Shown here: piece by piece, positions 1 through 64,000 of the stretch
Numbering within the stretch: the first letter of the stretch is position 1
Layout of the letters: each line of letters opens with the position of its first letter
Source: Stagnihabitans tardus
Lineage (GTDB): Bacteria; Pseudomonadota; Alphaproteobacteria; Rhodobacterales; Rhodobacteraceae
NCBI RefSeq assembly: GCF_009925085.1
Contig: NZ_JAABNR010000015.1
Coordinates: forward strand, 1 to 64,000
Direction of reading: 5' to 3'
DNA length: 64,000 bases
Notes under the pieces: model-generated
Databases searched by the model: none
Told to the model about the DNA's origin: nothing
Seen by the model: only the letters and a program-made list of their open reading frames with translations
Translations under genes and position numbers: made by a program

Positions 1-81
1 AGCCCCCCCGGCCTTCGGAGAGGATGCCAAGCCTTGAACCCGGCGCCCGCCCGGCCTATCTTCCCTGCAGGAGACCCAAAC

Positions 82-417
82 ATGACCCTCACCCTGCCGC
101 CCAAAGTCACGGACCGCGCCTTTCAGCGCCTGGCGGAGATTCTCAAGGCCACGGGCCAGCAGAAATCCCTGCGCATCGCGGTCGAGGGCGGCGGCTGCTC
201 GGGGTTTCAATATGACATCAAGCTCGACGATCCTGCGGCCGATGACCTGATCATCGAGAAGGATGGCCAGAGGGTGCTGATCGACAGCATCTCCCTGCCC
301 TATCTCTCCAACGCGGTCATCGACTTTTCGGCCGAGCTGATCGGGGCGCGCTTCGTGGTGGAGAACCCCAATGCCGTGGCCTCCTGCGGCTGCGGGACCT
401 CCTTCTCGCTGGCCTGA
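82..417 (+). CDS. erpA: Iron-sulfur cluster carrier, HesB/IscA/ErpA family
   Basis: A 111-residue A-type carrier that should receive an Fe-S cluster and deliver it to apo-proteins in the cytoplasm. The three family cysteines are present: one in GGGCSGFQY about a third of the way in, and two in the C-terminal CGCG motif. The length is usual for the family. The start at 82 is chosen over an upstream in-frame ATG at 34 because CAGGAG sits at 67-72 and homology begins with TLTLPPKVTDRA. A GGGCCC stem at 433-452 follows the stop. ErpA rather than IscA is a guess, since no isc or suf genes are visible here. Confidence 0.88.
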   Translation: MTLTLPPKVTDRAFQRLAEILKATGQQKSLRIAVEGGGCSGFQYDIKLDDPAADDLIIEKDGQRVLIDSISLPYLSNAVIDFSAELIGARFVVENPNAVASCGCGTSFSLA

Positions 418-607
418 GCGCGCCTGACCGAAGGGCCCATTGCCCAGGGCCCCTCCTCCGAACCTGGCACCCTCCCCGTCTCTCAACCCGGCCGCGCAGC
501 AATTTCCGTTGCCGCCCTTGATCGCGGGATGCACAAGCTACCTTGGAGAGAGACGCCCGCCAGGGACCGCAGGGCACCAGCCGCGACACCAGGTCCAGGA
601 GACCCCG

Positions 608-1327
608 ATGCAACCCGTCCTCATGCTGGGCTCCGCCCCCTCTGCGACCGAGGCCGCCGCCTGGCCCAAGGCGCAGTTCGGCCAGATCGTCGTGATCAAC
701 AACGCCTGGCGCATCCGGCCCGACTGGGACCAGGCGATCTACCCCTGGGACTTCCCGCCCGACCGCCATCCGACCCCGGGCCCCGGCCAGAAGGTGGTCG
801 CCGAGGAGGCCTTCGTCGCGGCGCAAAACCGCTTCGGCGGCTTCGTCTATGGCGGGGGCACCATGGCCTTCACCACGGCCTATTGGATCCTCGACGCCCT
901 GCGCCCGCCCGTCGTCGCGGCCTTTGGCTGCGACATGCACTACCCCACCCAGGGGCCCACGCATTTCTACGGCCAGGGCACGCCCGACCCCTTGCGCGAC
1001 GACATCTCGCTCCGCTCGCTCGAGGCGAAATCGGCGCGCTTCCTCTGCCTTGCCGCGCGTGAGGGAGTCGCTGCGGTGAACCTCTCCCAGGCGCCCTCGC
1101 GGCTGATCTGGCCCCGCGTCCGGCAGGAGGAGCTGGGCCAGGTCCGCCCCCTGGACCTTGACCCCGCCCTGATCGACCGGGCCCTGGCCCGCGAGGCCGA
1201 GCTTGATTACGTCGTCCCCTCGGGCCGCTATTGGGAAGAGCGCCACCGCTTCGATCCCGCTTTGCTGGACGAGGTCGACAGTTTGTGGTTGCAAGCCGCC
1301 CGCTCTGCGGCGCAAATCAGCGCATGA
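608..1327 (+). CDS. Conserved hypothetical protein, possible nucleotide-sugar/Rossmann-type fold
   Basis: A 239-residue protein that I do not recognise. It opens with a hydrophobic strand and a glycine turn (VLMLGSAPSA), followed by VVINNAW, and it has a central segment AFGCDMHYP. That layout resembles proteins related to motility-accessory or glycan-modifying enzymes (DUF115-like), but no catalytic signature is certain. There is no signal peptide or membrane segment. The start is set by CCAGGAGA at 595-602. The TGA stop overlaps the ATG of the exonuclease III gene, so the two are probably translated together. A link to DNA repair is not implied by anything else. Confidence 0.6.
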   Translation: MQPVLMLGSAPSATEAAAWPKAQFGQIVVINNAWRIRPDWDQAIYPWDFPPDRHPTPGPGQKVVAEEAFVAAQNRFGGFVYGGGTMAFTTAYWILDALRPPVVAAFGCDMHYPTQGPTHFYGQGTPDPLRDDISLRSLEAKSARFLCLAAREGVAAVNLSQAPSRLIWPRVRQEELGQVRPLDLDPALIDRALAREAELDYVVPSGRYWEERHRFDPALLDEVDSLWLQAARSAAQISA

Positions 1328-2103
1328 AGATCGCAAGTTTCAATATCAACGGGATCAACGCCCGGGCAGAGGCGCTGAAGACCTGGCTGACCGAGGCCAA
1401 GCCGGATGTCGTCTGCCTGCAAGAGACCAAGAAGGTCGATGCCGACTTCCCGCGCGCGGAGTTCGAGTCCCTGGGCTACCAGGTCGAACTCCATGGGATG
1501 AAGGCTTTCAACGGCGTGGCGATCCTGTCCAGGCTGCCCTTGGAGGATGTCACCCGCCGCCTGCCCGGGGATGACAGCGACGAACAGACCCGCTGGATCG
1601 AGGCCACGGTCATGGGCAAGCGCCCGGTCCGGGTCTGCGGGCTTTACCTGCCCAATGGCAACCCGGCGCCGGGGCCGAAATATGACTACAAGCTGGCCTG
1701 GATGGCGCGGATGGAGGCGCGGACCCGCGACCTTCTCGCGCTGGAGGAACCGCTCGTCCTCTGCGGCGATTACAACATCATCCCTCAGGCCGAGGATGCC
1801 GCCAATATCAAGGACTGGGCCGAGGATGCGCTTTACCTGCCCGCCTCGCGCGAGGCCTTTCGCCGCATCCTGAACCTCGGGCTCACCGATGCGATAAGGG
1901 CCAAGCACCCGGGGCCCGGCGTCTATTCCTATTGGGATTTCCAGCGCGGCGCCTGGGAGCGCAACAACGGCATCCGCATCGACCACCTGCTTCTGTCGCC
2001 GCAAGCCGCCGATCTCTTGCAGGATGCGGGGATCGACAAGGACGTAAGGGGCCGCGACAAGCCCTCTGATCACGTGCCGGTCTGGATCGAGCTGGACGCA
2101 TGA
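1324..2103 (+). CDS. xth: Exodeoxyribonuclease III (AP endonuclease)
   Basis: A 259-residue cytoplasmic DNA-repair enzyme of the EEP (endonuclease/exonuclease/phosphatase) family. It cuts 5' of abasic sites and removes 3'-blocking groups. All active-site blocks are visible: NINGINAR at the N terminus, LQETK with the metal-binding Glu, CGDYNI with catalytic Asp and Asn, and the C-terminal SDHVPVW with the catalytic Asp-His pair. IRIDHLLLS precedes the last block. It overlaps the upstream gene by ATGA, and its own TGA overlaps the next start the same way, suggesting a three-gene operon from 608 to 3377. Confidence 0.95.
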   Translation: MKIASFNINGINARAEALKTWLTEAKPDVVCLQETKKVDADFPRAEFESLGYQVELHGMKAFNGVAILSRLPLEDVTRRLPGDDSDEQTRWIEATVMGKRPVRVCGLYLPNGNPAPGPKYDYKLAWMARMEARTRDLLALEEPLVLCGDYNIIPQAEDAANIKDWAEDALYLPASREAFRRILNLGLTDAIRAKHPGPGVYSYWDFQRGAWERNNGIRIDHLLLSPQAADLLQDAGIDKDVRGRDKPSDHVPVWIELDA

Positions 2104-3377
2104 CCTATCCCGCAACCTGGTATGCCGAAACCCGCCTCGACCGGGCGGAGCGCCCTGCCCTGCAAGGGTCGCATGACACCGATACGCTGGTGATCGGAGG
2201 GGGCCTCGCGGGGCTGACCACCGCGCTGGAACTGGCCCGCGCGGGCGTCAAGGTCACGGTGCTGGAGGCGCAATCGGTGGGCTTTGGCGCCTCCGGCAGG
2301 AATGGCGGCATCGTCTCGGCCTCTTATGCCTGCGGGGCGGCCGGAATCCGCGCCCGGGCGGGGGTGGAGGGCGCGAAACGGCTCCATGACCTGTCGGTCG
2401 AGGGCGTGAACCGCCTGCGCAGCCATATCGACGAATTTGCGATCACGGGGGCCGAGCCGGTCAAGGGCCTCTTGCACCTGCGCCGCTTCGACCAGGGCGC
2501 CGATCTGCGCGCCGAGGCCGAAGAGCTGGCCGCCGAGGGCCTTCCGGTGACCTATCTCGACGCGGGGGCGATCCGCGACCGCCTGGAGACCACGCGCTAT
2601 TACCACGGGATCGAGGATGCCCAGGCCTTCCACATCCATCCCTTGAACTACCTGCGCGGCCTCGCGCGGGCGGCCGAGGGGCTGGGGGTGAGGATCTTCG
2701 AGAACACCCCGGCGACGGCGACCGACTTTGGCATCAGCCAAAGGATCAAGACCCCCAAGGGCATGGCCACCGCCCGGCGCATCGTGATCGCGACGGGGGG
2801 CTATACCGGGCCGCTCTTCCCCCGGCTGCAAAAGGCGGTTCTCCCCATCGCCACCTACATGATGGCCACCGAGCCCGCGCCCGATCTCCTGGCCGAGGTG
2901 ATCCGCACGCCCATGGCGGTGCTCGATGACCGCCGGGCCAGCGACTACTACCGGGTCAGCCAGGGCAGGCTCCTCTGGGGCGGGCGGATCACCACCCGCG
3001 CCGCCTCGGACCGCGCCGTGGCAAAGGACCTGCACCGCGCCATGGTCGAGGTCTATCCGCAGCTCGCGGGGCTGAAGGTCGACCAGGCCTGGTCGGGCCA
3101 GATGGGCTATGCCCGCCACCGGATGCCGCAACTCGGCCGCCTTGCGCCTGACCTGTGGCACATCACCGCCTTTGGCGGCCATGGGCTGAACACCACCGCC
3201 ATCGCAGGCAAGGTCCTGGCCGAGGCGATCCTGGGCCAGTCGGACCGCATCAAGGCCTTTGCACCCTTCGGCCTCGACTGGGCGGGGGGCCGCCTTGGCC
3301 TCATCGCCGCGCAGCTGACCTATTGGGGGCTGCAAGCGCAGGACAAGTGGCGCGAAAGATCCAGCCCGAAGCTCTGA
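2100..3377 (+). CDS. FAD-dependent amine oxidoreductase (DadA/PuuB-like)
   Basis: A 425-residue DAO-family flavoprotein. The N-terminal dinucleotide-binding motif VIGGGLAGLTTALELARAG lies near residues 31-50 and is followed by an acidic strand end and GASGRNGGIV, the flavin-binding arrangement seen in gamma-glutamylputrescine oxidase-like enzymes. The C-terminal AFGGHGLNTTAIAGK is the second FAD-binding block. Expected chemistry is oxidative deamination of an amine or N-methyl amino acid; the substrate cannot be read from sequence. Overlap with xth by ATGA indicates co-transcription. A copy of the composite repeat starts 11 bases after the stop. Confidence 0.85.
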   Translation: MTYPATWYAETRLDRAERPALQGSHDTDTLVIGGGLAGLTTALELARAGVKVTVLEAQSVGFGASGRNGGIVSASYACGAAGIRARAGVEGAKRLHDLSVEGVNRLRSHIDEFAITGAEPVKGLLHLRRFDQGADLRAEAEELAAEGLPVTYLDAGAIRDRLETTRYYHGIEDAQAFHIHPLNYLRGLARAAEGLGVRIFENTPATATDFGISQRIKTPKGMATARRIVIATGGYTGPLFPRLQKAVLPIATYMMATEPAPDLLAEVIRTPMAVLDDRRASDYYRVSQGRLLWGGRITTRAASDRAVAKDLHRAMVEVYPQLAGLKVDQAWSGQMGYARHRMPQLGRLAPDLWHITAFGGHGLNTTAIAGKVLAEAILGQSDRIKAFAPFGLDWAGGRLGLIAAQLTYWGLQAQDKWRERSSPKL

Positions 3378-3387
3378 CCCCAGCCCC

Positions 3388-3614
3388 GGGGAGGCGCTGC
3401 CTCCCCGGACCCCTCCGGGATATTTGTGAAAAGATGAAAGGGAGGGGGCGGTCGTGCGGGCCTTGCCTTGTCACGGCGGAAGGCGCCGCCCTCTTGCCGT
3501 CTTTTGCCGGATGATCGCTCGGACCAAAGACCCGGCTGCGCGCCCAAAGCGCCGGGTGCGGAGGGGCCGGGGGCTCCCCTGCTTTCATCTTTTCCCAAAT
3601 ATCCCCGCCGGAGG
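3388..3614. repeat. Two copies of the composite intergenic repeat, facing each other
   Basis: This stretch fills most of the 310-base gap between the oxidoreductase and the Rrf2 gene. The first copy (3388-3440, plus) has a perfect stem GGGGAGGC/GCCTCCCC with a GCT loop, then the linker and the tail GATATTTG...GATGAAAG. The second (3582-3614, minus) keeps the tail and a short GC linker but no clear stem. Each copy points in the direction of the gene that ends next to it. Between them I see no gene or regulatory site. Confidence 0.8.
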
Positions 3615-3687
3615 CCCTTCCCGAGCCGGTTGGCGCGCCAGCGCCAGAGGCGAGACAAAAGGAATGCGCCGCAGGTGCTCTATTGGA

Positions 3688-4137
3688 TCACCCGAGGATG
3701 CGGTCGCTGACCTCGGCCGATTTCTGGATATCGGCGAGCGTCAGGCTTTCGATCAGCACCAGGTAAGACCAGAAGACCTCGGCAAAGACCTTGCGGATCC
3801 GACAGGTCTCTTCGTCCGAGCAATCCTCGCAGCGCTGATAGGCGCGGCGCGAGAGGCATTGCAGCGGCGCGATCGGCCCGTCGATCATCCGCAAGAGCTC
3901 TGACACCGAGACCGCCTCGGGCGGCTTGATCATCTGGTAGCCGCCGGTCCGCCCCCGGGTCGAGGCGATATAGCCCGCGTTGCGGATCTCCAGCAGGATA
4001 TGTTCCAGGAAGCGCTTGGGCGCGCCTGACCGCTTGGCGATCTCCTCGATCGTCAGGGCCTCGGGTTGCGGCTTGGCCGCCTCATCCGCCAGGGTCAGGA
4101 GTGCCTTGAGCGCGTATTTCATCTTCTGCGTGATCAT
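3688..4137 (-). CDS. Rrf2-family transcriptional regulator with cysteine cluster
   Basis: A 149-residue DNA-binding protein. An N-terminal winged helix runs from about residue 5 to 75, including the recognition helix around APKRFLEHILLEIRNAG and the wing STRGRTGGY. Cysteines 94, 103, 106 and 112 sit where IscR, RirA and NsrR hold an Fe-S cluster. It is therefore probably a redox, iron or NO sensor; which one cannot be decided. It is divergent from the giant RTX gene, with a 253-base shared upstream region, so it could control that gene, but this is inference from position only. Confidence 0.88.
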   Translation of the reverse strand: MITQKMKYALKALLTLADEAAKPQPEALTIEEIAKRSGAPKRFLEHILLEIRNAGYIASTRGRTGGYQMIKPPEAVSVSELLRMIDGPIAPLQCLSRRAYQRCEDCSDEETCRIRKVFAEVFWSYLVLIESLTLADIQKSAEVSDRILG

Positions 4138-4390
4138 GGCTCAGACCTAGACGGATCGCGGGTGGGAATCAACGCGCAGCTTGCGGGCAAAGTGGGGCAA
4201 TTGTTGCGACATTCACGACAATGGCCGCGAAATCCGGCGATTTCTGGCAATTTGGGAAATAGTGCCACATTTGAGCCCCGAAATGACCTTTAGCCTTGCC
4301 CGAGGCGTCCAACTTGTGCCGCAGCCGACCCTTAGCCCTTGCTCCAATCGCCCCGATCCGCATCCGGGCCGCATTCGATTGGAGAACCCC
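4138..4390. promoter_or_regulatory. Divergent upstream region of the Rrf2 and RTX genes
   Basis: This region is more AT-rich than its surroundings. It contains a perfect small inverted repeat, GAAATC-CGGC-GATTTC, at 4229-4244, and a wider one, TGGCA with TGCCA 13 bases apart, at 4245-4267. Either could be an operator for the adjacent Rrf2 protein or another regulator. No convincing -35/-10 pair was found. The RTX ribosome-binding site GGAGA lies at 4381-4385. Confidence 0.35.
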
Positions 4391-7300
4391 ATGGCGACCT
4401 ACACCGGCACCTCAGGCAACGACACCTTTACCGGCACGACCTCTGCGGACAGCATGACGGGTGCCGATGGCAACGATATCCTTTATGGCGGCAGCGGCGT
4501 CGACAGCCTTTTCGGCGGCAATGGCAACGACACGCTTTCGGGCGGGGCGAACAACGACACGATCGACGGCGGTTCGGGCTTCGACTGGGTGGATTACTCG
4601 GCCTCGACCGCGGCGGTCAACGTCAGCCTGGTTTCGGGCGCGACCAACACGGGCGGCGATGCGGCGGGCGACACGATCACGGCCTTGACGGTCGAGGCGA
4701 TCCTGGGGTCGAACCTCAATGACACCCTGACCGGCGATGGCGTGGCCAACACGCTCAGCGGCGGGGCCGGCAACGACAGCATGAACGGCGGCGCGGGCAA
4801 TGACACGCTCAACGGCGGCGACGGCAACGACACGCTGATCGGCGCGGCCGGGGCGGATACGATCGACGGCGGGGTCGGGACGGCCGATGTGGTCGACTAC
4901 AGCGCCTCGACCCTTGCGGTCAACGTCAGCCTGGTGGCGGGCGCCACCAACACCGGCGGCGACGCGGCGGGCGATGTCCTGACCAATGTCGAGCGCATCA
5001 TCGGTTCGGGCAACAACGACACCTTGACGGGCGACAGCGGGGCCAACTCGCTTTCGGGCGGCAATGGCGACGACAGCCTGGTGGGCGGCCTCGGCGCCGA
5101 CACGATCGACGGCGGCGCGGGCAATGACACGGTGTCTTACGCGGCATCCTCCTCGGCGGTCGCGATCACCATCGGCGGAGCGGCGGGCACGGGCGGCGAT
5201 GCGGCGGGCGACCTGATCACCACGGTCGAGGTTCTGATCGGCTCGGGCCTGGGCGATACCCTGGGCGGCGATGGCAATGCCAACACGCTGATCGGCGGCG
5301 CGGGCAACGACAGCCTTTCGGGAGCGGCTGGCAATGACAGCCTGGATGCGGGCGACGGCAACGATACGCTGATCGGCGGCGCGGGCAACGACTCGCTTTC
5401 GGGCGGCGCGGGCACGGACCTCGCCGATTACAGCGCCTCGTCCCTGGGCGTGAACGTCACGGTCAACGGCAATTCCAACACCGGCGGCGACGCGGCGGGC
5501 GACGTCCTGACCGGGATCGAGAACCTCCTGGGATCGGCCCTGGCCGATACCTTGCGCGGCGATGCCGGGGCCAATGCGCTTTACGGCGGCCTTGCCAACG
5601 ACAGCCTGGTGGGGGGCGCGGGCGCCGACTACCTGGACGGCGGCGCGGGCAATGACACGGTCGATTACACAAGCGCCGGTTCGGCCGTCAACGTGACCCT
5701 GGGCGGAGTGTCTTCCAGCGGAGACGCCGCCGGAGACATCATCGTCAATGTCGAGACCCTGATCGGGTCGAACTTCAACGACACCTTGACCGGCGACACC
5801 AACAACAACGCGCTTTACGGCGGCTCGGGCAACGACATCCTGTCGGGCGGCGAGGGCGCGGACACGATCGACGGCGGAGCGGGCATCGACCAGGTGGACT
5901 ATTCCGGCTCCACGGTCGGGATCTCGATCACCGTCGGCGGCGGAGCGGGCGTGGGTGGCGATGCCACGGGCGACGTGCTGACCAATATCGAGGGTCTTTT
6001 CGGCTCGCAGCAGGCCGACACGCTGGGCGGGGATGGCGGCAACAACATCCTGGGCGGCAATGGCGGCGACGACAACCTGTCGGGCGGGTCGGGCAACGAC
6101 ACGCTGAACGGCGGGGCGGATGACGACCGGCTGATCGGTGGCGCGGGCAACGACGTGCTGAACGGCGGCGACGGGGTCGACACGGCCGATTACTCGGCCT
6201 CTTCGGTCGGGGTCACGGTCAACCTGGCCACGGGCGGCGGCACGGGCGGCGATGCGGCGGGCGACACGCTGACCGACATCGAGAATGTCATCGGCTCGGC
6301 CCTGGCCGATGCCCTGACCGGCAACAGCGCTGGCAACGTCCTGACCGGCGGAACCGGCAACGACTCGCTTTACGGCGGCGATGGCAACGACGTGCTGACG
6401 GGGGGCGCGGGCAATGACCTGCTGGACGGCGGCGCGGGCATCGACCTCATCGACTTCTCGGCCGGCACCAATGCGATCAACTACAACATCTCCACCGGCG
6501 TCCTGACGGGGGCGACCGAGGGCACCGACACGCTGATCTCGATCGAGGGCGTCGCGGCGACGGCCTTCAACGACACGCTGACCGGGTCCACGGGCGACAA
6601 CATCTTCCGCGGTGGCGCGGGGGCCGACCTGATCACCGGCAACGGCGGCACGGATACGATCGACTACACCGGATCGTCCGAGGCCGTCACGGTCGACCTG
6701 ATGAGCCAGACCGTCTCGGGCGGGGATGCGACGGGCGACACGATCGTCGGCATGACCCATGCCATCGGCTCTTCGGGCGCCGACAGCATCATCGGCAACG
6801 ACAGCAACAACCTTCTGATCGGCGGCGAGGGCGCGGACACGATCAACGGCGGCGACGGGTCGGACACGGTGTCCTATGCCGGGTCGGCCGATGGGGTGAA
6901 CATGTCGCTGACCGGCGGCTGGGGCATCGGCGGCGCGGCGGCAGGCGACAACCTGGTCAATGTCGAGAACCTGATCGGCTCGAGCCACAATGACACGCTG
7001 ACCGGCGACACGGCCAACAACCTCCTGCAAGGCGGCGACGGCAATGACGATCTGAACGGCCATGCGGGCAACGACACGCTTCTGGGCGGCAGGGGCGACG
7101 ACTTCTATACCGTGACCTCGGCCGACACCGTGATCACCGAAGCTGCGGGCGAGGGCACCGACACGGTCATCACCAATGTCGAGACGACCCTGGGCGACAA
7201 CTTCGAGAACCTGACCCTTTCGGGCCAGCTTGACCTGCGCGCCACCGGCAATGCGCTGGACAATGTCATCACCGGCAACTCGGGCCTCTCGGGCTTCGTG

Positions 7301-10300
7301 GGGATGCGCGGCTGGAACCTGCTGGAGGGCCTGGCGGGCAACGATACGCTGGTCGGCAACAATGGCGACGACACGCTGGACGGCGGCACGGGCAACGACA
7401 GCATGACCGGCGGCCTGGACAACGACACCTATATCGTCGACAGCCTGGATGACGTGGTCGTCGAGCTTTCGGGCCAGGGCATCGACACCGTGGTCTCTTC
7501 GCTGAGCTGGACGCTGACCTCGGCCTATGTCGAGAACCTGACCCTGACCGGCTCGAGCGACCTGACCGGCACCGGCAATGTCGGCGCCAATGGGCTGACC
7601 GGCAACACCGGGGCCAATGTCCTCTCGGGCGGCGATGGCAATGACACGCTGAACGGCGGAGAAGGCAATGACACGCTGATCGGCGGCGTGGGTGTCGACA
7701 GCATGATCGGCGGCGCCGGGGCGGATACGTTCTACGTCGACAACATCAGCGACAAGGTCAACGAGACGATCGGCAGCGGCGACGACGTGGTCTATGCCTC
7801 GGTGAGCCATACCCTGTCCTCTTATGTCGAAGACCTCTTCCTGACGGGCACGGCCGCCAATGGCACGGGCAATGCCTCCGACAACCTGATCACCGGCAAT
7901 GCCTCCAACAACCTGCTGACCGGCCTTGGCGGCAATGACACGCTGACGGGCGATGCGGGCAACGACACGCTGGACGGCGGCACGGGCAACGACAGCATGA
8001 CCGGCGGCACGGGCGACGACCGCTATGTCGTGGACAGCGCGGGCGACGTGGTGATCGAGGCCGATGGCCAGGGTTATGACCAGGTCACGGCGGCGGCGAA
8101 CTTCACCATCACCGGTTCGATCGAGAAGCTGATCCTCTCGGGCAGCTCGGGCTATACCGGCACCGGCAGCGCGCTGAACGATGTCATCGTCGGCAACACC
8201 GGGTCCAACCAGATCCTGGGCATGGCGGGCAACGACACGCTGGACGGCGGCTCGGGCTCTGACACGATCGACGGCGGTGCGGGCGATGACAGCATGACCG
8301 GCGGCACCGGCAATGACACCTTCATCATCGACAGCGCCAACGACATCATCGTCGAACTGGCCAATGGCGGCACCGACACGGTTGTCAGCTCCTTCGCCAT
8401 CTCGCTGGCCGCCAATGTCGAGAACCTGACCCTGACCGGGCTGGCTGACCTGAATGCCACGGGCAACGAGGTCAACAACATCCTGACCGGCAACGACGGC
8501 AAGAATGCGCTGTCGGGCGGGCTGGGTGCGGATACGCTGATCGGCGGCGCGGGCAACGACACGCTGGACGGCGGCGACGGCAACGACAGCCTTGCGGGCG
8601 GGGCGGGCGACGACATCTACTATGTCTCCTCCTCGGGCGACAAGATCACCGAGGCGCTGAATGCCGGCCTCGACACGGTCTATGCCGCGGTCACCTATTC
8701 GCTGGGCTCGGCCACCAATGTCGAGAACCTGACCCTGCTGGATGGCGGCACCAATGCCACCGGCTCTTCGGGCAACAACATCCTGACCGGCAATGGCACG
8801 GCCAATGTCCTTGACGGGGCGACGGGCAACGACACGCTGGTCGGCGCGGGCGGCGATGACACGCTGATCGGCGGCGCGGGCGTGGACCAGATGGCGGGCG
8901 GCGCGGGCAACGACACCTATGTGGTCGAAAGCCTGGGCGACACGGTGACCGAGGCCCTGAACGAGGGCGCCGACCTGGTGCAATCGAGCGTCACCTTCAC
9001 CCTGGGCGCCAATCTTGAAAACCTGACCCTGACCGGGACCTCCTCGGTCGCGGGAACGGGCAACGGCCTGTCCAACCTGATCCTGGGCAATGGCGGGGCG
9101 AACCTCTTGACCGGCGGCGACGGCAACGACACGCTGAACGGCGGCAATGGCGCGGATACGCTGGACGGCGGCACGGGCAACGACAGCCTCGTCGGCGGCA
9201 CGGGCAACGACACGTTCATCGTCGACTCCTCGGCCGATACCCTGGTCGAGGCAGGGGCGGGCGGCACCGATACGGTGATCTCGTCGCTGTCCTGGACCCT
9301 GGCCTCGAACTTCGAGCACCTGACGCTGACCGGGCTCGAGGGCCTGGCGGGGACCGGCAACTCCTTGAACAACATCCTTCTGGGCAATGACGGCGCCAAC
9401 GAGCTTTCGGGCCTCGCGGGCAACGACACGCTGACCGGAGGCGCGGGCAACGACACGCTGGACGGCGGGGCGGGCAACGACAGCCTGACGGGCGGTGCGG
9501 GCGACGACAGCTATATCGTCGACAGCGCGACCGACAAGGTCATCGAAGTCGCAGGCGGCGGCACCGACACGGTCAGCGCCTCGGTCACCCATACCCTGGC
9601 GGCCAATGTCGAGAACCTGACGCTGACGGGCGGCACCGCGATCGACGGGATCGGCAACACGCTGCACAACGTGCTGACCGGCAACTCGAGCGCCAACCTG
9701 CTGCAGGGCCTGGATGGGACGGACACGCTGGTGGGCGGCGCGGGCGACGACACGCTGGATGGCGGCAAGGGCGACGACAGCATGACGGGGGGCACCGGCA
9801 ACGACACCTTCGTCATCGACAGCCAGGCCGATGTGATGGTCGAAGGGGCCGCGGGCGGCACGGATACGGTGCAAAGCAGCATCAGCCTGACCTTGCAGGC
9901 CAATTTCGAAAACCTGGTCCTGACCGGCACCACCAGCCTCTCGGGGACGGGCAATGTGCTGAACAACCAGATCACGGGCAATGGCGGCTCCAACCAGCTG
10001 CAGGGCGCGGGCGGGGATGACACCCTGCAGGGCAATGGCGGCAACGACAACCTGACCGGCGGCATCGGCGCGGACCACTTCGTCTTCGCCTCGGCCTCGG
10101 GCAACGGCACGGATACGGTCACCGATTTCAACGCGCTGGATGGCGGGGCGGCGGAAGGCGACGTGCTGGAGTTCGTGGGCCTCTTGAAGGGCGCTTTCGC
10201 CTACCTGGGTTCGGGCACCTTCACCGGCGGGCTCGACAATTCCGAAGCACGGTTCTCGGGCGGCATGCTCTATGTCGACTGCGACGGCAACGGGGTGGCG

Positions 10301-10372
10301 GATATCTCGATCGTGATGTCGGGCATGACTTCGGCGGGCCAACTGACCCTGGCCGACTTCCTCTGGAGCTGA
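4391..10372 (+). CDS. Giant RTX calcium-binding repeat protein, likely type I secreted
   Basis: A 1,993-residue protein made almost wholly of glycine-aspartate nonapeptide repeats (GGxGxDxLx), which bind calcium and fold as beta-rolls outside the cell. Residues 1 to about 900 hold ten modules built on a DYSAS...GGDAAGD...IGS...DTLTGD segment plus RTX repeats. Residues about 900-1893 hold ten modules of another type (NDTYIVDS...ENLTLTG...TGN plus RTX). The last 100 residues resemble the serralysin C-terminal cap and end in LADFLWS, which suits an uncleaved type I secretion signal. There is no N-terminal signal and no enzymatic domain. GGAGA at 4381 fixes the start. No type I transporter genes lie in the window. 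Confidence 0.85.
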   Translation: MATYTGTSGNDTFTGTTSADSMTGADGNDILYGGSGVDSLFGGNGNDTLSGGANNDTIDGGSGFDWVDYSASTAAVNVSLVSGATNTGGDAAGDTITALTVEAILGSNLNDTLTGDGVANTLSGGAGNDSMNGGAGNDTLNGGDGNDTLIGAAGADTIDGGVGTADVVDYSASTLAVNVSLVAGATNTGGDAAGDVLTNVERIIGSGNNDTLTGDSGANSLSGGNGDDSLVGGLGADTIDGGAGNDTVSYAASSSAVAITIGGAAGTGGDAAGDLITTVEVLIGSGLGDTLGGDGNANTLIGGAGNDSLSGAAGNDSLDAGDGNDTLIGGAGNDSLSGGAGTDLADYSASSLGVNVTVNGNSNTGGDAAGDVLTGIENLLGSALADTLRGDAGANALYGGLANDSLVGGAGADYLDGGAGNDTVDYTSAGSAVNVTLGGVSSSGDAAGDIIVNVETLIGSNFNDTLTGDTNNNALYGGSGNDILSGGEGADTIDGGAGIDQVDYSGSTVGISITVGGGAGVGGDATGDVLTNIEGLFGSQQADTLGGDGGNNILGGNGGDDNLSGGSGNDTLNGGADDDRLIGGAGNDVLNGGDGVDTADYSASSVGVTVNLATGGGTGGDAAGDTLTDIENVIGSALADALTGNSAGNVLTGGTGNDSLYGGDGNDVLTGGAGNDLLDGGAGIDLIDFSAGTNAINYNISTGVLTGATEGTDTLISIEGVAATAFNDTLTGSTGDNIFRGGAGADLITGNGGTDTIDYTGSSEAVTVDLMSQTVSGGDATGDTIVGMTHAIGSSGADSIIGNDSNNLLIGGEGADTINGGDGSDTVSYAGSADGVNMSLTGGWGIGGAAAGDNLVNVENLIGSSHNDTLTGDTANNLLQGGDGNDDLNGHAGNDTLLGGRGDDFYTVTSADTVITEAAGEGTDTVITNVETTLGDNFENLTLSGQLDLRATGNALDNVITGNSGLSGFVGMRGWNLLEGLAGNDTLVGNNGDDTLDGGTGNDSMTGGLDNDTYIVDSLDDVVVELSGQGIDTVVSSLSWTLTSAYVENLTLTGSSDLTGTGNVGANGLTGNTGANVLSGGDGNDTLNGGEGNDTLIGGVGVDSMIGGAGADTFYVDNISDKVNETIGSGDDVVYASVSHTLSSYVEDLFLTGTAANGTGNASDNLITGNASNNLLTGLGGNDTLTGDAGNDTLDGGTGNDSMTGGTGDDRYVVDSAGDVVIEADGQGYDQVTAAANFTITGSIEKLILSGSSGYTGTGSALNDVIVGNTGSNQILGMAGNDTLDGGSGSDTIDGGAGDDSMTGGTGNDTFIIDSANDIIVELANGGTDTVVSSFAISLAANVENLTLTGLADLNATGNEVNNILTGNDGKNALSGGLGADTLIGGAGNDTLDGGDGNDSLAGGAGDDIYYVSSSGDKITEALNAGLDTVYAAVTYSLGSATNVENLTLLDGGTNATGSSGNNILTGNGTANVLDGATGNDTLVGAGGDDTLIGGAGVDQMAGGAGNDTYVVESLGDTVTEALNEGADLVQSSVTFTLGANLENLTLTGTSSVAGTGNGLSNLILGNGGANLLTGGDGNDTLNGGNGADTLDGGTGNDSLVGGTGNDTFIVDSSADTLVEAGAGGTDTVISSLSWTLASNFEHLTLTGLEGLAGTGNSLNNILLGNDGANELSGLAGNDTLTGGAGNDTLDGGAGNDSLTGGAGDDSYIVDSATDKVIEVAGGGTDTVSASVTHTLAANVENLTLTGGTAIDGIGNTLHNVLTGNSSANLLQGLDGTDTLVGGAGDDTLDGGKGDDSMTGGTGNDTFVIDSQADVMVEGAAGGTDTVQSSISLTLQANFENLVLTGTTSLSGTGNVLNNQITGNGGSNQLQGAGGDDTLQGNGGNDNLTGGIGADHFVFASASGNGTDTVTDFNALDGGAAEGDVLEFVGLLKGAFAYLGSGTFTGGLDNSEARFSGGMLYVDCDGNGVADISIVMSGMTSAGQLTLADFLWS

Positions 10373-10377
10373 TCCCC

Positions 10378-10406
10378 AGGCGGGCGCGAGAAGATCGCGC
10401 CCGCCT
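10378..10406 (+). terminator. Strong hairpin after the RTX gene
   Basis: Perfect 12-bp arms AGGCGGGCGCGA and TCGCGCCCGCCT with a GAAGA loop, five bases after the RTX stop codon. There is no T-run, as is common in this GC-rich genome. Confidence 0.75.
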
Positions 10407-10445
10407 GACCTTGCGGAGCGCCTGCGGCGCAAGACTTTTGCCTCA

Positions 10446-10479
10446 CCCAAGCCCCCTGCGAAGACGCAGGGGGCTTGGG
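10446..10479. terminator. Second perfect hairpin, 15-bp stem
   Basis: Arms CCCAAGCCCCCTGCG and CGCAGGGGGCTTGGG with an AAGA loop, about 70 bases after the RTX stop. It lies between convergent genes (RTX and ribokinase), so it could stop transcription from either side. Confidence 0.6.
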
Positions 10480-10585
10480 CTCAGGCGGCCCTTGGCGGGG
10501 ATGTTCGGGAACAGGTGCAAAGGGCGCGGGTTGCAGCGCCCGAGCTTCACGACAAAGGCGCGCCGGAGGCCCGCGCCCCTTTCGA

Positions 10586-10716
10586 CTTCAGACTTGCCCA
10601 AATATGCGCCTTGAGTCCGGGCTTTCAATTTGGCCCAAATACTCAAACCGCCCCCCCTTTCATACTTGCCCAAATATCCCGGGGGGGGCGCGGCAGCGCG
10701 GGGGGCAGCGCCCCCC
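10586..10716 (-). repeat. Three consecutive composite-repeat copies after rbsK
   Basis: Reading on the minus strand away from the ribokinase stop: a full copy at 10657-10716 (arms GGGGGGC/GCCCCCC with an AGC loop, tail GATATTTG...ATGAAAG), a tail-only copy at 10622-10644, and a degenerate one at 10586-10610. Together with the two hairpins nearer the RTX gene, they account for most of the 344-base gap from 10373 to 10716. The hairpin abuts the ribokinase stop codon directly. Confidence 0.75.
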
Positions 10717-11637
10717 TCAACCTTTCAAGAGCGCCAGGGTCTCGGCCCTTGCGGGCATCGAGGGGGCCGTGCCTGGACGGGTGACCGAGATCCCTGCCGT
10801 GGCCGAGCCGAAGCGGCAGGCTTCGACCGGGTCCTGGCCCTCGGCCAAGGCTGCGGCGAAACCGCCGTTGAAGGCATCGCCCGCGCCGGTGGTCTCGACC
10901 ACGGGGCCCGCCTTGAAGGGCGGGATATGGACAGTGCGGGCGCCGTCATGGAAGAGCGCGCCCTTGTCGCCCAGCGTGATGATCGCGGCCCCTGCCCCCA
11001 TCTCGCGCAGGCGGCGGGCCGCCGTCTCGGCCTCGGCCACCGAGGTCACGGGCAGGCCGGTCAGGGCCTCGGCCTCGGATTCGTTCGGGGTCACGTAATC
11101 GCAAAAGGCCAGCATGCCCTCGGGCAGGGAGGCCGCAGGGGCCGGGTTCAGGATCGTGGTGACCCCGGCGGCCTTTGCCATCTGCAGCGCATGCAGCGCC
11201 ACGGGGATGGGCTGCTCCAGCTGGGTGATGAAGACCTGCGCGCCCTCGATCAGGGCCCGGTTGGCGTCGATATCGGCGTTGGAGATATCGGCCGCCGCCC
11301 CGGGAGAGATGATGATGGCATTATTGCCCGTGGCATCCTCGATGAAGATATAGGCCGCCCCGGTATAGCTTTTGGGGTCCTGTGTCACCGCCGGATGGAC
11401 GCCCGCCTTCTTCCAGGTCGCCATGGCGATATCGGCAAAGGCATCGGCACCGAGGCGCGAGATGAAATGCGTCTCGGCCCCCGCCATGGCCGAGGCCACC
11501 GACTGGTTCGAGCCCTTGCCGCCCGGCCCCAGGACGAAGCTGCGGCCCAGGATCGTCTCGCCCATCTTGGGCTGGCGCGGCGCGCGATAGGCGGTGTCGG
11601 CGACGAAAACGCCGAGGTTGACGACTTTACCCATCAT
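10717..11637 (-). CDS. rbsK: Ribokinase-like PfkB sugar kinase
   Basis: A 306-residue PfkB-family kinase that should phosphorylate a pentose (ribose or a relative) with ATP in the cytoplasm. The first family signature GPGGKGSNQSVA is near residue 40. The second, ETTGAGDAFNGGFAAAL, contains the catalytic Asp and anion hole near residue 250. NPAPA and the TPNESEAEALTG block are typical of ribokinase. Two adjacent ATG codons (11637, 11634) could serve as start, and the second makes a near-identical protein. The start overlaps the stop of the upstream mutarotase gene, so the two are coupled, fitting one sugar-catabolic unit with the ABC genes. Confidence 0.88.
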   Translation of the reverse strand: MMGKVVNLGVFVADTAYRAPRQPKMGETILGRSFVLGPGGKGSNQSVASAMAGAETHFISRLGADAFADIAMATWKKAGVHPAVTQDPKSYTGAAYIFIEDATGNNAIIISPGAAADISNADIDANRALIEGAQVFITQLEQPIPVALHALQMAKAAGVTTILNPAPAASLPEGMLAFCDYVTPNESEAEALTGLPVTSVAEAETAARRLREMGAGAAIITLGDKGALFHDGARTVHIPPFKAGPVVETTGAGDAFNGGFAAALAEGQDPVEACRFGSATAGISVTRPGTAPSMPARAETLALLKG

Positions 11638-12104
11638 TTCGCCTCCGCCGAAGAAACTGGGGGAGGGATGACGCCCTTGCGGAAGATGAAGCAGCCATAG
11701 AAGCGGCGCTCGCCGGTCTGGATCACGGCATAGGCCTCCTTGGCGGCCTCGTAGAAGGCGAAGCGCTCGATCGAGACCATGGGGCGCGGCTGGCCTTCGG
11801 CGGCGTCAATCGCGGCCTGGACCTCTTGTTGCACGGCCGGGATGTCAGAGGGGGCGCCCACGACTTCCATGCGGGCGGCGTGGTCGGGGACGAAGGTGTC
11901 CAAGGGCAGGACCGAGAGGATGGCCTCGGTGGCCTCGGCGGTCGTCAGGTTCTCCATCCGCAGAAGCTGGCCCGTGATCGTGTGGCGGGCGACCGAATCG
12001 CTGGGGAAATTGGTGTCGGCCAGGACCAAGGTGTCGCCGTGACCCATGGCGCGGAGCACCTGGATGACCTCGGCATTGAGGCGGTTGTCGAAGTTCTTGA
12101 GCAT
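11634..12104 (-). CDS. RbsD/FucU-family sugar mutarotase, first copy
   Basis: A 156-residue protein of the RbsD/FucU family, which speeds interconversion of sugar ring forms or anomers so that a kinase receives the right one. Visible family features are MGHGDTLVLADTNFP near residue 20 with the conserved His and Asp, and the C-terminal YGCFIFRKGV. The start at 12104 is set by GGGGGAGGATCC just upstream; the longer reading frame before it runs through a composite repeat. It overlaps rbsK. A second, clearly related copy ends the opposite arm of the locus (17883-18335). FucU versus RbsD specificity cannot be told. Confidence 0.85.
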   Translation of the reverse strand: MLKNFDNRLNAEVIQVLRAMGHGDTLVLADTNFPSDSVARHTITGQLLRMENLTTAEATEAILSVLPLDTFVPDHAARMEVVGAPSDIPAVQQEVQAAIDAAEGQPRPMVSIERFAFYEAAKEAYAVIQTGERRFYGCFIFRKGVIPPPVSSAEAK

Positions 12105-12129
12105 GGATCCTCCCCCTTTGCGGCACCGC

Positions 12130-12182
12130 CGGGGGTTTTGCACCCCCGGACCCCCGCAGGATATTTGAGCCAAATTGAAAGG
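12130..12182 (+). repeat. Composite repeat copy between SGNH hydrolase and mutarotase genes
   Basis: Hairpin GGGGG-TTTTGCA-CCCCC at 12131-12147, linker GGACCCCCG, then the tail of the GATATTTG type (here ...GAGCCAAATTGAAAG). It sits inside a minus-strand operon but is oriented on the plus strand, opposite to both flanking genes. Confidence 0.75.
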
Positions 12183-12185
12183 CCC

Positions 12186-12803
12186 TCAGGCCAATATGTC
12201 GCGCACGGCGTCGGCCAAGGCAAGGCCGAGGGTGACTTGCGCCTCGGCATCGTAATGGATGCCGTCCACGGGGGAGACCTGGACATGGGCGCCCGCGTCG
12301 AAGAAGTTCAGGCCCGTGCGCTGGCACATGGCTTCGATGGCGGGGGCGAGTTGGCGGGACTTTGCCGCGCCTTCGCTGAACATCTGGGCGAGGCAGCCCT
12401 GTTCCAGGATCGGCGGCGGGGCGACGATCAGGATTTTCGCCTTTGGGGCCTGGGTGCGGATCACATTGGCCAGGCGTTCGAGGCAGAAGGCGATGTCATG
12501 GGCCGAAACGTGGAAACAGTGTTTCAGGTCATTGGTGCCAAGCTTGACGATCACAAGGTCCAGCGGCTTGTGGGATTCCAGAAGCGCGGGCAGCACCGTC
12601 AGCCCGTTGCGATGCGGCCCCGACATCGGGTCGTCATGGACCGTGGTGCGACCCGGATGGCCTTCGTTGATCACCTCGTGGCCCGTCGCCTTGGCCAGCA
12701 CCGAGGGCCAGCGGGCCTCATGGCCGAAGCGGCCCTCGAAATCGAGCGAGGGCATCGGCATGGTGCCATGGGTGTTGCTGTCGCCGAAACAGAGGATCGT
12801 CAT
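12186..12803 (-). CDS. SGNH/GDSL hydrolase (probable carbohydrate or acyl esterase)
   Basis: A 205-residue SGNH-fold esterase. Block I GDSNTHG has the nucleophilic serine, block III GTND the oxyanion Asn, and block V DGIHYD supplies the catalytic Asp and His. No signal peptide is visible, so it probably acts in the cytoplasm, for example deacylating an imported sugar. It starts inside the stop of the ABC ATPase gene (ATGA) and lies between that gene and the mutarotase/kinase pair. That argues for a role in handling the transporter's substrate, but the substrate is unknown. Confidence 0.85.
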   Translation of the reverse strand: MTILCFGDSNTHGTMPMPSLDFEGRFGHEARWPSVLAKATGHEVINEGHPGRTTVHDDPMSGPHRNGLTVLPALLESHKPLDLVIVKLGTNDLKHCFHVSAHDIAFCLERLANVIRTQAPKAKILIVAPPPILEQGCLAQMFSEGAAKSRQLAPAIEAMCQRTGLNFFDAGAHVQVSPVDGIHYDAEAQVTLGLALADAVRDILA

Positions 12804-13846
12804 CCGATGCGCTCTCCGGTCGCGGTGTCGAAGAGGTGGACGAGGGAGAGGTCGGGCGTCACGCGCAGGCTTTGGCCCGGCTTGAAGGCCTGGCGCTCGC
12901 GGACCACGGCGACGAGTTCGGTCTCGCCCGCCCGCAGGACGAGGTGGATCTCGGCGCCGGTGGGTTCCACGACGACGATCTGGACCTCGGTGCCCTCGGG
13001 CGACAGGGAGAGGTGTTCGGGGCGGATGCCATAGGTGACCTTGCGGCCTTCGGCGGCACCGGGGGGCATGGGCAGGTCAAGGCCGGGCGCGGTGAAGCGG
13101 CCGTTCTTCACCACGCCCTCGATGAGGTTCATGGCCGGAGAGCCGATGAAGCCCGCGACGAAAGTGTTGGCGGGGCGGTCGTAAAGCTCCAAGGGCGCGC
13201 CGATCTGGGAGATGCGGCCTTCGCGCATGACGACGATGCGGTCGGCCATGGTCATGGCCTCGATCTGGTCATGGGTGACATAGACGGTCGTGGTCTTCAG
13301 CCGCTGGTGCAGCTCGCGGATCTCGGTGCGCATCTGGACGCGGAGTTTGGCGTCGAGGTTCGAGAGCGGCTCGTCGAAAAGGAAGACCTGGGGGTTGCGG
13401 ACAATCGCGCGGCCCATGGCGACGCGCTGGCGCTGGCCGCCCGACATGGCGCGGGGATAGCGCGCGAGGTAAGGCGTCAGGCCGAGGATCTCGGCGGCTT
13501 CCGCAACACGGCGGTCGATCTCCTCCTTGGGCATCCCCGCCATCTTCAGGGGGAAGCCCATGTTCGCGGCCACGGTCTTGTGCGGATACAAAGCGTAGTT
13601 CTGGAAGACCATGGCGATGTCGCGTTCCGAGGGCGCGAGGTTGTTCACCACGCGCGGCCCGATGGAAATGGTCCCGCCCGAGATTGCCTCCAGCCCCGCC
13701 AGCATCCGCAGAAGCGTCGACTTGCCGCAGCCCGAGGGCCCGACGAGGACGACGAACTCTCCATCCGGGATATCGACATTCACCCCATGCACGACTTGCA
13801 AGCCGCCATAGGACTTGACCAGGTCGCGGATTTTCACTTCGGCCAT
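12800..13846 (-). CDS. Sugar ABC transporter ATP-binding protein (UgpC/MalK type)
   Basis: A 348-residue ATPase of the carbohydrate-importer class. Walker A is GPSGCGKSTLL near residue 37, the Q-loop is in VFQNYALYPH, the signature MSGGQRQR is near 135, and Walker B FLFDEPLSNLDAKL is followed by the switch His in THDQIEAM. The C-terminal third is a TOBE/MalK-like regulatory domain. It is transcribed away from the binding protein and permeases, which form the other arm of the divergon, and it should energise them at the inner membrane. Substrate specificity is not encoded in this subunit. Confidence 0.92.
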   Translation of the reverse strand: MAEVKIRDLVKSYGGLQVVHGVNVDIPDGEFVVLVGPSGCGKSTLLRMLAGLEAISGGTISIGPRVVNNLAPSERDIAMVFQNYALYPHKTVAANMGFPLKMAGMPKEEIDRRVAEAAEILGLTPYLARYPRAMSGGQRQRVAMGRAIVRNPQVFLFDEPLSNLDAKLRVQMRTEIRELHQRLKTTTVYVTHDQIEAMTMADRIVVMREGRISQIGAPLELYDRPANTFVAGFIGSPAMNLIEGVVKNGRFTAPGLDLPMPPGAAEGRKVTYGIRPEHLSLSPEGTEVQIVVVEPTGAEIHLVLRAGETELVAVVRERQAFKPGQSLRVTPDLSLVHLFDTATGERIG

Positions 13847-14062
13847 CGCTGCCTCCCCCCTCTTTGCCCCTTTTCGTAGCCGCGCCCGCTGGCCCTGTCC
13901 ACAGCGAACACGTCTTCTGGCGTGCTAACATGTCAGTGCTTGACTTGGGGCGGCTTCGTGGTGAAAGTCGGGTCAAGTCTGACCGGGCCAGAGGACCCTG
14001 CGGGGGGTCTGGGGCGGACGACAAACACCCGGGGAAACCCCGGGGGCTCTTGGGAGGAAGAG
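13847..14062. promoter_or_regulatory. Divergent upstream region of the sugar transport locus
   Basis: A 216-base region between the ABC ATPase and binding-protein starts that must carry promoters for both arms. A TTGACT hexamer is at 13940-13945, but no good -10 follows at the right distance. GACTTG at 13942-13947 and CAAGTC at 13974-13979 form a weak 6-bp inverted repeat. No regulator gene lies in the locus. GGGAGG at 14052-14057 is the ribosome-binding site of the binding protein. Confidence 0.35.
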
Positions 14063-15697
14063 ATGAAAACCGGACTTTACGAATATGCCGTGCGTCGGGG
14101 CATGACCCGGCGCGGCGTGCTGCAAAGCGCGGCCTCGGTGGCGGCGCTGTCGATGATGGGCGGGGCGTTGAAGCCCAAGGCCGCCCTGGCGCAGGACGAT
14201 CTGCGGGCGCAGATCCTGGCGATTCCGGGCGTGGGGAACGGGTCTCCGACCGATGCGGATTGGCAGAAGGTGGGCGAGCTTTGCCTCGGCGCCACCAAGG
14301 CCAATGTGGCCGAGGGCGAGTTCGCGGGCGTCGAACTGACCTTCCTGGGGCTGAACAACCAGAACCTGCACAACTTCCTGTTCCGCGGCTTCCTGACCTC
14401 GTGGGAGAAATACACGGGCGCCAAGATCAACTGGGTCGACCTGGCCCAGGCCGATTATAACCCGCGCCTGCAACAGGCCATCGCCACGGGCACGGTCGAT
14501 TTCGACATCGTCGAAATGGGCGCTCCGTTCGAGGGCGACACGGCGGGCAAGGGCCTGCTGGACGAGATGCCGGATTGGGTCAAGGCCCAGATCGACATGG
14601 ACGACTATGTGAACTACCTGAAGGCGCCCGTCGGCACCTGGGATGGCAAGACCTACCGGATCACGGTGGACGGCGACTGCCACACATTCGCCTATCGCAA
14701 GGACTATTTCGGCGAGGGCTCGATTTCGGGCATGGCCGAGGCGCCGACCCATTGGGAAGACGTCAACGCGGCCTCGCTGGCCGTCCTGGGCAAGAATGAC
14801 CCGCTGACCGGCGCGCCGGCCTTCGGCTTCCTGGACCCGCTGAAGGGCTGGGGCGGCTTTGGCTTCTACTTCCTGGAAGACCGCGCTTCGGCCTATGCCA
14901 AGCACCCGGACGATCCGGCATGGCTCTTCGACCCCGACACGATGAAGCCGCGCGTCAACAACCCGGCCTGGGTCCAGGCGATCCAGGACGTCATGGACAT
15001 GATCAAGGGCAACGCCCTGCCCCCCGACCAGATCAACGCCGACCCCGGCACGACCGCCTTCCAGCAGTTCCTGGCAGGTACGGGTTCGATGATCACCTGG
15101 TGGGGTGACGTGGGCTCGAACGCCAAGACCTCGGATTCCTCGGTCATCGGCGATGTCGTGGGCTTCTCGATCAACCCGGGCGCCAAGAAGGTCTACAACT
15201 CCAAGACCTCTGCCTGGGAAGAGAAGGAAAACTTCGCGCCCAACATGGCTTACCTCGGCTGGGGCATCTATGTGACCAACCGTGTCTCGGGCGACGAGAA
15301 GAAGCGCAAGGCGGCCTGGTCGGCTGCGGCGCATCTGGGCGGCAAGGACATTTCGCTGTGGACCGCCGCTTACCCCTCGGGCTTCCAGCCCTACCGCAAC
15401 AGCCACTTCAACTACGACGAATGGGCGGCGGCGGGCTATGACAAGGCCTTTGTCGAGGATTACCTGGGCTCCAACGCCGACAGCTACAACCACCCGAACG
15501 CGGCCATCGAACCGCGGATCCCGGGGATCTTCCAGTACTACTCGGTCGCCGAGGATGAATTGGCCAAGGGCTTCGCGGGGCAATATGCCTCGGCGCAAGA
15601 GACCGCCGATGCCATCGCCGCCGCCTGGGAGAAGATCACCGACCAGATCGGGCGCGACAACCAGGTGAAGCTGTACAAGGCCAGCCTGGGCATGTGA
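14063..15697 (+). CDS. Sugar ABC transporter periplasmic substrate-binding protein, Tat-type signal
   Basis: A 544-residue family 1 extracellular solute-binding protein. The N terminus carries TRRGVLQSAAS, close to the twin-arginine consensus, then a hydrophobic stretch and a likely cleavage after KAALAQ near residue 44, so it should be exported folded to the periplasm. At about 500 mature residues it is larger than a MalE-type protein and suits an oligosaccharide or a modified sugar. The start follows GGGAGGAAGAG. The nearby kinase and two mutarotases suggest the ligand finally yields a pentose or deoxyhexose; this is inference. Confidence 0.88.
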   Translation: MKTGLYEYAVRRGMTRRGVLQSAASVAALSMMGGALKPKAALAQDDLRAQILAIPGVGNGSPTDADWQKVGELCLGATKANVAEGEFAGVELTFLGLNNQNLHNFLFRGFLTSWEKYTGAKINWVDLAQADYNPRLQQAIATGTVDFDIVEMGAPFEGDTAGKGLLDEMPDWVKAQIDMDDYVNYLKAPVGTWDGKTYRITVDGDCHTFAYRKDYFGEGSISGMAEAPTHWEDVNAASLAVLGKNDPLTGAPAFGFLDPLKGWGGFGFYFLEDRASAYAKHPDDPAWLFDPDTMKPRVNNPAWVQAIQDVMDMIKGNALPPDQINADPGTTAFQQFLAGTGSMITWWGDVGSNAKTSDSSVIGDVVGFSINPGAKKVYNSKTSAWEEKENFAPNMAYLGWGIYVTNRVSGDEKKRKAAWSAAAHLGGKDISLWTAAYPSGFQPYRNSHFNYDEWAAAGYDKAFVEDYLGSNADSYNHPNAAIEPRIPGIFQYYSVAEDELAKGFAGQYASAQETADAIAAAWEKITDQIGRDNQVKLYKASLGM

Positions 15698-15737
15698 TGG
15701 AACGGGGCGCGGGAGACCGCGCCCCACCCCTGCCAGC

Positions 15738-15827
15738 GGTGCGCTGAAGCGCACCCTACCCAAACACCGTAGGGTGCGCTTCAGCGCACCTTTACAGAAC
15801 GTCGTAGGGTGCGTGCTTGCACGCACC
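15738..15827. repeat. Cluster of three GTAGGGTGCG palindromic units
   Basis: Two units at 15738-15759 and 15769-15790 are exact inverted copies of each other (GGTGCGCTGAAGCGCACC plus CTAC), and a third variant is at 15804-15827 (GTAGGGTGCG...CGCACC). Each unit is itself a short palindrome. They lie between the binding-protein and permease genes and could form a large cruciform or mRNA stem that lowers downstream expression, as REP-type repeats do. Related units occur at 18336-18395 and about 20455-20478. Confidence 0.75.
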
Positions 15828-15846
15828 TTTTCTATCGGATGGAAGC

Positions 15847-16953
15847 ATGAGCAGCGGCGATCTTCTGCATGTCGTCACGGTTGACGATATCTCTTCGGGG
15901 CGCAGGCTCCTCGGGCGGGGCTTGATCTGGGGCTCGCTGGCGCTCCTGGTCCTGGTGGCCATGCTGCAAAGCCAGCAGGTCTGGGGCGGGGTCGATCATG
16001 GCTTCGCCAATTGGCGGCCGACGCTTTACGCCTATCTGGTCTTCTCCATCTGCCTCTGCTGGGCGCAGGTGATCCTGCGCGGAGAGCAGGGCAAGCGCAC
16101 GCTCTTCGTCCTGCCGGCCGCGCTGTTTGTCGTCTCCTTGACGGTCTTTCCGCTGCTTTTCGGTCTGATCATCGCCTTTTCCAACTGGAACCTGTCGAAC
16201 CCCGACGGGCGCCAATTCAACGGCTTGGACAATGTCTGGCAGATGTGGGCCGACCCGTTCTACTGGAATGCCCTGACCAATATGGTCTGGTATTGCCTGG
16301 CCATCCTGCCGGAATATGTCGTCGCCTTCGGCCTCGCGCTGCTTCTGAACGCCCAGATCCGGGCGCGGAAGTTCTTCCGCGTGGCCTTCCTTCTGCCGCT
16401 GATGCTGTCGCCCGTCGCCGTCTCCTGGATGATCGGCAAGTCCATGCTGGTGATCCAACCTGCGGGCCCCGTGATCCGGCTGTTGAAGTTCGTGGGCGTC
16501 GAGAGCCCGGCGCTCTTCTCCACCGGATGGACGGCCAAGGCGGTCATCATGGCGATGGATGCCTGGACCTTCATCCCCTTCATGATGATCATGATCCTTG
16601 CGGGCCTGCAGGCCATCCCGAAAGAGCTGCAAGAGGCCGCCCGGGTCGATGGCGCCACGGGCTGGAAAAGCTTCTGGGAGGTCACCTTCCCCCTCATGCT
16701 GCCCGTCACCGTCACCGCCCTCCTGATCCGGCTGATCTTCAAGCTGAAGCTCGCCGACATCATCATCAACGTGACCAGCGGAGGGCCCGGAGGAGCGACC
16801 GACTCTGTCACCTCCTTCATCTTCCGCGAATACCGCGACCGGTCGAACGTGGGTTACGGCACGCTTCTGGCCATGGTCTACCTCGTGCTGATCATCATCG
16901 TGATGACCGTGCTGATGAAATTCGCCGACAAGGCCGTGAGGCCCCGGACCTGA
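15847..16953 (+). CDS. Sugar ABC transporter permease (MalF/UgpA type)
   Basis: A 368-residue inner-membrane permease. The first third has two or three hydrophobic segments. The binding-protein-dependent transport core follows, with the EAA loop around EAARVDGATGWKSFWEVTFP near residues 265-285, which contacts the ATPase. Helices continue to the C terminus. The N-terminal extension before the core is longer than in UgpA and resembles MalF-like permeases. It is preceded by the palindrome cluster and GGAAGC, and followed 15 bases later by the second permease. Confidence 0.9.
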   Translation: MSSGDLLHVVTVDDISSGRRLLGRGLIWGSLALLVLVAMLQSQQVWGGVDHGFANWRPTLYAYLVFSICLCWAQVILRGEQGKRTLFVLPAALFVVSLTVFPLLFGLIIAFSNWNLSNPDGRQFNGLDNVWQMWADPFYWNALTNMVWYCLAILPEYVVAFGLALLLNAQIRARKFFRVAFLLPLMLSPVAVSWMIGKSMLVIQPAGPVIRLLKFVGVESPALFSTGWTAKAVIMAMDAWTFIPFMMIMILAGLQAIPKELQEAARVDGATGWKSFWEVTFPLMLPVTVTALLIRLIFKLKLADIIINVTSGGPGGATDSVTSFIFREYRDRSNVGYGTLLAMVYLVLIIIVMTVLMKFADKAVRPRT

Positions 16954-16968
16954 TGAGCCTCACCTGAC

Positions 16969-17883
16969 ATGACCCAGATCTTCCACGACGCCCCCGCCGA
17001 CCGCAACTTCCGGGCCAAATGGTTCACCGGCCGCCTGGTGATCTACGGCGCGCTCATCCTTTGGGCCTTCATCTGCCTCTTCCCGATCTATTGGACGCTC
17101 TCGACCTCGTTCAAGGCGGCGGCGGATGTGATGAAGGGCTCGATGATCCCATGGGTCGATTTCGCGCCGAAATGGCTGGGGTGGAAGTCGCTTGGCCTCT
17201 CGCCCGAGACCCTGATGCAGGACAGCACGGTCCGCGACGAGTTCCTGCGGCGGTTCTGGAATTCGACCATCATCGCGGGGACCTCTTCGGTGCTGGCGAC
17301 CGCGCTGGGGTCGATGGCGGCCTATGGGCTGAGCCGTTTCAGCTATAAATTCCTGTGGATGAAGAACCAGGACATCTCCTTCTTCTTCCTCAGCCAGCTG
17401 ATCCTGCCGCCCGTGGTGCTCGCCCTGCCCTTCCTGGTGCTTTACAAGGAGCTGGACCTTCTGGACAACCACGTGGGCCTGATCGCGATCTACACGCTTT
17501 CGGTCCTGCCCATCGTCATCTGGATCATGAAGGACCAGTTCGAATCGATCCCGACCGAGCTGGAAGAGGCCGCCATGGTCGATGGCCTGTCGATCTGGGG
17601 CGCCTTTCTGACCATCATCCTTCCGATTGCGCTGCCCGGCATGGTGGCGGCGCTGATCCTCTCGCTGGTCCTGACCTGGAACGAGTATTTCTTTGCAGCA
17701 CTCCTGACCTCGACCCATGCAAATACCCTGCCCGTCATGGTGGCGAGCCAGACCGGGTCGCAGGGCATCTCCTGGTGGTCGATGGCGGCCCTGAGCTTTG
17801 CCGCGATCCTGCCCCTGATCATCATCGGCGTGGCGCTGGAGCGCTTCATCATCAAGGGCATGGCGGCGGGGGCGGTGAAGTAA
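16969..17883 (+). CDS. Sugar ABC transporter permease (MalG/UgpE type)
   Basis: A 304-residue second permease subunit with about six membrane helices. The first is around residues 25-45 (GRLVIYGALILWAFICLF). The EAA loop EEAAMVDGLSIWGAFLTIILP lies near residue 200, and a late loop LTWNEYFFAALLTS follows. It pairs with the preceding permease to form the channel. The TAA stop shares bases with the ATG of the mutarotase (TAATG), so transport and sugar ring conversion are made from one message. Confidence 0.92.
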   Translation: MTQIFHDAPADRNFRAKWFTGRLVIYGALILWAFICLFPIYWTLSTSFKAAADVMKGSMIPWVDFAPKWLGWKSLGLSPETLMQDSTVRDEFLRRFWNSTIIAGTSSVLATALGSMAAYGLSRFSYKFLWMKNQDISFFFLSQLILPPVVLALPFLVLYKELDLLDNHVGLIAIYTLSVLPIVIWIMKDQFESIPTELEEAAMVDGLSIWGAFLTIILPIALPGMVAALILSLVLTWNEYFFAALLTSTHANTLPVMVASQTGSQGISWWSMAALSFAAILPLIIIGVALERFIIKGMAAGAVK

Positions 17884-18335
17884 TGCTGAAGGGCATCGAC
17901 CGCAGGCTTTCGGCCGAGATCCTGCATGTGCTGATGCAGATGGGCCATGGCGACGACCTGCTTTTGTGCGACATCAACCACCCCGCCGTGACGATTGCCG
18001 CCCAGACGACCCATGGGCGGCTCATCGACATGGGCGGCTGCGACCTGTTGCAAGCCGCCGAGGCCGTGCTTTCGCTGATGCCCTTGGACAGCTTCGTCCC
18101 CGCCCCCGTGGCGCGCATGCAGGTCGTGGACGCCCCCGAGCGCACCCTGCCGCTCTTCGACGAGTTCCAGGCGCTTTGCACCCGCATGGAGGGCCGCGCC
18201 ATCGCGCTGGAGCCCCTGGAGCGCTTCGCCTTCTACAGCCGCGCGAAGGGCGCCTTCGCGGTGATCCGCACCTCGGACCCCGGGCCCTATGGCTGCTTCA
18301 TCCTGAAGAAGGGCGTCATCGACCTGCCCCGATAA
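17883..18335 (+). CDS. RbsD/FucU-family sugar mutarotase, second copy
   Basis: A 150-residue paralogue of the protein at 11634-12104, sharing the MGHGD N-terminal block, the PLDSFVP segment, LERFAFYSRAKGA and the C-terminal YGCF(I/F)..KGVI. It overlaps the permease stop by TAATG. Having one mutarotase in each arm of a single uptake locus is unusual. The two may act on different ring interconversions of the same sugar or on two component sugars. It could equally be a recent duplication, since the two remain easily alignable. Confidence 0.85.
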   Translation: MLKGIDRRLSAEILHVLMQMGHGDDLLLCDINHPAVTIAAQTTHGRLIDMGGCDLLQAAEAVLSLMPLDSFVPAPVARMQVVDAPERTLPLFDEFQALCTRMEGRAIALEPLERFAFYSRAKGAFAVIRTSDPGPYGCFILKKGVIDLPR

Positions 18336-18395
18336 GCGGTGGGTTTCACCCACCCTACGCCGGGCGCCTGCCGTAGGGTGGGTGAAACCCACCGC
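18336..18395. terminator. Perfect 24-bp inverted repeat, bidirectional terminator
   Basis: Arms at 18336-18359 and 18372-18395 are exact inverted copies around a 12-base loop; the core is GGTGGGTTTCACCCACC followed by CTACG. It lies between convergent genes (mutarotase and Lrp), beginning directly at the TAA of one and touching the TAG of the other. It belongs to the same palindrome family as 15738-15827. Confidence 0.75.
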
Positions 18396-18853
18396 TACCC
18401 GATAGGCCCCGGCCGCGCCTCTTCCGAGAGAAGCACATTGGCTTCGACATTGCCCACCCCGGGCAGGGTCATGATCCGCCGCCGCAACACGCGTTCGAAA
18501 TCCGGGATATCCCGCGCCACGACCCTCAAGCGATAGTCGAAAAGCCCCAGCACATGCTGCACGACCTGGACCTCGGGGATGGCCATGACCGCGCGCTCGA
18601 AATCCTCGAAACTGCCGCGCCCCTTGGCCGCGAGCTTCACCCCAAGGAAGACCGTGACACCGAAGCCAAGTGCAGCCCGGTCGGTCTCGACCGCAAGCCC
18701 CCGCAGGACCCCGGCTTCCGTGAGCCGCTTCACCCGGCGCCAGGCCGCGGGCTGGCTGAGCCCCAGCCGCCGCCCCAATTCCCCCGCCGAGAGGTCGCCC
18801 TCCCGGCTCAGCGCCCGCAGAAGCGCGCGGTCCGTGTCATCCAGGTCGATCAC
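18395..18853 (-). CDS. Lrp/AsnC-family transcriptional regulator, downstream copy
   Basis: A 152-residue regulator. An N-terminal helix-turn-helix of about 60 residues (LDDTDRALLRAL, LGRRLGLSQPAAWRRVKRL) is followed by a RAM ligand-binding domain with PEVQVVQHVLGLFDYRLRV. The GTG start at 18853 is chosen because it overlaps the stop of the upstream copy (GTGA) and homology begins at IDLDDTD; a longer frame upstream lies inside the other gene. It sits two genes from ilvC and may sense branched-chain or other amino acids as an octamer, possibly together with its neighbour. Confidence 0.85.
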   Translation of the reverse strand: MIDLDDTDRALLRALSREGDLSAGELGRRLGLSQPAAWRRVKRLTEAGVLRGLAVETDRAALGFGVTVFLGVKLAAKGRGSFEDFERAVMAIPEVQVVQHVLGLFDYRLRVVARDIPDFERVLRRRIMTLPGVGNVEANVLLSEEARPGPIG

Positions 18854-19305
18854 AGCGGCAAGCCCTCCGATTCCTTGATGGTCGAGATCAGCATCAAGGC
18901 CTCGACCTCGGCGATATGCGGCAGCGCGAGGATCTTCTCGCGGTAGACCTCTTGCCAATGCCCCATATCGCGCGCCACCGCGTTCAGACGCACATCGACG
19001 CGGCCCAGAAAGGTCTGGATCGCCACGACCTCGGGCACATCCCGCGCCGCCGCGATGAACTCGTCAAAGGCGCGGGGATTGGTCTTGTCCAGCGTGAAGC
19101 GCAAAGAGACCTCGACCGCGAAGCCCAGGGCCTTCCAGTCGATGCGGGCGCGCACCGCCTTGACCACGCCCGCCTGGCGGAGCCGCTCCATCCGGCGCCC
19201 CAGGGTCGCCTGGGTCACCCCGGCCCTCTCGGCCAGGACCGCGCGGGCCGCGTCGGGCTCTCCCAGCCAGTGGCGCAGGATGCGACGGTCGGTCTCGTCC
19301 AGCAT
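18850..19305 (-). CDS. Lrp/AsnC-family transcriptional regulator, upstream copy
   Basis: A 151-residue protein with the same architecture: a DETDRRILRHWL start, a recognition helix VTQATLGRRMERLRQAG, then the RAM domain with VPEVVAIQTFLGRVDVRL. It is divergently placed from ilvC across 123 bases, the usual spot for a local regulator. Its stop overlaps the GTG start of a second Lrp gene, so the two are made together and could form mixed oligomers. The intact helix-turn-helix argues against a siroheme-decarboxylase role, which also uses AsnC-like pairs. Confidence 0.87.
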   Translation of the reverse strand: MLDETDRRILRHWLGEPDAARAVLAERAGVTQATLGRRMERLRQAGVVKAVRARIDWKALGFAVEVSLRFTLDKTNPRAFDEFIAAARDVPEVVAIQTFLGRVDVRLNAVARDMGHWQEVYREKILALPHIAEVEALMLISTIKESEGLPL

Positions 19306-20451
<1,146 letters not shown>

Positions 20452-20487
20452 ACGCGGTGCGCTGAAGCGCAGCCTACGAAAGACCAT

Positions 20488-20512
20488 GGGCCGGGGGGAA
20501 ACCTCCGGCCCT
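20488..20512 (+). terminator. Hairpin after ilvC
   Basis: GGGCCGG...CCGGCCC stem with a small AAA-containing loop, followed by TTGGCTT. A degenerate GTAGGGTG-type unit lies just before it, at about 20455-20478. The stem closely resembles the one after the MFS gene at 60485. Confidence 0.6.
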
Positions 20513-20572
20513 TGGCTTGATTGGCAGGCAAGAGGATGTCAGGCTCAGCGAGAAATCCGCGGGACCTCGACC

Positions 20573-21107
20573 ATGCCAAAACCAATTTCCGAGATGACCG
20601 CGGCCCAGATCGCCACCGAGCTGGCCAATTTCGACAAGTACCGGATATCGAAAGATCCAGGCCGTCTCGCGGCTTTCCTCAAGAGCAAGGACCGCTTCGA
20701 GGCACTGTGCCGAGCACGTGACCAGATCACGGGGTTCGATTGCAAGGTGTCGCTGCAGGTGATCGCAAGCGCCGCAGCAAGCAAGCGCTTCGTTTGCTAC
20801 AAGGACATTTCCGACGCCAATGGAATCGACTGGAACCGGGCGCGGCGGATCATCCCCGACCATCTGTGGGACCTCGTCCGCGACAGTCATTCACAGTGGG
20901 GCTTCTTGGTTACGGCGGTGATCGTGAACAAGGAGCACTTCGGGGATGGGATGATGGAACCCGAGACTCTGAGGGGCTTCATCCGTGCAGCGGAAGGACT
21001 TCACATCCCGATCGGGGATCCAACTGCCTTCCTGCGCGCCCAGCAAGCCCAGGTCTTTGCGCATTTCGCCCCTGAATTGATCTGGCAGGCAAAGCACGAT
21101 GCCCCCC
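20573..21107 (+). pseudogene. Unrecognised gene that has lost its stop codon
   Basis: From ATG at 20573 the frame gives about 178 plausible residues (MPKPISEMTAAQIATEL... to about ...FAPELIWQAKHD). Composition and codon use are less GC-biased than in neighbouring genes. I do not recognise a family; ISDANGIDWNRARRIIPDHLW suggests a helical DNA-related fold, but this is weak. After a run of seven C at 21102-21108 the frame enters a repeat box (CAGTCGGCAGGGC), passes through a strong terminator hairpin at 21184-21228 and continues antisense to the next gene. The first in-frame stop is at 23080. The other two frames also lack a nearby stop. It is most simply a gene truncated by insertion of repeat DNA. 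Confidence 0.55.
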
Positions 21108-21160
21108 CAGTCGGCAGGGCGACGCCCGGCGCAGCTCCGGGCCCCTACAGTCGGCAGGGC
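21108..21160. repeat. Paired CAGTCGGCAGGGC boxes, first site
   Basis: Identical 13-mers at 21108-21120 and 21148-21160, 40 bases start to start. The same pair, 41 bases apart with one change in the second box, occurs at 50268-50321. Both sites also share CCCCCGCCAA about 20 bases or less downstream. Confidence 0.7.
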
Positions 21161-21183
21161 CCGCCCGCGCAGCGGGCGCCCCC

Positions 21184-21228
21184 GCCAAGAGAAAGGCCCG
21201 GAGCATTGCTCCGGGCCTTTCTCTTGGC
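21184..21228. terminator. Strong bidirectional hairpin
   Basis: Perfect 22-bp arms at 21184-21205 and 21207-21228, core AAAGGCCCGGAGCA with its complement. The A-rich 5' side and CCTTTCTCTT 3' side make it a rho-independent terminator in both directions. It sits just beyond the minus-strand protease-like gene (ends 21242) and inside the open frame of the broken gene. Confidence 0.85.
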
Positions 21229-21241
21229 ATCACGACCAACC

Positions 21242-22993
21242 TCACTCCCAGCAGGAGACCAGGACCGTCATCCCCCGCGCCGCCGCGTTCAGGGCATCGG
21301 GCGTGGCCTTGCCCGTCGCGGTGGCGGGCGTCAGGATCAAGGCCCCGCCCGCCGGATCGGCCAGGACCTGCGACAGGGTGGCCGATGTGGCGACAAAGCC
21401 CACGTCTCCGGGCAGCTCCTTGCCCGCAGGGGCCGGGATCAGCATGCCGAGGACGGCGCCGCTCGCATCCAGAACCGGGCCACCGAGGTCGCCCGCCATG
21501 GCGCCGATGTTCAGCCGCGCGACACCTTGCTCGCCGTTCAGACCCTGGGCCTCTTCCAGCGTGCCGCGGGTCAGGACCGGGGCAGACAGACGCTCGCCCC
21601 AGGAATAGCCGGCCAGCGTCACCGGCGTGCCCGGCACCGGGGCGGCGGGGGCAAAGCTCGCAAAGGCGCGGGGGGCGACCGGGGTCTTCGGCGTCAGAAG
21701 CGCGAGGTCGCCCAGGGCCTTGACCGTCACCTCGGTGCGGTGATCCAGCGTCACCTTGCCGCAAGAGGCCACCGCCGAGGCCAGGGTCACGGCCGCCCCC
21801 TTGGGGTCGACGAAGAAGCCCGTGGCCGAGGCCTTGGGCTGCTTGGCGGCGATCCCCGCGATCAGCCCGCGCTTGACGGCCTCGTCCAAGGGCACCAGGC
21901 CCGGATCCATCGACTTCTCGCCGGTCGAGCGGAAGGAGCTTTGCACCAGGGGCAGGACGCGCTGCATCTGGGCCGAAAGCGCCGCGTCCCAGGTCAGGAC
22001 AAAGCCCTTGACGTTGCCGCCCGCGATCATCGCATAGGCCAGGCTTTCGATCCGGTCATTGCGCCCGGTGATGGTGAAGCTGTCCTCGCCGAGCGCACGC
22101 TCGCCCTCGGTGGGCATCGTGTCGAGGCTTTGGAGGATGTCGTAAAGCCCGGCCAGCGTCGCCTTGGTCCCGGGCTCCGAGATCAGCATGGCCGAGACCT
22201 GGGCGCCGTCTTTGCCCTTGTAGCGGACGAAGGGCGGGGAATAGCCGTCGAACTCCAGCATGGCCATGGGCAGGGTCAGCTCGATCCCGGCCTCGGGCTC
22301 GGTGACCATGGCGAAGCCGAAGAGGCCCTCTTCGGACTTGTAGCCCTCGACCAATTGGCCGCGCTGCGCGGTGGTCAGGATGCCGGTGGGCTCGAGCCCC
22401 TGGGCCTCTTGCCAGGCGGCCATCGACTTGCGCGAGCCCGAGCCGATGCGGCCATCGACCTTGCCCTCGTAGAAGCCGAACCATTTCAGCGCCATCTGCA
22501 GCTCTTGCCGCTGGGCATCGGTCAGGGCGGCCTCGGAGGCCTTGGCCTCGGCGGGGGTCTCATCGGGAAGGGTGGGCTCTGCCGACTGGTCCGCCGCCAC
22601 CGGGGCCTCGACCGCAGGCTCCGCCGACTGTTCGGGCAGCGCTGCGGCGGGGTCCTGCCCCTCGGCGGGCCAGAAGGCGGGACCGAAGCTTGCGCCATCG
22701 GTGATGTAGCTGTCGGGCGGGATCGCCCCCGAGGCGGTCAGGCTTTGCAGAAGCTCCACCGCGCGGTCCGACCCCATGGGCCCGATCGCGATGCCATACC
22801 AGCCGCTGTCGAGCTGGTATCCCTGCACCTCGGGCAAGGCCGCCGCATAGGCCCCGGCGCGTTCCTGCGCCTTGGCCAGGTTGGGCTGGGCCTCGACCTG
22901 CAACCAGACCTGGTCCTGGGCCTGGGCCGCCCCGCCCCCCATGAAAACTGCCGCCAAAAGGGCCATTACCCGCGTGAAGCTGAAAATCCGCAT
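21242..22993 (-). CDS. Secreted SPOR/peptidoglycan-binding protein with inactive trypsin-like domain
   Basis: A 583-residue exported protein: signal peptide at residues 1 to about 25, a SPOR-like region about 27-100, an Ala/Pro/Glu-rich linker, a peptidoglycan-binding type 1 domain about 157-215, a middle region, then a trypsin/DegP-like domain about 385-545. In that domain GDLALL (428-433) keeps the catalytic Asp. The serine motif reads GDLGGP (501-506), with Leu in place of Ser, and the His site reads VTLASAVAS with no His. It should therefore be proteolytically dead and act as a periplasmic cell-wall binding or scaffold protein. It is divergent from glyQ. Confidence 0.8.
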   Translation of the reverse strand: MRIFSFTRVMALLAAVFMGGGAAQAQDQVWLQVEAQPNLAKAQERAGAYAAALPEVQGYQLDSGWYGIAIGPMGSDRAVELLQSLTASGAIPPDSYITDGASFGPAFWPAEGQDPAAALPEQSAEPAVEAPVAADQSAEPTLPDETPAEAKASEAALTDAQRQELQMALKWFGFYEGKVDGRIGSGSRKSMAAWQEAQGLEPTGILTTAQRGQLVEGYKSEEGLFGFAMVTEPEAGIELTLPMAMLEFDGYSPPFVRYKGKDGAQVSAMLISEPGTKATLAGLYDILQSLDTMPTEGERALGEDSFTITGRNDRIESLAYAMIAGGNVKGFVLTWDAALSAQMQRVLPLVQSSFRSTGEKSMDPGLVPLDEAVKRGLIAGIAAKQPKASATGFFVDPKGAAVTLASAVASCGKVTLDHRTEVTVKALGDLALLTPKTPVAPRAFASFAPAAPVPGTPVTLAGYSWGERLSAPVLTRGTLEEAQGLNGEQGVARLNIGAMAGDLGGPVLDASGAVLGMLIPAPAGKELPGDVGFVATSATLSQVLADPAGGALILTPATATGKATPDALNAAARGMTVLVSCWE

Positions 22994-23116
22994 CGTCTCT
23001 TCTGTTCCAAGGCCAGAGCCATTGCGGCCCCCCGTCGGGTTGCGACACTAGAAACAATCCTGCGCAAGGTCACCCCCTGAAATGCCGATATCCCTTCAAA
23101 TCAAGGGCGCGTGACA

Positions 23117-23145
23117 TTGACCACGCGACGGGGCTTGCCTATGGA
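23117..23145 (+). promoter_or_regulatory. Predicted sigma-70 promoter of glyQ
   Basis: TTGACC at 23117-23122, a 17-base spacer, and TATGGA at 23140-23145, about 30 bases before the glyQ start. This is one of the few near-consensus pairs in the window. Confidence 0.55.
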
Positions 23146-23174
23146 GAAGCGGCATTCGCGAAGAGGGCCCATCC

Positions 23175-24101
23175 ATGACCGCAACCTTGACCCCGCCGAA
23201 AAGCTTCCAGGAGATCATCCTGCGGCTGATGACCTATTGGGCAGGCCAGGGCTGCGCCGTGCTGCAACCCTATGACATGGAGGTCGGCGCGGGCACGTTC
23301 CATCCGGCGACCACGCTGCGGAGCCTTGGCACCAAGCCCTGGGCGGCGGCCTATGTGCAGCCCTCGCGCCGCCCGACCGATGGGCGCTATGGCGAGAACC
23401 CCAACCGGCTTCAGCACTATTACCAGTACCAGGTCATCATCAAACCCTCGCCGCCGGACCTGCAAGAGCTCTATCTGGGCTCCTTGGCCGCCATCGGGCT
23501 GGACCCTTCCGTCCATGACATCCGCTTCGTCGAGGACGACTGGGAGAGCCCGACGCTCGGCGCCTGGGGCCTGGGCTGGGAAGTCTGGTGCGACGGGATG
23601 GAAGTCTCGCAGTTCACCTATTTCCAGCAGGTCGGCGGCCATGACTGCAAACCCGTGTCGGGCGAGCTGACCTATGGGCTTGAACGCCTGGCCATGTATG
23701 TGCTGGGCATCGACCATGTCATGACCATGCCCTTCAACGATCCGCAGTCGCCGATCCCGCTGACCTATGGCGATATCTTCCGCCAGACCGAGGAAGAATA
23801 CTCGCGCCACAATTTCGACGGCGCCGATACGGCCATGCTGTTCCAGCATTTCGAGAACGCGGAAAAGGAATGCGCCCGGCTGCTGGATCAGCCCGAGATC
23901 GACCCGAAGACCGGCAAGCGCATCATCATGGCGCATCCGGCCTACGACCAGACGATCAAGGCCAGCCACCTCTTCAACCTGCTGGACGCGCGCGGCGTCA
24001 TCTCGGTGACCGAGCGCCAGGCCTATATCGGCCGCGTCCGCGCCTTGGCCAAGAAATGCGCCGATGCCTTCCGGCTCACCGAAGCGGGAGCAGATGCGTG
24101 A
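23175..24101 (+). CDS. glyQ: Glycyl-tRNA synthetase alpha subunit
   Basis: A 308-residue catalytic subunit of the bacterial alpha2-beta2 glycyl-tRNA synthetase, which activates glycine with ATP. It shows the class II core typical of Gly[18 protein letters not shown], the [18 protein letters not shown] segment, [19 protein letters not shown], and [11 protein letters not shown] as motif 3. Length is normal. Its TGA overlaps a GTG start of the next gene, tying it to the beta subunit two genes on. A good promoter lies upstream. Confidence 0.97.
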
Positions 24102-24583
24102 ATGGCAAGCTCGTCGTGGGGTCCATCGTGCTGACTGCCCTCGCCGCAGGGGCGGTCGTCTATTACATGCAGGAATACGGCCCCTATGCCGCCGTCAGCT
24201 TCACGCCAGGCGCCGAAATCGTCCTGACCGCGCTTTCCGGCACGCCCGAACCCATTCCGGTGCGCGACATCCAGGGCATCGACGGCAATTCCTCGCCCTT
24301 GAAGTTCCGCGCCTGTTTCGTGACCGAGCAGAGCCTGGCCACCCTGACCGAGACCTACAGGGTCTACGAGGCACCCACCCCCCTGAACGCGCCCGGCTGG
24401 TTCGACTGTTTCGACGCCGACCGCATCGGCGAGGCCCTGGACTCCGGCGAGGCCGTGGCCTTCCTGTCCCAGGCCAATGTCGTGCCCAACAGCAACGATG
24501 TCGAAATCGACCGCGTCGTGGCGGTCTTCCCCGATGGCCGGGCCTTTGCCTGGAACCAGCTTGCCCCCGGAACGGAGAAATAA
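24098..24583 (+). CDS. Small membrane-anchored protein between glyQ and glyS (DUF6446-like)
   Basis: A 161-residue protein starting with GTG at 24098, overlapping the glyQ stop (GTGA). The first 22 residues form one hydrophobic segment ([19 protein letters not shown]), a membrane anchor with the rest probably periplasmic. Two cysteines (FRACFV and WFDCFD) could form a disulfide there. I recall such a gene between glyQ and glyS in related bacteria (possibly DUF6446), but no function is known to me. It ends one base before glyS, so it is translated with both synthetase subunits. Confidence 0.75.
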
Positions 24584-26950
24584 ATGGACCTGCTGATCGA
24601 GCTCTTCTCCGAGGAAATCCCGGCCCGCATGCAGCCCAAGGCGCGCGAGGACCTGAAGTCCATGGTCACGCAAGGCCTGGTCGATGCGGGCCTGACCTAT
24701 GCCTCGGCGGGCGCCTTCTCCACGCCGCGCCGCCTGACCCTCTCGGTCGAGGGCCTGTCTGCGGAAAGCCGCCCCGTGCGCGAGGAACGCAAGGGGCCGC
24801 CGGTCGAAGCCTCGCCTCCAGCGATTGAAGGTTTCCTAAGAACCTTTGGCATTAGTCACCCGACGGCCTCGGCACACGTTCAGAGTCTTTTAGAGACTCC
24901 GGGTGCAGTGGAACTCAGGGGCGTGCGCTTCGAGGACAGACTCGTAAAAGATCGGCGCATTCTATTCGCAATTATTGATCGTCCCGGCCGCAAAGCCCCC
25001 GAGATCATCGCCGAAGTGCTGGAAGCCACGATCCGGACCTTCCCCTGGCCCAAGTCGATGCGCTGGGGCAGCGGCTCCCTGCGCTGGGTGCGGCCTTTGC
25101 ATTCGATCCTGTGCCTCCTGTCCGATGAAACCGGCGCCCATGTCGTGCCGCTGACCGTCGACGGGATCACCTCCACGAACACGACCGAGGGCCACCGCTT
25201 CCTCTCGAAAGGCCGCTTCCCGGTGACGGGCTTTGACGACTACGCGGTGAAGCTGAAGCGCGCCCATGTGGTCCTGGACCAGGCCGAACGTGAGGCCGCC
25301 ATCTTGCAAGGCGCCCAGAACCTCGCCTTCGCGGCGGGGCTGGAGCTTGTGGAGGACAAAGGCCTCCTGACCGAAATCGCGGGCCTGGTGGAATGGCCCG
25401 TCCCCCTGATGGGCCGCATCGCCGAGGATTTCCTGCACCTGCCGCCCGAGGTTCTGCAGACCTCGATGAAAGAGCATCAGAAGTTCTTCTCGGTGCGCAA
25501 TCCCCGGACCGGCCGGATCGAGGCCTTCGTGACTGTTGCCAATACGGAAACAGTGGACCATGGCGCGACGATCCTGAAGGGCAACCTTAAGGTCCTCGGC
25601 GCCCGCCTCTCGGATGCCCGCTTCTTCTGGGACAAGGACCTGCGGGTGGCGAAAGCCGGCATGGGCGAATGGCTGGAGGGCCTGCGCCCGGTGACCTTCC
25701 ACAATAAACTCGGGAGCCAAGCCGACCGCATCGCCCGCATCGAGGCGCTCGCCCGCGAAATCGCCCCCCTGGTCGGCGCCGATCCCGAAGTCGCCGCCCG
25801 CGCCGCCCGTCTGGCCAAAGCCGACCTGCGCTCTGCCATGGTCGGCGAGTTCCCCGAGCTTCAAGGCAAAATGGGCCGCTACTACGCGCTGGAGGCCGGG
25901 GAATCCCCCGAAGTCGCCAACGCCGCCCGCGACCACTACTCGCCGCTCGGTCCCTCGGATGCCGTGCCCACCGAGCCCGTCTCGGTCGCCGTGGCGCTGG
26001 CCGACAAGCTCGACACCCTGACGGGGTTCTGGGCGATTGATGAGAAACCCACGGGGTCGAAGGACCCGTTTGCTCTACGGAGGGCGGCTCTGGGGGTGAT
26101 CCGGCTGGTACTGGGGAATGAGGTGCATTGGAGTCTCCGAGAAATCACTGTTGACTCCCTTCATGTCGCCATCGAGCAACACTTCGAAAAACGGCGCGCT
26201 TCTCTCACGCGGCAGCTTATCAACGATATTGATGAAGCACGCCGGGTGGCAAAGGAATACGAAGCGGCGCAAGCAGGTGAGCTGACCTCTTCCGCATCGC
26301 TCTGGAAAATCTGGGAAAAAATTGACGCGGAAGGCTCTGTTTCCAAAGAAGCCGCAGAAGAGATGGCGCAAGCCTACTTAGCTCGCGAGATGCAAGTTGC
26401 GTTTCAGACCGTTTTTGCCAACGGAGAGAGCCTCCTCGCCTTCTTCCACGACCGCCTCAAGGTCTTCCTGAAGGACCAGGGCATCCGCCATGACGTCATC
26501 GACGCTTGTCTCGCCCTGCCCGGCAACGACGACCTGACCCTGCTGGTCAAACGCGCCGAGGCCCTGGCGGCCTTCCTCAAATCCGAGGACGGCCCAAACC
26601 TGCTGCAAGGCTTCAAGCGGGCCAATACGATCCTGACCCAGGCTGAACAGAAGGACGGCGTGGAATATTCCTTCGGCGCCGACATCAAGTTCGCCGAGAC
26701 CGACGAGGAGCGCGCCCTCTTCGCCGCCCTGGATGCCGCCGAAAAGGCCATCACCCCGGCGATGCGCGCCGAGGACTTCCCCGCAGCCATGGCCGCCATG
26801 GCCACGCTCCGCGCCCCCATCGATGCCTTCTTCACCGCGACGCAGATCAACTCCGACAACCAGGTCCTGCGCCGCAACCGGTTGAACCTCCTCCACCGCA
26901 TCCGGGCGATCTGCTCGGGCGTGGCCGACCTGACCCGGATCGAGGGCTGA
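24584..26950 (+). CDS. glyS: Glycyl-tRNA synthetase beta subunit
   Basis: A 788-residue beta subunit needed for tRNA-Gly recognition. Hallmarks are LLIELFSEEIPARMQPKA at the start, FPWPKSMRWG, SMKEHQKFFSV, RRAALGVIRL, and a C-terminal anticodon-binding part ending in RLNLLHRIRAIC. Two internal stretches (about 24826-24985, residues 82-134; and 26060-26420, residues 493-613) use TTA, CTA, AGA, ATT and GTA codons that are rare elsewhere in the gene and its neighbours. They encode the least conserved segments. The frame stays intact, so the enzyme should work. These patches look like imported or recently diverged sequence. Confidence 0.95.
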   Translation: MDLLIELFSEEIPARMQPKAREDLKSMVTQGLVDAGLTYASAGAFSTPRRLTLSVEGLSAESRPVREERKGPPVEASPPAIEGFLRTFGISHPTASAHVQSLLETPGAVELRGVRFEDRLVKDRRILFAIIDRPGRKAPEIIAEVLEATIRTFPWPKSMRWGSGSLRWVRPLHSILCLLSDETGAHVVPLTVDGITSTNTTEGHRFLSKGRFPVTGFDDYAVKLKRAHVVLDQAEREAAILQGAQNLAFAAGLELVEDKGLLTEIAGLVEWPVPLMGRIAEDFLHLPPEVLQTSMKEHQKFFSVRNPRTGRIEAFVTVANTETVDHGATILKGNLKVLGARLSDARFFWDKDLRVAKAGMGEWLEGLRPVTFHNKLGSQADRIARIEALAREIAPLVGADPEVAARAARLAKADLRSAMVGEFPELQGKMGRYYALEAGESPEVANAARDHYSPLGPSDAVPTEPVSVAVALADKLDTLTGFWAIDEKPTGSKDPFALRRAALGVIRLVLGNEVHWSLREITVDSLHVAIEQHFEKRRASLTRQLINDIDEARRVAKEYEAAQAGELTSSASLWKIWEKIDAEGSVSKEAAEEMAQAYLAREMQVAFQTVFANGESLLAFFHDRLKVFLKDQGIRHDVIDACLALPGNDDLTLLVKRAEALAAFLKSEDGPNLLQGFKRANTILTQAEQKDGVEYSFGADIKFAETDEERALFAALDAAEKAITPAMRAEDFPAAMAAMATLRAPIDAFFTATQINSDNQVLRRNRLNLLHRIRAICSGVADLTRIEG

Positions 26951-26960
26951 CAAGGATCAA

Positions 26961-27095
26961 GGGGCGCTGCCCCTCGGCCCTGCGGGCCTCACCCCGGGAT
27001 ATTTGGGAAAAGATGAAAACGAGCGACCGCCTCTTGCTTTTCATCTTTTCATAAATATCCCACGGGAGGGTCCGGGAGGGTGTGAAACCCTCCCG
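26961..27095. repeat. Two composite-repeat copies tail to tail between glyS and the PPDK-like gene
   Basis: The plus copy at 26961-27018 has the stem GGGGC-GCT-GCCCC and tail GATATTTG...GATGAAA. The minus copy at 27037-27095 has the stem GGGAGGGT...ACCCTCCC and tail GATATTTA...GATGAAAA. Their tails face each other 18 bases apart, so they could also pair together into one long structure. Confidence 0.8.
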
Positions 27096-27206
27096 GGCGT
27101 TCCGATAGCGCCCCCCCCGGGGCCCAAGACCAAAGCCCGGGGCCAAAACCCTTGGCGCCCGGGCCCTTGCCCTGCTATCCTGCGCTTGCAAACGAAAGGC
27201 GCCGCA

Positions 27207-29762
27207 GTGCAGAAGCCGGAAATCCCCCTCCTTGTCGATCATACCGAGATCACGCCCACGGCCTCGATCCGGCCCGAGGCGCATGGCTGGCGGGCGAAAT
27301 GCCTGCAACGGTTGATCCGGCTGGACCTGCCTGTCCCCAAGACCGTGGCCCTGCCCGCCCAGACCGTGCGCGCCATAGCCCAGGGGACGGCGGTCGATAC
27401 TTCGGCCATCTTGCGGCTCTTTGGCGCGGCGCCCTTGGTCTCGGTCCGGCCCTCTCCGGCCAATCCGCTCTGGGGCGGGCCGGGGACGATCCTGAACGTG
27501 GGCATGAACGCCGCCCGCCACCGTGCCTTGCGCGAGAGCCATGGGGCCGAGGCGGCGGATGCGCTTTTCCTGCGCTTCGTCACTTCTTATTCCACCCATG
27601 TCGCGCGCCTTGATCCCGATGCCTTCCAGACCGGGCTCAACACCGCCGATGCGCTCCGCGAGGCGCTGCGGTCTTATGAGCGCGAGATGGACGAGCCCTT
27701 CCCGGAAGACCCTGCCCGGCAGCTGACCGAGGTTCTGCGCTCGATGGCCCGGGCCTGGGAGGGCACTTCGGCGCGGCTTTTGCGCCAGGCCAAGGGGGCG
27801 CCTGCGGATGCGGCGCTGGGGCTTGTGGTGCAGGAGATGGCCCAGGGCATCGGGCCGGGCCTTTCGGGCGCCGGGGTGATCCAGTTTGTCGATTCCGTCA
27901 CGGGCGCGCCGCAGGTGACGGGGCGCTACCTCGGCCAATCCCAGGGCCGCGCGGCCTTGCGCGAGCAGGATGCGCTTTACCTCACGCAGGACCCGCGCGG
28001 TCCCTCGCTGCAAGACCTCTCGCCCGCGATCTTCGAACGGCTCGAGGCTTACGGCGTCGCCACCCGCGCCCGGCTGCGCGAGGAGATGCAGATCGAATTC
28101 ACCATCGAGGACGGGCGCCTGGCCATCATCGACGCGGTCAAGGTCGCGCGCTCGGCCCGGGCCGGCCTGCGCATCGCGGTGGCGCTGGCCGATGACGAGA
28201 TCATCTCGCGCAACGAGGCGGTGTTGCGGGTGGAGCCTCGCAGCCTGACGGAGCTTCTGCACCCCCAGGTCGACCCAAGGGTGGCCCGTGACGTGGTGAC
28301 CAAGGGCATCGCGGCCTCCCCCGGCGCGGCCACGGGGCGGATCGTGTTCTCTTCGACGGCCGCCCAGGCCAGTCAGGCGCGGGGCGAGGATTGCATCCTG
28401 TGCCGGCGCGAGACCCAGCCCGAGGACATCAGGGGCATGCATGCCTCGGTGGGCGTGCTGACGGAACGGGGCGGCACGACCTCTCATGCCGCCGTGATCG
28501 CGCGGGGGATCGGGGTGCCTGCGGTCGTGGGGGCCAATGGGCTGCGCATCGACTGGCGCGAGCGGCGCATCACCGCGCCCGATGGCCGCATCTTCAACGA
28601 GGGCGACCTGATCACCGTTGACGGCACGACCGGAGAGGTGCTTGGCGGCGCCCCGGTCATGCTGGCGGCGGCCTTGGACGACAATTTCCAGAAGCTTTTG
28701 GGCTGGGCCGATGCCGTGCGCGATATCGGCATCCGGGCCAATGCCGATACGCCCACCGATGCCTCGACCGCGCGGCGCTTTGCGGCCGAGGGGATCGGCC
28801 TCTGCCGGACCGAACACATGTTCTTTGACGAGGACCGCCTTGTCGTCATGCGCGAGATGATCTTCGCGGGCTCTGCGCCCGACCGCGCGGCGGCGCTGGT
28901 GCGGCTTCTGCCCATGCAGCGCGCTGATTTCGTGCAGCTTTTCGCGATCATGCAGGGGCTTCCGGTCTGCATCCGCCTCTTTGACCCTCCGCTGCACGAA
29001 TTCCTGCCGCAGTCGAAAGAGGGCCTGCGCGAGCTGGCCGAGGCGCTGGCCCTGCCCCTGTCCGAGGTCACCCGCCGCGCCGAGGCCCTGTCCGAGGCCA
29101 ATCCGATGCTGGGCATGCGCGGGGTGCGGCTTGGCGTCGTCCTGCCCGAGATCTACGAGATGCAGGCGCGGGCGATCTTTGAAGCCACGGTCGAGGCGGG
29201 CAAGCAGGGCACGCCGGTCGTGCCGGAGGTGATGATCCCGCTGGTCTCGGCCTCGCGCGAGGTCGAGCTGGTGAAGACCAATATCGACAAGGTGGCGGCG
29301 GCGGTGCGGGTCAAGACCGGGGTCGCTTTCGAATACAAGCTGGGCGTCATGGTCGAAACCCCGCGTGCCGCGCTGCGGGCGGGGGAAATCGCCCATCACG
29401 CGGCCTTCCTGTCCTTCGGCACCAATGACCTGACGCAGATGACCTATGGCCTGAGCCGAGACGACGCCGGGCGCTTCATGGGGACCTATGTGGCGCAGGG
29501 GGTTTTCCCGGAAGATCCCTTCCACAGCCTGGATGTCGACGGGGTCGGAGAGCTGCTTCTGATCGGCGCCGAGCGCGGTCGGCAGACCCGCAAGGACCTG
29601 ACGCTCAGCATCTGCGGCGAGCATGGCGGCAACCCCGAATCGATCGCCTTCTGCCGCAAGGCCCGATTCGATTACGTCTCTTGCAGCCCCTACCGGGTGC
29701 CCCTGGCACGCCTGGCGGCGGCGCACCTGGCTTTGGCCGATGCTGTGGATAAGTCGAATTAA
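27207..29762 (+). CDS. Pyruvate phosphate dikinase-like PEP-utilising enzyme
   Basis: An 851-residue protein with the three-part PPDK plan: an N-terminal ATP-binding region, a swivelling phosphohistidine domain (TERGGTTSHAAVIARG, His427), and a PEP/pyruvate barrel with GLCRTEHMFF, SFGTNDLTQMTYGLSRDDAGRF and CGEHGG (catalytic Cys803). The first ~60 residues lack the canonical GGKGANLAEM block, and the ATP-grasp part is shorter and divergent from ordinary PPDK. Interconversion of pyruvate and PEP is likely but not certain. The GTG start at 27207 is preferred because AAAGG precedes it and the upstream frame runs through repeat DNA. Confidence 0.82.
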   Translation: MQKPEIPLLVDHTEITPTASIRPEAHGWRAKCLQRLIRLDLPVPKTVALPAQTVRAIAQGTAVDTSAILRLFGAAPLVSVRPSPANPLWGGPGTILNVGMNAARHRALRESHGAEAADALFLRFVTSYSTHVARLDPDAFQTGLNTADALREALRSYEREMDEPFPEDPARQLTEVLRSMARAWEGTSARLLRQAKGAPADAALGLVVQEMAQGIGPGLSGAGVIQFVDSVTGAPQVTGRYLGQSQGRAALREQDALYLTQDPRGPSLQDLSPAIFERLEAYGVATRARLREEMQIEFTIEDGRLAIIDAVKVARSARAGLRIAVALADDEIISRNEAVLRVEPRSLTELLHPQVDPRVARDVVTKGIAASPGAATGRIVFSSTAAQASQARGEDCILCRRETQPEDIRGMHASVGVLTERGGTTSHAAVIARGIGVPAVVGANGLRIDWRERRITAPDGRIFNEGDLITVDGTTGEVLGGAPVMLAAALDDNFQKLLGWADAVRDIGIRANADTPTDASTARRFAAEGIGLCRTEHMFFDEDRLVVMREMIFAGSAPDRAAALVRLLPMQRADFVQLFAIMQGLPVCIRLFDPPLHEFLPQSKEGLRELAEALALPLSEVTRRAEALSEANPMLGMRGVRLGVVLPEIYEMQARAIFEATVEAGKQGTPVVPEVMIPLVSASREVELVKTNIDKVAAAVRVKTGVAFEYKLGVMVETPRAALRAGEIAHHAAFLSFGTNDLTQMTYGLSRDDAGRFMGTYVAQGVFPEDPFHSLDVDGVGELLLIGAERGRQTRKDLTLSICGEHGGNPESIAFCRKARFDYVSCSPYRVPLARLAAAHLALADAVDKSN

Positions 29763-29962
29763 ACCACAATATCATGAATTTGCGGCGCAAAGCTCATAGA
29801 CTACCTTAAGATTTTCGGCGGATTTCCGCGCAAATTTGCGGGGAATCCGCGGGAATCCCTCCCCGCCATAGACCGGTCACAGTTTCGCCATTAGCCCGGT
29901 ATGTCGTTGCCCGGTCGCTGCCTGACCGGCGACGTTTTGGAAACAACCGGGAACAAAGATCC

Positions 29963-30631
29963 ATGCGCTTGCACCTTTCGGAGACAATGGCGGCTGCCGC
30001 CATCATGCTCTCGGGCGCGGCCCACGCCGATGTGACGGTGAGCCAGTCCAACGACCCCTCCCGCGCGATGGGAGCCGAATTCGCCACGCTCTTTGGCGCC
30101 GAACATGAGACCGTGAATGCCCTGCCCGAGGCGCAGCTGACCGCCCTGGCCAAGGGGCCCGAGGCCGCCGCCAAGCCCAAGGCCAAAACCGAGGCCCCGG
30201 TGATCGACTATTCCGACGCCTGGCTGGCCTCCCTGCCCGCACCCCAGGGCGGCGAAGATTACGACTGCCTGCGCGAAGCCATCTATTTCGAATCCCGGGG
30301 CGAGGGTCTGACCGGCCAATTCGCCGTGGCCGAGGTCATCCTGAACCGCGTCGACAGCGCGGGCTTCCCCAAGACGGTTTGCGGGGTGGTGAACTCCAGG
30401 GGCTCGGGCGAATGCGCCTTTTCCTATGTCTGCGACGGCATGGCGGATGTGATGCGCGACCCCTTGGCCATCGACCGCGCCAGCCGCATCGCCCGCGCCA
30501 TGCTGGACGGCGCGCCGCGCAACCTGACCGGAGGCGCCACCTTCTTTCACGCCACCTATGTCAGCCCGAACTTCGGCGATGTGACGCGGACGGCGGCGAT
30601 CGGCGGCCATCTCTTCTATCGCGCCAACTAA
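29963..30631 (+). CDS. Cell wall hydrolase, SleB family
   Basis: A 222-residue periplasmic hydrolase. An N-terminal secretion signal ends near AHA (residues 20-22), an Ala/Lys/Pro-rich linker follows, and the SleB/Hydrolase_2 domain covers about residues 95-222. Family signatures are REAIYFESRGEG with the catalytic Glu, FAVAEVILNRV, the CAFSYVCDG cysteines, GATFFHATYV, and the final GGHLFYR. The likely role is trimming peptidoglycan glycan strands. It stands alone, with a roughly 200-base AT-richer leader before it and a terminator hairpin after it. Confidence 0.88.
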   Translation: MRLHLSETMAAAAIMLSGAAHADVTVSQSNDPSRAMGAEFATLFGAEHETVNALPEAQLTALAKGPEAAAKPKAKTEAPVIDYSDAWLASLPAPQGGEDYDCLREAIYFESRGEGLTGQFAVAEVILNRVDSAGFPKTVCGVVNSRGSGECAFSYVCDGMADVMRDPLAIDRASRIARAMLDGAPRNLTGGATFFHATYVSPNFGDVTRTAAIGGHLFYRAN

Positions 30632-30689
30632 GTCGCCCCGCTTGCACAAGCGGTCGGCATGAGGCAAATCACCCACGGGGCCAGGCGCT

Positions 30690-30719
30690 AGTCTGGCCCC
30701 GAAACTTTGGGGCCAGACT
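30690..30719 (+). terminator. Hairpin between the SleB gene and folB
   Basis: AGTCTGGCCCC and GGGGCCAGACT, perfect 11-bp arms around an 8-base loop, 22 bases before the folB start. It probably ends the cell-wall hydrolase transcript. Confidence 0.6.
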
Positions 30720-30741
30720 GCCCCGATCTTGTGGGGAAGCC

Positions 30742-31650
30742 ATGAGCACCGATGTCCGCCTTGCCTTCGCCCATCCCGAGGAACGCAGCCTCGCCTCGGC
30801 CAGCGCCGATCCGCGCGACCGGATTTCGCTGCGCGACCATATCGTCGAAGCCGATATCGGCGCCTTTCAGCAAGAGCGCGGCCATCGCCAGCGGCTGATG
30901 TTCAACGTGGTCGTCGAGGTCCGCCCCGTGGCGCAGCCCCTGAACGACGACGTGGACCGGATCCTCTCCTATGACCGGCTGACCTGGGCCATCGCGGCGG
31001 AACTGGCGGCCGAGCGCCTGAACCTCTTGGAGACCCTGGCCGAACGCGTGGCCGAGCGCATCCTCGCCGAGCCGCAGGCCATGCGCGCCTTCGTGCGGAT
31101 CGAGAAGCTGGACATCGGCCCCTACAAGCTCGGGGTCGAGATCGTGCGGTCCCGCGCCGAGACCGCCTTGCAGGTCGTGGGCCAGGATGGCGAGGCCTCT
31201 TCCGTCCATCCGCTGGTGGTCTATCTCGACAATGCGACGCTGGAGGCCCCGGACCTCTCGGCCCGGCTGGACCAGTGGCAGGCGGCGGGGCCTTCGGTGA
31301 TCTTGTGCGTGGGCCTGCCCGATCTTGACCGGCCCCAGACCGGCCACAAGCCGACCCAGCGCCGGGTGGATATGCTATCCATCGAGCAGAATGCCTGGCG
31401 CCTCGCCGCCCGCGACCCGCGCTGCGTGGTCATGGCGACGCGGACCGAGATCGACTGGGCGGTGAAGCGCGGCCAGGTCATGGTCTGGGCGCCCTCCAAG
31501 ATGGTGCTGGATGCGGTGGACGGGCCCTCCTCGCGCGATCCGGTGGCCCTGGCGCTGTGGCTGGCCGAGGTCATGGCGGCCTCGCGGATGATCGTTCACG
31601 GCGATGTTGCACTTCCGGCGGGAAGCCGCGTGAGCGTCGAGCGCGCCTGA
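30742..31650 (+). CDS. folB: Dihydroneopterin aldolase with extra C-terminal domain
   Basis: A 302-residue protein. Residues about 25-140 form a FolB domain (RISLRDHIVEADIGAFQQERGHRQRLMFNV, ILSYDRLTWAI, VRIEKLDIGPYKLGVEI), which cleaves dihydroneopterin to 6-hydroxymethyl-dihydropterin in folate synthesis. Normal FolB ends near residue 120; here about 150 residues follow (VHPLVVYLDNATL... to the end) with an alternating strand-helix pattern that I cannot assign. The gene precedes folP and glmM, confirming the folate context. GGGGAAG gives the ribosome-binding site. Confidence 0.85.
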   Translation: MSTDVRLAFAHPEERSLASASADPRDRISLRDHIVEADIGAFQQERGHRQRLMFNVVVEVRPVAQPLNDDVDRILSYDRLTWAIAAELAAERLNLLETLAERVAERILAEPQAMRAFVRIEKLDIGPYKLGVEIVRSRAETALQVVGQDGEASSVHPLVVYLDNATLEAPDLSARLDQWQAAGPSVILCVGLPDLDRPQTGHKPTQRRVDMLSIEQNAWRLAARDPRCVVMATRTEIDWAVKRGQVMVWAPSKMVLDAVDGPSSRDPVALALWLAEVMAASRMIVHGDVALPAGSRVSVERA

Positions 31651-31711
31651 GGTTTGGCCTTGAGGCCGGGGGTGCGGGGGCCTAATCCGAATGTGGGTGT
31701 TGCGGGACGCC

Positions 31712-31763
31712 CGGGGGTTTCACACCCCCGGACCCCCGTGGGATATTTGTGAAAAGATGAAAG
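31712..31763 (+). repeat. Composite repeat inside the folB-folP junction
   Basis: Stem GGGGG-TTTCACA-CCCCC, linker GGACCCCCGTGG, tail GATATTTG...GATGAAAG. Nearly identical over about 50 bases to the copy at 60530-60582. The ATG at 31757 in its tail is in frame with folP. Confidence 0.85.
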
Positions 31764-31771
31764 GGGCAAGG

Positions 31772-32776
31772 GTGCGGGAGTATTTTCGACCCATTGCGAT
31801 GACGGAGCGGGTGCCGGGGGCGCTGCCCCTTGCGGGGGGGGGCCAGTGGTTCGCCCAGGTCGAGGTTCTGACGCGTCAGGGCGGGCGTGTGGTTGCCGTG
31901 AGTGAGCTGCCGGGCGAGGTGCGCGACAGGCTCTCGGGGCCGCGCGGGGATTTCGGCGGGCTGGGCATGGACCGGGTGCGGCTGATGGGCATCCTGAACG
32001 TCACGCCGGACAGTTTCTCGGATGGCGGGCTCTTCCTGCGGCCAGAGGCAGCGGTGATGCAGGCGCGGGTCATGTCGGGGGCGGCCGAGATCATCGACGT
32101 GGGCGGTGAGAGCACGCGGCCCGGCGCGGTCGAAGTCTCGGTGGCTGACGAAGTGGCGCGGACGGTGCCGGTGATTGCAGCGCTGCGGGAAGGCGGGCTG
32201 GAGGGGCCGATCTCGATTGACACCCGCAAGGCGGCGGTGGCGGAGGCGGCGCTGGCGGCGGGGGCCTCCTGGGTCAATGACGTGACGGCCTTGCGCTTTG
32301 ACCCGGCGATGGCGGGGGTTGTGGCGCGGTCGGGGGCTCCGGTCGTGCTGATGCATTCGGTGGCGGATCCGCAGACCATGCAGGACGATCCGCGCTATGA
32401 CGATGTGCTTCTGGACGTCTATGACGCCCTGGCCGAAAGGGTTGCCGTGGCCGAGGCGGCGGGGATTGCGCGGGAGAAGATCGCCATCGACCCCGGCATC
32501 GGCTTTGGCAAGACGCTGGCGCATAACCTGACGCTCTTGCGGGGCCTGACGCTGTTTCACGACCTCGGCTTGCCGGTCCTGTTGGGCGCCAGCCGCAAGC
32601 GCTTTATCGGGACCATCGGGGCTGAGGCCGAGGCGGCCAAGCGCGTGCCGGGGTCGCTTGCCGTGGCGCTTTGGGGCGCGGCCCAGGGGGCGCAGATGAT
32701 CCGCGTGCATGATGTGGCAGAGACCCGCCAGGCGCTCCGCCTCTGGCAGGCGGCCCAGACAGGAGATAACCCATGA
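31772..32776 (+). CDS. folP: Dihydropteroate synthase
   Basis: A 334-residue enzyme joining p-aminobenzoate to the pterin pyrophosphate. Signatures are [48 protein letters not shown] and [10 protein letters not shown] with GASRKRFIG. About 65 residues precede the barrel ([20 protein letters not shown]), as in related bacteria. The GTG at 31772 is preferred, with AAGG before it. An ATG at 31757 lies in the tail of a composite repeat and would add five residues. ATGA overlap with glmM suggests coupling of folate and cell-wall precursor synthesis. Confidence 0.92.
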
Positions 32777-34116
32777 CGAGGAAGCTGTTCGGCACCGATG
32801 GGGTGCGGGGGCGGGCCAATTCCCATCCGATGACGGCAGAGATGGCGCTGAAGCTCGGCGCCGCTGCCGGGCGCTATTTCCGGCGCGGGCATGGCGCGCA
32901 TCGAGTGGTGATCGGCAAGGACACCAGGCTCTCGGGCTATATGCTGGAGAATGCGATGACGGCGGGGCTCACCTCGACCGGCATGAATGTGCTGCTTCTG
33001 GGGCCCGTGCCGACGCCCGCCGTGGGATACCTCACGCGGTCGATGCGGGCGGACCTTGGGGTGATGATCTCGGCCTCCCACAATCCCCACCAGGACAATG
33101 GCATCAAGTTCTTTGGCCCCGACGGGTTCAAGCTCTCGGACGAGGCGGAGGCGGAGATCGAGGCCATCGTGGCGGGCGAGATCGGCCTTGCCCTGCCCGA
33201 AGAGATCGGTCGGGCGCGGCGGATCGAGGATGGCCGGGGCCGCTATCAGGAGTTCGTCAAGACGACTTTCCCGCCCGGCCTGACGCTGGAGGGTCTGAAG
33301 GTCGTGATCGACTGCGCCAATGGGGCGGCCTACAAGGCGGCGCCGGAAGTGCTGTGGGAGCTGGGGGCGACGCTGATCCCGGTGGGGGTCTCGCCCAACG
33401 GGACCAATATCAACGACCGCGTGGGCTCGACCCATCCGCAGACGGCGGCCGAGGCGGTGGTGGCGCATGGGGCGCATGTGGGGATCAGCCTGGATGGCGA
33501 TGCCGATCGGGTGATGATCCTGGACGAGACCGGGGCGGTGGCCGATGGCGATCAGATCATGGCGCTTCTGGCCGCGCGGTGGGCCGATGAGGGCAAGCTG
33601 AAGGGCGGGACCCTGGTGGCGACGGTCATGTCGAACCTGGGGCTGGAGCGGTTCCTGGGGGCCAAGGGGCTCCACCTGGAACGCACGGCGGTGGGCGACC
33701 GCTATGTCGTGGAGGCGATGCGCAGGGGCGGCTGGAACCTGGGCGGGGAACAGTCGGGCCATATCGTGATGACCGATTATGCCACGACCGGGGATGGGCT
33801 CCTCGCAGGGCTGCATTTCCTGGCCGAAATGGTGCGGACCGGGAAGAAGGCCTCGGTCCTGGTGCGGCAGTTCGAAACCGTGCCGCAGCTGTTGAAGAAC
33901 GTCCGGTATGGCGAGGGCCAGCGCCCCTTGGATCATGACACGGTCAAGGCCACGATTGCGGCCTCCGAGGCCAGGCTGACCGGCAAGGGGCGGCTTCTGA
34001 TCCGCAAGAGCGGCACCGAACCGCTGATCCGCGTCATGGCCGAATGCGAGGACCGGGGGCTTCTGGCGGAAGTGGTCGACGAAATCGTCTTTGCCGTGCA
34101 GAAGGCTGCCGGTTAA
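32773..34116 (+). CDS. glmM: Phosphoglucosamine mutase
   Basis: A 447-residue enzyme converting glucosamine-6-phosphate to glucosamine-1-phosphate for UDP-GlcNAc, and hence for peptidoglycan and LPS. It has [13 protein letters not shown] at the start, the catalytic phosphoserine loop in [17 protein letters not shown], the metal loop [17 protein letters not shown] for sugar binding, and [12 protein letters not shown] for phosphate binding at the C terminus. Full length. It overlaps folP by ATGA, the usual folP-glmM pairing. A CCCGGGGTATCC-type palindrome starts nine bases after its stop. Confidence 0.97.
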
Positions 34117-34125
34117 AGGGCCGAA

Positions 34126-34148
34126 CCCGGGGTATCCCCCGGGCTACG
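34126..34148. repeat. GTATCC palindrome after glmM
   Basis: CCCGGGGTATCCCCCGGG followed by CTACG. The same unit occurs in each copy of the tandem array from 49874 and, inverted with small changes, at 60601-60628. Confidence 0.65.
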
Positions 34149-34220
34149 GGGGGGGCGAAAGCCCCTGATGCCTTCGCCGCAAAGTTGAGGCGCCCCGGTC
34201 CCCCCGGAGCGCCCCTTTCA

Positions 34221-34273
34221 CTTTCATACTTGCACAAATACTCCACCGGGGGTCCGGGGGGGCGAGCCCCCCC
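34221..34273 (-). repeat. Composite repeat copy downstream of folE2
   Basis: Minus-strand copy: stem of seven G and seven C plus a closing C/G pair (34256-34273), linker GGACCCCC, tail GAGTATTTG...GTATGAAAG. It lies between convergent glmM and folE2 and points the same way as folE2. Confidence 0.8.
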
Positions 34274-34324
34274 GGCGCGGGGGGATCGGGGGGCGGCGCA
34301 GCCCCCCGAATATGGCCCCCGAAT

Positions 34325-35407
<1,083 letters not shown>

Positions 35408-35441
35408 GGCGGCTTCCCCTGGGTCAGGTCGCAAGGTTCGG

Positions 35442-35470
35442 TATATAGGGCATTGGGCGTCGTTGCCCAA
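35442..35470 (-). promoter_or_regulatory. Predicted sigma-70 promoter of folE2
   Basis: On the minus strand TTGGGC (35470-35465), a 17-base spacer and TATATA (35447-35442), 35 bases before the start codon. This is the most consensus-like -10 in the window. Confidence 0.6.
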
Positions 35471-35536
35471 GACTTACCGAAGTGTTACGGCGGAAAGGCG
35501 ACATCGGATCACTGGCCTTTGGGCGAAAGTCGGGGT

Positions 35537-35578
35537 CCGGTAGAAAAAGCAGGGCCAGGGCCCTGCTTTTTCTACCGG
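35537..35578. terminator. Strong bidirectional terminator between metZ and folE2
   Basis: Perfect 20-bp arms CCGGTAGAAAAAGCAGGGCC and its complement, with A-tract and T-tract built in. On the minus strand it ends the metZ transcript about 95 bases after its stop and insulates folE2. Confidence 0.85.
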
Positions 35579-35614
35579 AGGAGGCGGGGGGCTGCCGCCC
35601 CCCGAGCCCCCTGC

Positions 35615-35671
35615 CCAAAGGGGAGCACGCTCCCCTTTGGAAACCCCGTGGATATTTGCGGACCAATGAAA
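35615..35671 (+). repeat. Composite repeat abutting the metZ stop, reversed orientation
   Basis: Perfect 12-bp stem CCAAAGGGGAGC/GCTCCCCTTTGG, linker AAACCCCGTG, tail GATATTTG...CAATGAAA. It points toward the metZ 3' end, unlike most copies, which point away from the gene end. Confidence 0.75.
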
Positions 35672-36850
35672 TCAGGCCTTTGCGAGGCCCTGTTTCAGAT
35701 CGGCGATCAGGTCGCCCGCATCCTCCAGCCCGACCGAGAAGCGGATCAGGCCGGGGGTGATGCCCAGCTTGTCCTTTTGCTCCTGGGGCAGGCGTTGGTG
35801 GGTCGTGGTGGCGGGATGGGTCGCGATCGACTTGGCATCGCCGAGGTTGTTGGAAATCTTGGCGATCTCCAGCGCGTTCATGAAGCGGAAGGCCGCCTCC
35901 TTGCCGCCTGCGACCTCGAAGGTCACCAAGGTGCCGCCCGTGCCCATCTGCGCCATGGCGAGCTGATGCTGGGGATGGGAGGCGAGGCCCGGGTAGATGA
36001 CCTTGGTCACTTTCGGCTCGGCCTCGAGCGCGGTGGCCACCTTTAGCGCGGCATCGGCCATGGCCCGACAGCGCAGGTCGAGCGTCACCATGCCCTGCAG
36101 ATGCAGCCAGGCGTTGAAGGGCGAAATCGCGGCGCCGGTGTGCTTGAGATAGGGCTCGGCCACCTTGCGCACGAACTCCTTCGTGCCGCAGATGACCCCG
36201 CCCAAGGCCTTGCCCTGGCCGTCGATATGCTTGGTCGAGGAATAGATCACCACATCGGCGCCCTGCGACACTGCCTTGGAGAAGATCGGCGTGGCAAAGA
36301 CATTGTCGACGATGACCAGCGCGCCCCGGGCATGGGCAATCGCGGAGACCGACTTGATATCGACCAGCTCCAGCGTCGGGTTGGACATCGATTCGAAGAA
36401 GACCGCCTTGGTCCCGGGCGTCACCGCCGCGCGCCATTGGTCGAGGTCGGCGCCATCGACAAAGGTCACCTTGACGCCATAACGGGTCAGGACCTCTTCC
36501 AGGATGTAAAGGCAGGAGCCGAAGAGCGCCCGGGCCGAGACCACGTGATCCCCCGCCCGCAGCATGCTCACCAGGGCGCCATTCACCGCTGCCATGCCGG
36601 AGGCCGTGGCGAAGGCATCCTCGGTGCCCTCCAGCGCCGCGATGCGCTCTTCGAACATGCGGGTCGTGGGATTGCCGTAACGGGCATAGATGAACTCGTC
36701 ATCGCCTGCCTTGATGAAGCGTTGTTCGGCCGCCTCGGCGTCCGGGTAGGCAAAGCCTTGGGTCAGATACAGGGCCTCGGCCATCTCGCCATATTGGCTG
36801 CGCCGCGTGCCTTCATGCACCAGTTTCGTGCGGATGTTCCAGTCGCTCAT
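35672..36850 (-). CDS. metZ: O-succinylhomoserine sulfhydrylase
   Basis: A 392-residue PLP enzyme of the Cys/Met metabolism family that makes homocysteine from O-succinylhomoserine and sulfide. The PLP lysine is in YSSTKHIDGQG. Also visible are YARYGNPTTRMFEERIAALEG near residue 60, ATASGMAAV, and VDNVFATP with the cofactor Asp. The C-terminal SVGLEDAGDLIADL is the family ending. Start at MSDWNIRT with GGAGG seven bases upstream. A SAM-II riboswitch in its leader ties expression to methionine sufficiency. Cystathionine synthase activity is a less likely alternative. Confidence 0.92.
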   Translation of the reverse strand: MSDWNIRTKLVHEGTRRSQYGEMAEALYLTQGFAYPDAEAAEQRFIKAGDDEFIYARYGNPTTRMFEERIAALEGTEDAFATASGMAAVNGALVSMLRAGDHVVSARALFGSCLYILEEVLTRYGVKVTFVDGADLDQWRAAVTPGTKAVFFESMSNPTLELVDIKSVSAIAHARGALVIVDNVFATPIFSKAVSQGADVVIYSSTKHIDGQGKALGGVICGTKEFVRKVAEPYLKHTGAAISPFNAWLHLQGMVTLDLRCRAMADAALKVATALEAEPKVTKVIYPGLASHPQHQLAMAQMGTGGTLVTFEVAGGKEAAFRFMNALEIAKISNNLGDAKSIATHPATTTHQRLPQEQKDKLGITPGLIRFSVGLEDAGDLIADLKQGLAKA

Positions 36851-36910
36851 CCGGTCCTCCATAGGGGCTTTGCAGCCCGGGTTGCCCGGATAGAGGGGCC
36901 ATATGCCCCA

Positions 36911-36961
36911 CCTTTTAGCGGTATGTTTAACGTGGCCCGCAATCCGGTTCAAAGCGCCACG
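36911..36961 (-). ncRNA. SAM-II riboswitch in the metZ leader
   Basis: On the minus strand: P1 arms CGTGGC (36961-36956) and GCCACG (36936-36931); loop containing GCTTTGAACCGG and ATTGCGG; then TTAAACATACCGCTAAAAGG, whose end pairs back into the loop as a pseudoknot. This matches the conserved SAM-II (metA) motif known upstream of metA/metX/metZ in alphaproteobacteria. Bound S-adenosylmethionine should sequester the downstream region and reduce translation. Between the aptamer and the start (60 bases) are three short hairpins. Confidence 0.88.
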
Positions 36962-36967
36962 GGGATT

Positions 36968-36996
36968 GGCCTAGCAGGCGCCCCGGGAACCGTCAA
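36968..36996 (-). promoter_or_regulatory. Predicted promoter of the riboswitch-metZ transcript
   Basis: TTGACG (36996-36991), 17-base spacer, TAGGCC (36973-36968) on the minus strand. The -10 is weak, but the position, a few bases upstream of the aptamer, is what a SAM-II leader needs. Confidence 0.45.
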
Positions 36997-37009
36997 GCGC
37001 CCCCTGCCC

Positions 37010-37066
37010 CTTTCACCTTGGCCCAAATACCTCCACGGGAGGTCCGGAGGGTGTGAAACCCTCCGG
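37010..37066 (-). repeat. Composite repeat upstream of metZ
   Basis: Minus-strand copy just after the preceding gene's stop: stem CCGGAGGGT/ACCCTCCGG with a TTTCA loop, linker ACCTCCCGTGG, tail GAGGTATTTG...GGTGAAAG. Confidence 0.8.
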
Positions 37067-37076
37067 GCGTTCCGCC

Positions 37077-37706
37077 TCAGAACCGGCCGTAACCCTTGAT
37101 CCAGGCCATCTCGACCGTCCGCGACAGGGCCTGGGCCACCCGGTTCACGCCCATGGGCAGAAGCCCGAAATAGATCAGCCAGACCGCCAGGGACTGCTGG
37201 ATCATCGCCTCGTTCAAGAGAACCAACCCCAGGTAGAAGACCGCCATGACCCGCGCCATCAGCGCATCCGATTGCAGGGGCCGCGTGCCGGGCACGAAAT
37301 GGCGCGTCATCGCATGGCCACCCGCGATCACGTCCAGAAGGTAAAGCCCCGCCATCATGAGGAAATAGCCCGAGAGGAAGCGCTGGCACCAGATCGGCTC
37401 GCCCTCCACCACCAGGCCCGCAAAGACCAGGGGGCCGAAGAGGAGCGCAAAGATCAGGCTCCAGCGCCCCGAGACCGAGAGGCTGAGGTTGCGCACCGTC
37501 ACATCGGCCCGCATCGCCAGACGGATGGCCACGGCCAGGACGAAGGCCACCATGAAGGCCTCTTGCTCGGAGGAAAGGAGCGAGGTCAAGACAGGCCAGG
37601 CCACCGCCATGACCAGAAGCGGCAGCATCGCGGTCCAGGGACTGCGGTCCTCCTTGCGGAACACGGCCTTGAAGCCGGCCCAGGTCTGGTTGATCTCGTC
37701 CCACAT
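37077..37706 (-). CDS. Hypothetical integral membrane protein
   Basis: A 209-residue protein with about five hydrophobic segments (MLPLLVMAVAWPVLTSLL, AFMVAFVLAVAIRLAM, LIFALLFGPLVFAGLVV, FLMMAGLYLLDVI, VMAVFYLGLVLLNE). No family signature is recognised. The ATG at 37706 is preferred over a TTG 13 codons upstream, since homology-like content begins at MWDEINQTW. It ends a run of minus-strand genes (trxC, ftsY, DMT transporter, yciB), from which it is separated by 66 bases, and is followed by a composite repeat. Confidence 0.6.
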   Translation of the reverse strand: MWDEINQTWAGFKAVFRKEDRSPWTAMLPLLVMAVAWPVLTSLLSSEQEAFMVAFVLAVAIRLAMRADVTVRNLSLSVSGRWSLIFALLFGPLVFAGLVVEGEPIWCQRFLSGYFLMMAGLYLLDVIAGGHAMTRHFVPGTRPLQSDALMARVMAVFYLGLVLLNEAMIQQSLAVWLIYFGLLPMGVNRVAQALSRTVEMAWIKGYGRF

Positions 37707-37772
37707 ATCCCACGCCCCCGCGTTGTCACAGGCGCAGCTTGGCAAAGGATTGCGGCAGGAACGCGGCGGGAT

Positions 37773-38351
37773 TCAGTCCTTGTCTTGCCCGTATTTCTGC
37801 AAGAGCTTGGCTTGGGACAAGAGGAAGCCGAACATCGCCACGGTCAGGCCCACGACCTTGAAGGTCAGCCAGGTCCCGTCCGAGAAGTTCCGCCAGACGA
37901 TCTCGTTCAGCACGGCCATGGCGAGGAAGAAGACGCAGATCCGGCGGGTCAGGATCAGCCAGCCCTCCTCGGCCATGGGCAGATGCTCGCCCATCACCAG
38001 CTTCAACCAGCTTTGCCCGCGCAAGAGGCCGATGCCCAGCAGCCCTGCGAAGAAGATGTAGATGATCGTGGGCTTCATCTTGATGAAATGCCCGTCGTTG
38101 AACCAGACCGTCAGCCCGCCCATGAAGAGCACGACGGCCAGGGTCAGCAGCTGCATGGCCGAGAGCTTGCCGGTGAGCTTCCACAGGGCCAGGGTCGCCG
38201 CGGTTTGCAGGACGACGAAGATCCCCGTCGTCAGGATGAAACCCGTGTAGGTCACGCCGCCCCAGGTCATCGTCTGATCCTTCAAGAGCACATAGGCGGC
38301 CAGGAAGACCACCAGGGGCCCATATTCCAGCACGGCTTTCATCTTGGTCAT
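37773..38351 (-). CDS. yciB: Inner membrane-spanning protein YciB (septation protein A family)
   Basis: A 192-residue membrane protein with about five helices. The family pattern is YGPLVVFLAAYVL at the start, KMKPTIIYIFFAGLLGIGLLRG in the middle, LNEIVWRNFSDGTWLTFKV and a C-terminal LLQKYG. YciB proteins take part in cell envelope integrity and division in proteobacteria. The ATG overlaps the stop of the DMT transporter gene (ATGA), so the two are co-translated, downstream of ftsY. Confidence 0.9.
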   Translation of the reverse strand: MTKMKAVLEYGPLVVFLAAYVLLKDQTMTWGGVTYTGFILTTGIFVVLQTAATLALWKLTGKLSAMQLLTLAVVLFMGGLTVWFNDGHFIKMKPTIIYIFFAGLLGIGLLRGQSWLKLVMGEHLPMAEEGWLILTRRICVFFLAMAVLNEIVWRNFSDGTWLTFKVVGLTVAMFGFLLSQAKLLQKYGQDKD

Positions 38352-39244
38352 CTGCCCAACTCCATCACCACAGCGCCCAGCGCAATCAATCCCATGAGAC
38401 CCGCACGCCCCGGCCCCACCTTCTCACCCAGAACCGCCCGGCCTATCAAGGCCGCAAACACCGTCGAGGTCTCGCGCAGCGCCGCCGCAAGGCCCACATG
38501 ATCGAGCCGCGTGGCGATCATCACCGAGCCGAAGGAGGCGAAGGCCACCAGCGCGCCGAAGATGCCCCTGGCCGCAAGACCGCGCAGCCGGTCGCGCGGC
38601 ACGCCCCGCCAGCGCCGCCAGGTCACGGCCGGGATGAAGACCGAATCCACCACGAAGAACCAGGCGAGAAAGGTGAAGGGGTTCTCGACCGCCCGGATCC
38701 CCCAGGCATCATAGGTCGTATAGGCCGCGACGAAGCCCCCGGTCACCAGGGCCAGGACCAGGGCGGGGGCAAGGCTCATGGGCCGCTCCATCCGCGCCAG
38801 GGCCACGACGGCCAGGCCGAAGATCCCTGCCACCAGAAGACCAAGGCCAAGCCATTGACCCGGCGCGAAATGCTCGCCAAAGACCGCGCCCGCGAAGATC
38901 ACCGTGAACACCGGCCCCGTGCCGCGCACGATGGGATAGACCACCGTATAGGGCGCGCGGTCATAGGTCATGGCCTGGGCGATTTTATACCCCGCATGGA
39001 TGGCAAAGGCGCCCAGGAAGATCGGCGCCTGCGAGAGCGTCGGCCAGGGCACCAGGAACAGGGCCACCGGCAGCGCCATCAGCCCGTAGCTCGCATCGAT
39101 GGCGGCCCGCGCCAGCCAGGGGTCATCGCGGCCCTTTTGCAGCGCTCCGAACAGGGCATGCAGAAAGGCCGCCGCGATGGCCAGGCCTATGGCCAGCCTG
39201 TGCCCCTCGGGCGTGCCCGCAAGCCCCGTGATCGTGGCGCCCAC
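38348..39244 (-). CDS. DMT-superfamily (EamA) transporter
   Basis: A 298-residue inner-membrane carrier with about ten helices in two EamA repeats; the first shows PIVRGTGPVFTVIFAGAVFGE and the second LRETSTVFAALIGRAVLGEKVG, the same end-of-repeat motif twice. The function is probably export of a small metabolite; no substrate can be inferred. The start is GTG at 39244, directly next to the ftsY stop. It lies between ftsY and yciB in one apparent operon. Confidence 0.85.
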   Translation of the reverse strand: MGATITGLAGTPEGHRLAIGLAIAAAFLHALFGALQKGRDDPWLARAAIDASYGLMALPVALFLVPWPTLSQAPIFLGAFAIHAGYKIAQAMTYDRAPYTVVYPIVRGTGPVFTVIFAGAVFGEHFAPGQWLGLGLLVAGIFGLAVVALARMERPMSLAPALVLALVTGGFVAAYTTYDAWGIRAVENPFTFLAWFFVVDSVFIPAVTWRRWRGVPRDRLRGLAARGIFGALVAFASFGSVMIATRLDHVGLAAALRETSTVFAALIGRAVLGEKVGPGRAGLMGLIALGAVVMELGR

Positions 39245-40228
39245 TTACTCCAGGCCCACCAGGGCCTTGGCGAAGTCTTCCGGGTCAAAGGGGGCAAGGT
39301 CGTCGATCTGCTCGCCCACGCCAATCGCATGGATGGGCAGACCGAACTTGTCGGCCAGGGCCACCAGGACGCCGCCCCGCGCCGTGCCGTCGAGCTTGGT
39401 CATCACCAGCCCCGAGACATCGGCAATCTTGCGGAAGATCTCGACCTGGGTCAGGGCGTTCTGCCCCGTCGTCGCATCCAGGACCAGAAGCGTGTTATGC
39501 GGCGCCGAAGGGTCGACCTTGCGCAAGACGCGGACGATCTTTGCCAGCTCCTCCATCAGGTCGGCGCGGTTTTGCAGGCGCCCGGCCGTGTCGATCATCA
39601 GAAGGTCGGCGCCCTCGGCCTGGGCGCGGGTCAGGGCGTCGAAAGCCAGCGAGGCGGGGTCGGAGCCCTCTGCCGCCGTCAGCACCGGAACGCCCGCCCG
39701 CTTGCCCCAGACCTGCAATTGCTCGACCGCCGCCGCGCGGAACGTGTCTCCGGCGGCGATCACGACGTTCTTTCCGGCGGCCTTGAACTGCGAGGCCAGC
39801 TTGCCGATCGTCGTCGTCTTGCCCGAGCCATTGACGCCCACGACCAGAACCACCTGCGGCTTTTGCGGGTAAAGCGGCAAGGGGCGGGCGACGGGTTCCA
39901 TGATGCGGGCGACCTCGGCAGCTAGGGCGCCCTTGATCTCGGAGGTCGTCACGCGCCGCCCCATGCGACCCTCCGCGATATTGGCCGTGACCTTGAGCGA
40001 GGTCTCGACCCCCATGTCGGACTGGATCAAGAGTTCCTCCAGGCTTTCCAGCATGGCATCGTCGACGACGCGGGTGTTCTCGTCACGCCCCAGGAGGCGC
40101 CCGATCAGGCCGGGCTTCTCGGCCTGGGGTTTCTCGGGCTGCGGTTCGGCCACCAAGGCATCCAGCCCCGCCTCGAGCTTGGCCGAAGAGCGGAAGAGGC
40201 GGTCGCGCAGCTTGGAGAAAAAGGCCAT
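39245..40228 (-). CDS. ftsY: Signal recognition particle receptor FtsY
   Basis: A 327-residue SRP GTPase that docks ribosome-SRP complexes at the inner membrane. The N domain covers roughly residues 45-115. The G domain has GVNGSGKTTTIGKLA (P-loop), DTFRAAAVEQL, DTAGRLQNRADLMEEL (G3) and TKLDGTARGG (G4 and the SRP closing motif). The acidic A domain is short. The start is set by GAGG upstream. Downstream it abuts a GTG-started transporter gene. Confidence 0.97.
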   Translation of the reverse strand: MAFFSKLRDRLFRSSAKLEAGLDALVAEPQPEKPQAEKPGLIGRLLGRDENTRVVDDAMLESLEELLIQSDMGVETSLKVTANIAEGRMGRRVTTSEIKGALAAEVARIMEPVARPLPLYPQKPQVVLVVGVNGSGKTTTIGKLASQFKAAGKNVVIAAGDTFRAAAVEQLQVWGKRAGVPVLTAAEGSDPASLAFDALTRAQAEGADLLMIDTAGRLQNRADLMEELAKIVRVLRKVDPSAPHNTLLVLDATTGQNALTQVEIFRKIADVSGLVMTKLDGTARGGVLVALADKFGLPIHAIGVGEQIDDLAPFDPEDFAKALVGLE

Positions 40229-40280
40229 GTCACCCTCGGCGGTTTTCTCTCACCTAAGACGGGCGCGGGCGCGATGCAAG

Positions 40281-40694
40281 TCAGGCCTTGCTGGCGAAGG
40301 CCGCGATCTCGGCGGCCGGGCGGGCCCCTGCAAGCCGCGCGACCTCGCGCCCCCGGTGCCAGAGGATCAAGAGGGGGATGCCCCGGATCCCCAACCGCTG
40401 CGAGATGGCCGGATGGTCCTGCGTGTCGATCTTGGCAAAGCGCGTGGCCGGGGTGGCCTGGGCGGCCTTGGAGAACTCGGGCGCCATCATCCGGCAGGGC
40501 CCGCACCAGGGCGCCCAATAGTCGATGACCACGGGCATCTCGTCGCGGATGAGCTTGTCATGGGTGGCAGGGTCGATCTCGGCCACCTTGCCCGTGACCA
40601 GACCCGCCCCGCAGACCCCGCATTTCGGCCCCTGGGCCAGCTTTTCCTCGGGCACCCGGTTGGCCTGCCCGCAGTCCGTGCATGTCAGTCGCAT
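40281..40694 (-). CDS. trxC: Thioredoxin 2 with zinc ribbon
   Basis: A 137-residue cytoplasmic thioredoxin. The N-terminal zinc ribbon has two CxxC pairs (CTDC and CGVC), followed by the thioredoxin fold with active site WCGPC near residue 63 and the cis-proline in RGIPLLIL. TrxC-type proteins are usually induced by oxidative stress. It is divergent from the GH3 glycosidase gene across a 134-base AT-richer region (TTGATATATATCACG) in which no clear OxyR-type site was identified. Confidence 0.94.
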   Translation of the reverse strand: MRLTCTDCGQANRVPEEKLAQGPKCGVCGAGLVTGKVAEIDPATHDKLIRDEMPVVIDYWAPWCGPCRMMAPEFSKAAQATPATRFAKIDTQDHPAISQRLGIRGIPLLILWHRGREVARLAGARPAAEIAAFASKA

Positions 40695-40828
40695 CCTGGC
40701 CTCCGCTTATATTCCGCGCTTGATATATATCACGGAACCCGGCGCACAAGGGCTCCGTAATCGTTACAGGAAACCTTTTGCATCCCGCGGGGGGGCCGTT
40801 TAGGGTGCCGCCCCAGAGGAGACCCCAG

Positions 40829-43186
40829 ATGCACCCCTATCAGAACCCCAACGCCCCCATCGAGACCCGAGTCGAGGACCTTCTGGCCCGGATGACCCCG
40901 GAAGAGAAATTCGCCCAGATGCATGCCATGTGGCTGATCCTGGACGAGGAGGGCAACCACAAGGTGCGCGGCGATGCCTTCATCAAGGGGACCGAGGCCG
41001 AGACCCTGCGGCAAAGGCTGCTCCTGGGGCTTGGCCAGATCACGCGGCCCTTGGGCACGGCGGCGGTCGAGCCGCGCAAGGGGGTGCGCGCGCTGAACCG
41101 GCTGCAAAAGCTGATGATGGAGGAGACGCGGCTGGGCATCCCGGTGCTCTCCCACGAGGAATGCCTGTCGGGGCTGATGGCGCGGGATGCGACGCTGTTT
41201 CCCTCGTCGCTGGGCTATGGCGCGACCTGGAATCCGGGGCTGATCCAAAGGGTGGGCGCGGCCATCGGCGACGAGATGGCTTCGGTCGGCGGTCACCAGG
41301 GCCTGGCCCCGGTGCTGGATGTGGCGCGGGATGCGCGCTGGGGCCGGACCGAAGAGACCTTCGGCGAAGACCCCTACCTCGTGGGCGAGATGGCCTTGGC
41401 CTATGTGCGGGGGCTGCAGGGCCCCGACCGCAGGCGGCTGGCGACCTTGAAGCATTACGTCGGCCACAGCTATTCTGAAGGCGCGCGCAACCATGCCCCG
41501 GTTCACCTCGGCTGGCGCGAGCTGAACGACGACTTCATGCTGCCCTTCGAGATGGCGGTGAAGCTGGGCCAGGCCTCCTCGGTGATGCCCGCCTATCATG
41601 ACATCGACAACGAGCCGGTCCATGGCTCCCGGCATCTCTTGACCGATGTGCTGCGCGGCGAATGGGGGTTCGAGGGCATCGTGGTGGCCGATTACATCGG
41701 GGTCACGCTTCTGCATGCCCATCACGGCGTGACCCCGGATGCGGCGGCATCGGCGGCCCTGTCCTTCCGCGCGGGGCTGGACGTGGAATTGCCCGCCGAC
41801 GAATGCGCGACCATGCTGGCCCAGGCCCTGGACCGTGGCCTTATCACCATGGAGGAGGTGGACGAGACTGTCCGTCGGTCCCTGCGCGAGAAGTTCCGCA
41901 TTGGTCTCTTCGAGAAGCCTTACGCCGATGACGGCGCCGTGGCGCTGCGGACGCCTCAGGCGCTGGAGCTGGCGCGAGAGGTGGCCGAGCAATCGGTGAC
42001 CATCCTCGACAACCGGGGCGCCCTGCCGATTGCGCCTGCCACCAAGCTGGCCGTGATCGGGCCTTGCGCCGATGACCCGCTGGCTTTGCTGGGCGATTAT
42101 TCCTTCCCCGTCCACCTGATCAACATGGACGCCAAGGAGGATGCCTCCTCCGTCGTCACCCTCCTGCAAGGCTTCCGCGCCCTCTGCCCCGATGTCACCT
42201 ATGCCAAGGGCTGCCATATCCTGGAGACGCGCAGCGCAGGCGCCCCGGTCTTCCCCGGCGACGTGGCCGATCCGACCAAACTTCACCAGGTCTCGCCGCT
42301 TTCGACCAAGCTGGACCTGATCCCCGAAGCCGTCGAGGCCGCGCGCAAGGCCGAACTGGCGATTGTCTGCGTCGGCGACCTCTCCGGCATCTTCCAGACC
42401 GGCACGGTGGGCGAGGGGTCAGATGCCGAGACCCTGGACCTCCCCGGCGTCCAGCAAGAGCTCCTGCAAGCCGTGGTCGAAACCGGCACGCCCACGGTGG
42501 TCATCGTGACCTCGGGCCGCCCCTACAACCTCGGCGGCCTCGAATCCCGCCTGGCCGCCCAGGTCTATGCCTTCTTCCCCGGCGAGCAGGGCGGCCATGC
42601 CGTGGCCCGCGTCCTGACCGGCGCGGCAGAGCCCTCGGGCCGCCTGACGCTGTCGGTGCCGCGTTCGGCTGGCGCCTCGCCCTATTTCTACAACCACAAG
42701 TTCAAGGCCTCGGGCACCCCGGTCGCCCGGCATTTCGGGTCGGATTACCCCTTCGGCCATGGGCTCTCCTACACGACCTTCGCCTGGGAAGGGCTGGAGG
42801 TCTCTCCCCAGGTCACCCTGGATGGCACGGTGACCGCCAGCCTGACGGTGCGCAACACCGGCGCCCGCAAGGGGGTCGAGGTGGTGCAGCTTTACATCCG
42901 CGACCGGGTGGCAAGCCTGGTGCGCCCGGTCAAGGAGCTGAAAGCCTTCGCAAGGCTGGACCTGGCCCCGGGCGAGGCAAAGCGGGTGACGCTGGAAGTC
43001 CCGGTCGACATGCTGAACTTCACCGGCTACCAGGGCCATCGCATCGTGGAGCCCGGCTGGTTCGACGTGATGCTCGGCGCCTCTTCCGCCGATATCAAGC
43101 TGAAGGGCGAGGTCGAGGTGACGGGCCCCTCCCCCCGCGCGCTGCCGAAAGACTGGCGCATGCAGTCCCGCGCGACCGTGGTCTGA
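40829..43186 (+). CDS. Glycoside hydrolase family 3 (beta-glucosidase/beta-xylosidase type)
   Basis: A 785-residue three-domain GH3 enzyme. The barrel (residues ~10-350) contains LAPVLDVARDARWGRTEETFGEDPYL and KHYVGHS, with the nucleophile Asp in GFEGIVVADYIGV. The alpha/beta sandwich holds GDLSGIFQTGTVGEGSD near the acid/base region. The fibronectin III-like domain at the end includes YPFGHGLSYT. There is no signal peptide, so it should act in the cytoplasm on imported oligosaccharides; the ABC locus at 12.8-18.3 kb is a conceivable source, without direct evidence. The start follows AGAGGAG. Confidence 0.92.
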   Translation: MHPYQNPNAPIETRVEDLLARMTPEEKFAQMHAMWLILDEEGNHKVRGDAFIKGTEAETLRQRLLLGLGQITRPLGTAAVEPRKGVRALNRLQKLMMEETRLGIPVLSHEECLSGLMARDATLFPSSLGYGATWNPGLIQRVGAAIGDEMASVGGHQGLAPVLDVARDARWGRTEETFGEDPYLVGEMALAYVRGLQGPDRRRLATLKHYVGHSYSEGARNHAPVHLGWRELNDDFMLPFEMAVKLGQASSVMPAYHDIDNEPVHGSRHLLTDVLRGEWGFEGIVVADYIGVTLLHAHHGVTPDAAASAALSFRAGLDVELPADECATMLAQALDRGLITMEEVDETVRRSLREKFRIGLFEKPYADDGAVALRTPQALELAREVAEQSVTILDNRGALPIAPATKLAVIGPCADDPLALLGDYSFPVHLINMDAKEDASSVVTLLQGFRALCPDVTYAKGCHILETRSAGAPVFPGDVADPTKLHQVSPLSTKLDLIPEAVEAARKAELAIVCVGDLSGIFQTGTVGEGSDAETLDLPGVQQELLQAVVETGTPTVVIVTSGRPYNLGGLESRLAAQVYAFFPGEQGGHAVARVLTGAAEPSGRLTLSVPRSAGASPYFYNHKFKASGTPVARHFGSDYPFGHGLSYTTFAWEGLEVSPQVTLDGTVTASLTVRNTGARKGVEVVQLYIRDRVASLVRPVKELKAFARLDLAPGEAKRVTLEVPVDMLNFTGYQGHRIVEPGWFDVMLGASSADIKLKGEVEVTGPSPRALPKDWRMQSRATVV

Positions 43187-43200
43187 ACCCCGCGGCAGCA

Positions 43201-43235
43201 GCCTTTGGCGGGGGCTCGATGCCCCGGCCAAAGGC
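43201..43235. terminator. Hairpin between convergent GH3 and alaX genes
   Basis: GCCTTTGGC (43201-43209) pairs with GCCAAAGGC (43227-43235), extended inward by GGGG/CCCC pairs. It lies 15 bases after the glycosidase stop. Confidence 0.65.
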
Positions 43236-43299
43236 CCCCCCGCCGCCGCGCGGCCCGAGGATTTCGCAAGACATCCGAGGGCGCCCGCCGAAAAAGCCC

Positions 43300-44016
43300 T
43301 CAGGCCAGTTCCAGCGTCACCCGGCGGTTCTGGCGGCCCTTCTTCTCGACCTTGGTCAAGGCCACCCGCCCGATCTCCGAGGTCCGCGCCACATGGGTCC
43401 CGCCGCAGGGCTGCAGGTCGACCTGGGTCTCCCCCGCCCCGATCCGCACCAGCCGCACCCGCCCCTGGCCCACCGGAGGCCGCACCGACATGGTCTTCAC
43501 CAGCCCCGGATTGGCCGCAAGCTCCTCATCGGTGATCCAGGTCTCGGTCACCGCCAGGTCCTGGTCGATCAGCCGGTTCAGCCGGTCCTCGATCGCGGCC
43601 AGGTCCTCGGGCGGCTCGGGCATGTCGAAATCGAGCCGCCCGCGCTCGGCGCCGATCTGGCCCCCGGTCACCGGCAGAGGGATCACCACCGACAGAAGAT
43701 GCAGCGCGGTATGGACGCGCATGTGACGGAAGCGGCGGTCCCAGTCCAGCACCTGGCGGACCTCCGTGCCAATCGGCGGCAAGGGCGGCGTGATGTCGCC
43801 CGGCACCAGCGCCACCCCGCCCTCGTGCTTGACCGCCGTGGCAATGGCCATGCGGCTTCGCCCCCATTCCAGCCAGCCGCTGTCCCCCGGCTGCCCCCCG
43901 CCCGTCGGGTAAAAGACCGAGGCCCGAAGCACGATGCCGCCCTCGGGCGTATGCGCCACCACGGCCGAGACGGCTTCGGTCAGATAGGCATCGTCACGGA
44001 ACAGAAGCTCGGTCAT
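43300..44016 (-). CDS. Alanyl-tRNA editing protein, AlaX family
   Basis: A 238-residue trans-editing protein that hydrolyses mischarged Ser- or Gly-tRNA(Ala). The zinc-binding motifs HTALH and CGGTH, at typical spacing, match the AlaRS editing domain. The N-terminal glycine-rich barrel (FYPTGGGQPGDSG) is intact, so this is the AlaX type with the substrate loop. Its ATG overlaps the stop of the large MscS gene upstream (ATGA), an unexpected pairing of tRNA proofreading with a membrane channel. Confidence 0.9.
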   Translation of the reverse strand: MTELLFRDDAYLTEAVSAVVAHTPEGGIVLRASVFYPTGGGQPGDSGWLEWGRSRMAIATAVKHEGGVALVPGDITPPLPPIGTEVRQVLDWDRRFRHMRVHTALHLLSVVIPLPVTGGQIGAERGRLDFDMPEPPEDLAAIEDRLNRLIDQDLAVTETWITDEELAANPGLVKTMSVRPPVGQGRVRLVRIGAGETQVDLQPCGGTHVARTSEIGRVALTKVEKKGRQNRRVTLELA

Positions 44017-46640
44017 GGCTTGGCCTTTGGCAGGGGCGCGCCGAGGATGGCCTCGACGGCGGCGATATGGGCGGCCTCTTCGGCCTTCTTCTCGGCCTCG
44101 GCGGCGGCGTCATCGGCCTTCTTGGCCAGGTAATCGCGGTGAGCGGCCGAAAAGGCCACCCTTTCGGCGGCAAAGCGCGCGGCGACCTGGTGGTTGATCT
44201 CGGTCCGGACCTCGTGCTGGAAATTCACGTCCCGCAGGATCACCCTTATCTCGAAATTCAGCGCATCGCCCGCAAAGCCGGTGAGCACCACGGCGGGCGG
44301 CGGCGACAAGAGGACCAGCGGCTGGGCCTCGGCGATCTCGCGCAAGAGCTTCGAGACCCTGCGGCTGTCCTCGGTCAAGGGCACCGAGACCGGAACGATG
44401 AGCCGCCCGGTCAGCGAGAACCGCGTCCAGTTGGTCACCTGCCGCGTGATCAGGTCGCTGTTGGGCACGATCACATCCGACCGGTCGAAGGTCTGGATCC
44501 GGGTCGAGCGCACCGAGATCGCCTTGACCACGCCCTGGACCGAGCCCACCTCGATCCAGTCGCCCTCGCTGACGGGCCGCTCGATCAGAAGGATGATGCC
44601 CGAGACGAAATTCGACACGATGGTCTGCAGGCCGAAACCGATGCCGACCGAGAGGGCACCGGCGACGATGGCCAGGCCCGAGAGGTCGATCCCCGTGGCA
44701 TTGATCGCCACCAGGGCCGAGACCAGGATCCCGGCATAGCCCAGCCCCGAGACGATGGCATTCTGCCCGCCCTGGTCCAAAGAGGTGCGCGGCAGGACGG
44801 TGTTCTTCAAGGCCCCCTGCAAGAGGCGCGTCAGCGTCAGGCCGATGGCGAAGAGCACGGCAAAGAACAGGAAGTCGGTGGGCGAAATCTGCGTCTCGCC
44901 CAGCCGGAAGCCCTCTTGAAACCGTGTCCAAAGCTCGGTCAGGTCGGCGACCCGCGCCCCCCAGATCAGCGCGACCAGGGGCAGCGTGGCAAGCGCCAGG
45001 CCGAAGGAGATCAGCACCGGGACCAGGGCGTCCTGGTCCTCTCCGCGCGTGGCCAGGGCATAGATATCGCCCACCAGCCCCTGGGCCAGATAGAGAAGCG
45101 CCGCCAGGGCCAGCGTCATGGCCGAGGGGAAGACCAGAGCCGAGGCGGCCGAGATATAGCCCGCCGCCGCCAGAAGCGGCGCGATGGCGCCAAAGAGGAT
45201 CACGCCGCGCGCCAAGAGCCGGACAAGACGGGTGCGATAGACCGCCCGGCCCTCATCGCTGCCCGGATCGGCGCGGTTCAACAGCTGGCCAAGGCGCACC
45301 AGCACGACCGCGCCGGCCAGGATGATCGGCAGGTTCAAGACCGAAGTCGCGGCATCGGTCACGTCGATCTCGGCCATGGCGGCGCGGCGCAGCATGGCCA
45401 CCGCGATCAGCACGCCGAAGAGCGAGGTCAGGAAGCGCCCCTCGGCCCGGCGCTCGGGCGGCAGGGGCAGAAGCGTCGGGCCCTCGTCGGCGGGGAAGAC
45501 CCTGCCGCCCAGCCAGGCCGCGGCCATGATGGCAAAGCCGGTCTGCCCCAGGACATCGGCGATATGGCCCCCGATCGGGCCCAGCATGGTCGTCAGCCGC
45601 AGCGCCTCGGCCAGGGCGAGGCAGGCGAGGACGGGGACGAGGACCGGGCCCAGCGAGGCCAGGGTCTCCCAGATGCGGCGACCGCGCGCCGAGGAGGGCC
45701 CGGGGAGATAGGAGAGAAGCCGCCGCGTGATCGGTCCGCCGCGCCAGAGCCCGGCCAGGGCGAAAAGCAGCAGCGGCAGGATCAGGGGCAGGTTGTCGAC
45801 CAGCCGCTTTTGCGCGACCCCATCGGTGACGCGCCGCGCCGTTTCGTCCCAAAGCGCCAGGGCGGTGTCGGAGAGGGCCTTGGCCGCATCGGTCCAGTTC
45901 GGCGGGTAAAGCGGGTTGGGCCAGAGTTTCAAAAGCTCGGAAGCCTGGCGTTCGCGCAGAAGCCGGTCGATCTCGCGGATCAGGCCATCGGCGCGGCGAT
46001 AGGCCTCTTCGGCGGCGATACCAGGGGCCTGAAGGCGGCCCATCTGCGCGGTCAGTTCGGCGCGGCGGGTGGCGATCTCGGGCTCTTCGGCGGCGTCACC
46101 CTCGGGCGGCGGACCGAGGGCGTCGATCTGGTCCTTGAGCGTCGCGATGCGGGTGGAATTGGCCGATTGCGCGCCCGAAAGCTGCTCGCGCCAGCGGGTC
46201 AGCTCGGTGCGCAGGTTTTCCAGCCCCTGGTTGGAGAGGCTCTGGTTGGTCAGCGCGCTTTCGGCGCGAACCGCCATGCGCTCCCACCCCTGGTAGTCAA
46301 GCGCCCCGCCGGAGGCGCCGCCCGAGGCCACGGGTTTTGCCGTCGGCGCCCCGCCGCCCGACTGGGTCGCGGCAGGCTTGGCCCCGCCCTGGGGGGCAAA
46401 GCCGCCCGACTGCGGCGCCTCGGCAGGGGCATCCGGCTTCATCGGGATGATGGCGCCGGAACTGTCGGCCTGGACCGTCAGGGGCGCCTGGCCCGGCGCC
46501 GCCCCGCCCGAGGCCTGGGACAGGGCCGGAAGCGGCAGGGCCAGCGCCGTCGCAAGCGCCAGGGCCCCCATGACGGCGCGGCGGAGGGAGGCCCCCCCCG
46601 CCCCAAGGACCAGACCCGCGATCCGGCCCGCCTGGCTCAT
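44013..46640 (-). CDS. Large MscS-type mechanosensitive channel with DUF3772 periplasmic domain
   Basis: An 875-residue membrane protein. It has a signal peptide (residues ~20-43), an Ala/Pro/Gly linker, a periplasmic coiled region typical of DUF3772 (about 95-260, LENLRTELTRWREQLSGAQSA), some ten transmembrane helices, and then the MscS pore and beta domain. NAIVSGLGYAGILVSALVAINATG and GFGLQTIVSNFVSGIILLIERP mark the MscS core, and EGDWIEVGSVQGVVKAISVRSTRI the beta domain. It should release solutes on hypo-osmotic shock. The start overlaps the cysK stop by ATGA. Confidence 0.9.
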   Translation of the reverse strand: MSQAGRIAGLVLGAGGASLRRAVMGALALATALALPLPALSQASGGAAPGQAPLTVQADSSGAIIPMKPDAPAEAPQSGGFAPQGGAKPAATQSGGGAPTAKPVASGGASGGALDYQGWERMAVRAESALTNQSLSNQGLENLRTELTRWREQLSGAQSANSTRIATLKDQIDALGPPPEGDAAEEPEIATRRAELTAQMGRLQAPGIAAEEAYRRADGLIREIDRLLRERQASELLKLWPNPLYPPNWTDAAKALSDTALALWDETARRVTDGVAQKRLVDNLPLILPLLLFALAGLWRGGPITRRLLSYLPGPSSARGRRIWETLASLGPVLVPVLACLALAEALRLTTMLGPIGGHIADVLGQTGFAIMAAAWLGGRVFPADEGPTLLPLPPERRAEGRFLTSLFGVLIAVAMLRRAAMAEIDVTDAATSVLNLPIILAGAVVLVRLGQLLNRADPGSDEGRAVYRTRLVRLLARGVILFGAIAPLLAAAGYISAASALVFPSAMTLALAALLYLAQGLVGDIYALATRGEDQDALVPVLISFGLALATLPLVALIWGARVADLTELWTRFQEGFRLGETQISPTDFLFFAVLFAIGLTLTRLLQGALKNTVLPRTSLDQGGQNAIVSGLGYAGILVSALVAINATGIDLSGLAIVAGALSVGIGFGLQTIVSNFVSGIILLIERPVSEGDWIEVGSVQGVVKAISVRSTRIQTFDRSDVIVPNSDLITRQVTNWTRFSLTGRLIVPVSVPLTEDSRRVSKLLREIAEAQPLVLLSPPPAVVLTGFAGDALNFEIRVILRDVNFQHEVRTEINHQVAARFAAERVAFSAAHRDYLAKKADDAAAEAEKKAEEAAHIAAVEAILGAPLPKAKP

Positions 46641-47671
46641 GCGTCCTCGAAGACCGTGGGCAGGCCCTTGGGCGCGCGGTCCAGCCATTCCGGCACCGGC
46701 AGGCCCTTTTCCTTCAGGAAGGCAGGGTTATAGAGCTTGGACTGATAGCGGTTGCCATAGTCGCACAGGATCGTGACGATGGTTTTGCCCGGCCCCATGT
46801 CCCTGGCCATGCGGATGGCGCCCGCGATGTTGATGCCCGACGATCCACCGAGGCAGATCCCCTCATCCTCCAGCATCTCGAAGACCAGGGGCAAAGCCTC
46901 GGCATCGGGGATGCGGTAGGAGTAATCGGGCTTGAAACCCTCGAGGTTCGCGGTGATGCGCCCCTGCCCGATGCCCTCGGTGATCGAGGTCCCGGGGCTG
47001 TCGAAGGCGCCTGTCGTGTACCAGGCATGCAGCGCCGCGCCCTCGGGGTCGGCGAGGCCGATCTTGACGCCCCTGGGCTGCAGCGCGAGGCCCACGCCCG
47101 CCAGCGTCCCACCCGAACCCACGGCGCAGATGAAGCCGTCCACGCGGCCCCCGGTCTGCTCCCAGATCTCGGGGCCCGTGGTCTCGATATGGGACTGGCG
47201 GTTGGCCACGTTGTCGAACTGGTTGGCCCAGATCGCGCCATTGGGTTCGGTGCGGTTCAGCGCCTCGGCGAGGCGGCCCGAATAGCGGACATAGTTGTTG
47301 GGGTTCTTGTAAGGCACGGCCGGAACCTGGACGAGCTCGGCCCCCGCCAGCCGCAGCATGTCCTTCTTTTCCTGGGACTGGGTTTCCGGGATCACGATGA
47401 CGGTGCGGAAGCCCATCGAGGCCCCGACCAGCGCCAGCCCGATCCCGGTGTTTCCGGCGGTGCCCTCGACGATGGTCCCGCCGGGCTTCAGTGCCCCGCG
47501 CGCGATGGCATCCTTGATGATATAGAGCGCGGCACGGTCCTTGACCGACTGGCCGGGGTTCAGGAACTCGCATTTGCCGAGGATCGTGCAGCCGGTCAGC
47601 TCGGAAGCCCGCTTGAGCTTCAAAAGGGGCGTGTTGCCGATCGTGTCGGCCAGATCGCTGTGGATGCGCAT
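46637..47671 (-). CDS. cysK: Cysteine synthase A
   Basis: A 344-residue PLP enzyme forming cysteine from O-acetylserine and sulfide. The PLP lysine is in NPGQSVKDRAALYII, the substrate loop is EGTAGNTGIGLAL, the phosphate-binding loop is GSGGTLAGVG, and GGSSGINIAGA lies near the C terminus. It is about 20-30 residues longer than the E. coli enzyme. The start at MRIHSDLADTIGNTPL is set by GGAAGAGG. It is the first gene of a coupled run cysK-mscS-alaX. Confidence 0.94.
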   Translation of the reverse strand: MRIHSDLADTIGNTPLLKLKRASELTGCTILGKCEFLNPGQSVKDRAALYIIKDAIARGALKPGGTIVEGTAGNTGIGLALVGASMGFRTVIVIPETQSQEKKDMLRLAGAELVQVPAVPYKNPNNYVRYSGRLAEALNRTEPNGAIWANQFDNVANRQSHIETTGPEIWEQTGGRVDGFICAVGSGGTLAGVGLALQPRGVKIGLADPEGAALHAWYTTGAFDSPGTSITEGIGQGRITANLEGFKPDYSYRIPDAEALPLVFEMLEDEGICLGGSSGINIAGAIRMARDMGPGKTIVTILCDYGNRYQSKLYNPAFLKEKGLPVPEWLDRAPKGLPTVFEDA

Positions 47672-47908
47672 GGGATACCTCTTCCGCTTTGCCCCTGTGT
47701 AAGGGGGCGTTGACCGAAACTCAAGCAAGCCCGGCCATTTCCCGCGCGTGACCCTTGCCAAATTGAGCGCCTGCCGGCGCAGGAGCTTTATCTCGCCTCT
47801 GGGCCTGCGGCCCAACCGGCTTGGGGCGGCGCGTCCCAAGGGGCCGCGCCGGAAAGCCTGACCGGCCTGGCCCCATGGCGCCCCTGGACGCGGCCAAGGC
47901 CTTTCCCC

Positions 47909-47963
47909 CTTCATCTTTTCCCAAATATCCCGGGGGGAGCCGAAGGCGGGGGGCAGCGCCCCC
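47909..47963 (-). repeat. Composite repeat downstream of the cytidine deaminase gene
   Basis: Minus copy: stem GGGGGC-GCT-GCCCCC (47949-47963), GC linker, tail GATATTTG...GATGAAG. It lies in the 309-base gap 47672-47980; in the rest of that gap (about 47720-47900) I see no gene or site. Confidence 0.75.
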
Positions 47964-47980
47964 AAGCGCCCGTGCCGCCT

Positions 47981-48385
47981 TCAGACCGCCTGGAACTTGC
48001 GCCCCAAAAGCCAGTGATCGGGCAAGAGATCGGCCATCAGACGCACCCCACCCGGCAAGATGACCCGCGTTGCCCCGTTGCCGGGGTCGATCTGCACCAC
48101 AAGCTCCCGACACCGCCCGCAGGGCTGCAAGACAGTGCCATCCCAATCCACCGCCACCATGGAGGCGATCCGGCTCTCGCCCGCCGTGATCATGGCGGCC
48201 ACTGCGGCATGTTCGGCGCAAAAGCCGATGCCCGAGGCAGCGTCGATACAGACCCCGCGATAGACCTGTCCGCTTGTGCTGCGCAGGGCCGCGCCCACGC
48301 CTGCCACTTCGACCACGGGCGAAAGCCGCCGGGGCGCCAGGACCGCACGAGCGGCTTCAATCAGTGCCAAATCCCCCGGCTCCAC
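47981..48385 (-). CDS. Cytidine deaminase family protein
   Basis: A 134-residue zinc hydrolase of the small tetrameric cytidine/blasticidin-S deaminase type. The zinc site is [10 protein letters not shown] (ligand Cys and catalytic Glu), with PCGRCRE providing two more cysteines. The expected reaction is cytidine or deoxycytidine to uridine in pyrimidine salvage. The GTG start at 48385 is chosen because AAGGGGGA precedes it; a much longer open frame upstream is only the antisense of rplY. Substrate range is uncertain because the family includes antibiotic deaminases. Confidence 0.82.
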
Positions 48386-48481
48386 AGAATCCCCCTTTTC
48401 TTCGCCCCCGATTCCGGCTATCCGCCCCCGGTCGCGCCATGCACCCTTGGAGGATGGCGGACTTATATCAGGAGAAAGACT

Positions 48482-49072
48482 ATGGCACGCGAGATCCACG
48501 ATCTCAATGTCGAGCTTCGTTCGGGGACGGGCAAGGGGGCCGCTCGGCAAGCACGGCGCGACGGGAAAGTTCCCGGAGTGGTTTACGGCGACGGGCAAGA
48601 GCCCGTGTCGATCAACATTCCCTATTACTACCTGCTCAAGCACCTGAAGGCCGGGCGTTTCCTGCAAACGCTCTTCAACCTCAAGGTGCCGGGCCATGAC
48701 GACGTGCATGTCGTCTGCCGCGGCGTTCAGCGCGATGTCGTCAAGGATCAGCCGATCCATGTCGACTTCATGCGTCTGCACGACGAAAGCCGCATCGTCC
48801 TGCACATCCATGTGAACTTCGACAATGCCGACAAGGCACCGGGGATCAAGAAGGGCGGCACGCTGACCGTCGTTCGCTCGGAAGTCGAACTGGAAGTTCT
48901 GGCCGGGGATATCCCCGATCACGTCACGGTCGACCTGACCGGCAAGAACATCGGCGATGTCATCCACATCTCCGACGTCGTCCTGCCCGAAGGCGTGAAG
49001 CCCACGATCGCGCGGAACTTCGTCATCGCCAATATCGCGGCCCCGGCGGGCCTGGTGTCGGCCGAGGCGTGA
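48482..49072 (+). CDS. rplY: 50S ribosomal protein L25 (general stress protein CTC form)
   Basis: A 196-residue protein. The N-terminal 5S rRNA-binding L25 domain (~1-95, with [24 protein letters not shown]) is followed by the TL5/CTC C-terminal domain (~96-190, [20 protein letters not shown]). This long form replaces the short L25 of enterics in many bacteria. AGGAGA gives the ribosome-binding site. It is followed by a hairpin and then pth, the common rplY-pth pairing for translation functions. Confidence 0.96.
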
Positions 49073-49091
49073 TTTCGGGTCGTTGACCTGG

Positions 49092-49119
49092 ACGGGCGGC
49101 CCCGCCGGGCCGCCCGTTT
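49092..49119 (+). terminator. Hairpin between rplY and pth
   Basis: ACGGGCGGCCC and GGGCCGCCCGT with a CGCC loop, then TTTG, 20 bases after the rplY stop and 14 before the pth start. It may end the rplY message or only reduce read-through into pth. Confidence 0.7.
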
Positions 49120-49133
49120 GCATTGGAGGCGCC

Positions 49134-49835
49134 ATGAAACTCTGGACTGGTCTGGGCAATCCGGGGCCCGAATATCAGGGCAACCGCCACAATATCGGCT
49201 TCATGGCGCTGGATCGCATCGCCTTGGACCATGGGTTCGGGCCCTGGAAGAAGGACTTCCACGGGCGGGTGTCCGAGGGGCGCCTGGGCGGCGAGAAGCT
49301 ACTTCTGTTGAAGCCCGAGACCTTCATGAACCTCTCGGGCCGAGCCGTTCAGGCCGCCATGGCCTTCCACAAGATCCCGCCCGCCGATCTTGTCGTCTTT
49401 CACGACGAGCTGGATCTCGGCCCGGGCAAGATCAAGGTCAAGATGGGCGGGGGCCATGCGGGCCACAACGGCTTGCGCTCGATCCATGGCGCGATCGGCG
49501 AGGCCTATGGGCGGGTGCGGCTTGGCATCGGCCATCCCGGGCACAAGGACCTGGTGGCGGGCTATGTCCTGCACGATTTCGCCAAATCCGACCGCGACGG
49601 ACTGGAGCTCCTGCTGCAAGGGATCTCGGAAGGCGCGCCTTTCCTCGCCCAAGGGGAGGAGGCGAAGTTCCTCAACGCCGTCTCGCTGCGGGTGAACCCG
49701 CCGCGCAACTCCGGCAAGGGGCCGGAGGGGGGCGAAAAGGTCGCGGTGCCGAAGGAGCCGAAGCCCGCGCCCACGGCAGAGGCAGAGCCCGCGCTCTCGC
49801 CGCTGGAACGGTTGATGCAGAAGTTCAAGGGCTGA
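49134..49835 (+). CDS. pth: Peptidyl-tRNA hydrolase
   Basis: A 233-residue enzyme recycling peptidyl-tRNA released from stalled ribosomes. Signatures are GLGNPGPEYQGNRHNIGF with the catalytic His, KPETFMNLSG, HDELDLGPGKIKVKMGGGHAGHNGLRSI, and RLGIGHPG. Residues after about 190 form a Pro/Glu/Lys-rich tail (PKEPKPAPTAEAEPALSP) beyond the usual ~190-200 residue enzyme. GGAGG precedes the start. It follows rplY after a hairpin and precedes the 107-bp repeat array. Confidence 0.95.
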   Translation: MKLWTGLGNPGPEYQGNRHNIGFMALDRIALDHGFGPWKKDFHGRVSEGRLGGEKLLLLKPETFMNLSGRAVQAAMAFHKIPPADLVVFHDELDLGPGKIKVKMGGGHAGHNGLRSIHGAIGEAYGRVRLGIGHPGHKDLVAGYVLHDFAKSDRDGLELLLQGISEGAPFLAQGEEAKFLNAVSLRVNPPRNSGKGPEGGEKVAVPKEPKPAPTAEAEPALSPLERLMQKFKG

Positions 49836-49873
49836 GGCGCGCGCCAGGCGCCAGCGCAAGCGGGGCGCTCCCG

Positions 49874-50240
49874 GCCCCGGGGTATACCCCGGGCTACGCA
49901 GCGCTGCGAGAGCTCTTGAAGGTCCGGGGTCGGATCAGCGCGCCCTGCCAACCGACGGGGCTCATGCGCCCCCGAGCCAAGCCCCGGGGTATCCCCCGGG
50001 CTACGCGGCGTCACCAAAGCGCTTGAAGTGCCGGGGTCGGATCAGCGCGACCCGCTAACCGACAGGTCTCATGCGCCCCCGAGCCATGCCCCTGGGTGTC
50101 CCCCGGGCTACGCGGCGTCATCAAAGCTCTTGAAGGTCCGGGGTCGGATCAGCGCGGCTCGCCAACCGACGGGGCTCATGCGGCCCCGAGCCAAGCCCCG
50201 GGCTGCGCAACGCCTCGTGCGTTCTTGCAAGCCCGCCCCC
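49874..50240. repeat. Tandem array of a 107-bp unit, three copies plus a partial fourth
   Basis: Units start at 49874, 49981, 50088 and 50195 (partial), exactly 107 bases apart. Each begins with GCCCCGGGGTATCCCCCGGG or a close variant (a palindrome), then CTACGC, a variable stretch with CTTGAAGGTCCGGGGTCGGA, then CAACCGACGGGGCTCATGC and CCCCGAGCCA. Differences between copies are scattered single bases. The period is not a multiple of three, so this is not a coding repeat. With the paired boxes at 50268, it accounts for most of the 472-base gap between pth and ycjF. Confidence 0.9.
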
Positions 50241-50267
50241 GAAGACCGCCCCGCCAGACCCGTCCCC

Positions 50268-50321
50268 CAGTCGGCAGGGCCGCCCCCGGGCCTGACCGCA
50301 CAAGCTCTCAGTCGGCAGAGC
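50268..50321. repeat. Paired CAGTCGGCAGGGC boxes, second site
   Basis: Boxes at 50268-50280 and 50309-50321 (CAGTCGGCAGAGC), 41 bases apart. The second contains the stop codon of the ycjF-like gene (minus strand, 50308-50310). It matches the first site at 21108-21160. Confidence 0.7.
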
Positions 50322-51267
50322 CCCCGCCAAAGAGCCCCGCAAGCGCCCGGCTCACCGTGGCGCTCACCCCGGGCTTCGACACCGCGACGAAGGGCAAGGG
50401 GCGGCAGACCTCCATCGCGGCGAGACCCACCCGCACCGTCAGGGCGCCGTTCACCACCCCCTCGCCGAACCGGCGCGAGACCTTGGCGAGGATCCCTCCC
50501 CCCGCGACCGAGCCGATCAGGTCATCGGTCAAGGCCAGGGCCCCCGCCGCCATCAGCGCCCCCATCACCCGGCGCATGAGCCGCCAGGAGCCCAGCGTCC
50601 CCGCCCGCCCGCCGTAGATCTCGGCAAGGCGCCGGATCATCCGCACATTGACTACCAGCGCCGTCGCCACATCGGCCAAGGCCAGGGGCACCAGCGCCGT
50701 CACCAGGGCCACCTGCCGCGCCGCCGCCTCGACCTCGGCGCGCGCCAAGGCATCGAGCGGCGCCAGAAGCTCGACCTCGGCCAAAGAGACCAGGGCATCG
50801 GCGTCAAAGACCTCCGCCCCGCGCCGGTCAAGCCGCGCCCGCGCCTCGGCCAGGTCGGCCCTCCCCGCATAGAGCCCCATAAGCCGCCCCAAGACCGCCC
50901 GGGCCGAGGCCAGGTCTTTCGCCCCAAGCGCCGCCTCCCGGATCGCCTCGACCCGGGCGAGCCGCGCCCAGGCCCTGGCCTCACCGATCAGCCAGACCAG
51001 GAGCAGAACCCCCGCCACTGCCACCAGACCCGCCGCCACCCAGCCCAGCGCCGGGACGGAGACCAAAAGCCCGGTCACGAAATTCCAGCCCGAGACCGCA
51101 AGGACCAGCCCGAACAAGAGCCCGAAGACCCAGGCCGCGAGCCGTCCCAGAACCGAGGGCCGCCGCGCCAGCCGGGGCAGAATCGGCACGAGATCGACCG
51201 GCGCCGCCAGCCCCGGATCGGCCTCGCCCTCGGCCTCGATCACCAGGGGTTGTTTCAGCGGCTCCAT
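50308..51267 (-). CDS. ycjF: YcjF-like membrane protein (TIGR01620/DUF697 family)
   Basis: A 319-residue inner-membrane protein. Two hydrophobic segments near residues 42-95 (VFGLLFGLVLAVSGWNFV, VAAGLVAVAGVLLLVWLIG) are followed by a cytoplasmic helical domain with VALVTALVPLALADVATALVVNVRMIRRLAEIYGG, the DUF697-like core. YcjF usually accompanies the GTPase-like YcjX, as here with one gene between. The role is unknown; in enterics the pair belongs to the phage-shock/stress regulon. The last codons lie in a repeat box. It overlaps the GNAT gene by 13 bases. Confidence 0.85.
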   Translation of the reverse strand: MEPLKQPLVIEAEGEADPGLAAPVDLVPILPRLARRPSVLGRLAAWVFGLLFGLVLAVSGWNFVTGLLVSVPALGWVAAGLVAVAGVLLLVWLIGEARAWARLARVEAIREAALGAKDLASARAVLGRLMGLYAGRADLAEARARLDRRGAEVFDADALVSLAEVELLAPLDALARAEVEAAARQVALVTALVPLALADVATALVVNVRMIRRLAEIYGGRAGTLGSWRLMRRVMGALMAAGALALTDDLIGSVAGGGILAKVSRRFGEGVVNGALTVRVGLAAMEVCRPLPFVAVSKPGVSATVSRALAGLFGGGSAD

Positions 51268-51692
51268 TCCAGCCTCACATCCGGCAAACCTTCCTCGTTC
51301 TCGCCATCGGTCATCATGACCTCATTCAGCCCCATGGCAGCGTAAAACCCCCGCGCCTGCGCATTGGCCTGGAAGGTCCAAAGCCCGCCCTCGGGGCTGG
51401 CCTGCATGGCATCGGCCATCAGCGCCCGCCCGATCCCCCGCCCCCGCGCGCCCGAGGCCACGTAAAGCGCCAGGACCTCGCCGCCCTGCCGCACGAGGAA
51501 TCCCATTACGTCGATGGCCCGTGGCCCCAGGGCCGCCACCCGCATCCGGCCCTCGTGGCGCAGCTTGGTCACGAACCACAGATCCTCCTCCGCCGTATGG
51601 AGCTTGGGCATCCAGGGGGTTTCCGCCACCCATTCCCCCAGGATACGCGCAACCACGGGCAGGTCGGCTTCGTCGGCATCGCGCAGGATCAC
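51255..51692 (-). CDS. GNAT-family N-acetyltransferase
   Basis: A 145-residue acetyl-CoA-dependent acyltransferase. The acetyl-CoA loop is ALYVASGARGRGIGRALMADA near residues 74-94, followed by TFQANAQARGFYAAMGLNEV, the standard motif B region. The start is GTG at 51692, sharing GTGA with the ycjX stop, and the end overlaps ycjF. Its insertion between ycjX and ycjF is notable. It could modify one of them or be unrelated; the substrate cannot be predicted. Confidence 0.87.
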   Translation of the reverse strand: MILRDADEADLPVVARILGEWVAETPWMPKLHTAEEDLWFVTKLRHEGRMRVAALGPRAIDVMGFLVRQGGEVLALYVASGARGRGIGRALMADAMQASPEGGLWTFQANAQARGFYAAMGLNEVMMTDGENEEGLPDVRLEWSR

Positions 51693-53077
51693 ATCAGGTC
51701 TCCGATCAGAAAGTCAGCCGCCCGGTCGAGGCGGATATGGGCGGGCCCCTCGCCGGGGCGGCGGGTCATGCGGGCGGGCAGGAAGTCCATCATCCGGTAT
51801 TCGGCCCCCATCCAGCCCTCGGCCCCCTGGCGGGCGGGGGCGAGGATGCGGGACGGGTCCTCGGGCAGTTCCCCCGCATAGGCCGCGACCAGCCGCCCAT
51901 CCGAAAGCCGCCCCTTGACGGCGGGCAGGACGGCGCCTGCGCGGGCGATCTCCTCCTCGACCGTGGCGCGGTAAGAGGCCAGGGCCAGCGCCTGGGTCTC
52001 GGCCCCCGCGAAATCGGCACGCGCCCTTGCATCGGCCAAAAGCGCCTCGGTGATCGCGGTCATCCTTGCGTGCTGGCCATGGTGCAGGTGATCGGCCTTG
52101 GTGGCGGCGAAAAGGATCTTCTCCACCCGCTTGCCGCCCAGGATCAGGTCGAGCCAGCCCCGCCGCCCGGGGCGGAAGGCGCCGAGGACTTCCGCCAGCG
52201 TCCGGCGCAGGTCCTCGACCGCCTGCGGCCCCCGGTCGAGCGCGCCGAGAAGGTCGATCAGCACGAGCTGCCGGTCGATCCTGGCGAAATGGGTCTGGAA
52301 GAAGGGCCGGATCACCTTGGCCTGATAGGCCTGGAACCGCGCCTCCATCGCCGCGTAAAGCGAGCCCCGCCCTGCCATGGCAGGCCTGGGCAAGGGCGCA
52401 AAGGTCAGGACCGGAGAGCCCGCAAGGTCGCCCGGCAACAAAAACCGCCCCGGTGTGCAATCCGACCAGCCCGCCCGCCGCGCGGCCTGGAGATAGGCGG
52501 TGAAGCGCGCCGCCAGCTCCATGGCCTTGGGCTCGTCAAGGTCCAGGGCCCCATCCTCGGCCCGGGCCAGCGCCAGGTAATCCCGCGCCTCGGCCCGCGT
52601 GGCGATGCGGGAAAGCGTGGCCTCGGCCCAGTCCTCATAGCTCTTGTCCAGAAGCGAGAGGTCCAGAAGCCATTCCCCCGGGTAATCCACGATATCCAGA
52701 TGCAGCGTCCGGGGCCCCAGGACCGAGGCCATCCCCTCCGCCCTGTAGCGGAACGAAAGCCGCAGCTCCGACACCGCCCGCGTGCTCTCCGGCCAATGCG
52801 GCGCATCCCCGGTCAGGGCGGCGAGGTGGTCCTCATAGGCAAAGCGCGGCAGGGTCATGTCGGGCTGCGGCTGCAAGAGGACAGAGTCGATCCGCCCCGA
52901 AGGCGCGAACTGCACCATCCGCCCGCGTTCGAGAAGATTGGCCACCAGAGAGGTGATGAAGACCGTCTTGCCCGCCCGCGACAGCCCCGTGACCCCGAGC
53001 CGCACGACCGGATCGGGCAGCGCCAGCCCCCCCAAGCCGCGCAGGAACCCCTCCGCCAGATCGCCGATGCCGCCCAA
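51689..53077 (-). CDS. ycjX: YcjX-family P-loop protein
   Basis: A 462-residue protein of the YcjX/DUF463 family with an N-terminal P-loop, GLSRAGKTVFITSLV, near residue 25. LHLDIVDYPGEWLLDL acts as a Walker B-like block, and FAATKADHLHHGQH is a TKxD-like guanine specificity motif. The family is predicted to hydrolyse GTP. The start is probably TTG at 53077 with AGGGCAGGA upstream; this gives the family length (about 465), whereas the longer open frame would read through three repeat copies. It is followed by GNAT and ycjF in overlapping order. Confidence 0.87.
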   Translation of the reverse strand: MGGIGDLAEGFLRGLGGLALPDPVVRLGVTGLSRAGKTVFITSLVANLLERGRMVQFAPSGRIDSVLLQPQPDMTLPRFAYEDHLAALTGDAPHWPESTRAVSELRLSFRYRAEGMASVLGPRTLHLDIVDYPGEWLLDLSLLDKSYEDWAEATLSRIATRAEARDYLALARAEDGALDLDEPKAMELAARFTAYLQAARRAGWSDCTPGRFLLPGDLAGSPVLTFAPLPRPAMAGRGSLYAAMEARFQAYQAKVIRPFFQTHFARIDRQLVLIDLLGALDRGPQAVEDLRRTLAEVLGAFRPGRRGWLDLILGGKRVEKILFAATKADHLHHGQHARMTAITEALLADARARADFAGAETQALALASYRATVEEEIARAGAVLPAVKGRLSDGRLVAAYAGELPEDPSRILAPARQGAEGWMGAEYRMMDFLPARMTRRPGEGPAHIRLDRAADFLIGDLM

Positions 53078-53172
53078 TTCCTGCCCTTTTCGCCTTTCCC
53101 CTGAACATAGGCAGGAAAACCGCCCCGCAACAGGCCAAATCCATGGGAAAATTCGGCAAACCGCAGCAAGAG

Positions 53173-53534
53173 CTGGAGGGAGCCGCGGGCCCCCTCCAGA
53201 CCTTCCCCGGGAGTATTTGGGCCAAATTGAAAGGAACGAAGGGGAGTCGCGGGGGGCTATGGGCGCTGAAGCGGCGTGCCATTTGAGCGGGCAAGAAAGC
53301 TGGAGGGACCCGCGGGGCCCCTCCAGACCTCCCCCGGGATATTTGCGCAAGTATGAAAGACCACGGGGAGAAAATCCGTTGGTGGCAGGCTGTGCCCAGG
53401 GCCACTGGACTTTCCGCACCCGGGAGTATTTGGGCCAGTTGAAAGCATGAAGCGCGCCCCTGTCCACCGCGCCCTCTTTCCCTTTCACCTTGGCTCAAAT
53501 ATCCCACGGGGGTGCGGGGGTGTGAAACCCCCGC
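53173..53534. repeat. Four composite-repeat copies in the ycjX-truA divergent region
   Basis: Plus copies at 53173-53233 (stem CTGGAGGG/CCCTCCAG), 53300-53359 (same stem) and 53418-53446 (tail only), and a minus copy at 53482-53534 (stem GCGGGGGT/ACCCCCGC). The tails show all main variants: GGGCCAAATTGAAAG, GCGCAAGTATGAAAG, GGGCCAGTTGAAAG and GAGCCAAGGTGAAAG. They fill nearly all of the 495-base gap 53078-53572; no promoter stands out. Confidence 0.82.
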
Positions 53535-53572
53535 TCTGCCCGCCGCCGCAAAAGCGCCCCTGGAAGGAAAAG

Positions 53573-54337
53573 ATGCCCCGCTTCGCCCTGCTCATCGAAT
53601 ATGACGGCTCGCCCTTTGCGGGCTGGCAGCGGCAGGTCAACGGGCCCTCGGTCCAGGGTGCGATCGAGGCGGCCCTGGCCAGGCTGGAGCCGGGCGAGCA
53701 TCTCCTGGCCGCAGCCGGGCGCACCGATACCGGGGTTCATGGCACGGGCCAGGTCGCCCATATCGACCTCTCCCGCGATTGGGACCCGTTCCGGCTGCTC
53801 GAGGCGCTGAATGCCCATCTGCGCCCCGCCCCGGTGGCGATCCGGGCGGTGGCCCAGGTGGCGGACGACTTCCACGCGCGGTTTTCCGCGTTGGAGCGGC
53901 GGTATCTCTACCGCATCCTCAACCGCCGCGCGCCGCCCGTGCTGGAGCGCGGCCGGGTCTGGCATGTGAAATCCCGGCTCGACCTCGCTGCCATGGAGGA
54001 GGCGGCAACGCATCTGGTGGGCAACCACGACTTCACCACCTTCCGCTCGACCTATTGCCAGGCCAATTCCCCGGTCAAGACCCTGGACGAAATCAGCTTT
54101 TCCACCATCGGAGAGGAAATCCACGTCCGGCTTCGCGCGCGGTCCTTCCTGCACAACCAGGTGCGGTCGATCATGGGCTCGCTCGTGCAGGTCGGCCACG
54201 CGACCTGGAGCCCCGATGACATGGCCAGAGCCCTGGCCGCGCGGGACCGCCGCGCCTGCGGGCCGGTGGCGCCGCCCCAGGGGCTCTGCTTGACAGGCGT
54301 GTCCTATCCGGATGATCCTTTCGCTGATCTTGGTTAA
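53573..54337 (+). CDS. truA: tRNA pseudouridine38-40 synthase
   Basis: A 254-residue enzyme that isomerises U38-U40 in tRNA anticodon arms. The catalytic Asp is in [17 protein letters not shown]. Other family blocks are [14 protein letters not shown] at the start, [20 protein letters not shown], and [19 protein letters not shown] near the C terminus. Start after GGAAGGAAAAG. It is divergent from ycjX behind a dense cluster of composite repeats. Confidence 0.96.
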
Positions 54338-54421
54338 GGATTTCTTCGGGCTTCCTGCATTACGCCCTTGATAGCGGCCATTTCGCCGCGCTGGCAAAGG
54401 CCCCGGGACCGGGGACGCATC

Positions 54422-56035
54422 ATGACGGACCTGACCCCGCCCGCCCCGAGGGGCGAGAACGACTTCATGCCCAAGCTCCTCACCGTGCTGCGGGAGGGCT
54501 ATGGGCTGGCTGCCTTGCGCGCCGATGCCATGGCGGGGCTGACCGTGGCCATCGTGGCCCTGCCGCTTTCGATGGCCATCGCCATCGCCAGCGGCCTCGG
54601 GCCCGAGCGCGGGCTTTTCACCACGATCCTCGGCGGCTTCCTGATCTCGGCGCTGGGGGGCTCGCGCTATCAGATCGGGGGGCCTGCGGGGGCTTTCATC
54701 GTCGGCGTCTCGGCCTGCGTGGCGGAGATCGGGGTGCAGGGGCTGATGGTGGCCACCCTGATCTCGGGCGTTCTGCTGATCGCGGCCGGGGCGCTGCGGC
54801 TGGGACATTACGTGCGCTTCCTGCCCTATCCGGTCACCATCGGCTTCAGCGCGGGCATCGCGGTCATCATTTTCGTCAGCCAGATCAAGGAGGTGCTGGG
54901 CCTCTCCCCCCAGGCCGAGCCTGCTTCGGTCCTGCCGAAACTGATGGCCTTGTGGCAGGCGCGGGAAGGGTTCTCGCCCGAGGCTTTGGGGGTTTCGCTG
55001 ATCACCATCGCGCTCTTGCAGGGGATCAAGCGGCTGCGGCCGCATTGGCCGAACCTCTTGCTCGTCACCTGCGGGATGACTTTTGCGGTCTGGGGCTTGG
55101 GGCTTCCGGTGCATCTGGTGGGAGACCGCTTCGGGGCGCTGCCGCATTTCCTGCCCGCGCCGCAGATGCCGGACCTCTCGGCTGGCAGCCTTTGGGCCGC
55201 CCTGCCCTTTGCCCTGCAATTCACCCTGCTCGGCGCCATCACCGGGCTCTTGTCGGCGCAGGTGGCGGACGGGATTTCCGGCAACCGCCACCGCCCCTCG
55301 ATCGAGCTTTTCGCCGAGGGGACGGCCAATATCGCGGTGTCCTTCTTCGGCGGGGTCTATGCGACCGGGGCCGTGGCGCGGACCGTCACCAACCATGCGG
55401 CGGGGTCGCGAGGGCCCATCTCGGGGATGCTGCATGCGCTTTTTGTCCTGGGCTTCCTGGCGGTCCTCGCCCCGCTCATCGCCTTTGTCCCCATGGCGGT
55501 CTTCGCGGGCATCCTCTGCGTCGTGGCCTGGAACATGGCGGCGCGGGCGCAATTCGTCATGCTCTTGCGCGCCTCACGCAGTGACGGTCTGATCCTGCTG
55601 ACCACCTTCGGCCTCGTCGTCTTCCGCGACCTGACCGAAGGGATCGTCATGGGCTTTGCCCTGGCGGGCCTCGTCTTCCTGCACCGCATGTCGAAAGCCG
55701 TGGCGCTGGAGACCGATATCGGCGACGACCCCGACCGCGTCGTGGTCCATCTCTCCGGCCCCTGGTTCTTTGGCGCGGCCGCCCAGACCGGGGCTCTGCT
55801 GGAGCAGCTGGCCGAGCATCCCAGGCACTTCGTCCTCGACATGAAGGACCTCGATTACCTTGATTCCTCCGGCGCCCGCGCGCTGGAGCTTTTGGCCCGA
55901 CGTGTCACGCGAAAGGGCGGGCGGATGGTGCTGTCGGGGGTCAAGCCTGCGCAGCGGATCGTCCTGGAACAGGCGGGTCTGACCCCGCAAGCCGTCGATT
56001 TCATCCCCGATCTGGCAACACTGGACCGGGTCTGA
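54422..56035 (+). CDS. SulP-family anion transporter with STAS domain
   Basis: A 537-residue inner-membrane carrier with about 10-14 helices beginning near residue 35 (ADAMAGLTVAIVALPLSMAIAIASGLGPERGLFT, the SulP start motif). It contains GPAGAFIVGVSA, then the conserved GAVARTVTNHAAGSRGPISG. A cytoplasmic STAS domain occupies about residues 430-530 (LDMKDLDYLDSSGARALELL). Substrates in the family include sulfate, bicarbonate and dicarboxylates; no sulfate-assimilation gene adjoins it, so specificity is open. It follows truA by 84 bases and ends in a strong nested hairpin. Confidence 0.9.
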   Translation: MTDLTPPAPRGENDFMPKLLTVLREGYGLAALRADAMAGLTVAIVALPLSMAIAIASGLGPERGLFTTILGGFLISALGGSRYQIGGPAGAFIVGVSACVAEIGVQGLMVATLISGVLLIAAGALRLGHYVRFLPYPVTIGFSAGIAVIIFVSQIKEVLGLSPQAEPASVLPKLMALWQAREGFSPEALGVSLITIALLQGIKRLRPHWPNLLLVTCGMTFAVWGLGLPVHLVGDRFGALPHFLPAPQMPDLSAGSLWAALPFALQFTLLGAITGLLSAQVADGISGNRHRPSIELFAEGTANIAVSFFGGVYATGAVARTVTNHAAGSRGPISGMLHALFVLGFLAVLAPLIAFVPMAVFAGILCVVAWNMAARAQFVMLLRASRSDGLILLTTFGLVVFRDLTEGIVMGFALAGLVFLHRMSKAVALETDIGDDPDRVVVHLSGPWFFGAAAQTGALLEQLAEHPRHFVLDMKDLDYLDSSGARALELLARRVTRKGGRMVLSGVKPAQRIVLEQAGLTPQAVDFIPDLATLDRV

Positions 56036-56043
56036 AACCCTGG

Positions 56044-56092
56044 GGCCCCGCTGGGGCAAAGTGTCGCAATCCCCTGCGACACAAGCGGGGCC
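56044..56092 (+). terminator. Nested hairpin after the SulP gene
   Basis: Outer arms GGCCCCGCT/AGCGGGGCC (56044-56052, 56084-56092) and inner arms GTGTCGCA/TGCGACAC (56061-56068, 56075-56082), starting eight bases after the stop. Confidence 0.7.
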
Positions 56093-56287
56093 TTGCGAAA
56101 TTATCTTTCCCCCACGCAGGTTTGCGCGAAACATTCCCCTGCGGCAATCTGGCGCTTTGAGATTTCCGCGCGCCAGTATAGCCAAAAGAATTGTAGCTTT
56201 CGGAATGCCAAAGCTGCGATAGAGGCTTCAAGCGAGGGAAGCCCGGCGGCACTGGAGGAGCGGTGCCATCGGGCTCAGGGAGGGATG
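56093..56287 (+). promoter_or_regulatory. Upstream region of acs
   Basis: An AT-richer 195-base region between the SulP terminator and acs. A near-palindrome GTTTGCGCGAAAC is at 56120-56132 and a TATAGC hexamer at about 56176. No properly spaced promoter was found. GGGAGGG at 56278-56284 is the ribosome-binding site. Control by acetate would be expected but is not shown. Confidence 0.3.
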
Positions 56288-58246
<1,959 letters not shown>

Positions 58247-58269
58247 AGCGCCCGGGCAGCACGAAACAC

Positions 58270-58288
58270 CCGCCCCGCTCCGGGGCGG
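58270..58288 (+). terminator. Hairpin after acs
   Basis: CCGCCCCG-CTC-CGGGGCGG followed by TT, 24 bases after the acs stop. A second small stem, GCCCC (58360-58364) with GGGGC (58372-58376) and then TTTT, stands directly before the MFS ribosome-binding site and may act as an attenuator. Confidence 0.6.
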
Positions 58289-58392
58289 TTCAAGGAACCA
58301 TGGGCCTGGACAGGGCCCGGGTGAAGGGAGGGCATCAGGTGATCGGCCTGATGTCGGATGCCCCCGCAAGAGGGGCTTTTGGGAGAGAGACA

Positions 58393-60465
58393 ATGACGCA
58401 ATCACTGGCCTCCGCCACCGAGCGGGCCCGGCCGATGACCAAGGAGGAGCGGAAGGTCATCCTGGCCTCGTCCTTGGGCACGGTTTTCGAATGGTATGAC
58501 TTCTACCTCTACGGCTCGCTGGCCGCTTTCATCGGGGCGCAGTTCTTCACGCCCTTCCCCGAGACCTCGCGCAATATCTTCGCGCTTCTGGCCTTTGCGG
58601 CGGGCTTCATCGTCCGTCCCTTCGGCGCCTTGGTCTTCGGCATGCTGGGCGACCTCGTCGGCCGGAAATACACCTTCCTGATGACGATCCTGATCATGGG
58701 TCTCTCGACCTTCCTGGTCGGTATCCTGCCCGGTTATGCCTCCTGGGGCATCGCGGCGCCGATCTGCCTGATCGTCTTGCGCATGCTTCAGGGCCTGGCC
58801 CTGGGCGGCGAATATGGCGGTGCGGCGGTCTATGTGGCCGAACACGCGCCGGAAGGCCGTCGCGGCTTCTATACCTCGTGGATCCAGACCACGGCGACCC
58901 TGGGCCTCTTCCTGTCGCTGGCCGTCATCCTGATCGTCACGCCGATCATCAACAACAACTTCCCCTCGGTGGTGCAACTGGGCCTGGACGGCATGCCGCT
59001 CCTCGATGCCAAGGGCGCCGAGGTCTCGCTGCCCGCCTGGAACGCCTGGGGCTGGCGCGTGCCCTTCATCCTCTCGGCCTTCCTCCTCTTGGTCTCGCTC
59101 TATATCCGCCTGACCATGTCGGAAAGCCCGGTTTACCAGAAGATGAAGGCGGAAGGCGCGGCCTCCAAGGCGCCGCTGCGTGAAGCTTTCGGCACCTGGA
59201 AGAACGGCAAGATCGCCATCATCGCCCTTCTGGGTCTGACGGCGGGCCAGGCCGTGGTCTGGTATGGCGGGCAGTTCTATGCCCTGTCCTTCCTGCAATC
59301 GGCCGTGAAGGTCGACTTCTTCACCGCCAACGTCTTTGTCCTGTGCTCGCTGGTTCTGGGCACCTGGGGCTTCCTGTTCTTCGGCTCGCTCTCCGACAAG
59401 ATCGGCCGCAAGCCGATCATCCTGGCGGGCTGCGCCATCGCCGCGCTGACCTATTTCCCGGTCTTCCAGTTCATCACCAAGACCGCGAACCCGGCGCTGC
59501 ATGCCGCCCACCAGACCAAGATCACCGTGACCGCTGACCCCGAGAACTGCTCGTTCCAGTTCAACCCGGTCGGCACGGCCAAGTTCACCAATTCCTGCGA
59601 CATCGCCAAGGCGCTGCTTCTGAAGGCTTCGGCCAACTCGGAAACGGTCGATGCGGCGGCGGGTTCGGTGGCCATGGTCAAGATCGGCGAGACCGAGATT
59701 GCCGCCTATGACGGCGCGGCCAATGCGGCCGACATCGCAGCCGGCAAAGCTGCGGTCGAAGCGGCCAAGACGGCCATCGATCCGGCCCTGGTGACGGCTC
59801 TGACGGGGGCCGAGAAGGCTGCGGCTGCGGCCAAGGTCGTTCTGGCCGATGCCGAAAAGGCCCTGGCCGGTGCGGCGGATGACGCCAAGGCTGCGGCTCA
59901 GACCGCGGTCGATGCGGCCAAGGCTGCGATGCCTGCCACCGAGGCGGCGCTCGCTGCGGCACGTGCCGCGATCCCGGCCGACCAACTGGCGGCCCTGGAT
60001 GCGGCCAATGGCGAGCTGGCCAAGGCCAATGGCGTCAAGGGTGCCTTCGAGAAGGCCGTGAACGACGCGCTTTTGGCGGCGGGCTATCCGATCGTCGCCA
60101 AGGACAATACGACCGTGGCCAAGATCGCCTCCTTCGGCGACCTCTTCACCGCGCAGAACCTGAGCGTGATCATCGCCCTGACCTACCTGATCATCCTGGT
60201 CACCATGGTCTATGGCCCGATCGCCGCCCAGCTGGTCGAGCTCTATCCGACCCGGATCCGCTACTCCGGCATGTCGCTGCCCTATCACATCGGCAACGGC
60301 TGGTTCGGCGGTCTTCTGCCCGCCACGGTCCTCGCGATCTCGGCCCAGTATGGCAACATCTACTCGGGGCTCTGGTATCCGATCATCGTGGCCGTCATGA
60401 CCGTGGTCGTGGGCACGCTCCTGGTGCCGAACGGGACGCACAAGAAGTCGATCTTCGCCGAGTGA
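58393..60465 (+). CDS. MHS-type MFS carrier with large Ala-rich loop insertion
   Basis: A 690-residue major facilitator of the metabolite:H+ symporter group. FEWYDFYLYGSLA and GDLVGRKYTFL near residues 32-95 and LALGGEYGGAAVYVAEHAP near 135 are group hallmarks. After about eight helices (to residue ~362) comes a loop of about 220 residues with ADPENCSFQF and NSCDIAK, then an alanine-rich helical stretch (~430-560). The last helices follow (SVIIALTYLIILVTMVYGPIAAQL onward). Relatives I recall have a shorter form of this loop. Position after acs suggests acetate or another short carboxylate as substrate; this is inference. GGGAGAGA precedes the start. Confidence 0.85.
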   Translation: MTQSLASATERARPMTKEERKVILASSLGTVFEWYDFYLYGSLAAFIGAQFFTPFPETSRNIFALLAFAAGFIVRPFGALVFGMLGDLVGRKYTFLMTILIMGLSTFLVGILPGYASWGIAAPICLIVLRMLQGLALGGEYGGAAVYVAEHAPEGRRGFYTSWIQTTATLGLFLSLAVILIVTPIINNNFPSVVQLGLDGMPLLDAKGAEVSLPAWNAWGWRVPFILSAFLLLVSLYIRLTMSESPVYQKMKAEGAASKAPLREAFGTWKNGKIAIIALLGLTAGQAVVWYGGQFYALSFLQSAVKVDFFTANVFVLCSLVLGTWGFLFFGSLSDKIGRKPIILAGCAIAALTYFPVFQFITKTANPALHAAHQTKITVTADPENCSFQFNPVGTAKFTNSCDIAKALLLKASANSETVDAAAGSVAMVKIGETEIAAYDGAANAADIAAGKAAVEAAKTAIDPALVTALTGAEKAAAAAKVVLADAEKALAGAADDAKAAAQTAVDAAKAAMPATEAALAAARAAIPADQLAALDAANGELAKANGVKGAFEKAVNDALLAAGYPIVAKDNTTVAKIASFGDLFTAQNLSVIIALTYLIILVTMVYGPIAAQLVELYPTRIRYSGMSLPYHIGNGWFGGLLPATVLAISAQYGNIYSGLWYPIIVAVMTVVVGTLLVPNGTHKKSIFAE

Positions 60466-60484
60466 TCTTGGCGCAGTGAAGGGA

Positions 60485-60520
60485 GGGCCGGGGGTGCGAA
60501 CCTCCGGCCCTTTGCTTTTG
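60485..60520 (+). terminator. Terminator after the MFS gene
   Basis: GGGCCGG and CCGGCCC arms followed by TTTGCTTTT, 19 bases after the stop. Its stem matches the hairpin after ilvC. Confidence 0.75.
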
Positions 60521-60529
60521 CGGATCGCC

Positions 60530-60582
60530 CGGGGGTTTCACACCCCCGGACCCCCGTGGGATATTTGTGAAAAGATGAATGA
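60530..60582 (+). repeat. Composite repeat between the MFS gene and ackA
   Basis: Stem GGGGG-TTTCACA-CCCCC, linker GGACCCCCGTGG, tail GATATTTG...GATGAATG; nearly identical to the copy at 31712-31763, almost 29 kb away. Confidence 0.85.
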
Positions 60583-60600
60583 GCAGGGGGGCGCGCGCCC

Positions 60601-60628
60601 CGTAGCCCGGGGGGGACCCCGGGTTACG
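60601..60628. repeat. GTATCC-family palindrome overlapping the ackA stop codon
   Basis: CGTAGCCCGG...CCGGGTTACG, an inverted variant of the palindrome at 34126-34148 and in the 107-bp array. The TAA of ackA (minus, 60624-60626) is inside it. Confidence 0.6.
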
Positions 60629-61634
60629 CCATCAGCGCGCGGGCCTCGCGAGCGATCTGGCGTTCTTCTTCGGCGGGGATGATCAGGACGGGCTTCTCGC
60701 CGAGGAAGGCCAGATGGCCGAGGATCGCGGCGCGGGTCTGGGCATCGTTCTCGCCGATGCCGCCGGTGAAGGCCACGGCGTCGAGGCCACCCATCGCGGC
60801 GGTGAGGGAGGCGCCGTGGCGGGCGGCCCAATAGGTGAAATGGTCCAGAGCAAAGGCGGCCTCGGGGCTGCGGGCGGCGCGCAGGTTGCGCATGTCCGAG
60901 GCGCCCGCGAGGCCCTGAAGCCCGGAGCCCCGGTTCAGGAGCCGGGTGGTCTCGTCGAGGCCGTATTCGGCCACGAGGCGCAGGACGGCATTGCCGTCGA
61001 TCTCGCCCGTGCGGGTGCCCATGGTGAGGCCAGAGAGCGGCGAATAGCCCATGGTCGTGGCCATGGAGCGTCCGTCCAGGATCGCGCAGGCCGAGGCGCC
61101 ATTGCCCAAATGGAACGCCAAGAGCCGCTTTGGCAGGGCTTCCGGGCCGGTTTCTTGCAGTTTTCGAACAAGTGCGGCGTAGCTGAGCCCGTGGAAGCCA
61201 TAGCGGCGGAGACCCAGCGCCTCGGCCTCTGGCGGCAGGGCATAGCGCGTCGCGACGCAGGGGTTGGTCGCGTGAAAGGCCGTGTCGAAGCTGGCGAATT
61301 GGGGGAGGTCTGGCATCAGGGCGCGCAAGGCGCGCATGCCTTGCAGGTTGGCGGGGTTGTGCAGCGGGGCCAGCGGGATGCAGGCCTCGATCTGCGCCTC
61401 GACCTGCGGCGTCAGGCGGGCGGGCGCGGTCAGCGCGGCTCCGCCATGGACGACGCGGTGCGCGGCGGCTGTGGGCCTCGGCATCTGCGCCAGGCCGAGG
61501 AGCAGCGCCGCGCGGTGGTCAGGCGGCCCGCCCGCGCCGATGCGTTCAAAACGCGCCTCGGCGACCTGGGTCAGGTCCGGCGCGAAGCCCGCGAGTTTCA
61601 GCGACGAGGATCCGGCATTGACGACCAGAAGCAT
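60624..61634 (-). CDS. ackA: Acetate kinase, short form
   Basis: A 336-residue acetate kinase converting acetyl phosphate plus ADP to acetate plus ATP, reversibly. Signatures are VVNAGSSSLKL at the start, HRVVHGG, PLAPLHNP, ASFDTAFHAT, YGFHGLSY, the GNGASACAI...MGYSPLSGLTMGTRTGEID block and FTGGIGEN. It is shorter than the usual ~400 residues, with deletions between blocks rather than a truncated end. The stop lies in a palindromic repeat. TGATG overlap with the TauE-like gene and proximity to xsc suggest it drains the acetyl phosphate made by Xsc. Confidence 0.92.
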   Translation of the reverse strand: MLLVVNAGSSSLKLAGFAPDLTQVAEARFERIGAGGPPDHRAALLLGLAQMPRPTAAAHRVVHGGAALTAPARLTPQVEAQIEACIPLAPLHNPANLQGMRALRALMPDLPQFASFDTAFHATNPCVATRYALPPEAEALGLRRYGFHGLSYAALVRKLQETGPEALPKRLLAFHLGNGASACAILDGRSMATTMGYSPLSGLTMGTRTGEIDGNAVLRLVAEYGLDETTRLLNRGSGLQGLAGASDMRNLRAARSPEAAFALDHFTYWAARHGASLTAAMGGLDAVAFTGGIGENDAQTRAAILGHLAFLGEKPVLIIPAEEERQIAREARALMA

Positions 61635-62377
61635 CAGAGCACCGCCTTCAAGAGACCCAGGGCCGCGAGCCCCCCCAAAAGCAGGATGGCAAAGCGGCGG
61701 AAGTCCTGCGGGTCGGTCTTCAGGAAATGGCGGCTCCCCGCCCAGTTCGACAGGAAAACCAGCGGCAGGCCGATGAGGGCGGCCTTGCCCGTCTCCCAGG
61801 TGACCATGCCGTGATACCAGTAGAGCGGCGTCGAATAGAGGTCGAGGATCGGGAAATAGGCCACCAGGGTCGCCCGGAAGACCGCCGGAGAGATCGGCTG
61901 GGCGGCGAAGAAGGCGGCGACCGGCAGGCCTCCCATGCCTGGCGCATTGGCGAGGCCCGAGATCAGGCCGATGCCGAAGGTGGCGGGCCGCCCGGCCTCG
62001 GCCTTCATGCGCCAGCCCGCGAAAAGCACCAGGCACATGGTCAGCACATAGGCCGAGATCACCGCCCGCGCCGCGTCTTCGGAGATCATGCCCAGCACCC
62101 AAAGGCCGACGGGCAGGCCGATGACCGCGCCCAGCGTCAAGAGCCCGATGCGGCGCCAGTCGACATCGGCGCCGACGCCCTTCCAGGCTTGCAGCGTCAT
62201 CACCGTCTCCCAGACGACGACGACAGCCACGGCGTTCAGCGGGTTCGTCACCAGGGCCGAGGCCGCGATGACCATGGCCGAGAAGCCGAAGCCGGAATAG
62301 CCGCGCACGAAGCCCGCGACCAGGATCGCCAGGGCCATCCAGGCCAGACCAAGGGGGGAGAGGTCGAAGAGGGTCAT
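61634..62377 (-). CDS. TauE/SafE-family (TSUP) sulfite/sulfonate exporter
   Basis: A 247-residue membrane protein with about eight helices in two halves, each opening with a TSUP-type glycine-rich motif (VRGYSGFGFSAMVIAASAL in the first, ISGLANAPGMGGLPVAAFF in the second). Family members export sulfite, sulfoacetate or taurine, or move sulfur compounds in general. Placement between xsc and ackA makes sulfite, the second product of Xsc, a good candidate. It overlaps ackA by TGATG. A terminator with a T-run separates it from xsc, so part of its expression may be independent. Confidence 0.85.
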   Translation of the reverse strand: MTLFDLSPLGLAWMALAILVAGFVRGYSGFGFSAMVIAASALVTNPLNAVAVVVVWETVMTLQAWKGVGADVDWRRIGLLTLGAVIGLPVGLWVLGMISEDAARAVISAYVLTMCLVLFAGWRMKAEAGRPATFGIGLISGLANAPGMGGLPVAAFFAAQPISPAVFRATLVAYFPILDLYSTPLYWYHGMVTWETGKAALIGLPLVFLSNWAGSRHFLKTDPQDFRRFAILLLGGLAALGLLKAVL

Positions 62378-62393
62378 GGGGGCTCCGGGAAAA

Positions 62394-62421
62394 AAGGCCG
62401 GGGTCAGGGGACCCCGGCCTT
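62394..62421 (-). terminator. Rho-independent terminator after xsc
   Basis: Minus strand: AAGGCCGGGGTC-CCCT-GACCCCGGCCTT, perfect 12-bp stem running into TTTTTTCCC. It starts 27 bases after the xsc stop and lies before the TauE-like gene. Confidence 0.88.
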
Positions 62422-62448
62422 GACGCTAAGGCAAGTGGATTCCACGGC

Positions 62449-64000
62449 TTACTGCGGCCGCATGTCTGCCTTGGAGATGCCCGCGACCTTGACGGGCTTC
62501 TTCATCGCGTCGCGGCGGAAGGGCTCGCCGAGCTCCTGGTTGATCAGGGCCTCGATCAGGGTCGTCTTGCCGGCCTTTTGGTCGATGATGGCCTGGCGCA
62601 GCGCCTGTTCCAGCTCGTCCATGGTGCGGGCGACGACGCCTTGCAGCCCGCAGGCGCGTGCGATGCCGGCGTAAGAGACCTGCTCGGAGAGTTCCGTGCC
62701 GACGAAATTGTCATCGAACCAGAGGGTGGAGTTGCGCTTTTCGGCACCCCATTGGTAGTTGCGGAAGACGACTTGCGTGATGGCGGGCCATTCGGGGCGA
62801 CCCAAGGCCGTCAGTTCGGTGACCGCGATACCGAAAGCGCCGTCGCCGGAGAAGCCCACGACGGGCGTATCCGGGCAGGCGATCTTGGCGCCGATCACCG
62901 AGGGCAGGCCATAGCCGCAAGGCCCGAATAGCCCCGGCGCCAGGTATTTCCGCCCCGCCTCGAAGGTCGGATAGGCGTTCCCGATGGCGCAGTTGTTGCC
63001 GATGTCGGAGGAGATGATCGCCTCTTTCGGCAGGGCATTGGTGATGGCGCGCCAGGCCATGCGGGGCGACATCCAGTCGGGCTTGGCGGCGCGGGCGCGC
63101 TGGTTCCAGGTCGTGCCGGGATCGTCCTGCTCGTGATCCATGCTCGCCAGCGCCTGGGCCCAGGCGGATTTCGTCTGGCCGATCAGGGCGCGGCGTCCCG
63201 CACGGTCATGGTCGCCCGCCTGGTCGCCCAGACGTGCGAGGATCCCTTCCGCCACCTGTTTCGCATCGCCGACGATGCCCACGGTGACCTTCTTGGTCAG
63301 GCCGATGCGGGAGGGGTTGATATCGACCTGGATGATGGCCGCGTCCTTGGGCCAATAGTCCAGCCCATAGCCCGGCAGGGTGGAAAACGGGTTCAACCGG
63401 GTGCCGAGGCACAGCACCACATCGGCCTTCTGGATCAGCTCCATCCCTGCCTTGTTGCCGTTATAGCCCAGGGGGCCCGCGAAGAGGGGATGGGACCCGG
63501 GGAAGGCGTCGTTGTGCTGGTAGCCGACGCAGACCGGGGCATCGAGCCTTTCGGCCAGCGCCATCGAGGCCGGGATGGCGCCCGCCAGAACCACGCCCGC
63601 GCCGTTCAGGATCACGGGGAACTTGGCTTTCGACAGGAGGTCGGCGGCCTCTTGCAGGGCGGCGGCGCCGCCCGAGGGGCGCTCGAACTCGACGATGCGG
63701 GGCAGGTCGATGTCGATGACTTGCGTGAAGAAATCGCGGGGGACGTTGATCTGGGCGGGCGCAGACATGCGCTTGGCGTTCAGGATGACGCGGTTGAGGA
63801 CCTCGGCCATGCGCGAGGCATCGCGGACCTCTTCCTGGTAGCAGACCATGTCTTCAAACAGCTTCATCTGCTCGACTTCCTGGAAGCCGCCCTGGCCGAT
63901 GGTCTTGTTGGCGGCCTGGGGCGTCACCAGCAAGAGCGGCGTGTGGTTCCAATAGGCGGTCTTGACGGCGGTGACGAAGTTGGTGATGCCGGGGCCGTTC
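62449..64000 (-). CDS. xsc: Sulfoacetaldehyde acetyltransferase, N-terminal part beyond the window
   Basis: The visible 517 residues are the C-terminal nearly nine-tenths of Xsc, a ThDP enzyme that splits sulfoacetaldehyde with phosphate into acetyl phosphate and sulfite. NGPGITNFVTAVKTAYWNH opens the visible part. The ThDP-binding motif begins at GDGAFGIAVTEL and continues to NYQWGAEKRNS. The ending FRRDAMKKPVKVAGISKADMRPQ is distinctive for Xsc rather than acetolactate synthase. It is the key step in taurine, isethionate and sulfoacetate breakdown. Upstream partners, if any, lie outside the window. Confidence 0.93.
   Translation of the reverse strand, partial: NGPGITNFVTAVKTAYWNHTPLLLVTPQAANKTIGQGGFQEVEQMKLFEDMVCYQEEVRDASRMAEVLNRVILNAKRMSAPAQINVPRDFFTQVIDIDLPRIVEFERPSGGAAALQEAADLLSKAKFPVILNGAGVVLAGAIPASMALAERLDAPVCVGYQHNDAFPGSHPLFAGPLGYNGNKAGMELIQKADVVLCLGTRLNPFSTLPGYGLDYWPKDAAIIQVDINPSRIGLTKKVTVGIVGDAKQVAEGILARLGDQAGDHDRAGRRALIGQTKSAWAQALASMDHEQDDPGTTWNQRARAAKPDWMSPRMAWRAITNALPKEAIISSDIGNNCAIGNAYPTFEAGRKYLAPGLFGPCGYGLPSVIGAKIACPDTPVVGFSGDGAFGIAVTELTALGRPEWPAITQVVFRNYQWGAEKRNSTLWFDDNFVGTELSEQVSYAGIARACGLQGVVARTMDELEQALRQAIIDQKAGKTTLIEALINQELGEPFRRDAMKKPVKVAGISKADMRPQ

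Follow-up and report, generated by a model that had tools for sequence, protein, structure and literature searches.

Across a stretch of 64,000 nucleotides from Stagnihabitans tardus (hereafter the window), a short unit of GC hairpin, linker and tail recurs between genes on both strands, and the locus raises the question of what this unit is and at which level its structure matters. The original prediction regarded it as a 3' processing or termination element, a protein-binding RNA or a non-autonomous mobile unit. The evidence reviewed below points to a dispersed extragenic DNA repeat of the Rhodobacteraceae, which probably consists of an intrastrand-triplex main module and an adjacent 20-bp tail serving as a bipartite site for a factor.

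Architecture of the Repeat Unit

The unit contains, in order, a purine arm, a loop, a pyrimidine arm, a short turn or second hairpin, a third strand, loop-complementary bases and the tail. The linker after the hairpin is the mirror of the hairpin's 3' arm, that is, the third strand. The tail adjoins the triplex module and comprises 20 bases, TATTTG-N8-TGAAAG, with a core of 8 nt in 145 of the 149 tails found in 1.227 Mb of the genome; tail words are species-specific. The tail pattern TATTTGNNNNAANNTGAA, which misses some of these words, has 186 matches in the whole genome and none for the reversed control. Counting both strands, the window contains TATTTG 18 times, and 17 of these occurrences were judged to belong to element tails; the one tail that departs from it, at 27038-27057, has TATTTA instead.

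All 18 predicted sites hold the tail, and at 14 of them the hairpin and linker stand directly before it (Table 1). Triplex motifs also occur apart from tails: a span of 150 nt around the motif lacks the tail pattern in 56 of 163 cases, although a few of the 25 listed carry a degenerate tail. These motifs, and the four window tails that lack a triplex, count against the reading proposed here. Copies are arranged in places as facing pairs and tandem arrays. Complementarity between the loop TTTCACA and the tail sequence TGTGAAA was noticed by eye in some copies.

CRISPR-like spacers were considered for the arrays and rejected, as a comparison of nine array spacers with stretches of this genome and of Rhodobacter sp. 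KR11 returned their own place and short matches. The strongest hits elsewhere were two partial matches in KR11, both from the same spacer (an exact one of 20 nt, E 3e-5, and one of 22 nt, E 4e-4). An Rfam search of the window at the gathering score gave no family at the elements, its sole match being a SAM_alpha riboswitch at 36895-36970, and a literature text search found no description of the repeat, its tail or the three-way matching changes. These searches agree with the predicted lack of a named family. The structural type, the intrastrand-triplex repeat, is known (PMC4666352).

Table 1. Copies of the repeat in the window, with the fit of the third strand and the parts compared in KR11.
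Position	Strand	Feature	Third-strand match	KR11 orthologue
3388..3440	+	Triplex module GGGGAGG-CGCTG-CCTCCCC-GGA-CCCCTCC; tail 3421-3440	7/7 mirror, asymmetric	
3582..3601	-	Tail without triplex; GCCTCCGGCGGGGA module before it		
10585..10604	-	Tail without triplex, third of tandem array; ends in TGAAGT		
10622..10641	-	Tail without triplex, second of tandem array		
10657..10716	-	Triplex module (G6, 11-nt turn), array head; tail 10657-10676	6/6	
12131..12181	+	Triplex module, loop TTTTGCA complementary to GCA after third strand; tail 12162-12181	5/5	
26960..27019	+	Triplex module, hairpin turn CGGCCCTGCGGGCCTC; tail 27000-27019	5/5, A allowed opposite A	Turn CGGCGCTTCGCGCCTC
27038..27094	-	Triplex module GGGAGGG, facing the 26960..27019 element; tail 27038-27057 (TATTTA)	7/7	
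31713..31763	+	Triplex module GGGGG-TTTCACA-CCCCC-GGA-CCCCC-GTGG; tail 31744-31763	5/5	
34221..34273	-	Triplex module; tail 34221-34240	5/5	GGGGAGG/CCTCCCC/CCCCTCC
35617..35672	+	Triplex module AAAGGGG-AGCACGCT-CCCCTTT-GG-AAACCCC; tail 35653-35672	7/7, A allowed opposite A	
37010..37064	-	Triplex module GGAGGG/CCCTCC/CCTCCC; tail 37010-37029	6/6, asymmetric	
47908..47963	-	Triplex module, 10-nt hairpin turn; tail 47908-47927	5/5	
53175..53233	+	Triplex module GGAGGG; tail 53214-53233	5/6, one mismatch	
53302..53359	+	Triplex module GGAGGG/CCCTCC/CCTCCC; tail 53340-53359	6/6	
53426..53444	+	Tail without triplex; 7-nt core instead of 8-nt		
53482..53532	-	Triplex module G5; tail 53482-53501	5/5	
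60531..60581	+	Triplex module G5; tail 60562-60581	5/5	GGGAGGG/CCCTCCC/CCCTCCC

Covariation of the Third Strand

Asymmetric arms are followed by a full mirror third strand in 18 of 45 unique cases, compared with 1 of 45 for a direct-repeat control and with a mean of 5.2 and a maximum of 11 in 2000 shuffles of the linkers; in this and the other permutation tests, related copies count as independent. When asymmetric purine hairpins were collected independently of the tail in 1.227 Mb of the genome, 30 of 234 had the full mirror strand and 2 of 234 the direct repeat, and the linker as a direct repeat of the 3' arm was rejected. The same test gave, mirror against direct, 9 and 0 of 76 in KR11, 3 and 0 of 12 in G077, 1 and 0 of 17 in G121, and 1 and 0 of 46 at 79 named loci. 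Eight of the 45 arms are better fitted by a direct repeat, which tells against the mirror strand; A-run arms (AAAGGGG with AAACCCC) make up six of these eight. Perfect triplex motifs with a turn of 1-6 nt number 131 in the 1.227 Mb and 0 in one order-1 Markov control, a lenient control because the composition of real spacers is skewed. A hairpin alone was rejected as a reading because the linker predicts both the sequence and the length of the arm. The possibility that the third strand has an antiparallel partner at another place up to 80 nt away was also rejected (6 of 67, with 8.8 expected).

Two further features were examined among the 213 elements with a perfect third strand. The loop is complementary to the bases after the third strand in 48 of 78 unique pairs (shuffled mean 22.0, maximum 34 in 5000), and long turns form hairpins of at least 3 bp in 34 of 39 cases, compared with 29% after shuffling. 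Of 66 third-strand bases opposite an inner A (three sets summed), 59 are T or A and 2 are C, and a purine-motif triplex allows both T and A. T is far more frequent than A at these places (50 to 9 in these sets, 5 to 0 in G077 and G121), an excess that the pyrimidine motif also allows and that counts against the purine-motif reading. We infer that a triplex does form, in DNA and in the purine motif.

The original prediction that the arms differ yet stay complementary is borne out, and the complementarity extends to the third strand. Selection on the folded structure, which it had proposed, is more strongly supported than before, since changes in the linker go with those in the arms, as expected of a third strand.

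Comparison with Related Genomes

The sister species KR11 allows individual copies to be followed. At ten orthologous sites where the triplex is parsed in both species, the third strand fits but for one mismatch; the arms differ at six of them, and there it fits in both species at every site. Among the 17 orthologous tail pairs, in which both tails had to pass the threshold, the triplex is parsed in one species only at 4 and in neither at 3, a point against the triplex reading.

The covariation might also reflect nothing more than shared ancestry and the swapping of a small number of ready-made subfamilies, without selection acting on the triplex today. Arms and core word are swapped together at several orthologous sites, as gene conversion would do, and ectopic gene conversion is presumably the source of these swaps. 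Against this explanation stand the wide variety of arms, 4 to 8 bases long and each matched by its own third strand, and the changes in place that obey the pairing rules, namely a turn that goes from GGCCC/GGGCC to GGCGC/GCGCC and, at one site, a third-strand T that is A in KR11. We know of no copying process that yields mirror repeats, and common descent without present selection is unlikely to be the full explanation.

The distribution of copies bears on mobility. A non-autonomous element of the MITE or REPIN kind would depend on a transposase encoded elsewhere, which would copy it in the form of folded single-stranded DNA and whose needs would keep the structure. Copy number ranges from 2 to 186 across 16 genomes of the genus, facing pairs and tandem arrays occur, copies are found on plasmids of the family, and one entire array is missing at its KR11 orthologue, all of which such an element would explain. 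However, 16 of 20 occupied gaps are common to KR11 (alignments re-read by eye, as were all the counts of 16, 2, 2 and 47 spacers), the Y1/REP transposase (PF01797) is absent from this genome, though detected in 5 of 14 control genomes, and an unsystematic look noticed no parent element or target-site duplication. The predicted mobile unit keeps the variable copy number in its favor and has the shared gaps against it, and we regard it as rather unlikely. Beyond the sister species, a tail lies downstream of deeper orthologues of one gene in 3 of 92 cases and upstream in 0 of 94 (synteny unchecked), and copy turnover therefore looks high, judging from these sequences.

Genomic Placement and Orientation

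With genes called by a simple custom codon-score caller, 145 of the 149 tails in the 1.227 Mb are intergenic, 3 lie inside called genes and 1 lies at an edge; the predicted restriction to intergenic positions holds within the window and nearly so in this larger sample. Among gaps of at least 80 nt in this genome, the element occupies 39 of 93 convergent, 49 of 272 tandem and 5 of 145 divergent ones. In KR11, where copies occupy 6 of 55 divergent and 14 of 107 tandem gaps, there is hardly any avoidance of the divergent kind.

A transcript 3' element, acting in termination, 3' processing or stability through an RNA hairpin, linker and tail at mRNA ends, would fit the occupation of convergent gaps, the strong GC hairpins and the 43 of 63 convergent-gap copies directed away from the nearer gene, a bias also expected from such a role. 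In tandem gaps, however, orientation relative to the co-directional genes is 36 sense to 35 antisense in the 1.227 Mb, 7:9 in KR11, 1:5 in G077 and 1:3 in G121 (45:52 over the four genomes), and a transcript 3'-end role is therefore disfavored, as is the predicted processing element or transcript-tied RNA. The accompanying claim that copies mostly point out of gene 3' ends describes the window, where 11 of 18 do so (one beside a weakly called gene), but fails as a rule; 7 of these 11 lie between convergent genes, where a copy faces out of one gene or the other however it is oriented. Furthermore, no T-run directly follows the hairpin, of 12 terminator-like sites found in 26001-46000 not one is formed by an element hairpin (one, 35690-35674 on the minus strand, ends against an element's tail), and RNA is said not to form triplexes of the purine motif (PMC4666352). 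An intrinsic terminator was rejected on the missing T-run (26001-46000) and the missing sense bias to the upstream gene, and a transcript 3' element in general appears quite improbable.

Proposed Fold and Role

In the proposed mechanism, the purine-rich strand, which runs from the third strand through turn, purine arm and loop to the pyrimidine arm, would fold back twice when the region becomes single-stranded or negatively supercoiled, and the hairpin loop would pair with bases adjacent to the third strand. The TATTTG-N8-TGAAAG tail may act as a bipartite site for a sequence-specific factor, presumably a protein, and its dialects hint at a factor that reads it. Copies would persist mainly in gene-end spacers, and exchange between them would keep them alike within a species. 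Tentatively, the most likely role is that of a structural site at the ends of genes, similar to REP or BoxC, either at a supercoiling or replication-transcription boundary or as the substrate of an enzyme that acts on folded single strands.

A more specific version, which we offer as a long shot, is that the repeat is the site of a Rhodobacteraceae system acting on folded single-stranded DNA, where the loop-paired triplex would be recognized and the tail would be the reaction site, with an 8-bp core, bearing a species-specific, fast-changing word, between the fixed halves TATTTG and TGAAAG. If true, this would explain the tandem tail arrays with unique spacers, the word swaps at unchanged sites and the species-wide dialects.

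Comparison with Known Systems

DNA uptake sequences (DUS/USS) come in genus-specific dialects and in facing pairs near gene ends, and the repeat resembles them in both respects but differs in its 20-bp tail. They were rejected because so few tails lie inside called genes (3 of 149) and because the pattern has few or no matches in many relatives. REP/BIME/REPIN elements are short, high-copy extragenic hairpins with paired units placed at gene ends. The repeat shares these traits, yet it appears as a triplex with the tail TATTTG-N8-TGAAAG at its flank, where REP sequences have a palindrome tagged GTAG or CGTC (tags named in PMC3733652). REP/RAYT identity was rejected, as no Y1 transposase (Y1_Tnp, PF01797) is present in this genome.

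The closest likeness is to BoxC/PIT/TM_ECO of enterobacteria (PMC4666352). These repeats, like the one described here, are intergenic and GC-rich with no strand bias (here 145 of 149 and 36:35) and have a 3-nt turn, inverted pairs of two types in places, a copy number that varies among relatives, and A.A-T and T.A-T triplets permitted by class. A purine stem, its complementary pyrimidine stem and a rule-matching third stem lie on one strand, as in the definition of intrastrand triplex motifs of classes I-IV (PMC4666352). TM_ECO belongs to class II (pyrimidine, purine, third strand) with 9-nt arms and a highly conserved sequence (PMC4666352), whereas the strand order here is that of class I/III (131 motifs vs 12 of class II), and the TM_ECO consensus, CCCTCNCCC-N3-6-GGGNGAGGG-N3-GGGNGAGGG, has 0 matches in the 1.227 Mb. 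Relative to TM_ECO as described, arm length and sequence vary, and loop pairing, hairpin turns and the 20-bp tail are additions.

The E. coli triplex is stable as an oligonucleotide, but in vivo DMS footprinting gave no protection (PMC4666352), which weighs against a triplex here. Among bacterial repeats of this type, the one studied best is an enterobacterial sequence so highly conserved that it gives no evidence on which pairings matter. The arms of the Rhodobacteraceae repeat vary, and evolution itself therefore tests the third strand, through matched three-strand changes among dispersed copies and at orthologous sites. This makes the in-cell relevance of triplexes testable in culturable species such as Rhodobacter sp. 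KR11 or Paracoccus. The kind is already known from E. coli, while the literature text search found no account of this particular repeat, of its tail or of the matched changes on three strands. The best reading is of a putative DNA-level intrastrand-triplex repeat, kin in kind to BoxC/PIT/TM_ECO, with the opposite strand order and added parts.

Architecture and distribution of the element

In one direction the element consists of a purine arm, a loop, a pyrimidine arm, a turn, a second tract of pyrimidines and a short G-rich end, followed by a 20-bp tail, TATTTG-N8-TGAAAG, whose N8 core holds a six-base word. Among the 213 parsed copies, 65 have GGA as the turn and 29 have AGA. The length of the second pyrimidine tract tracks that of the purine arm, and an inner A of the arm is usually matched by T at the mirrored place of the second tract, as in GGAGAGGG / CCCTCTCC / CCTCTCCC. 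As read from sequence, this correspondence is the third-strand rule of a predicted intrastrand triplex.

The tail motif is present at all 18 places where the original prediction had located an intergenic repeat. In the genome of Stagnihabitans tardus (4.59 Mb, 114 contigs), the exact pattern TATTTGNNNNAANNTGAA has 186 matches, against 0 for the reversed control. It occurs in 16/16 genomes of the genus (2 to 186 copies each) and in 88/198 of the family, some with just one or two matches that may be due to chance; outside the family, among 190 genomes of the class, counts are only 0 to 4, about those of the reversed control. Exact matches to one variant of this triplex module are present in 51/198 family genomes (control, 0). 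Among 72,556 plasmid records searched by blastn, 18 carry the element, 16 of them from Paracoccus, where the four copies read keep the triplex and TATTTG with the remainder of the tail altered. On plasmid pS3A of Thalassococcus sp. S3, the photosynthesis genes bchY and bchZ have between them a triplex module whose tail is degenerate.

Evidence for a third strand

Among 45 unique asymmetric arms of tail-anchored copies, the third strand was a full mirror of the hairpin 3' arm in 18 and a full direct repeat in 1, while 2000 sets of shuffled linkers gave a mean of 5.2 mirrors and a maximum of 11. By a finer letter score the mirror was better for 23 arms, tied for 14 and worse for 8, six of the latter being of the A-run type (e.g., AAAGGGG with AAACCCC). 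The same comparison was made on asymmetric purine hairpins with no tail required: mirror and direct matches numbered 30 and 2 among 234 hairpins in the analysed 1.227 Mb of S. tardus, 9 and 0 among 76 in the sister species Rhodobacter sp. KR11, 3 and 0 among 12 in genome G077, 1 and 0 among 17 in genome G121, and 1 and 0 among 46 at 79 named loci.

The third strand places T opposite an inner A in 50 cases, A in 9, G in 5 and C in 2 (S. tardus, KR11 and named loci summed), and T in all 5 cases from G077 and G121. These bases lean towards the purine motif of DNA triplexes without proving it, because that motif, read on the other strand, permits both T and A there, whereas T altered by simple mutation would more often become C.

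Loop bases and turns carry further complementarity. For loops of at least 6 nt, three loop bases are complementary to those following the third strand (CAC with GTG, CGC with GCG, TGC with GCA, TCC with GGA) in 48/78 unique combinations, against a mean of 22.0 and a maximum of 34 in 5000 shuffles; the figure is 36/58 with one end per distinct loop (shuffled mean 16.5, maximum 29) and 26/47 with GTG ends excluded (mean 13.7, maximum 23). A second hairpin serves as the turn in many copies: of the 39 distinct turns that are 8 nt or longer, 34 can pair over 3 bp or more (shuffled, 29%) and 29 over 4 bp or more (shuffled, 9%). We consider it very likely that the triplex rule is real and, somewhat less firmly, likely that it operates at the DNA level.

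Change at orthologous sites

KR11 is the closest relative in the genus search, with one protein 93% identical. In 67 comparable orthologous spacers, raw counts gave tails in both species in 14, in S. tardus only in 3, in KR11 only in 4 and in neither in 46; alignments read by eye gave 16, 2, 2 and 47. A triplex could be parsed in both species for 10 of the 17 paired tails, in a single species for 4 and in neither for 3. Arms changed at 6 of these 10 sites, and the third strand matches the changed arms at each, the weakest being 36850, with a mismatch in KR11's longer hairpin; among the four sites with unchanged arms, one S. tardus third strand has a mismatch (53077).

Across the paired tails, TATTTG and TGAAAG each show an identity of 0.93, the two bases that follow TATTTG one of 0.71 and the six-base word one of 0.50; the tail-picking threshold biases these values in favour of the two halves. 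The words form a small set that differs between the sister species: S. tardus most often has CCAAAT, AAAAGA and CCAAGT, and the stretches of KR11 have AAAAGA, TCAGTA and TCAATG. In genomes G121, G041 and G124 the leading words are CCAAGA, GCAAGA and ACAAGA, respectively.

Coordinates of features in the window and elsewhere in the S. tardus genome (C1, C4)
Feature	Position	Strand	Observation
Spacer with element	3377-3687		KR11 orthologue has a 15-nt tandem duplication, CGGAGATATTTGGGC, within the element
Tail	3582-3601		Preceded, as are roughly 20 other S. tardus copies, by a module ending in GCCTCCGGCGGGGA, not a triplex (own reading)
Open frame	4391-10372	+	Single, very long (~2000 codons); the other strand also has a long frame
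Promoter-like matches	26001-46000		4, one inside an element; shuffles give 1.8
Promoter-like match	31719-31747	+	Inside element: loop TTCACA with GATATT of tail start
SAM_alpha (SAM-II) riboswitch	36895-36970	-	Adjoins the element and precedes the gene of the next two rows
Element	37010-37064
Called gene	35672-36850
Divergent spacer	53077-53573		~500 nt, four tails, against the usual scarcity in divergent gaps; one tail in KR11
Arm-changed sites	34116, 36850, 60465; C4 172958, 200434, 232487
Word-changed site	C4 181546		Remainder of element identical between species
Consecutive triplex units	C1:371732; C4:152716		Two or three units; at C4:152716 upstream of a single tail

Composite forms and placement

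With turns of up to 30 nt allowed, 163 perfect triplex motifs were counted, 7 of them in called genes; the tail follows directly in 83 and lies within 150 nt in 107, compared with 122 of 2040 random spacer positions. Neighbouring motifs lie less than 40 nt apart in 29 pairs, and tail arrays (cut-off 75 bp) are spaced at 35 to 66 bp with differing spacers. In the few stretches read from other genera, the module ending in GCCTCCGGCGGGGA or a bare GAG is common before the tail.

The 149 tails in the 1.227 Mb fall in tandem (71), convergent (63) and divergent (11) gaps, with 3 in called genes and 1 at an edge. Among gaps of at least 80 nt, 39/93 convergent, 49/272 tandem and 5/145 divergent gaps are occupied; KR11 is less selective (8/36, 14/107 and 6/55). 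Sense and antisense orientations in tandem gaps number 36 and 35 in S. tardus, 7 and 9 in KR11, 1 and 5 in G077, and 1 and 3 in G121, and 43 of the 63 tails in S. tardus convergent gaps are directed away from the nearer gene.

Possible role and known relatives

In the reading that we favour, the element would serve at the ends of genes as a structural site similar to REP/BoxC, with exchange between copies keeping them alike. Triplexes may form in cells, a protein may read the tail, and host or element may benefit.

Text searches of literature in which subscription papers are sparsely covered found no account of this repeat family, although the ITxF lists may include these loci unnamed. A term search of PMC3733652 and PMC12306157 gave no mention of Rhodobacter, Paracoccus, Roseo- or a triplex, and the main text of PMC4666352 gave no match to the Rhodobacterales or alphaproteobacterial terms tried. 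For BoxC/PIT/TM_ECO, PMC4666352 describes triplex formation in vitro, intergenic, strand-neutral placement and inverted pairs. The element is of the same kind as BoxC/PIT/TM_ECO but matches neither the TM_ECO consensus nor its strand order.
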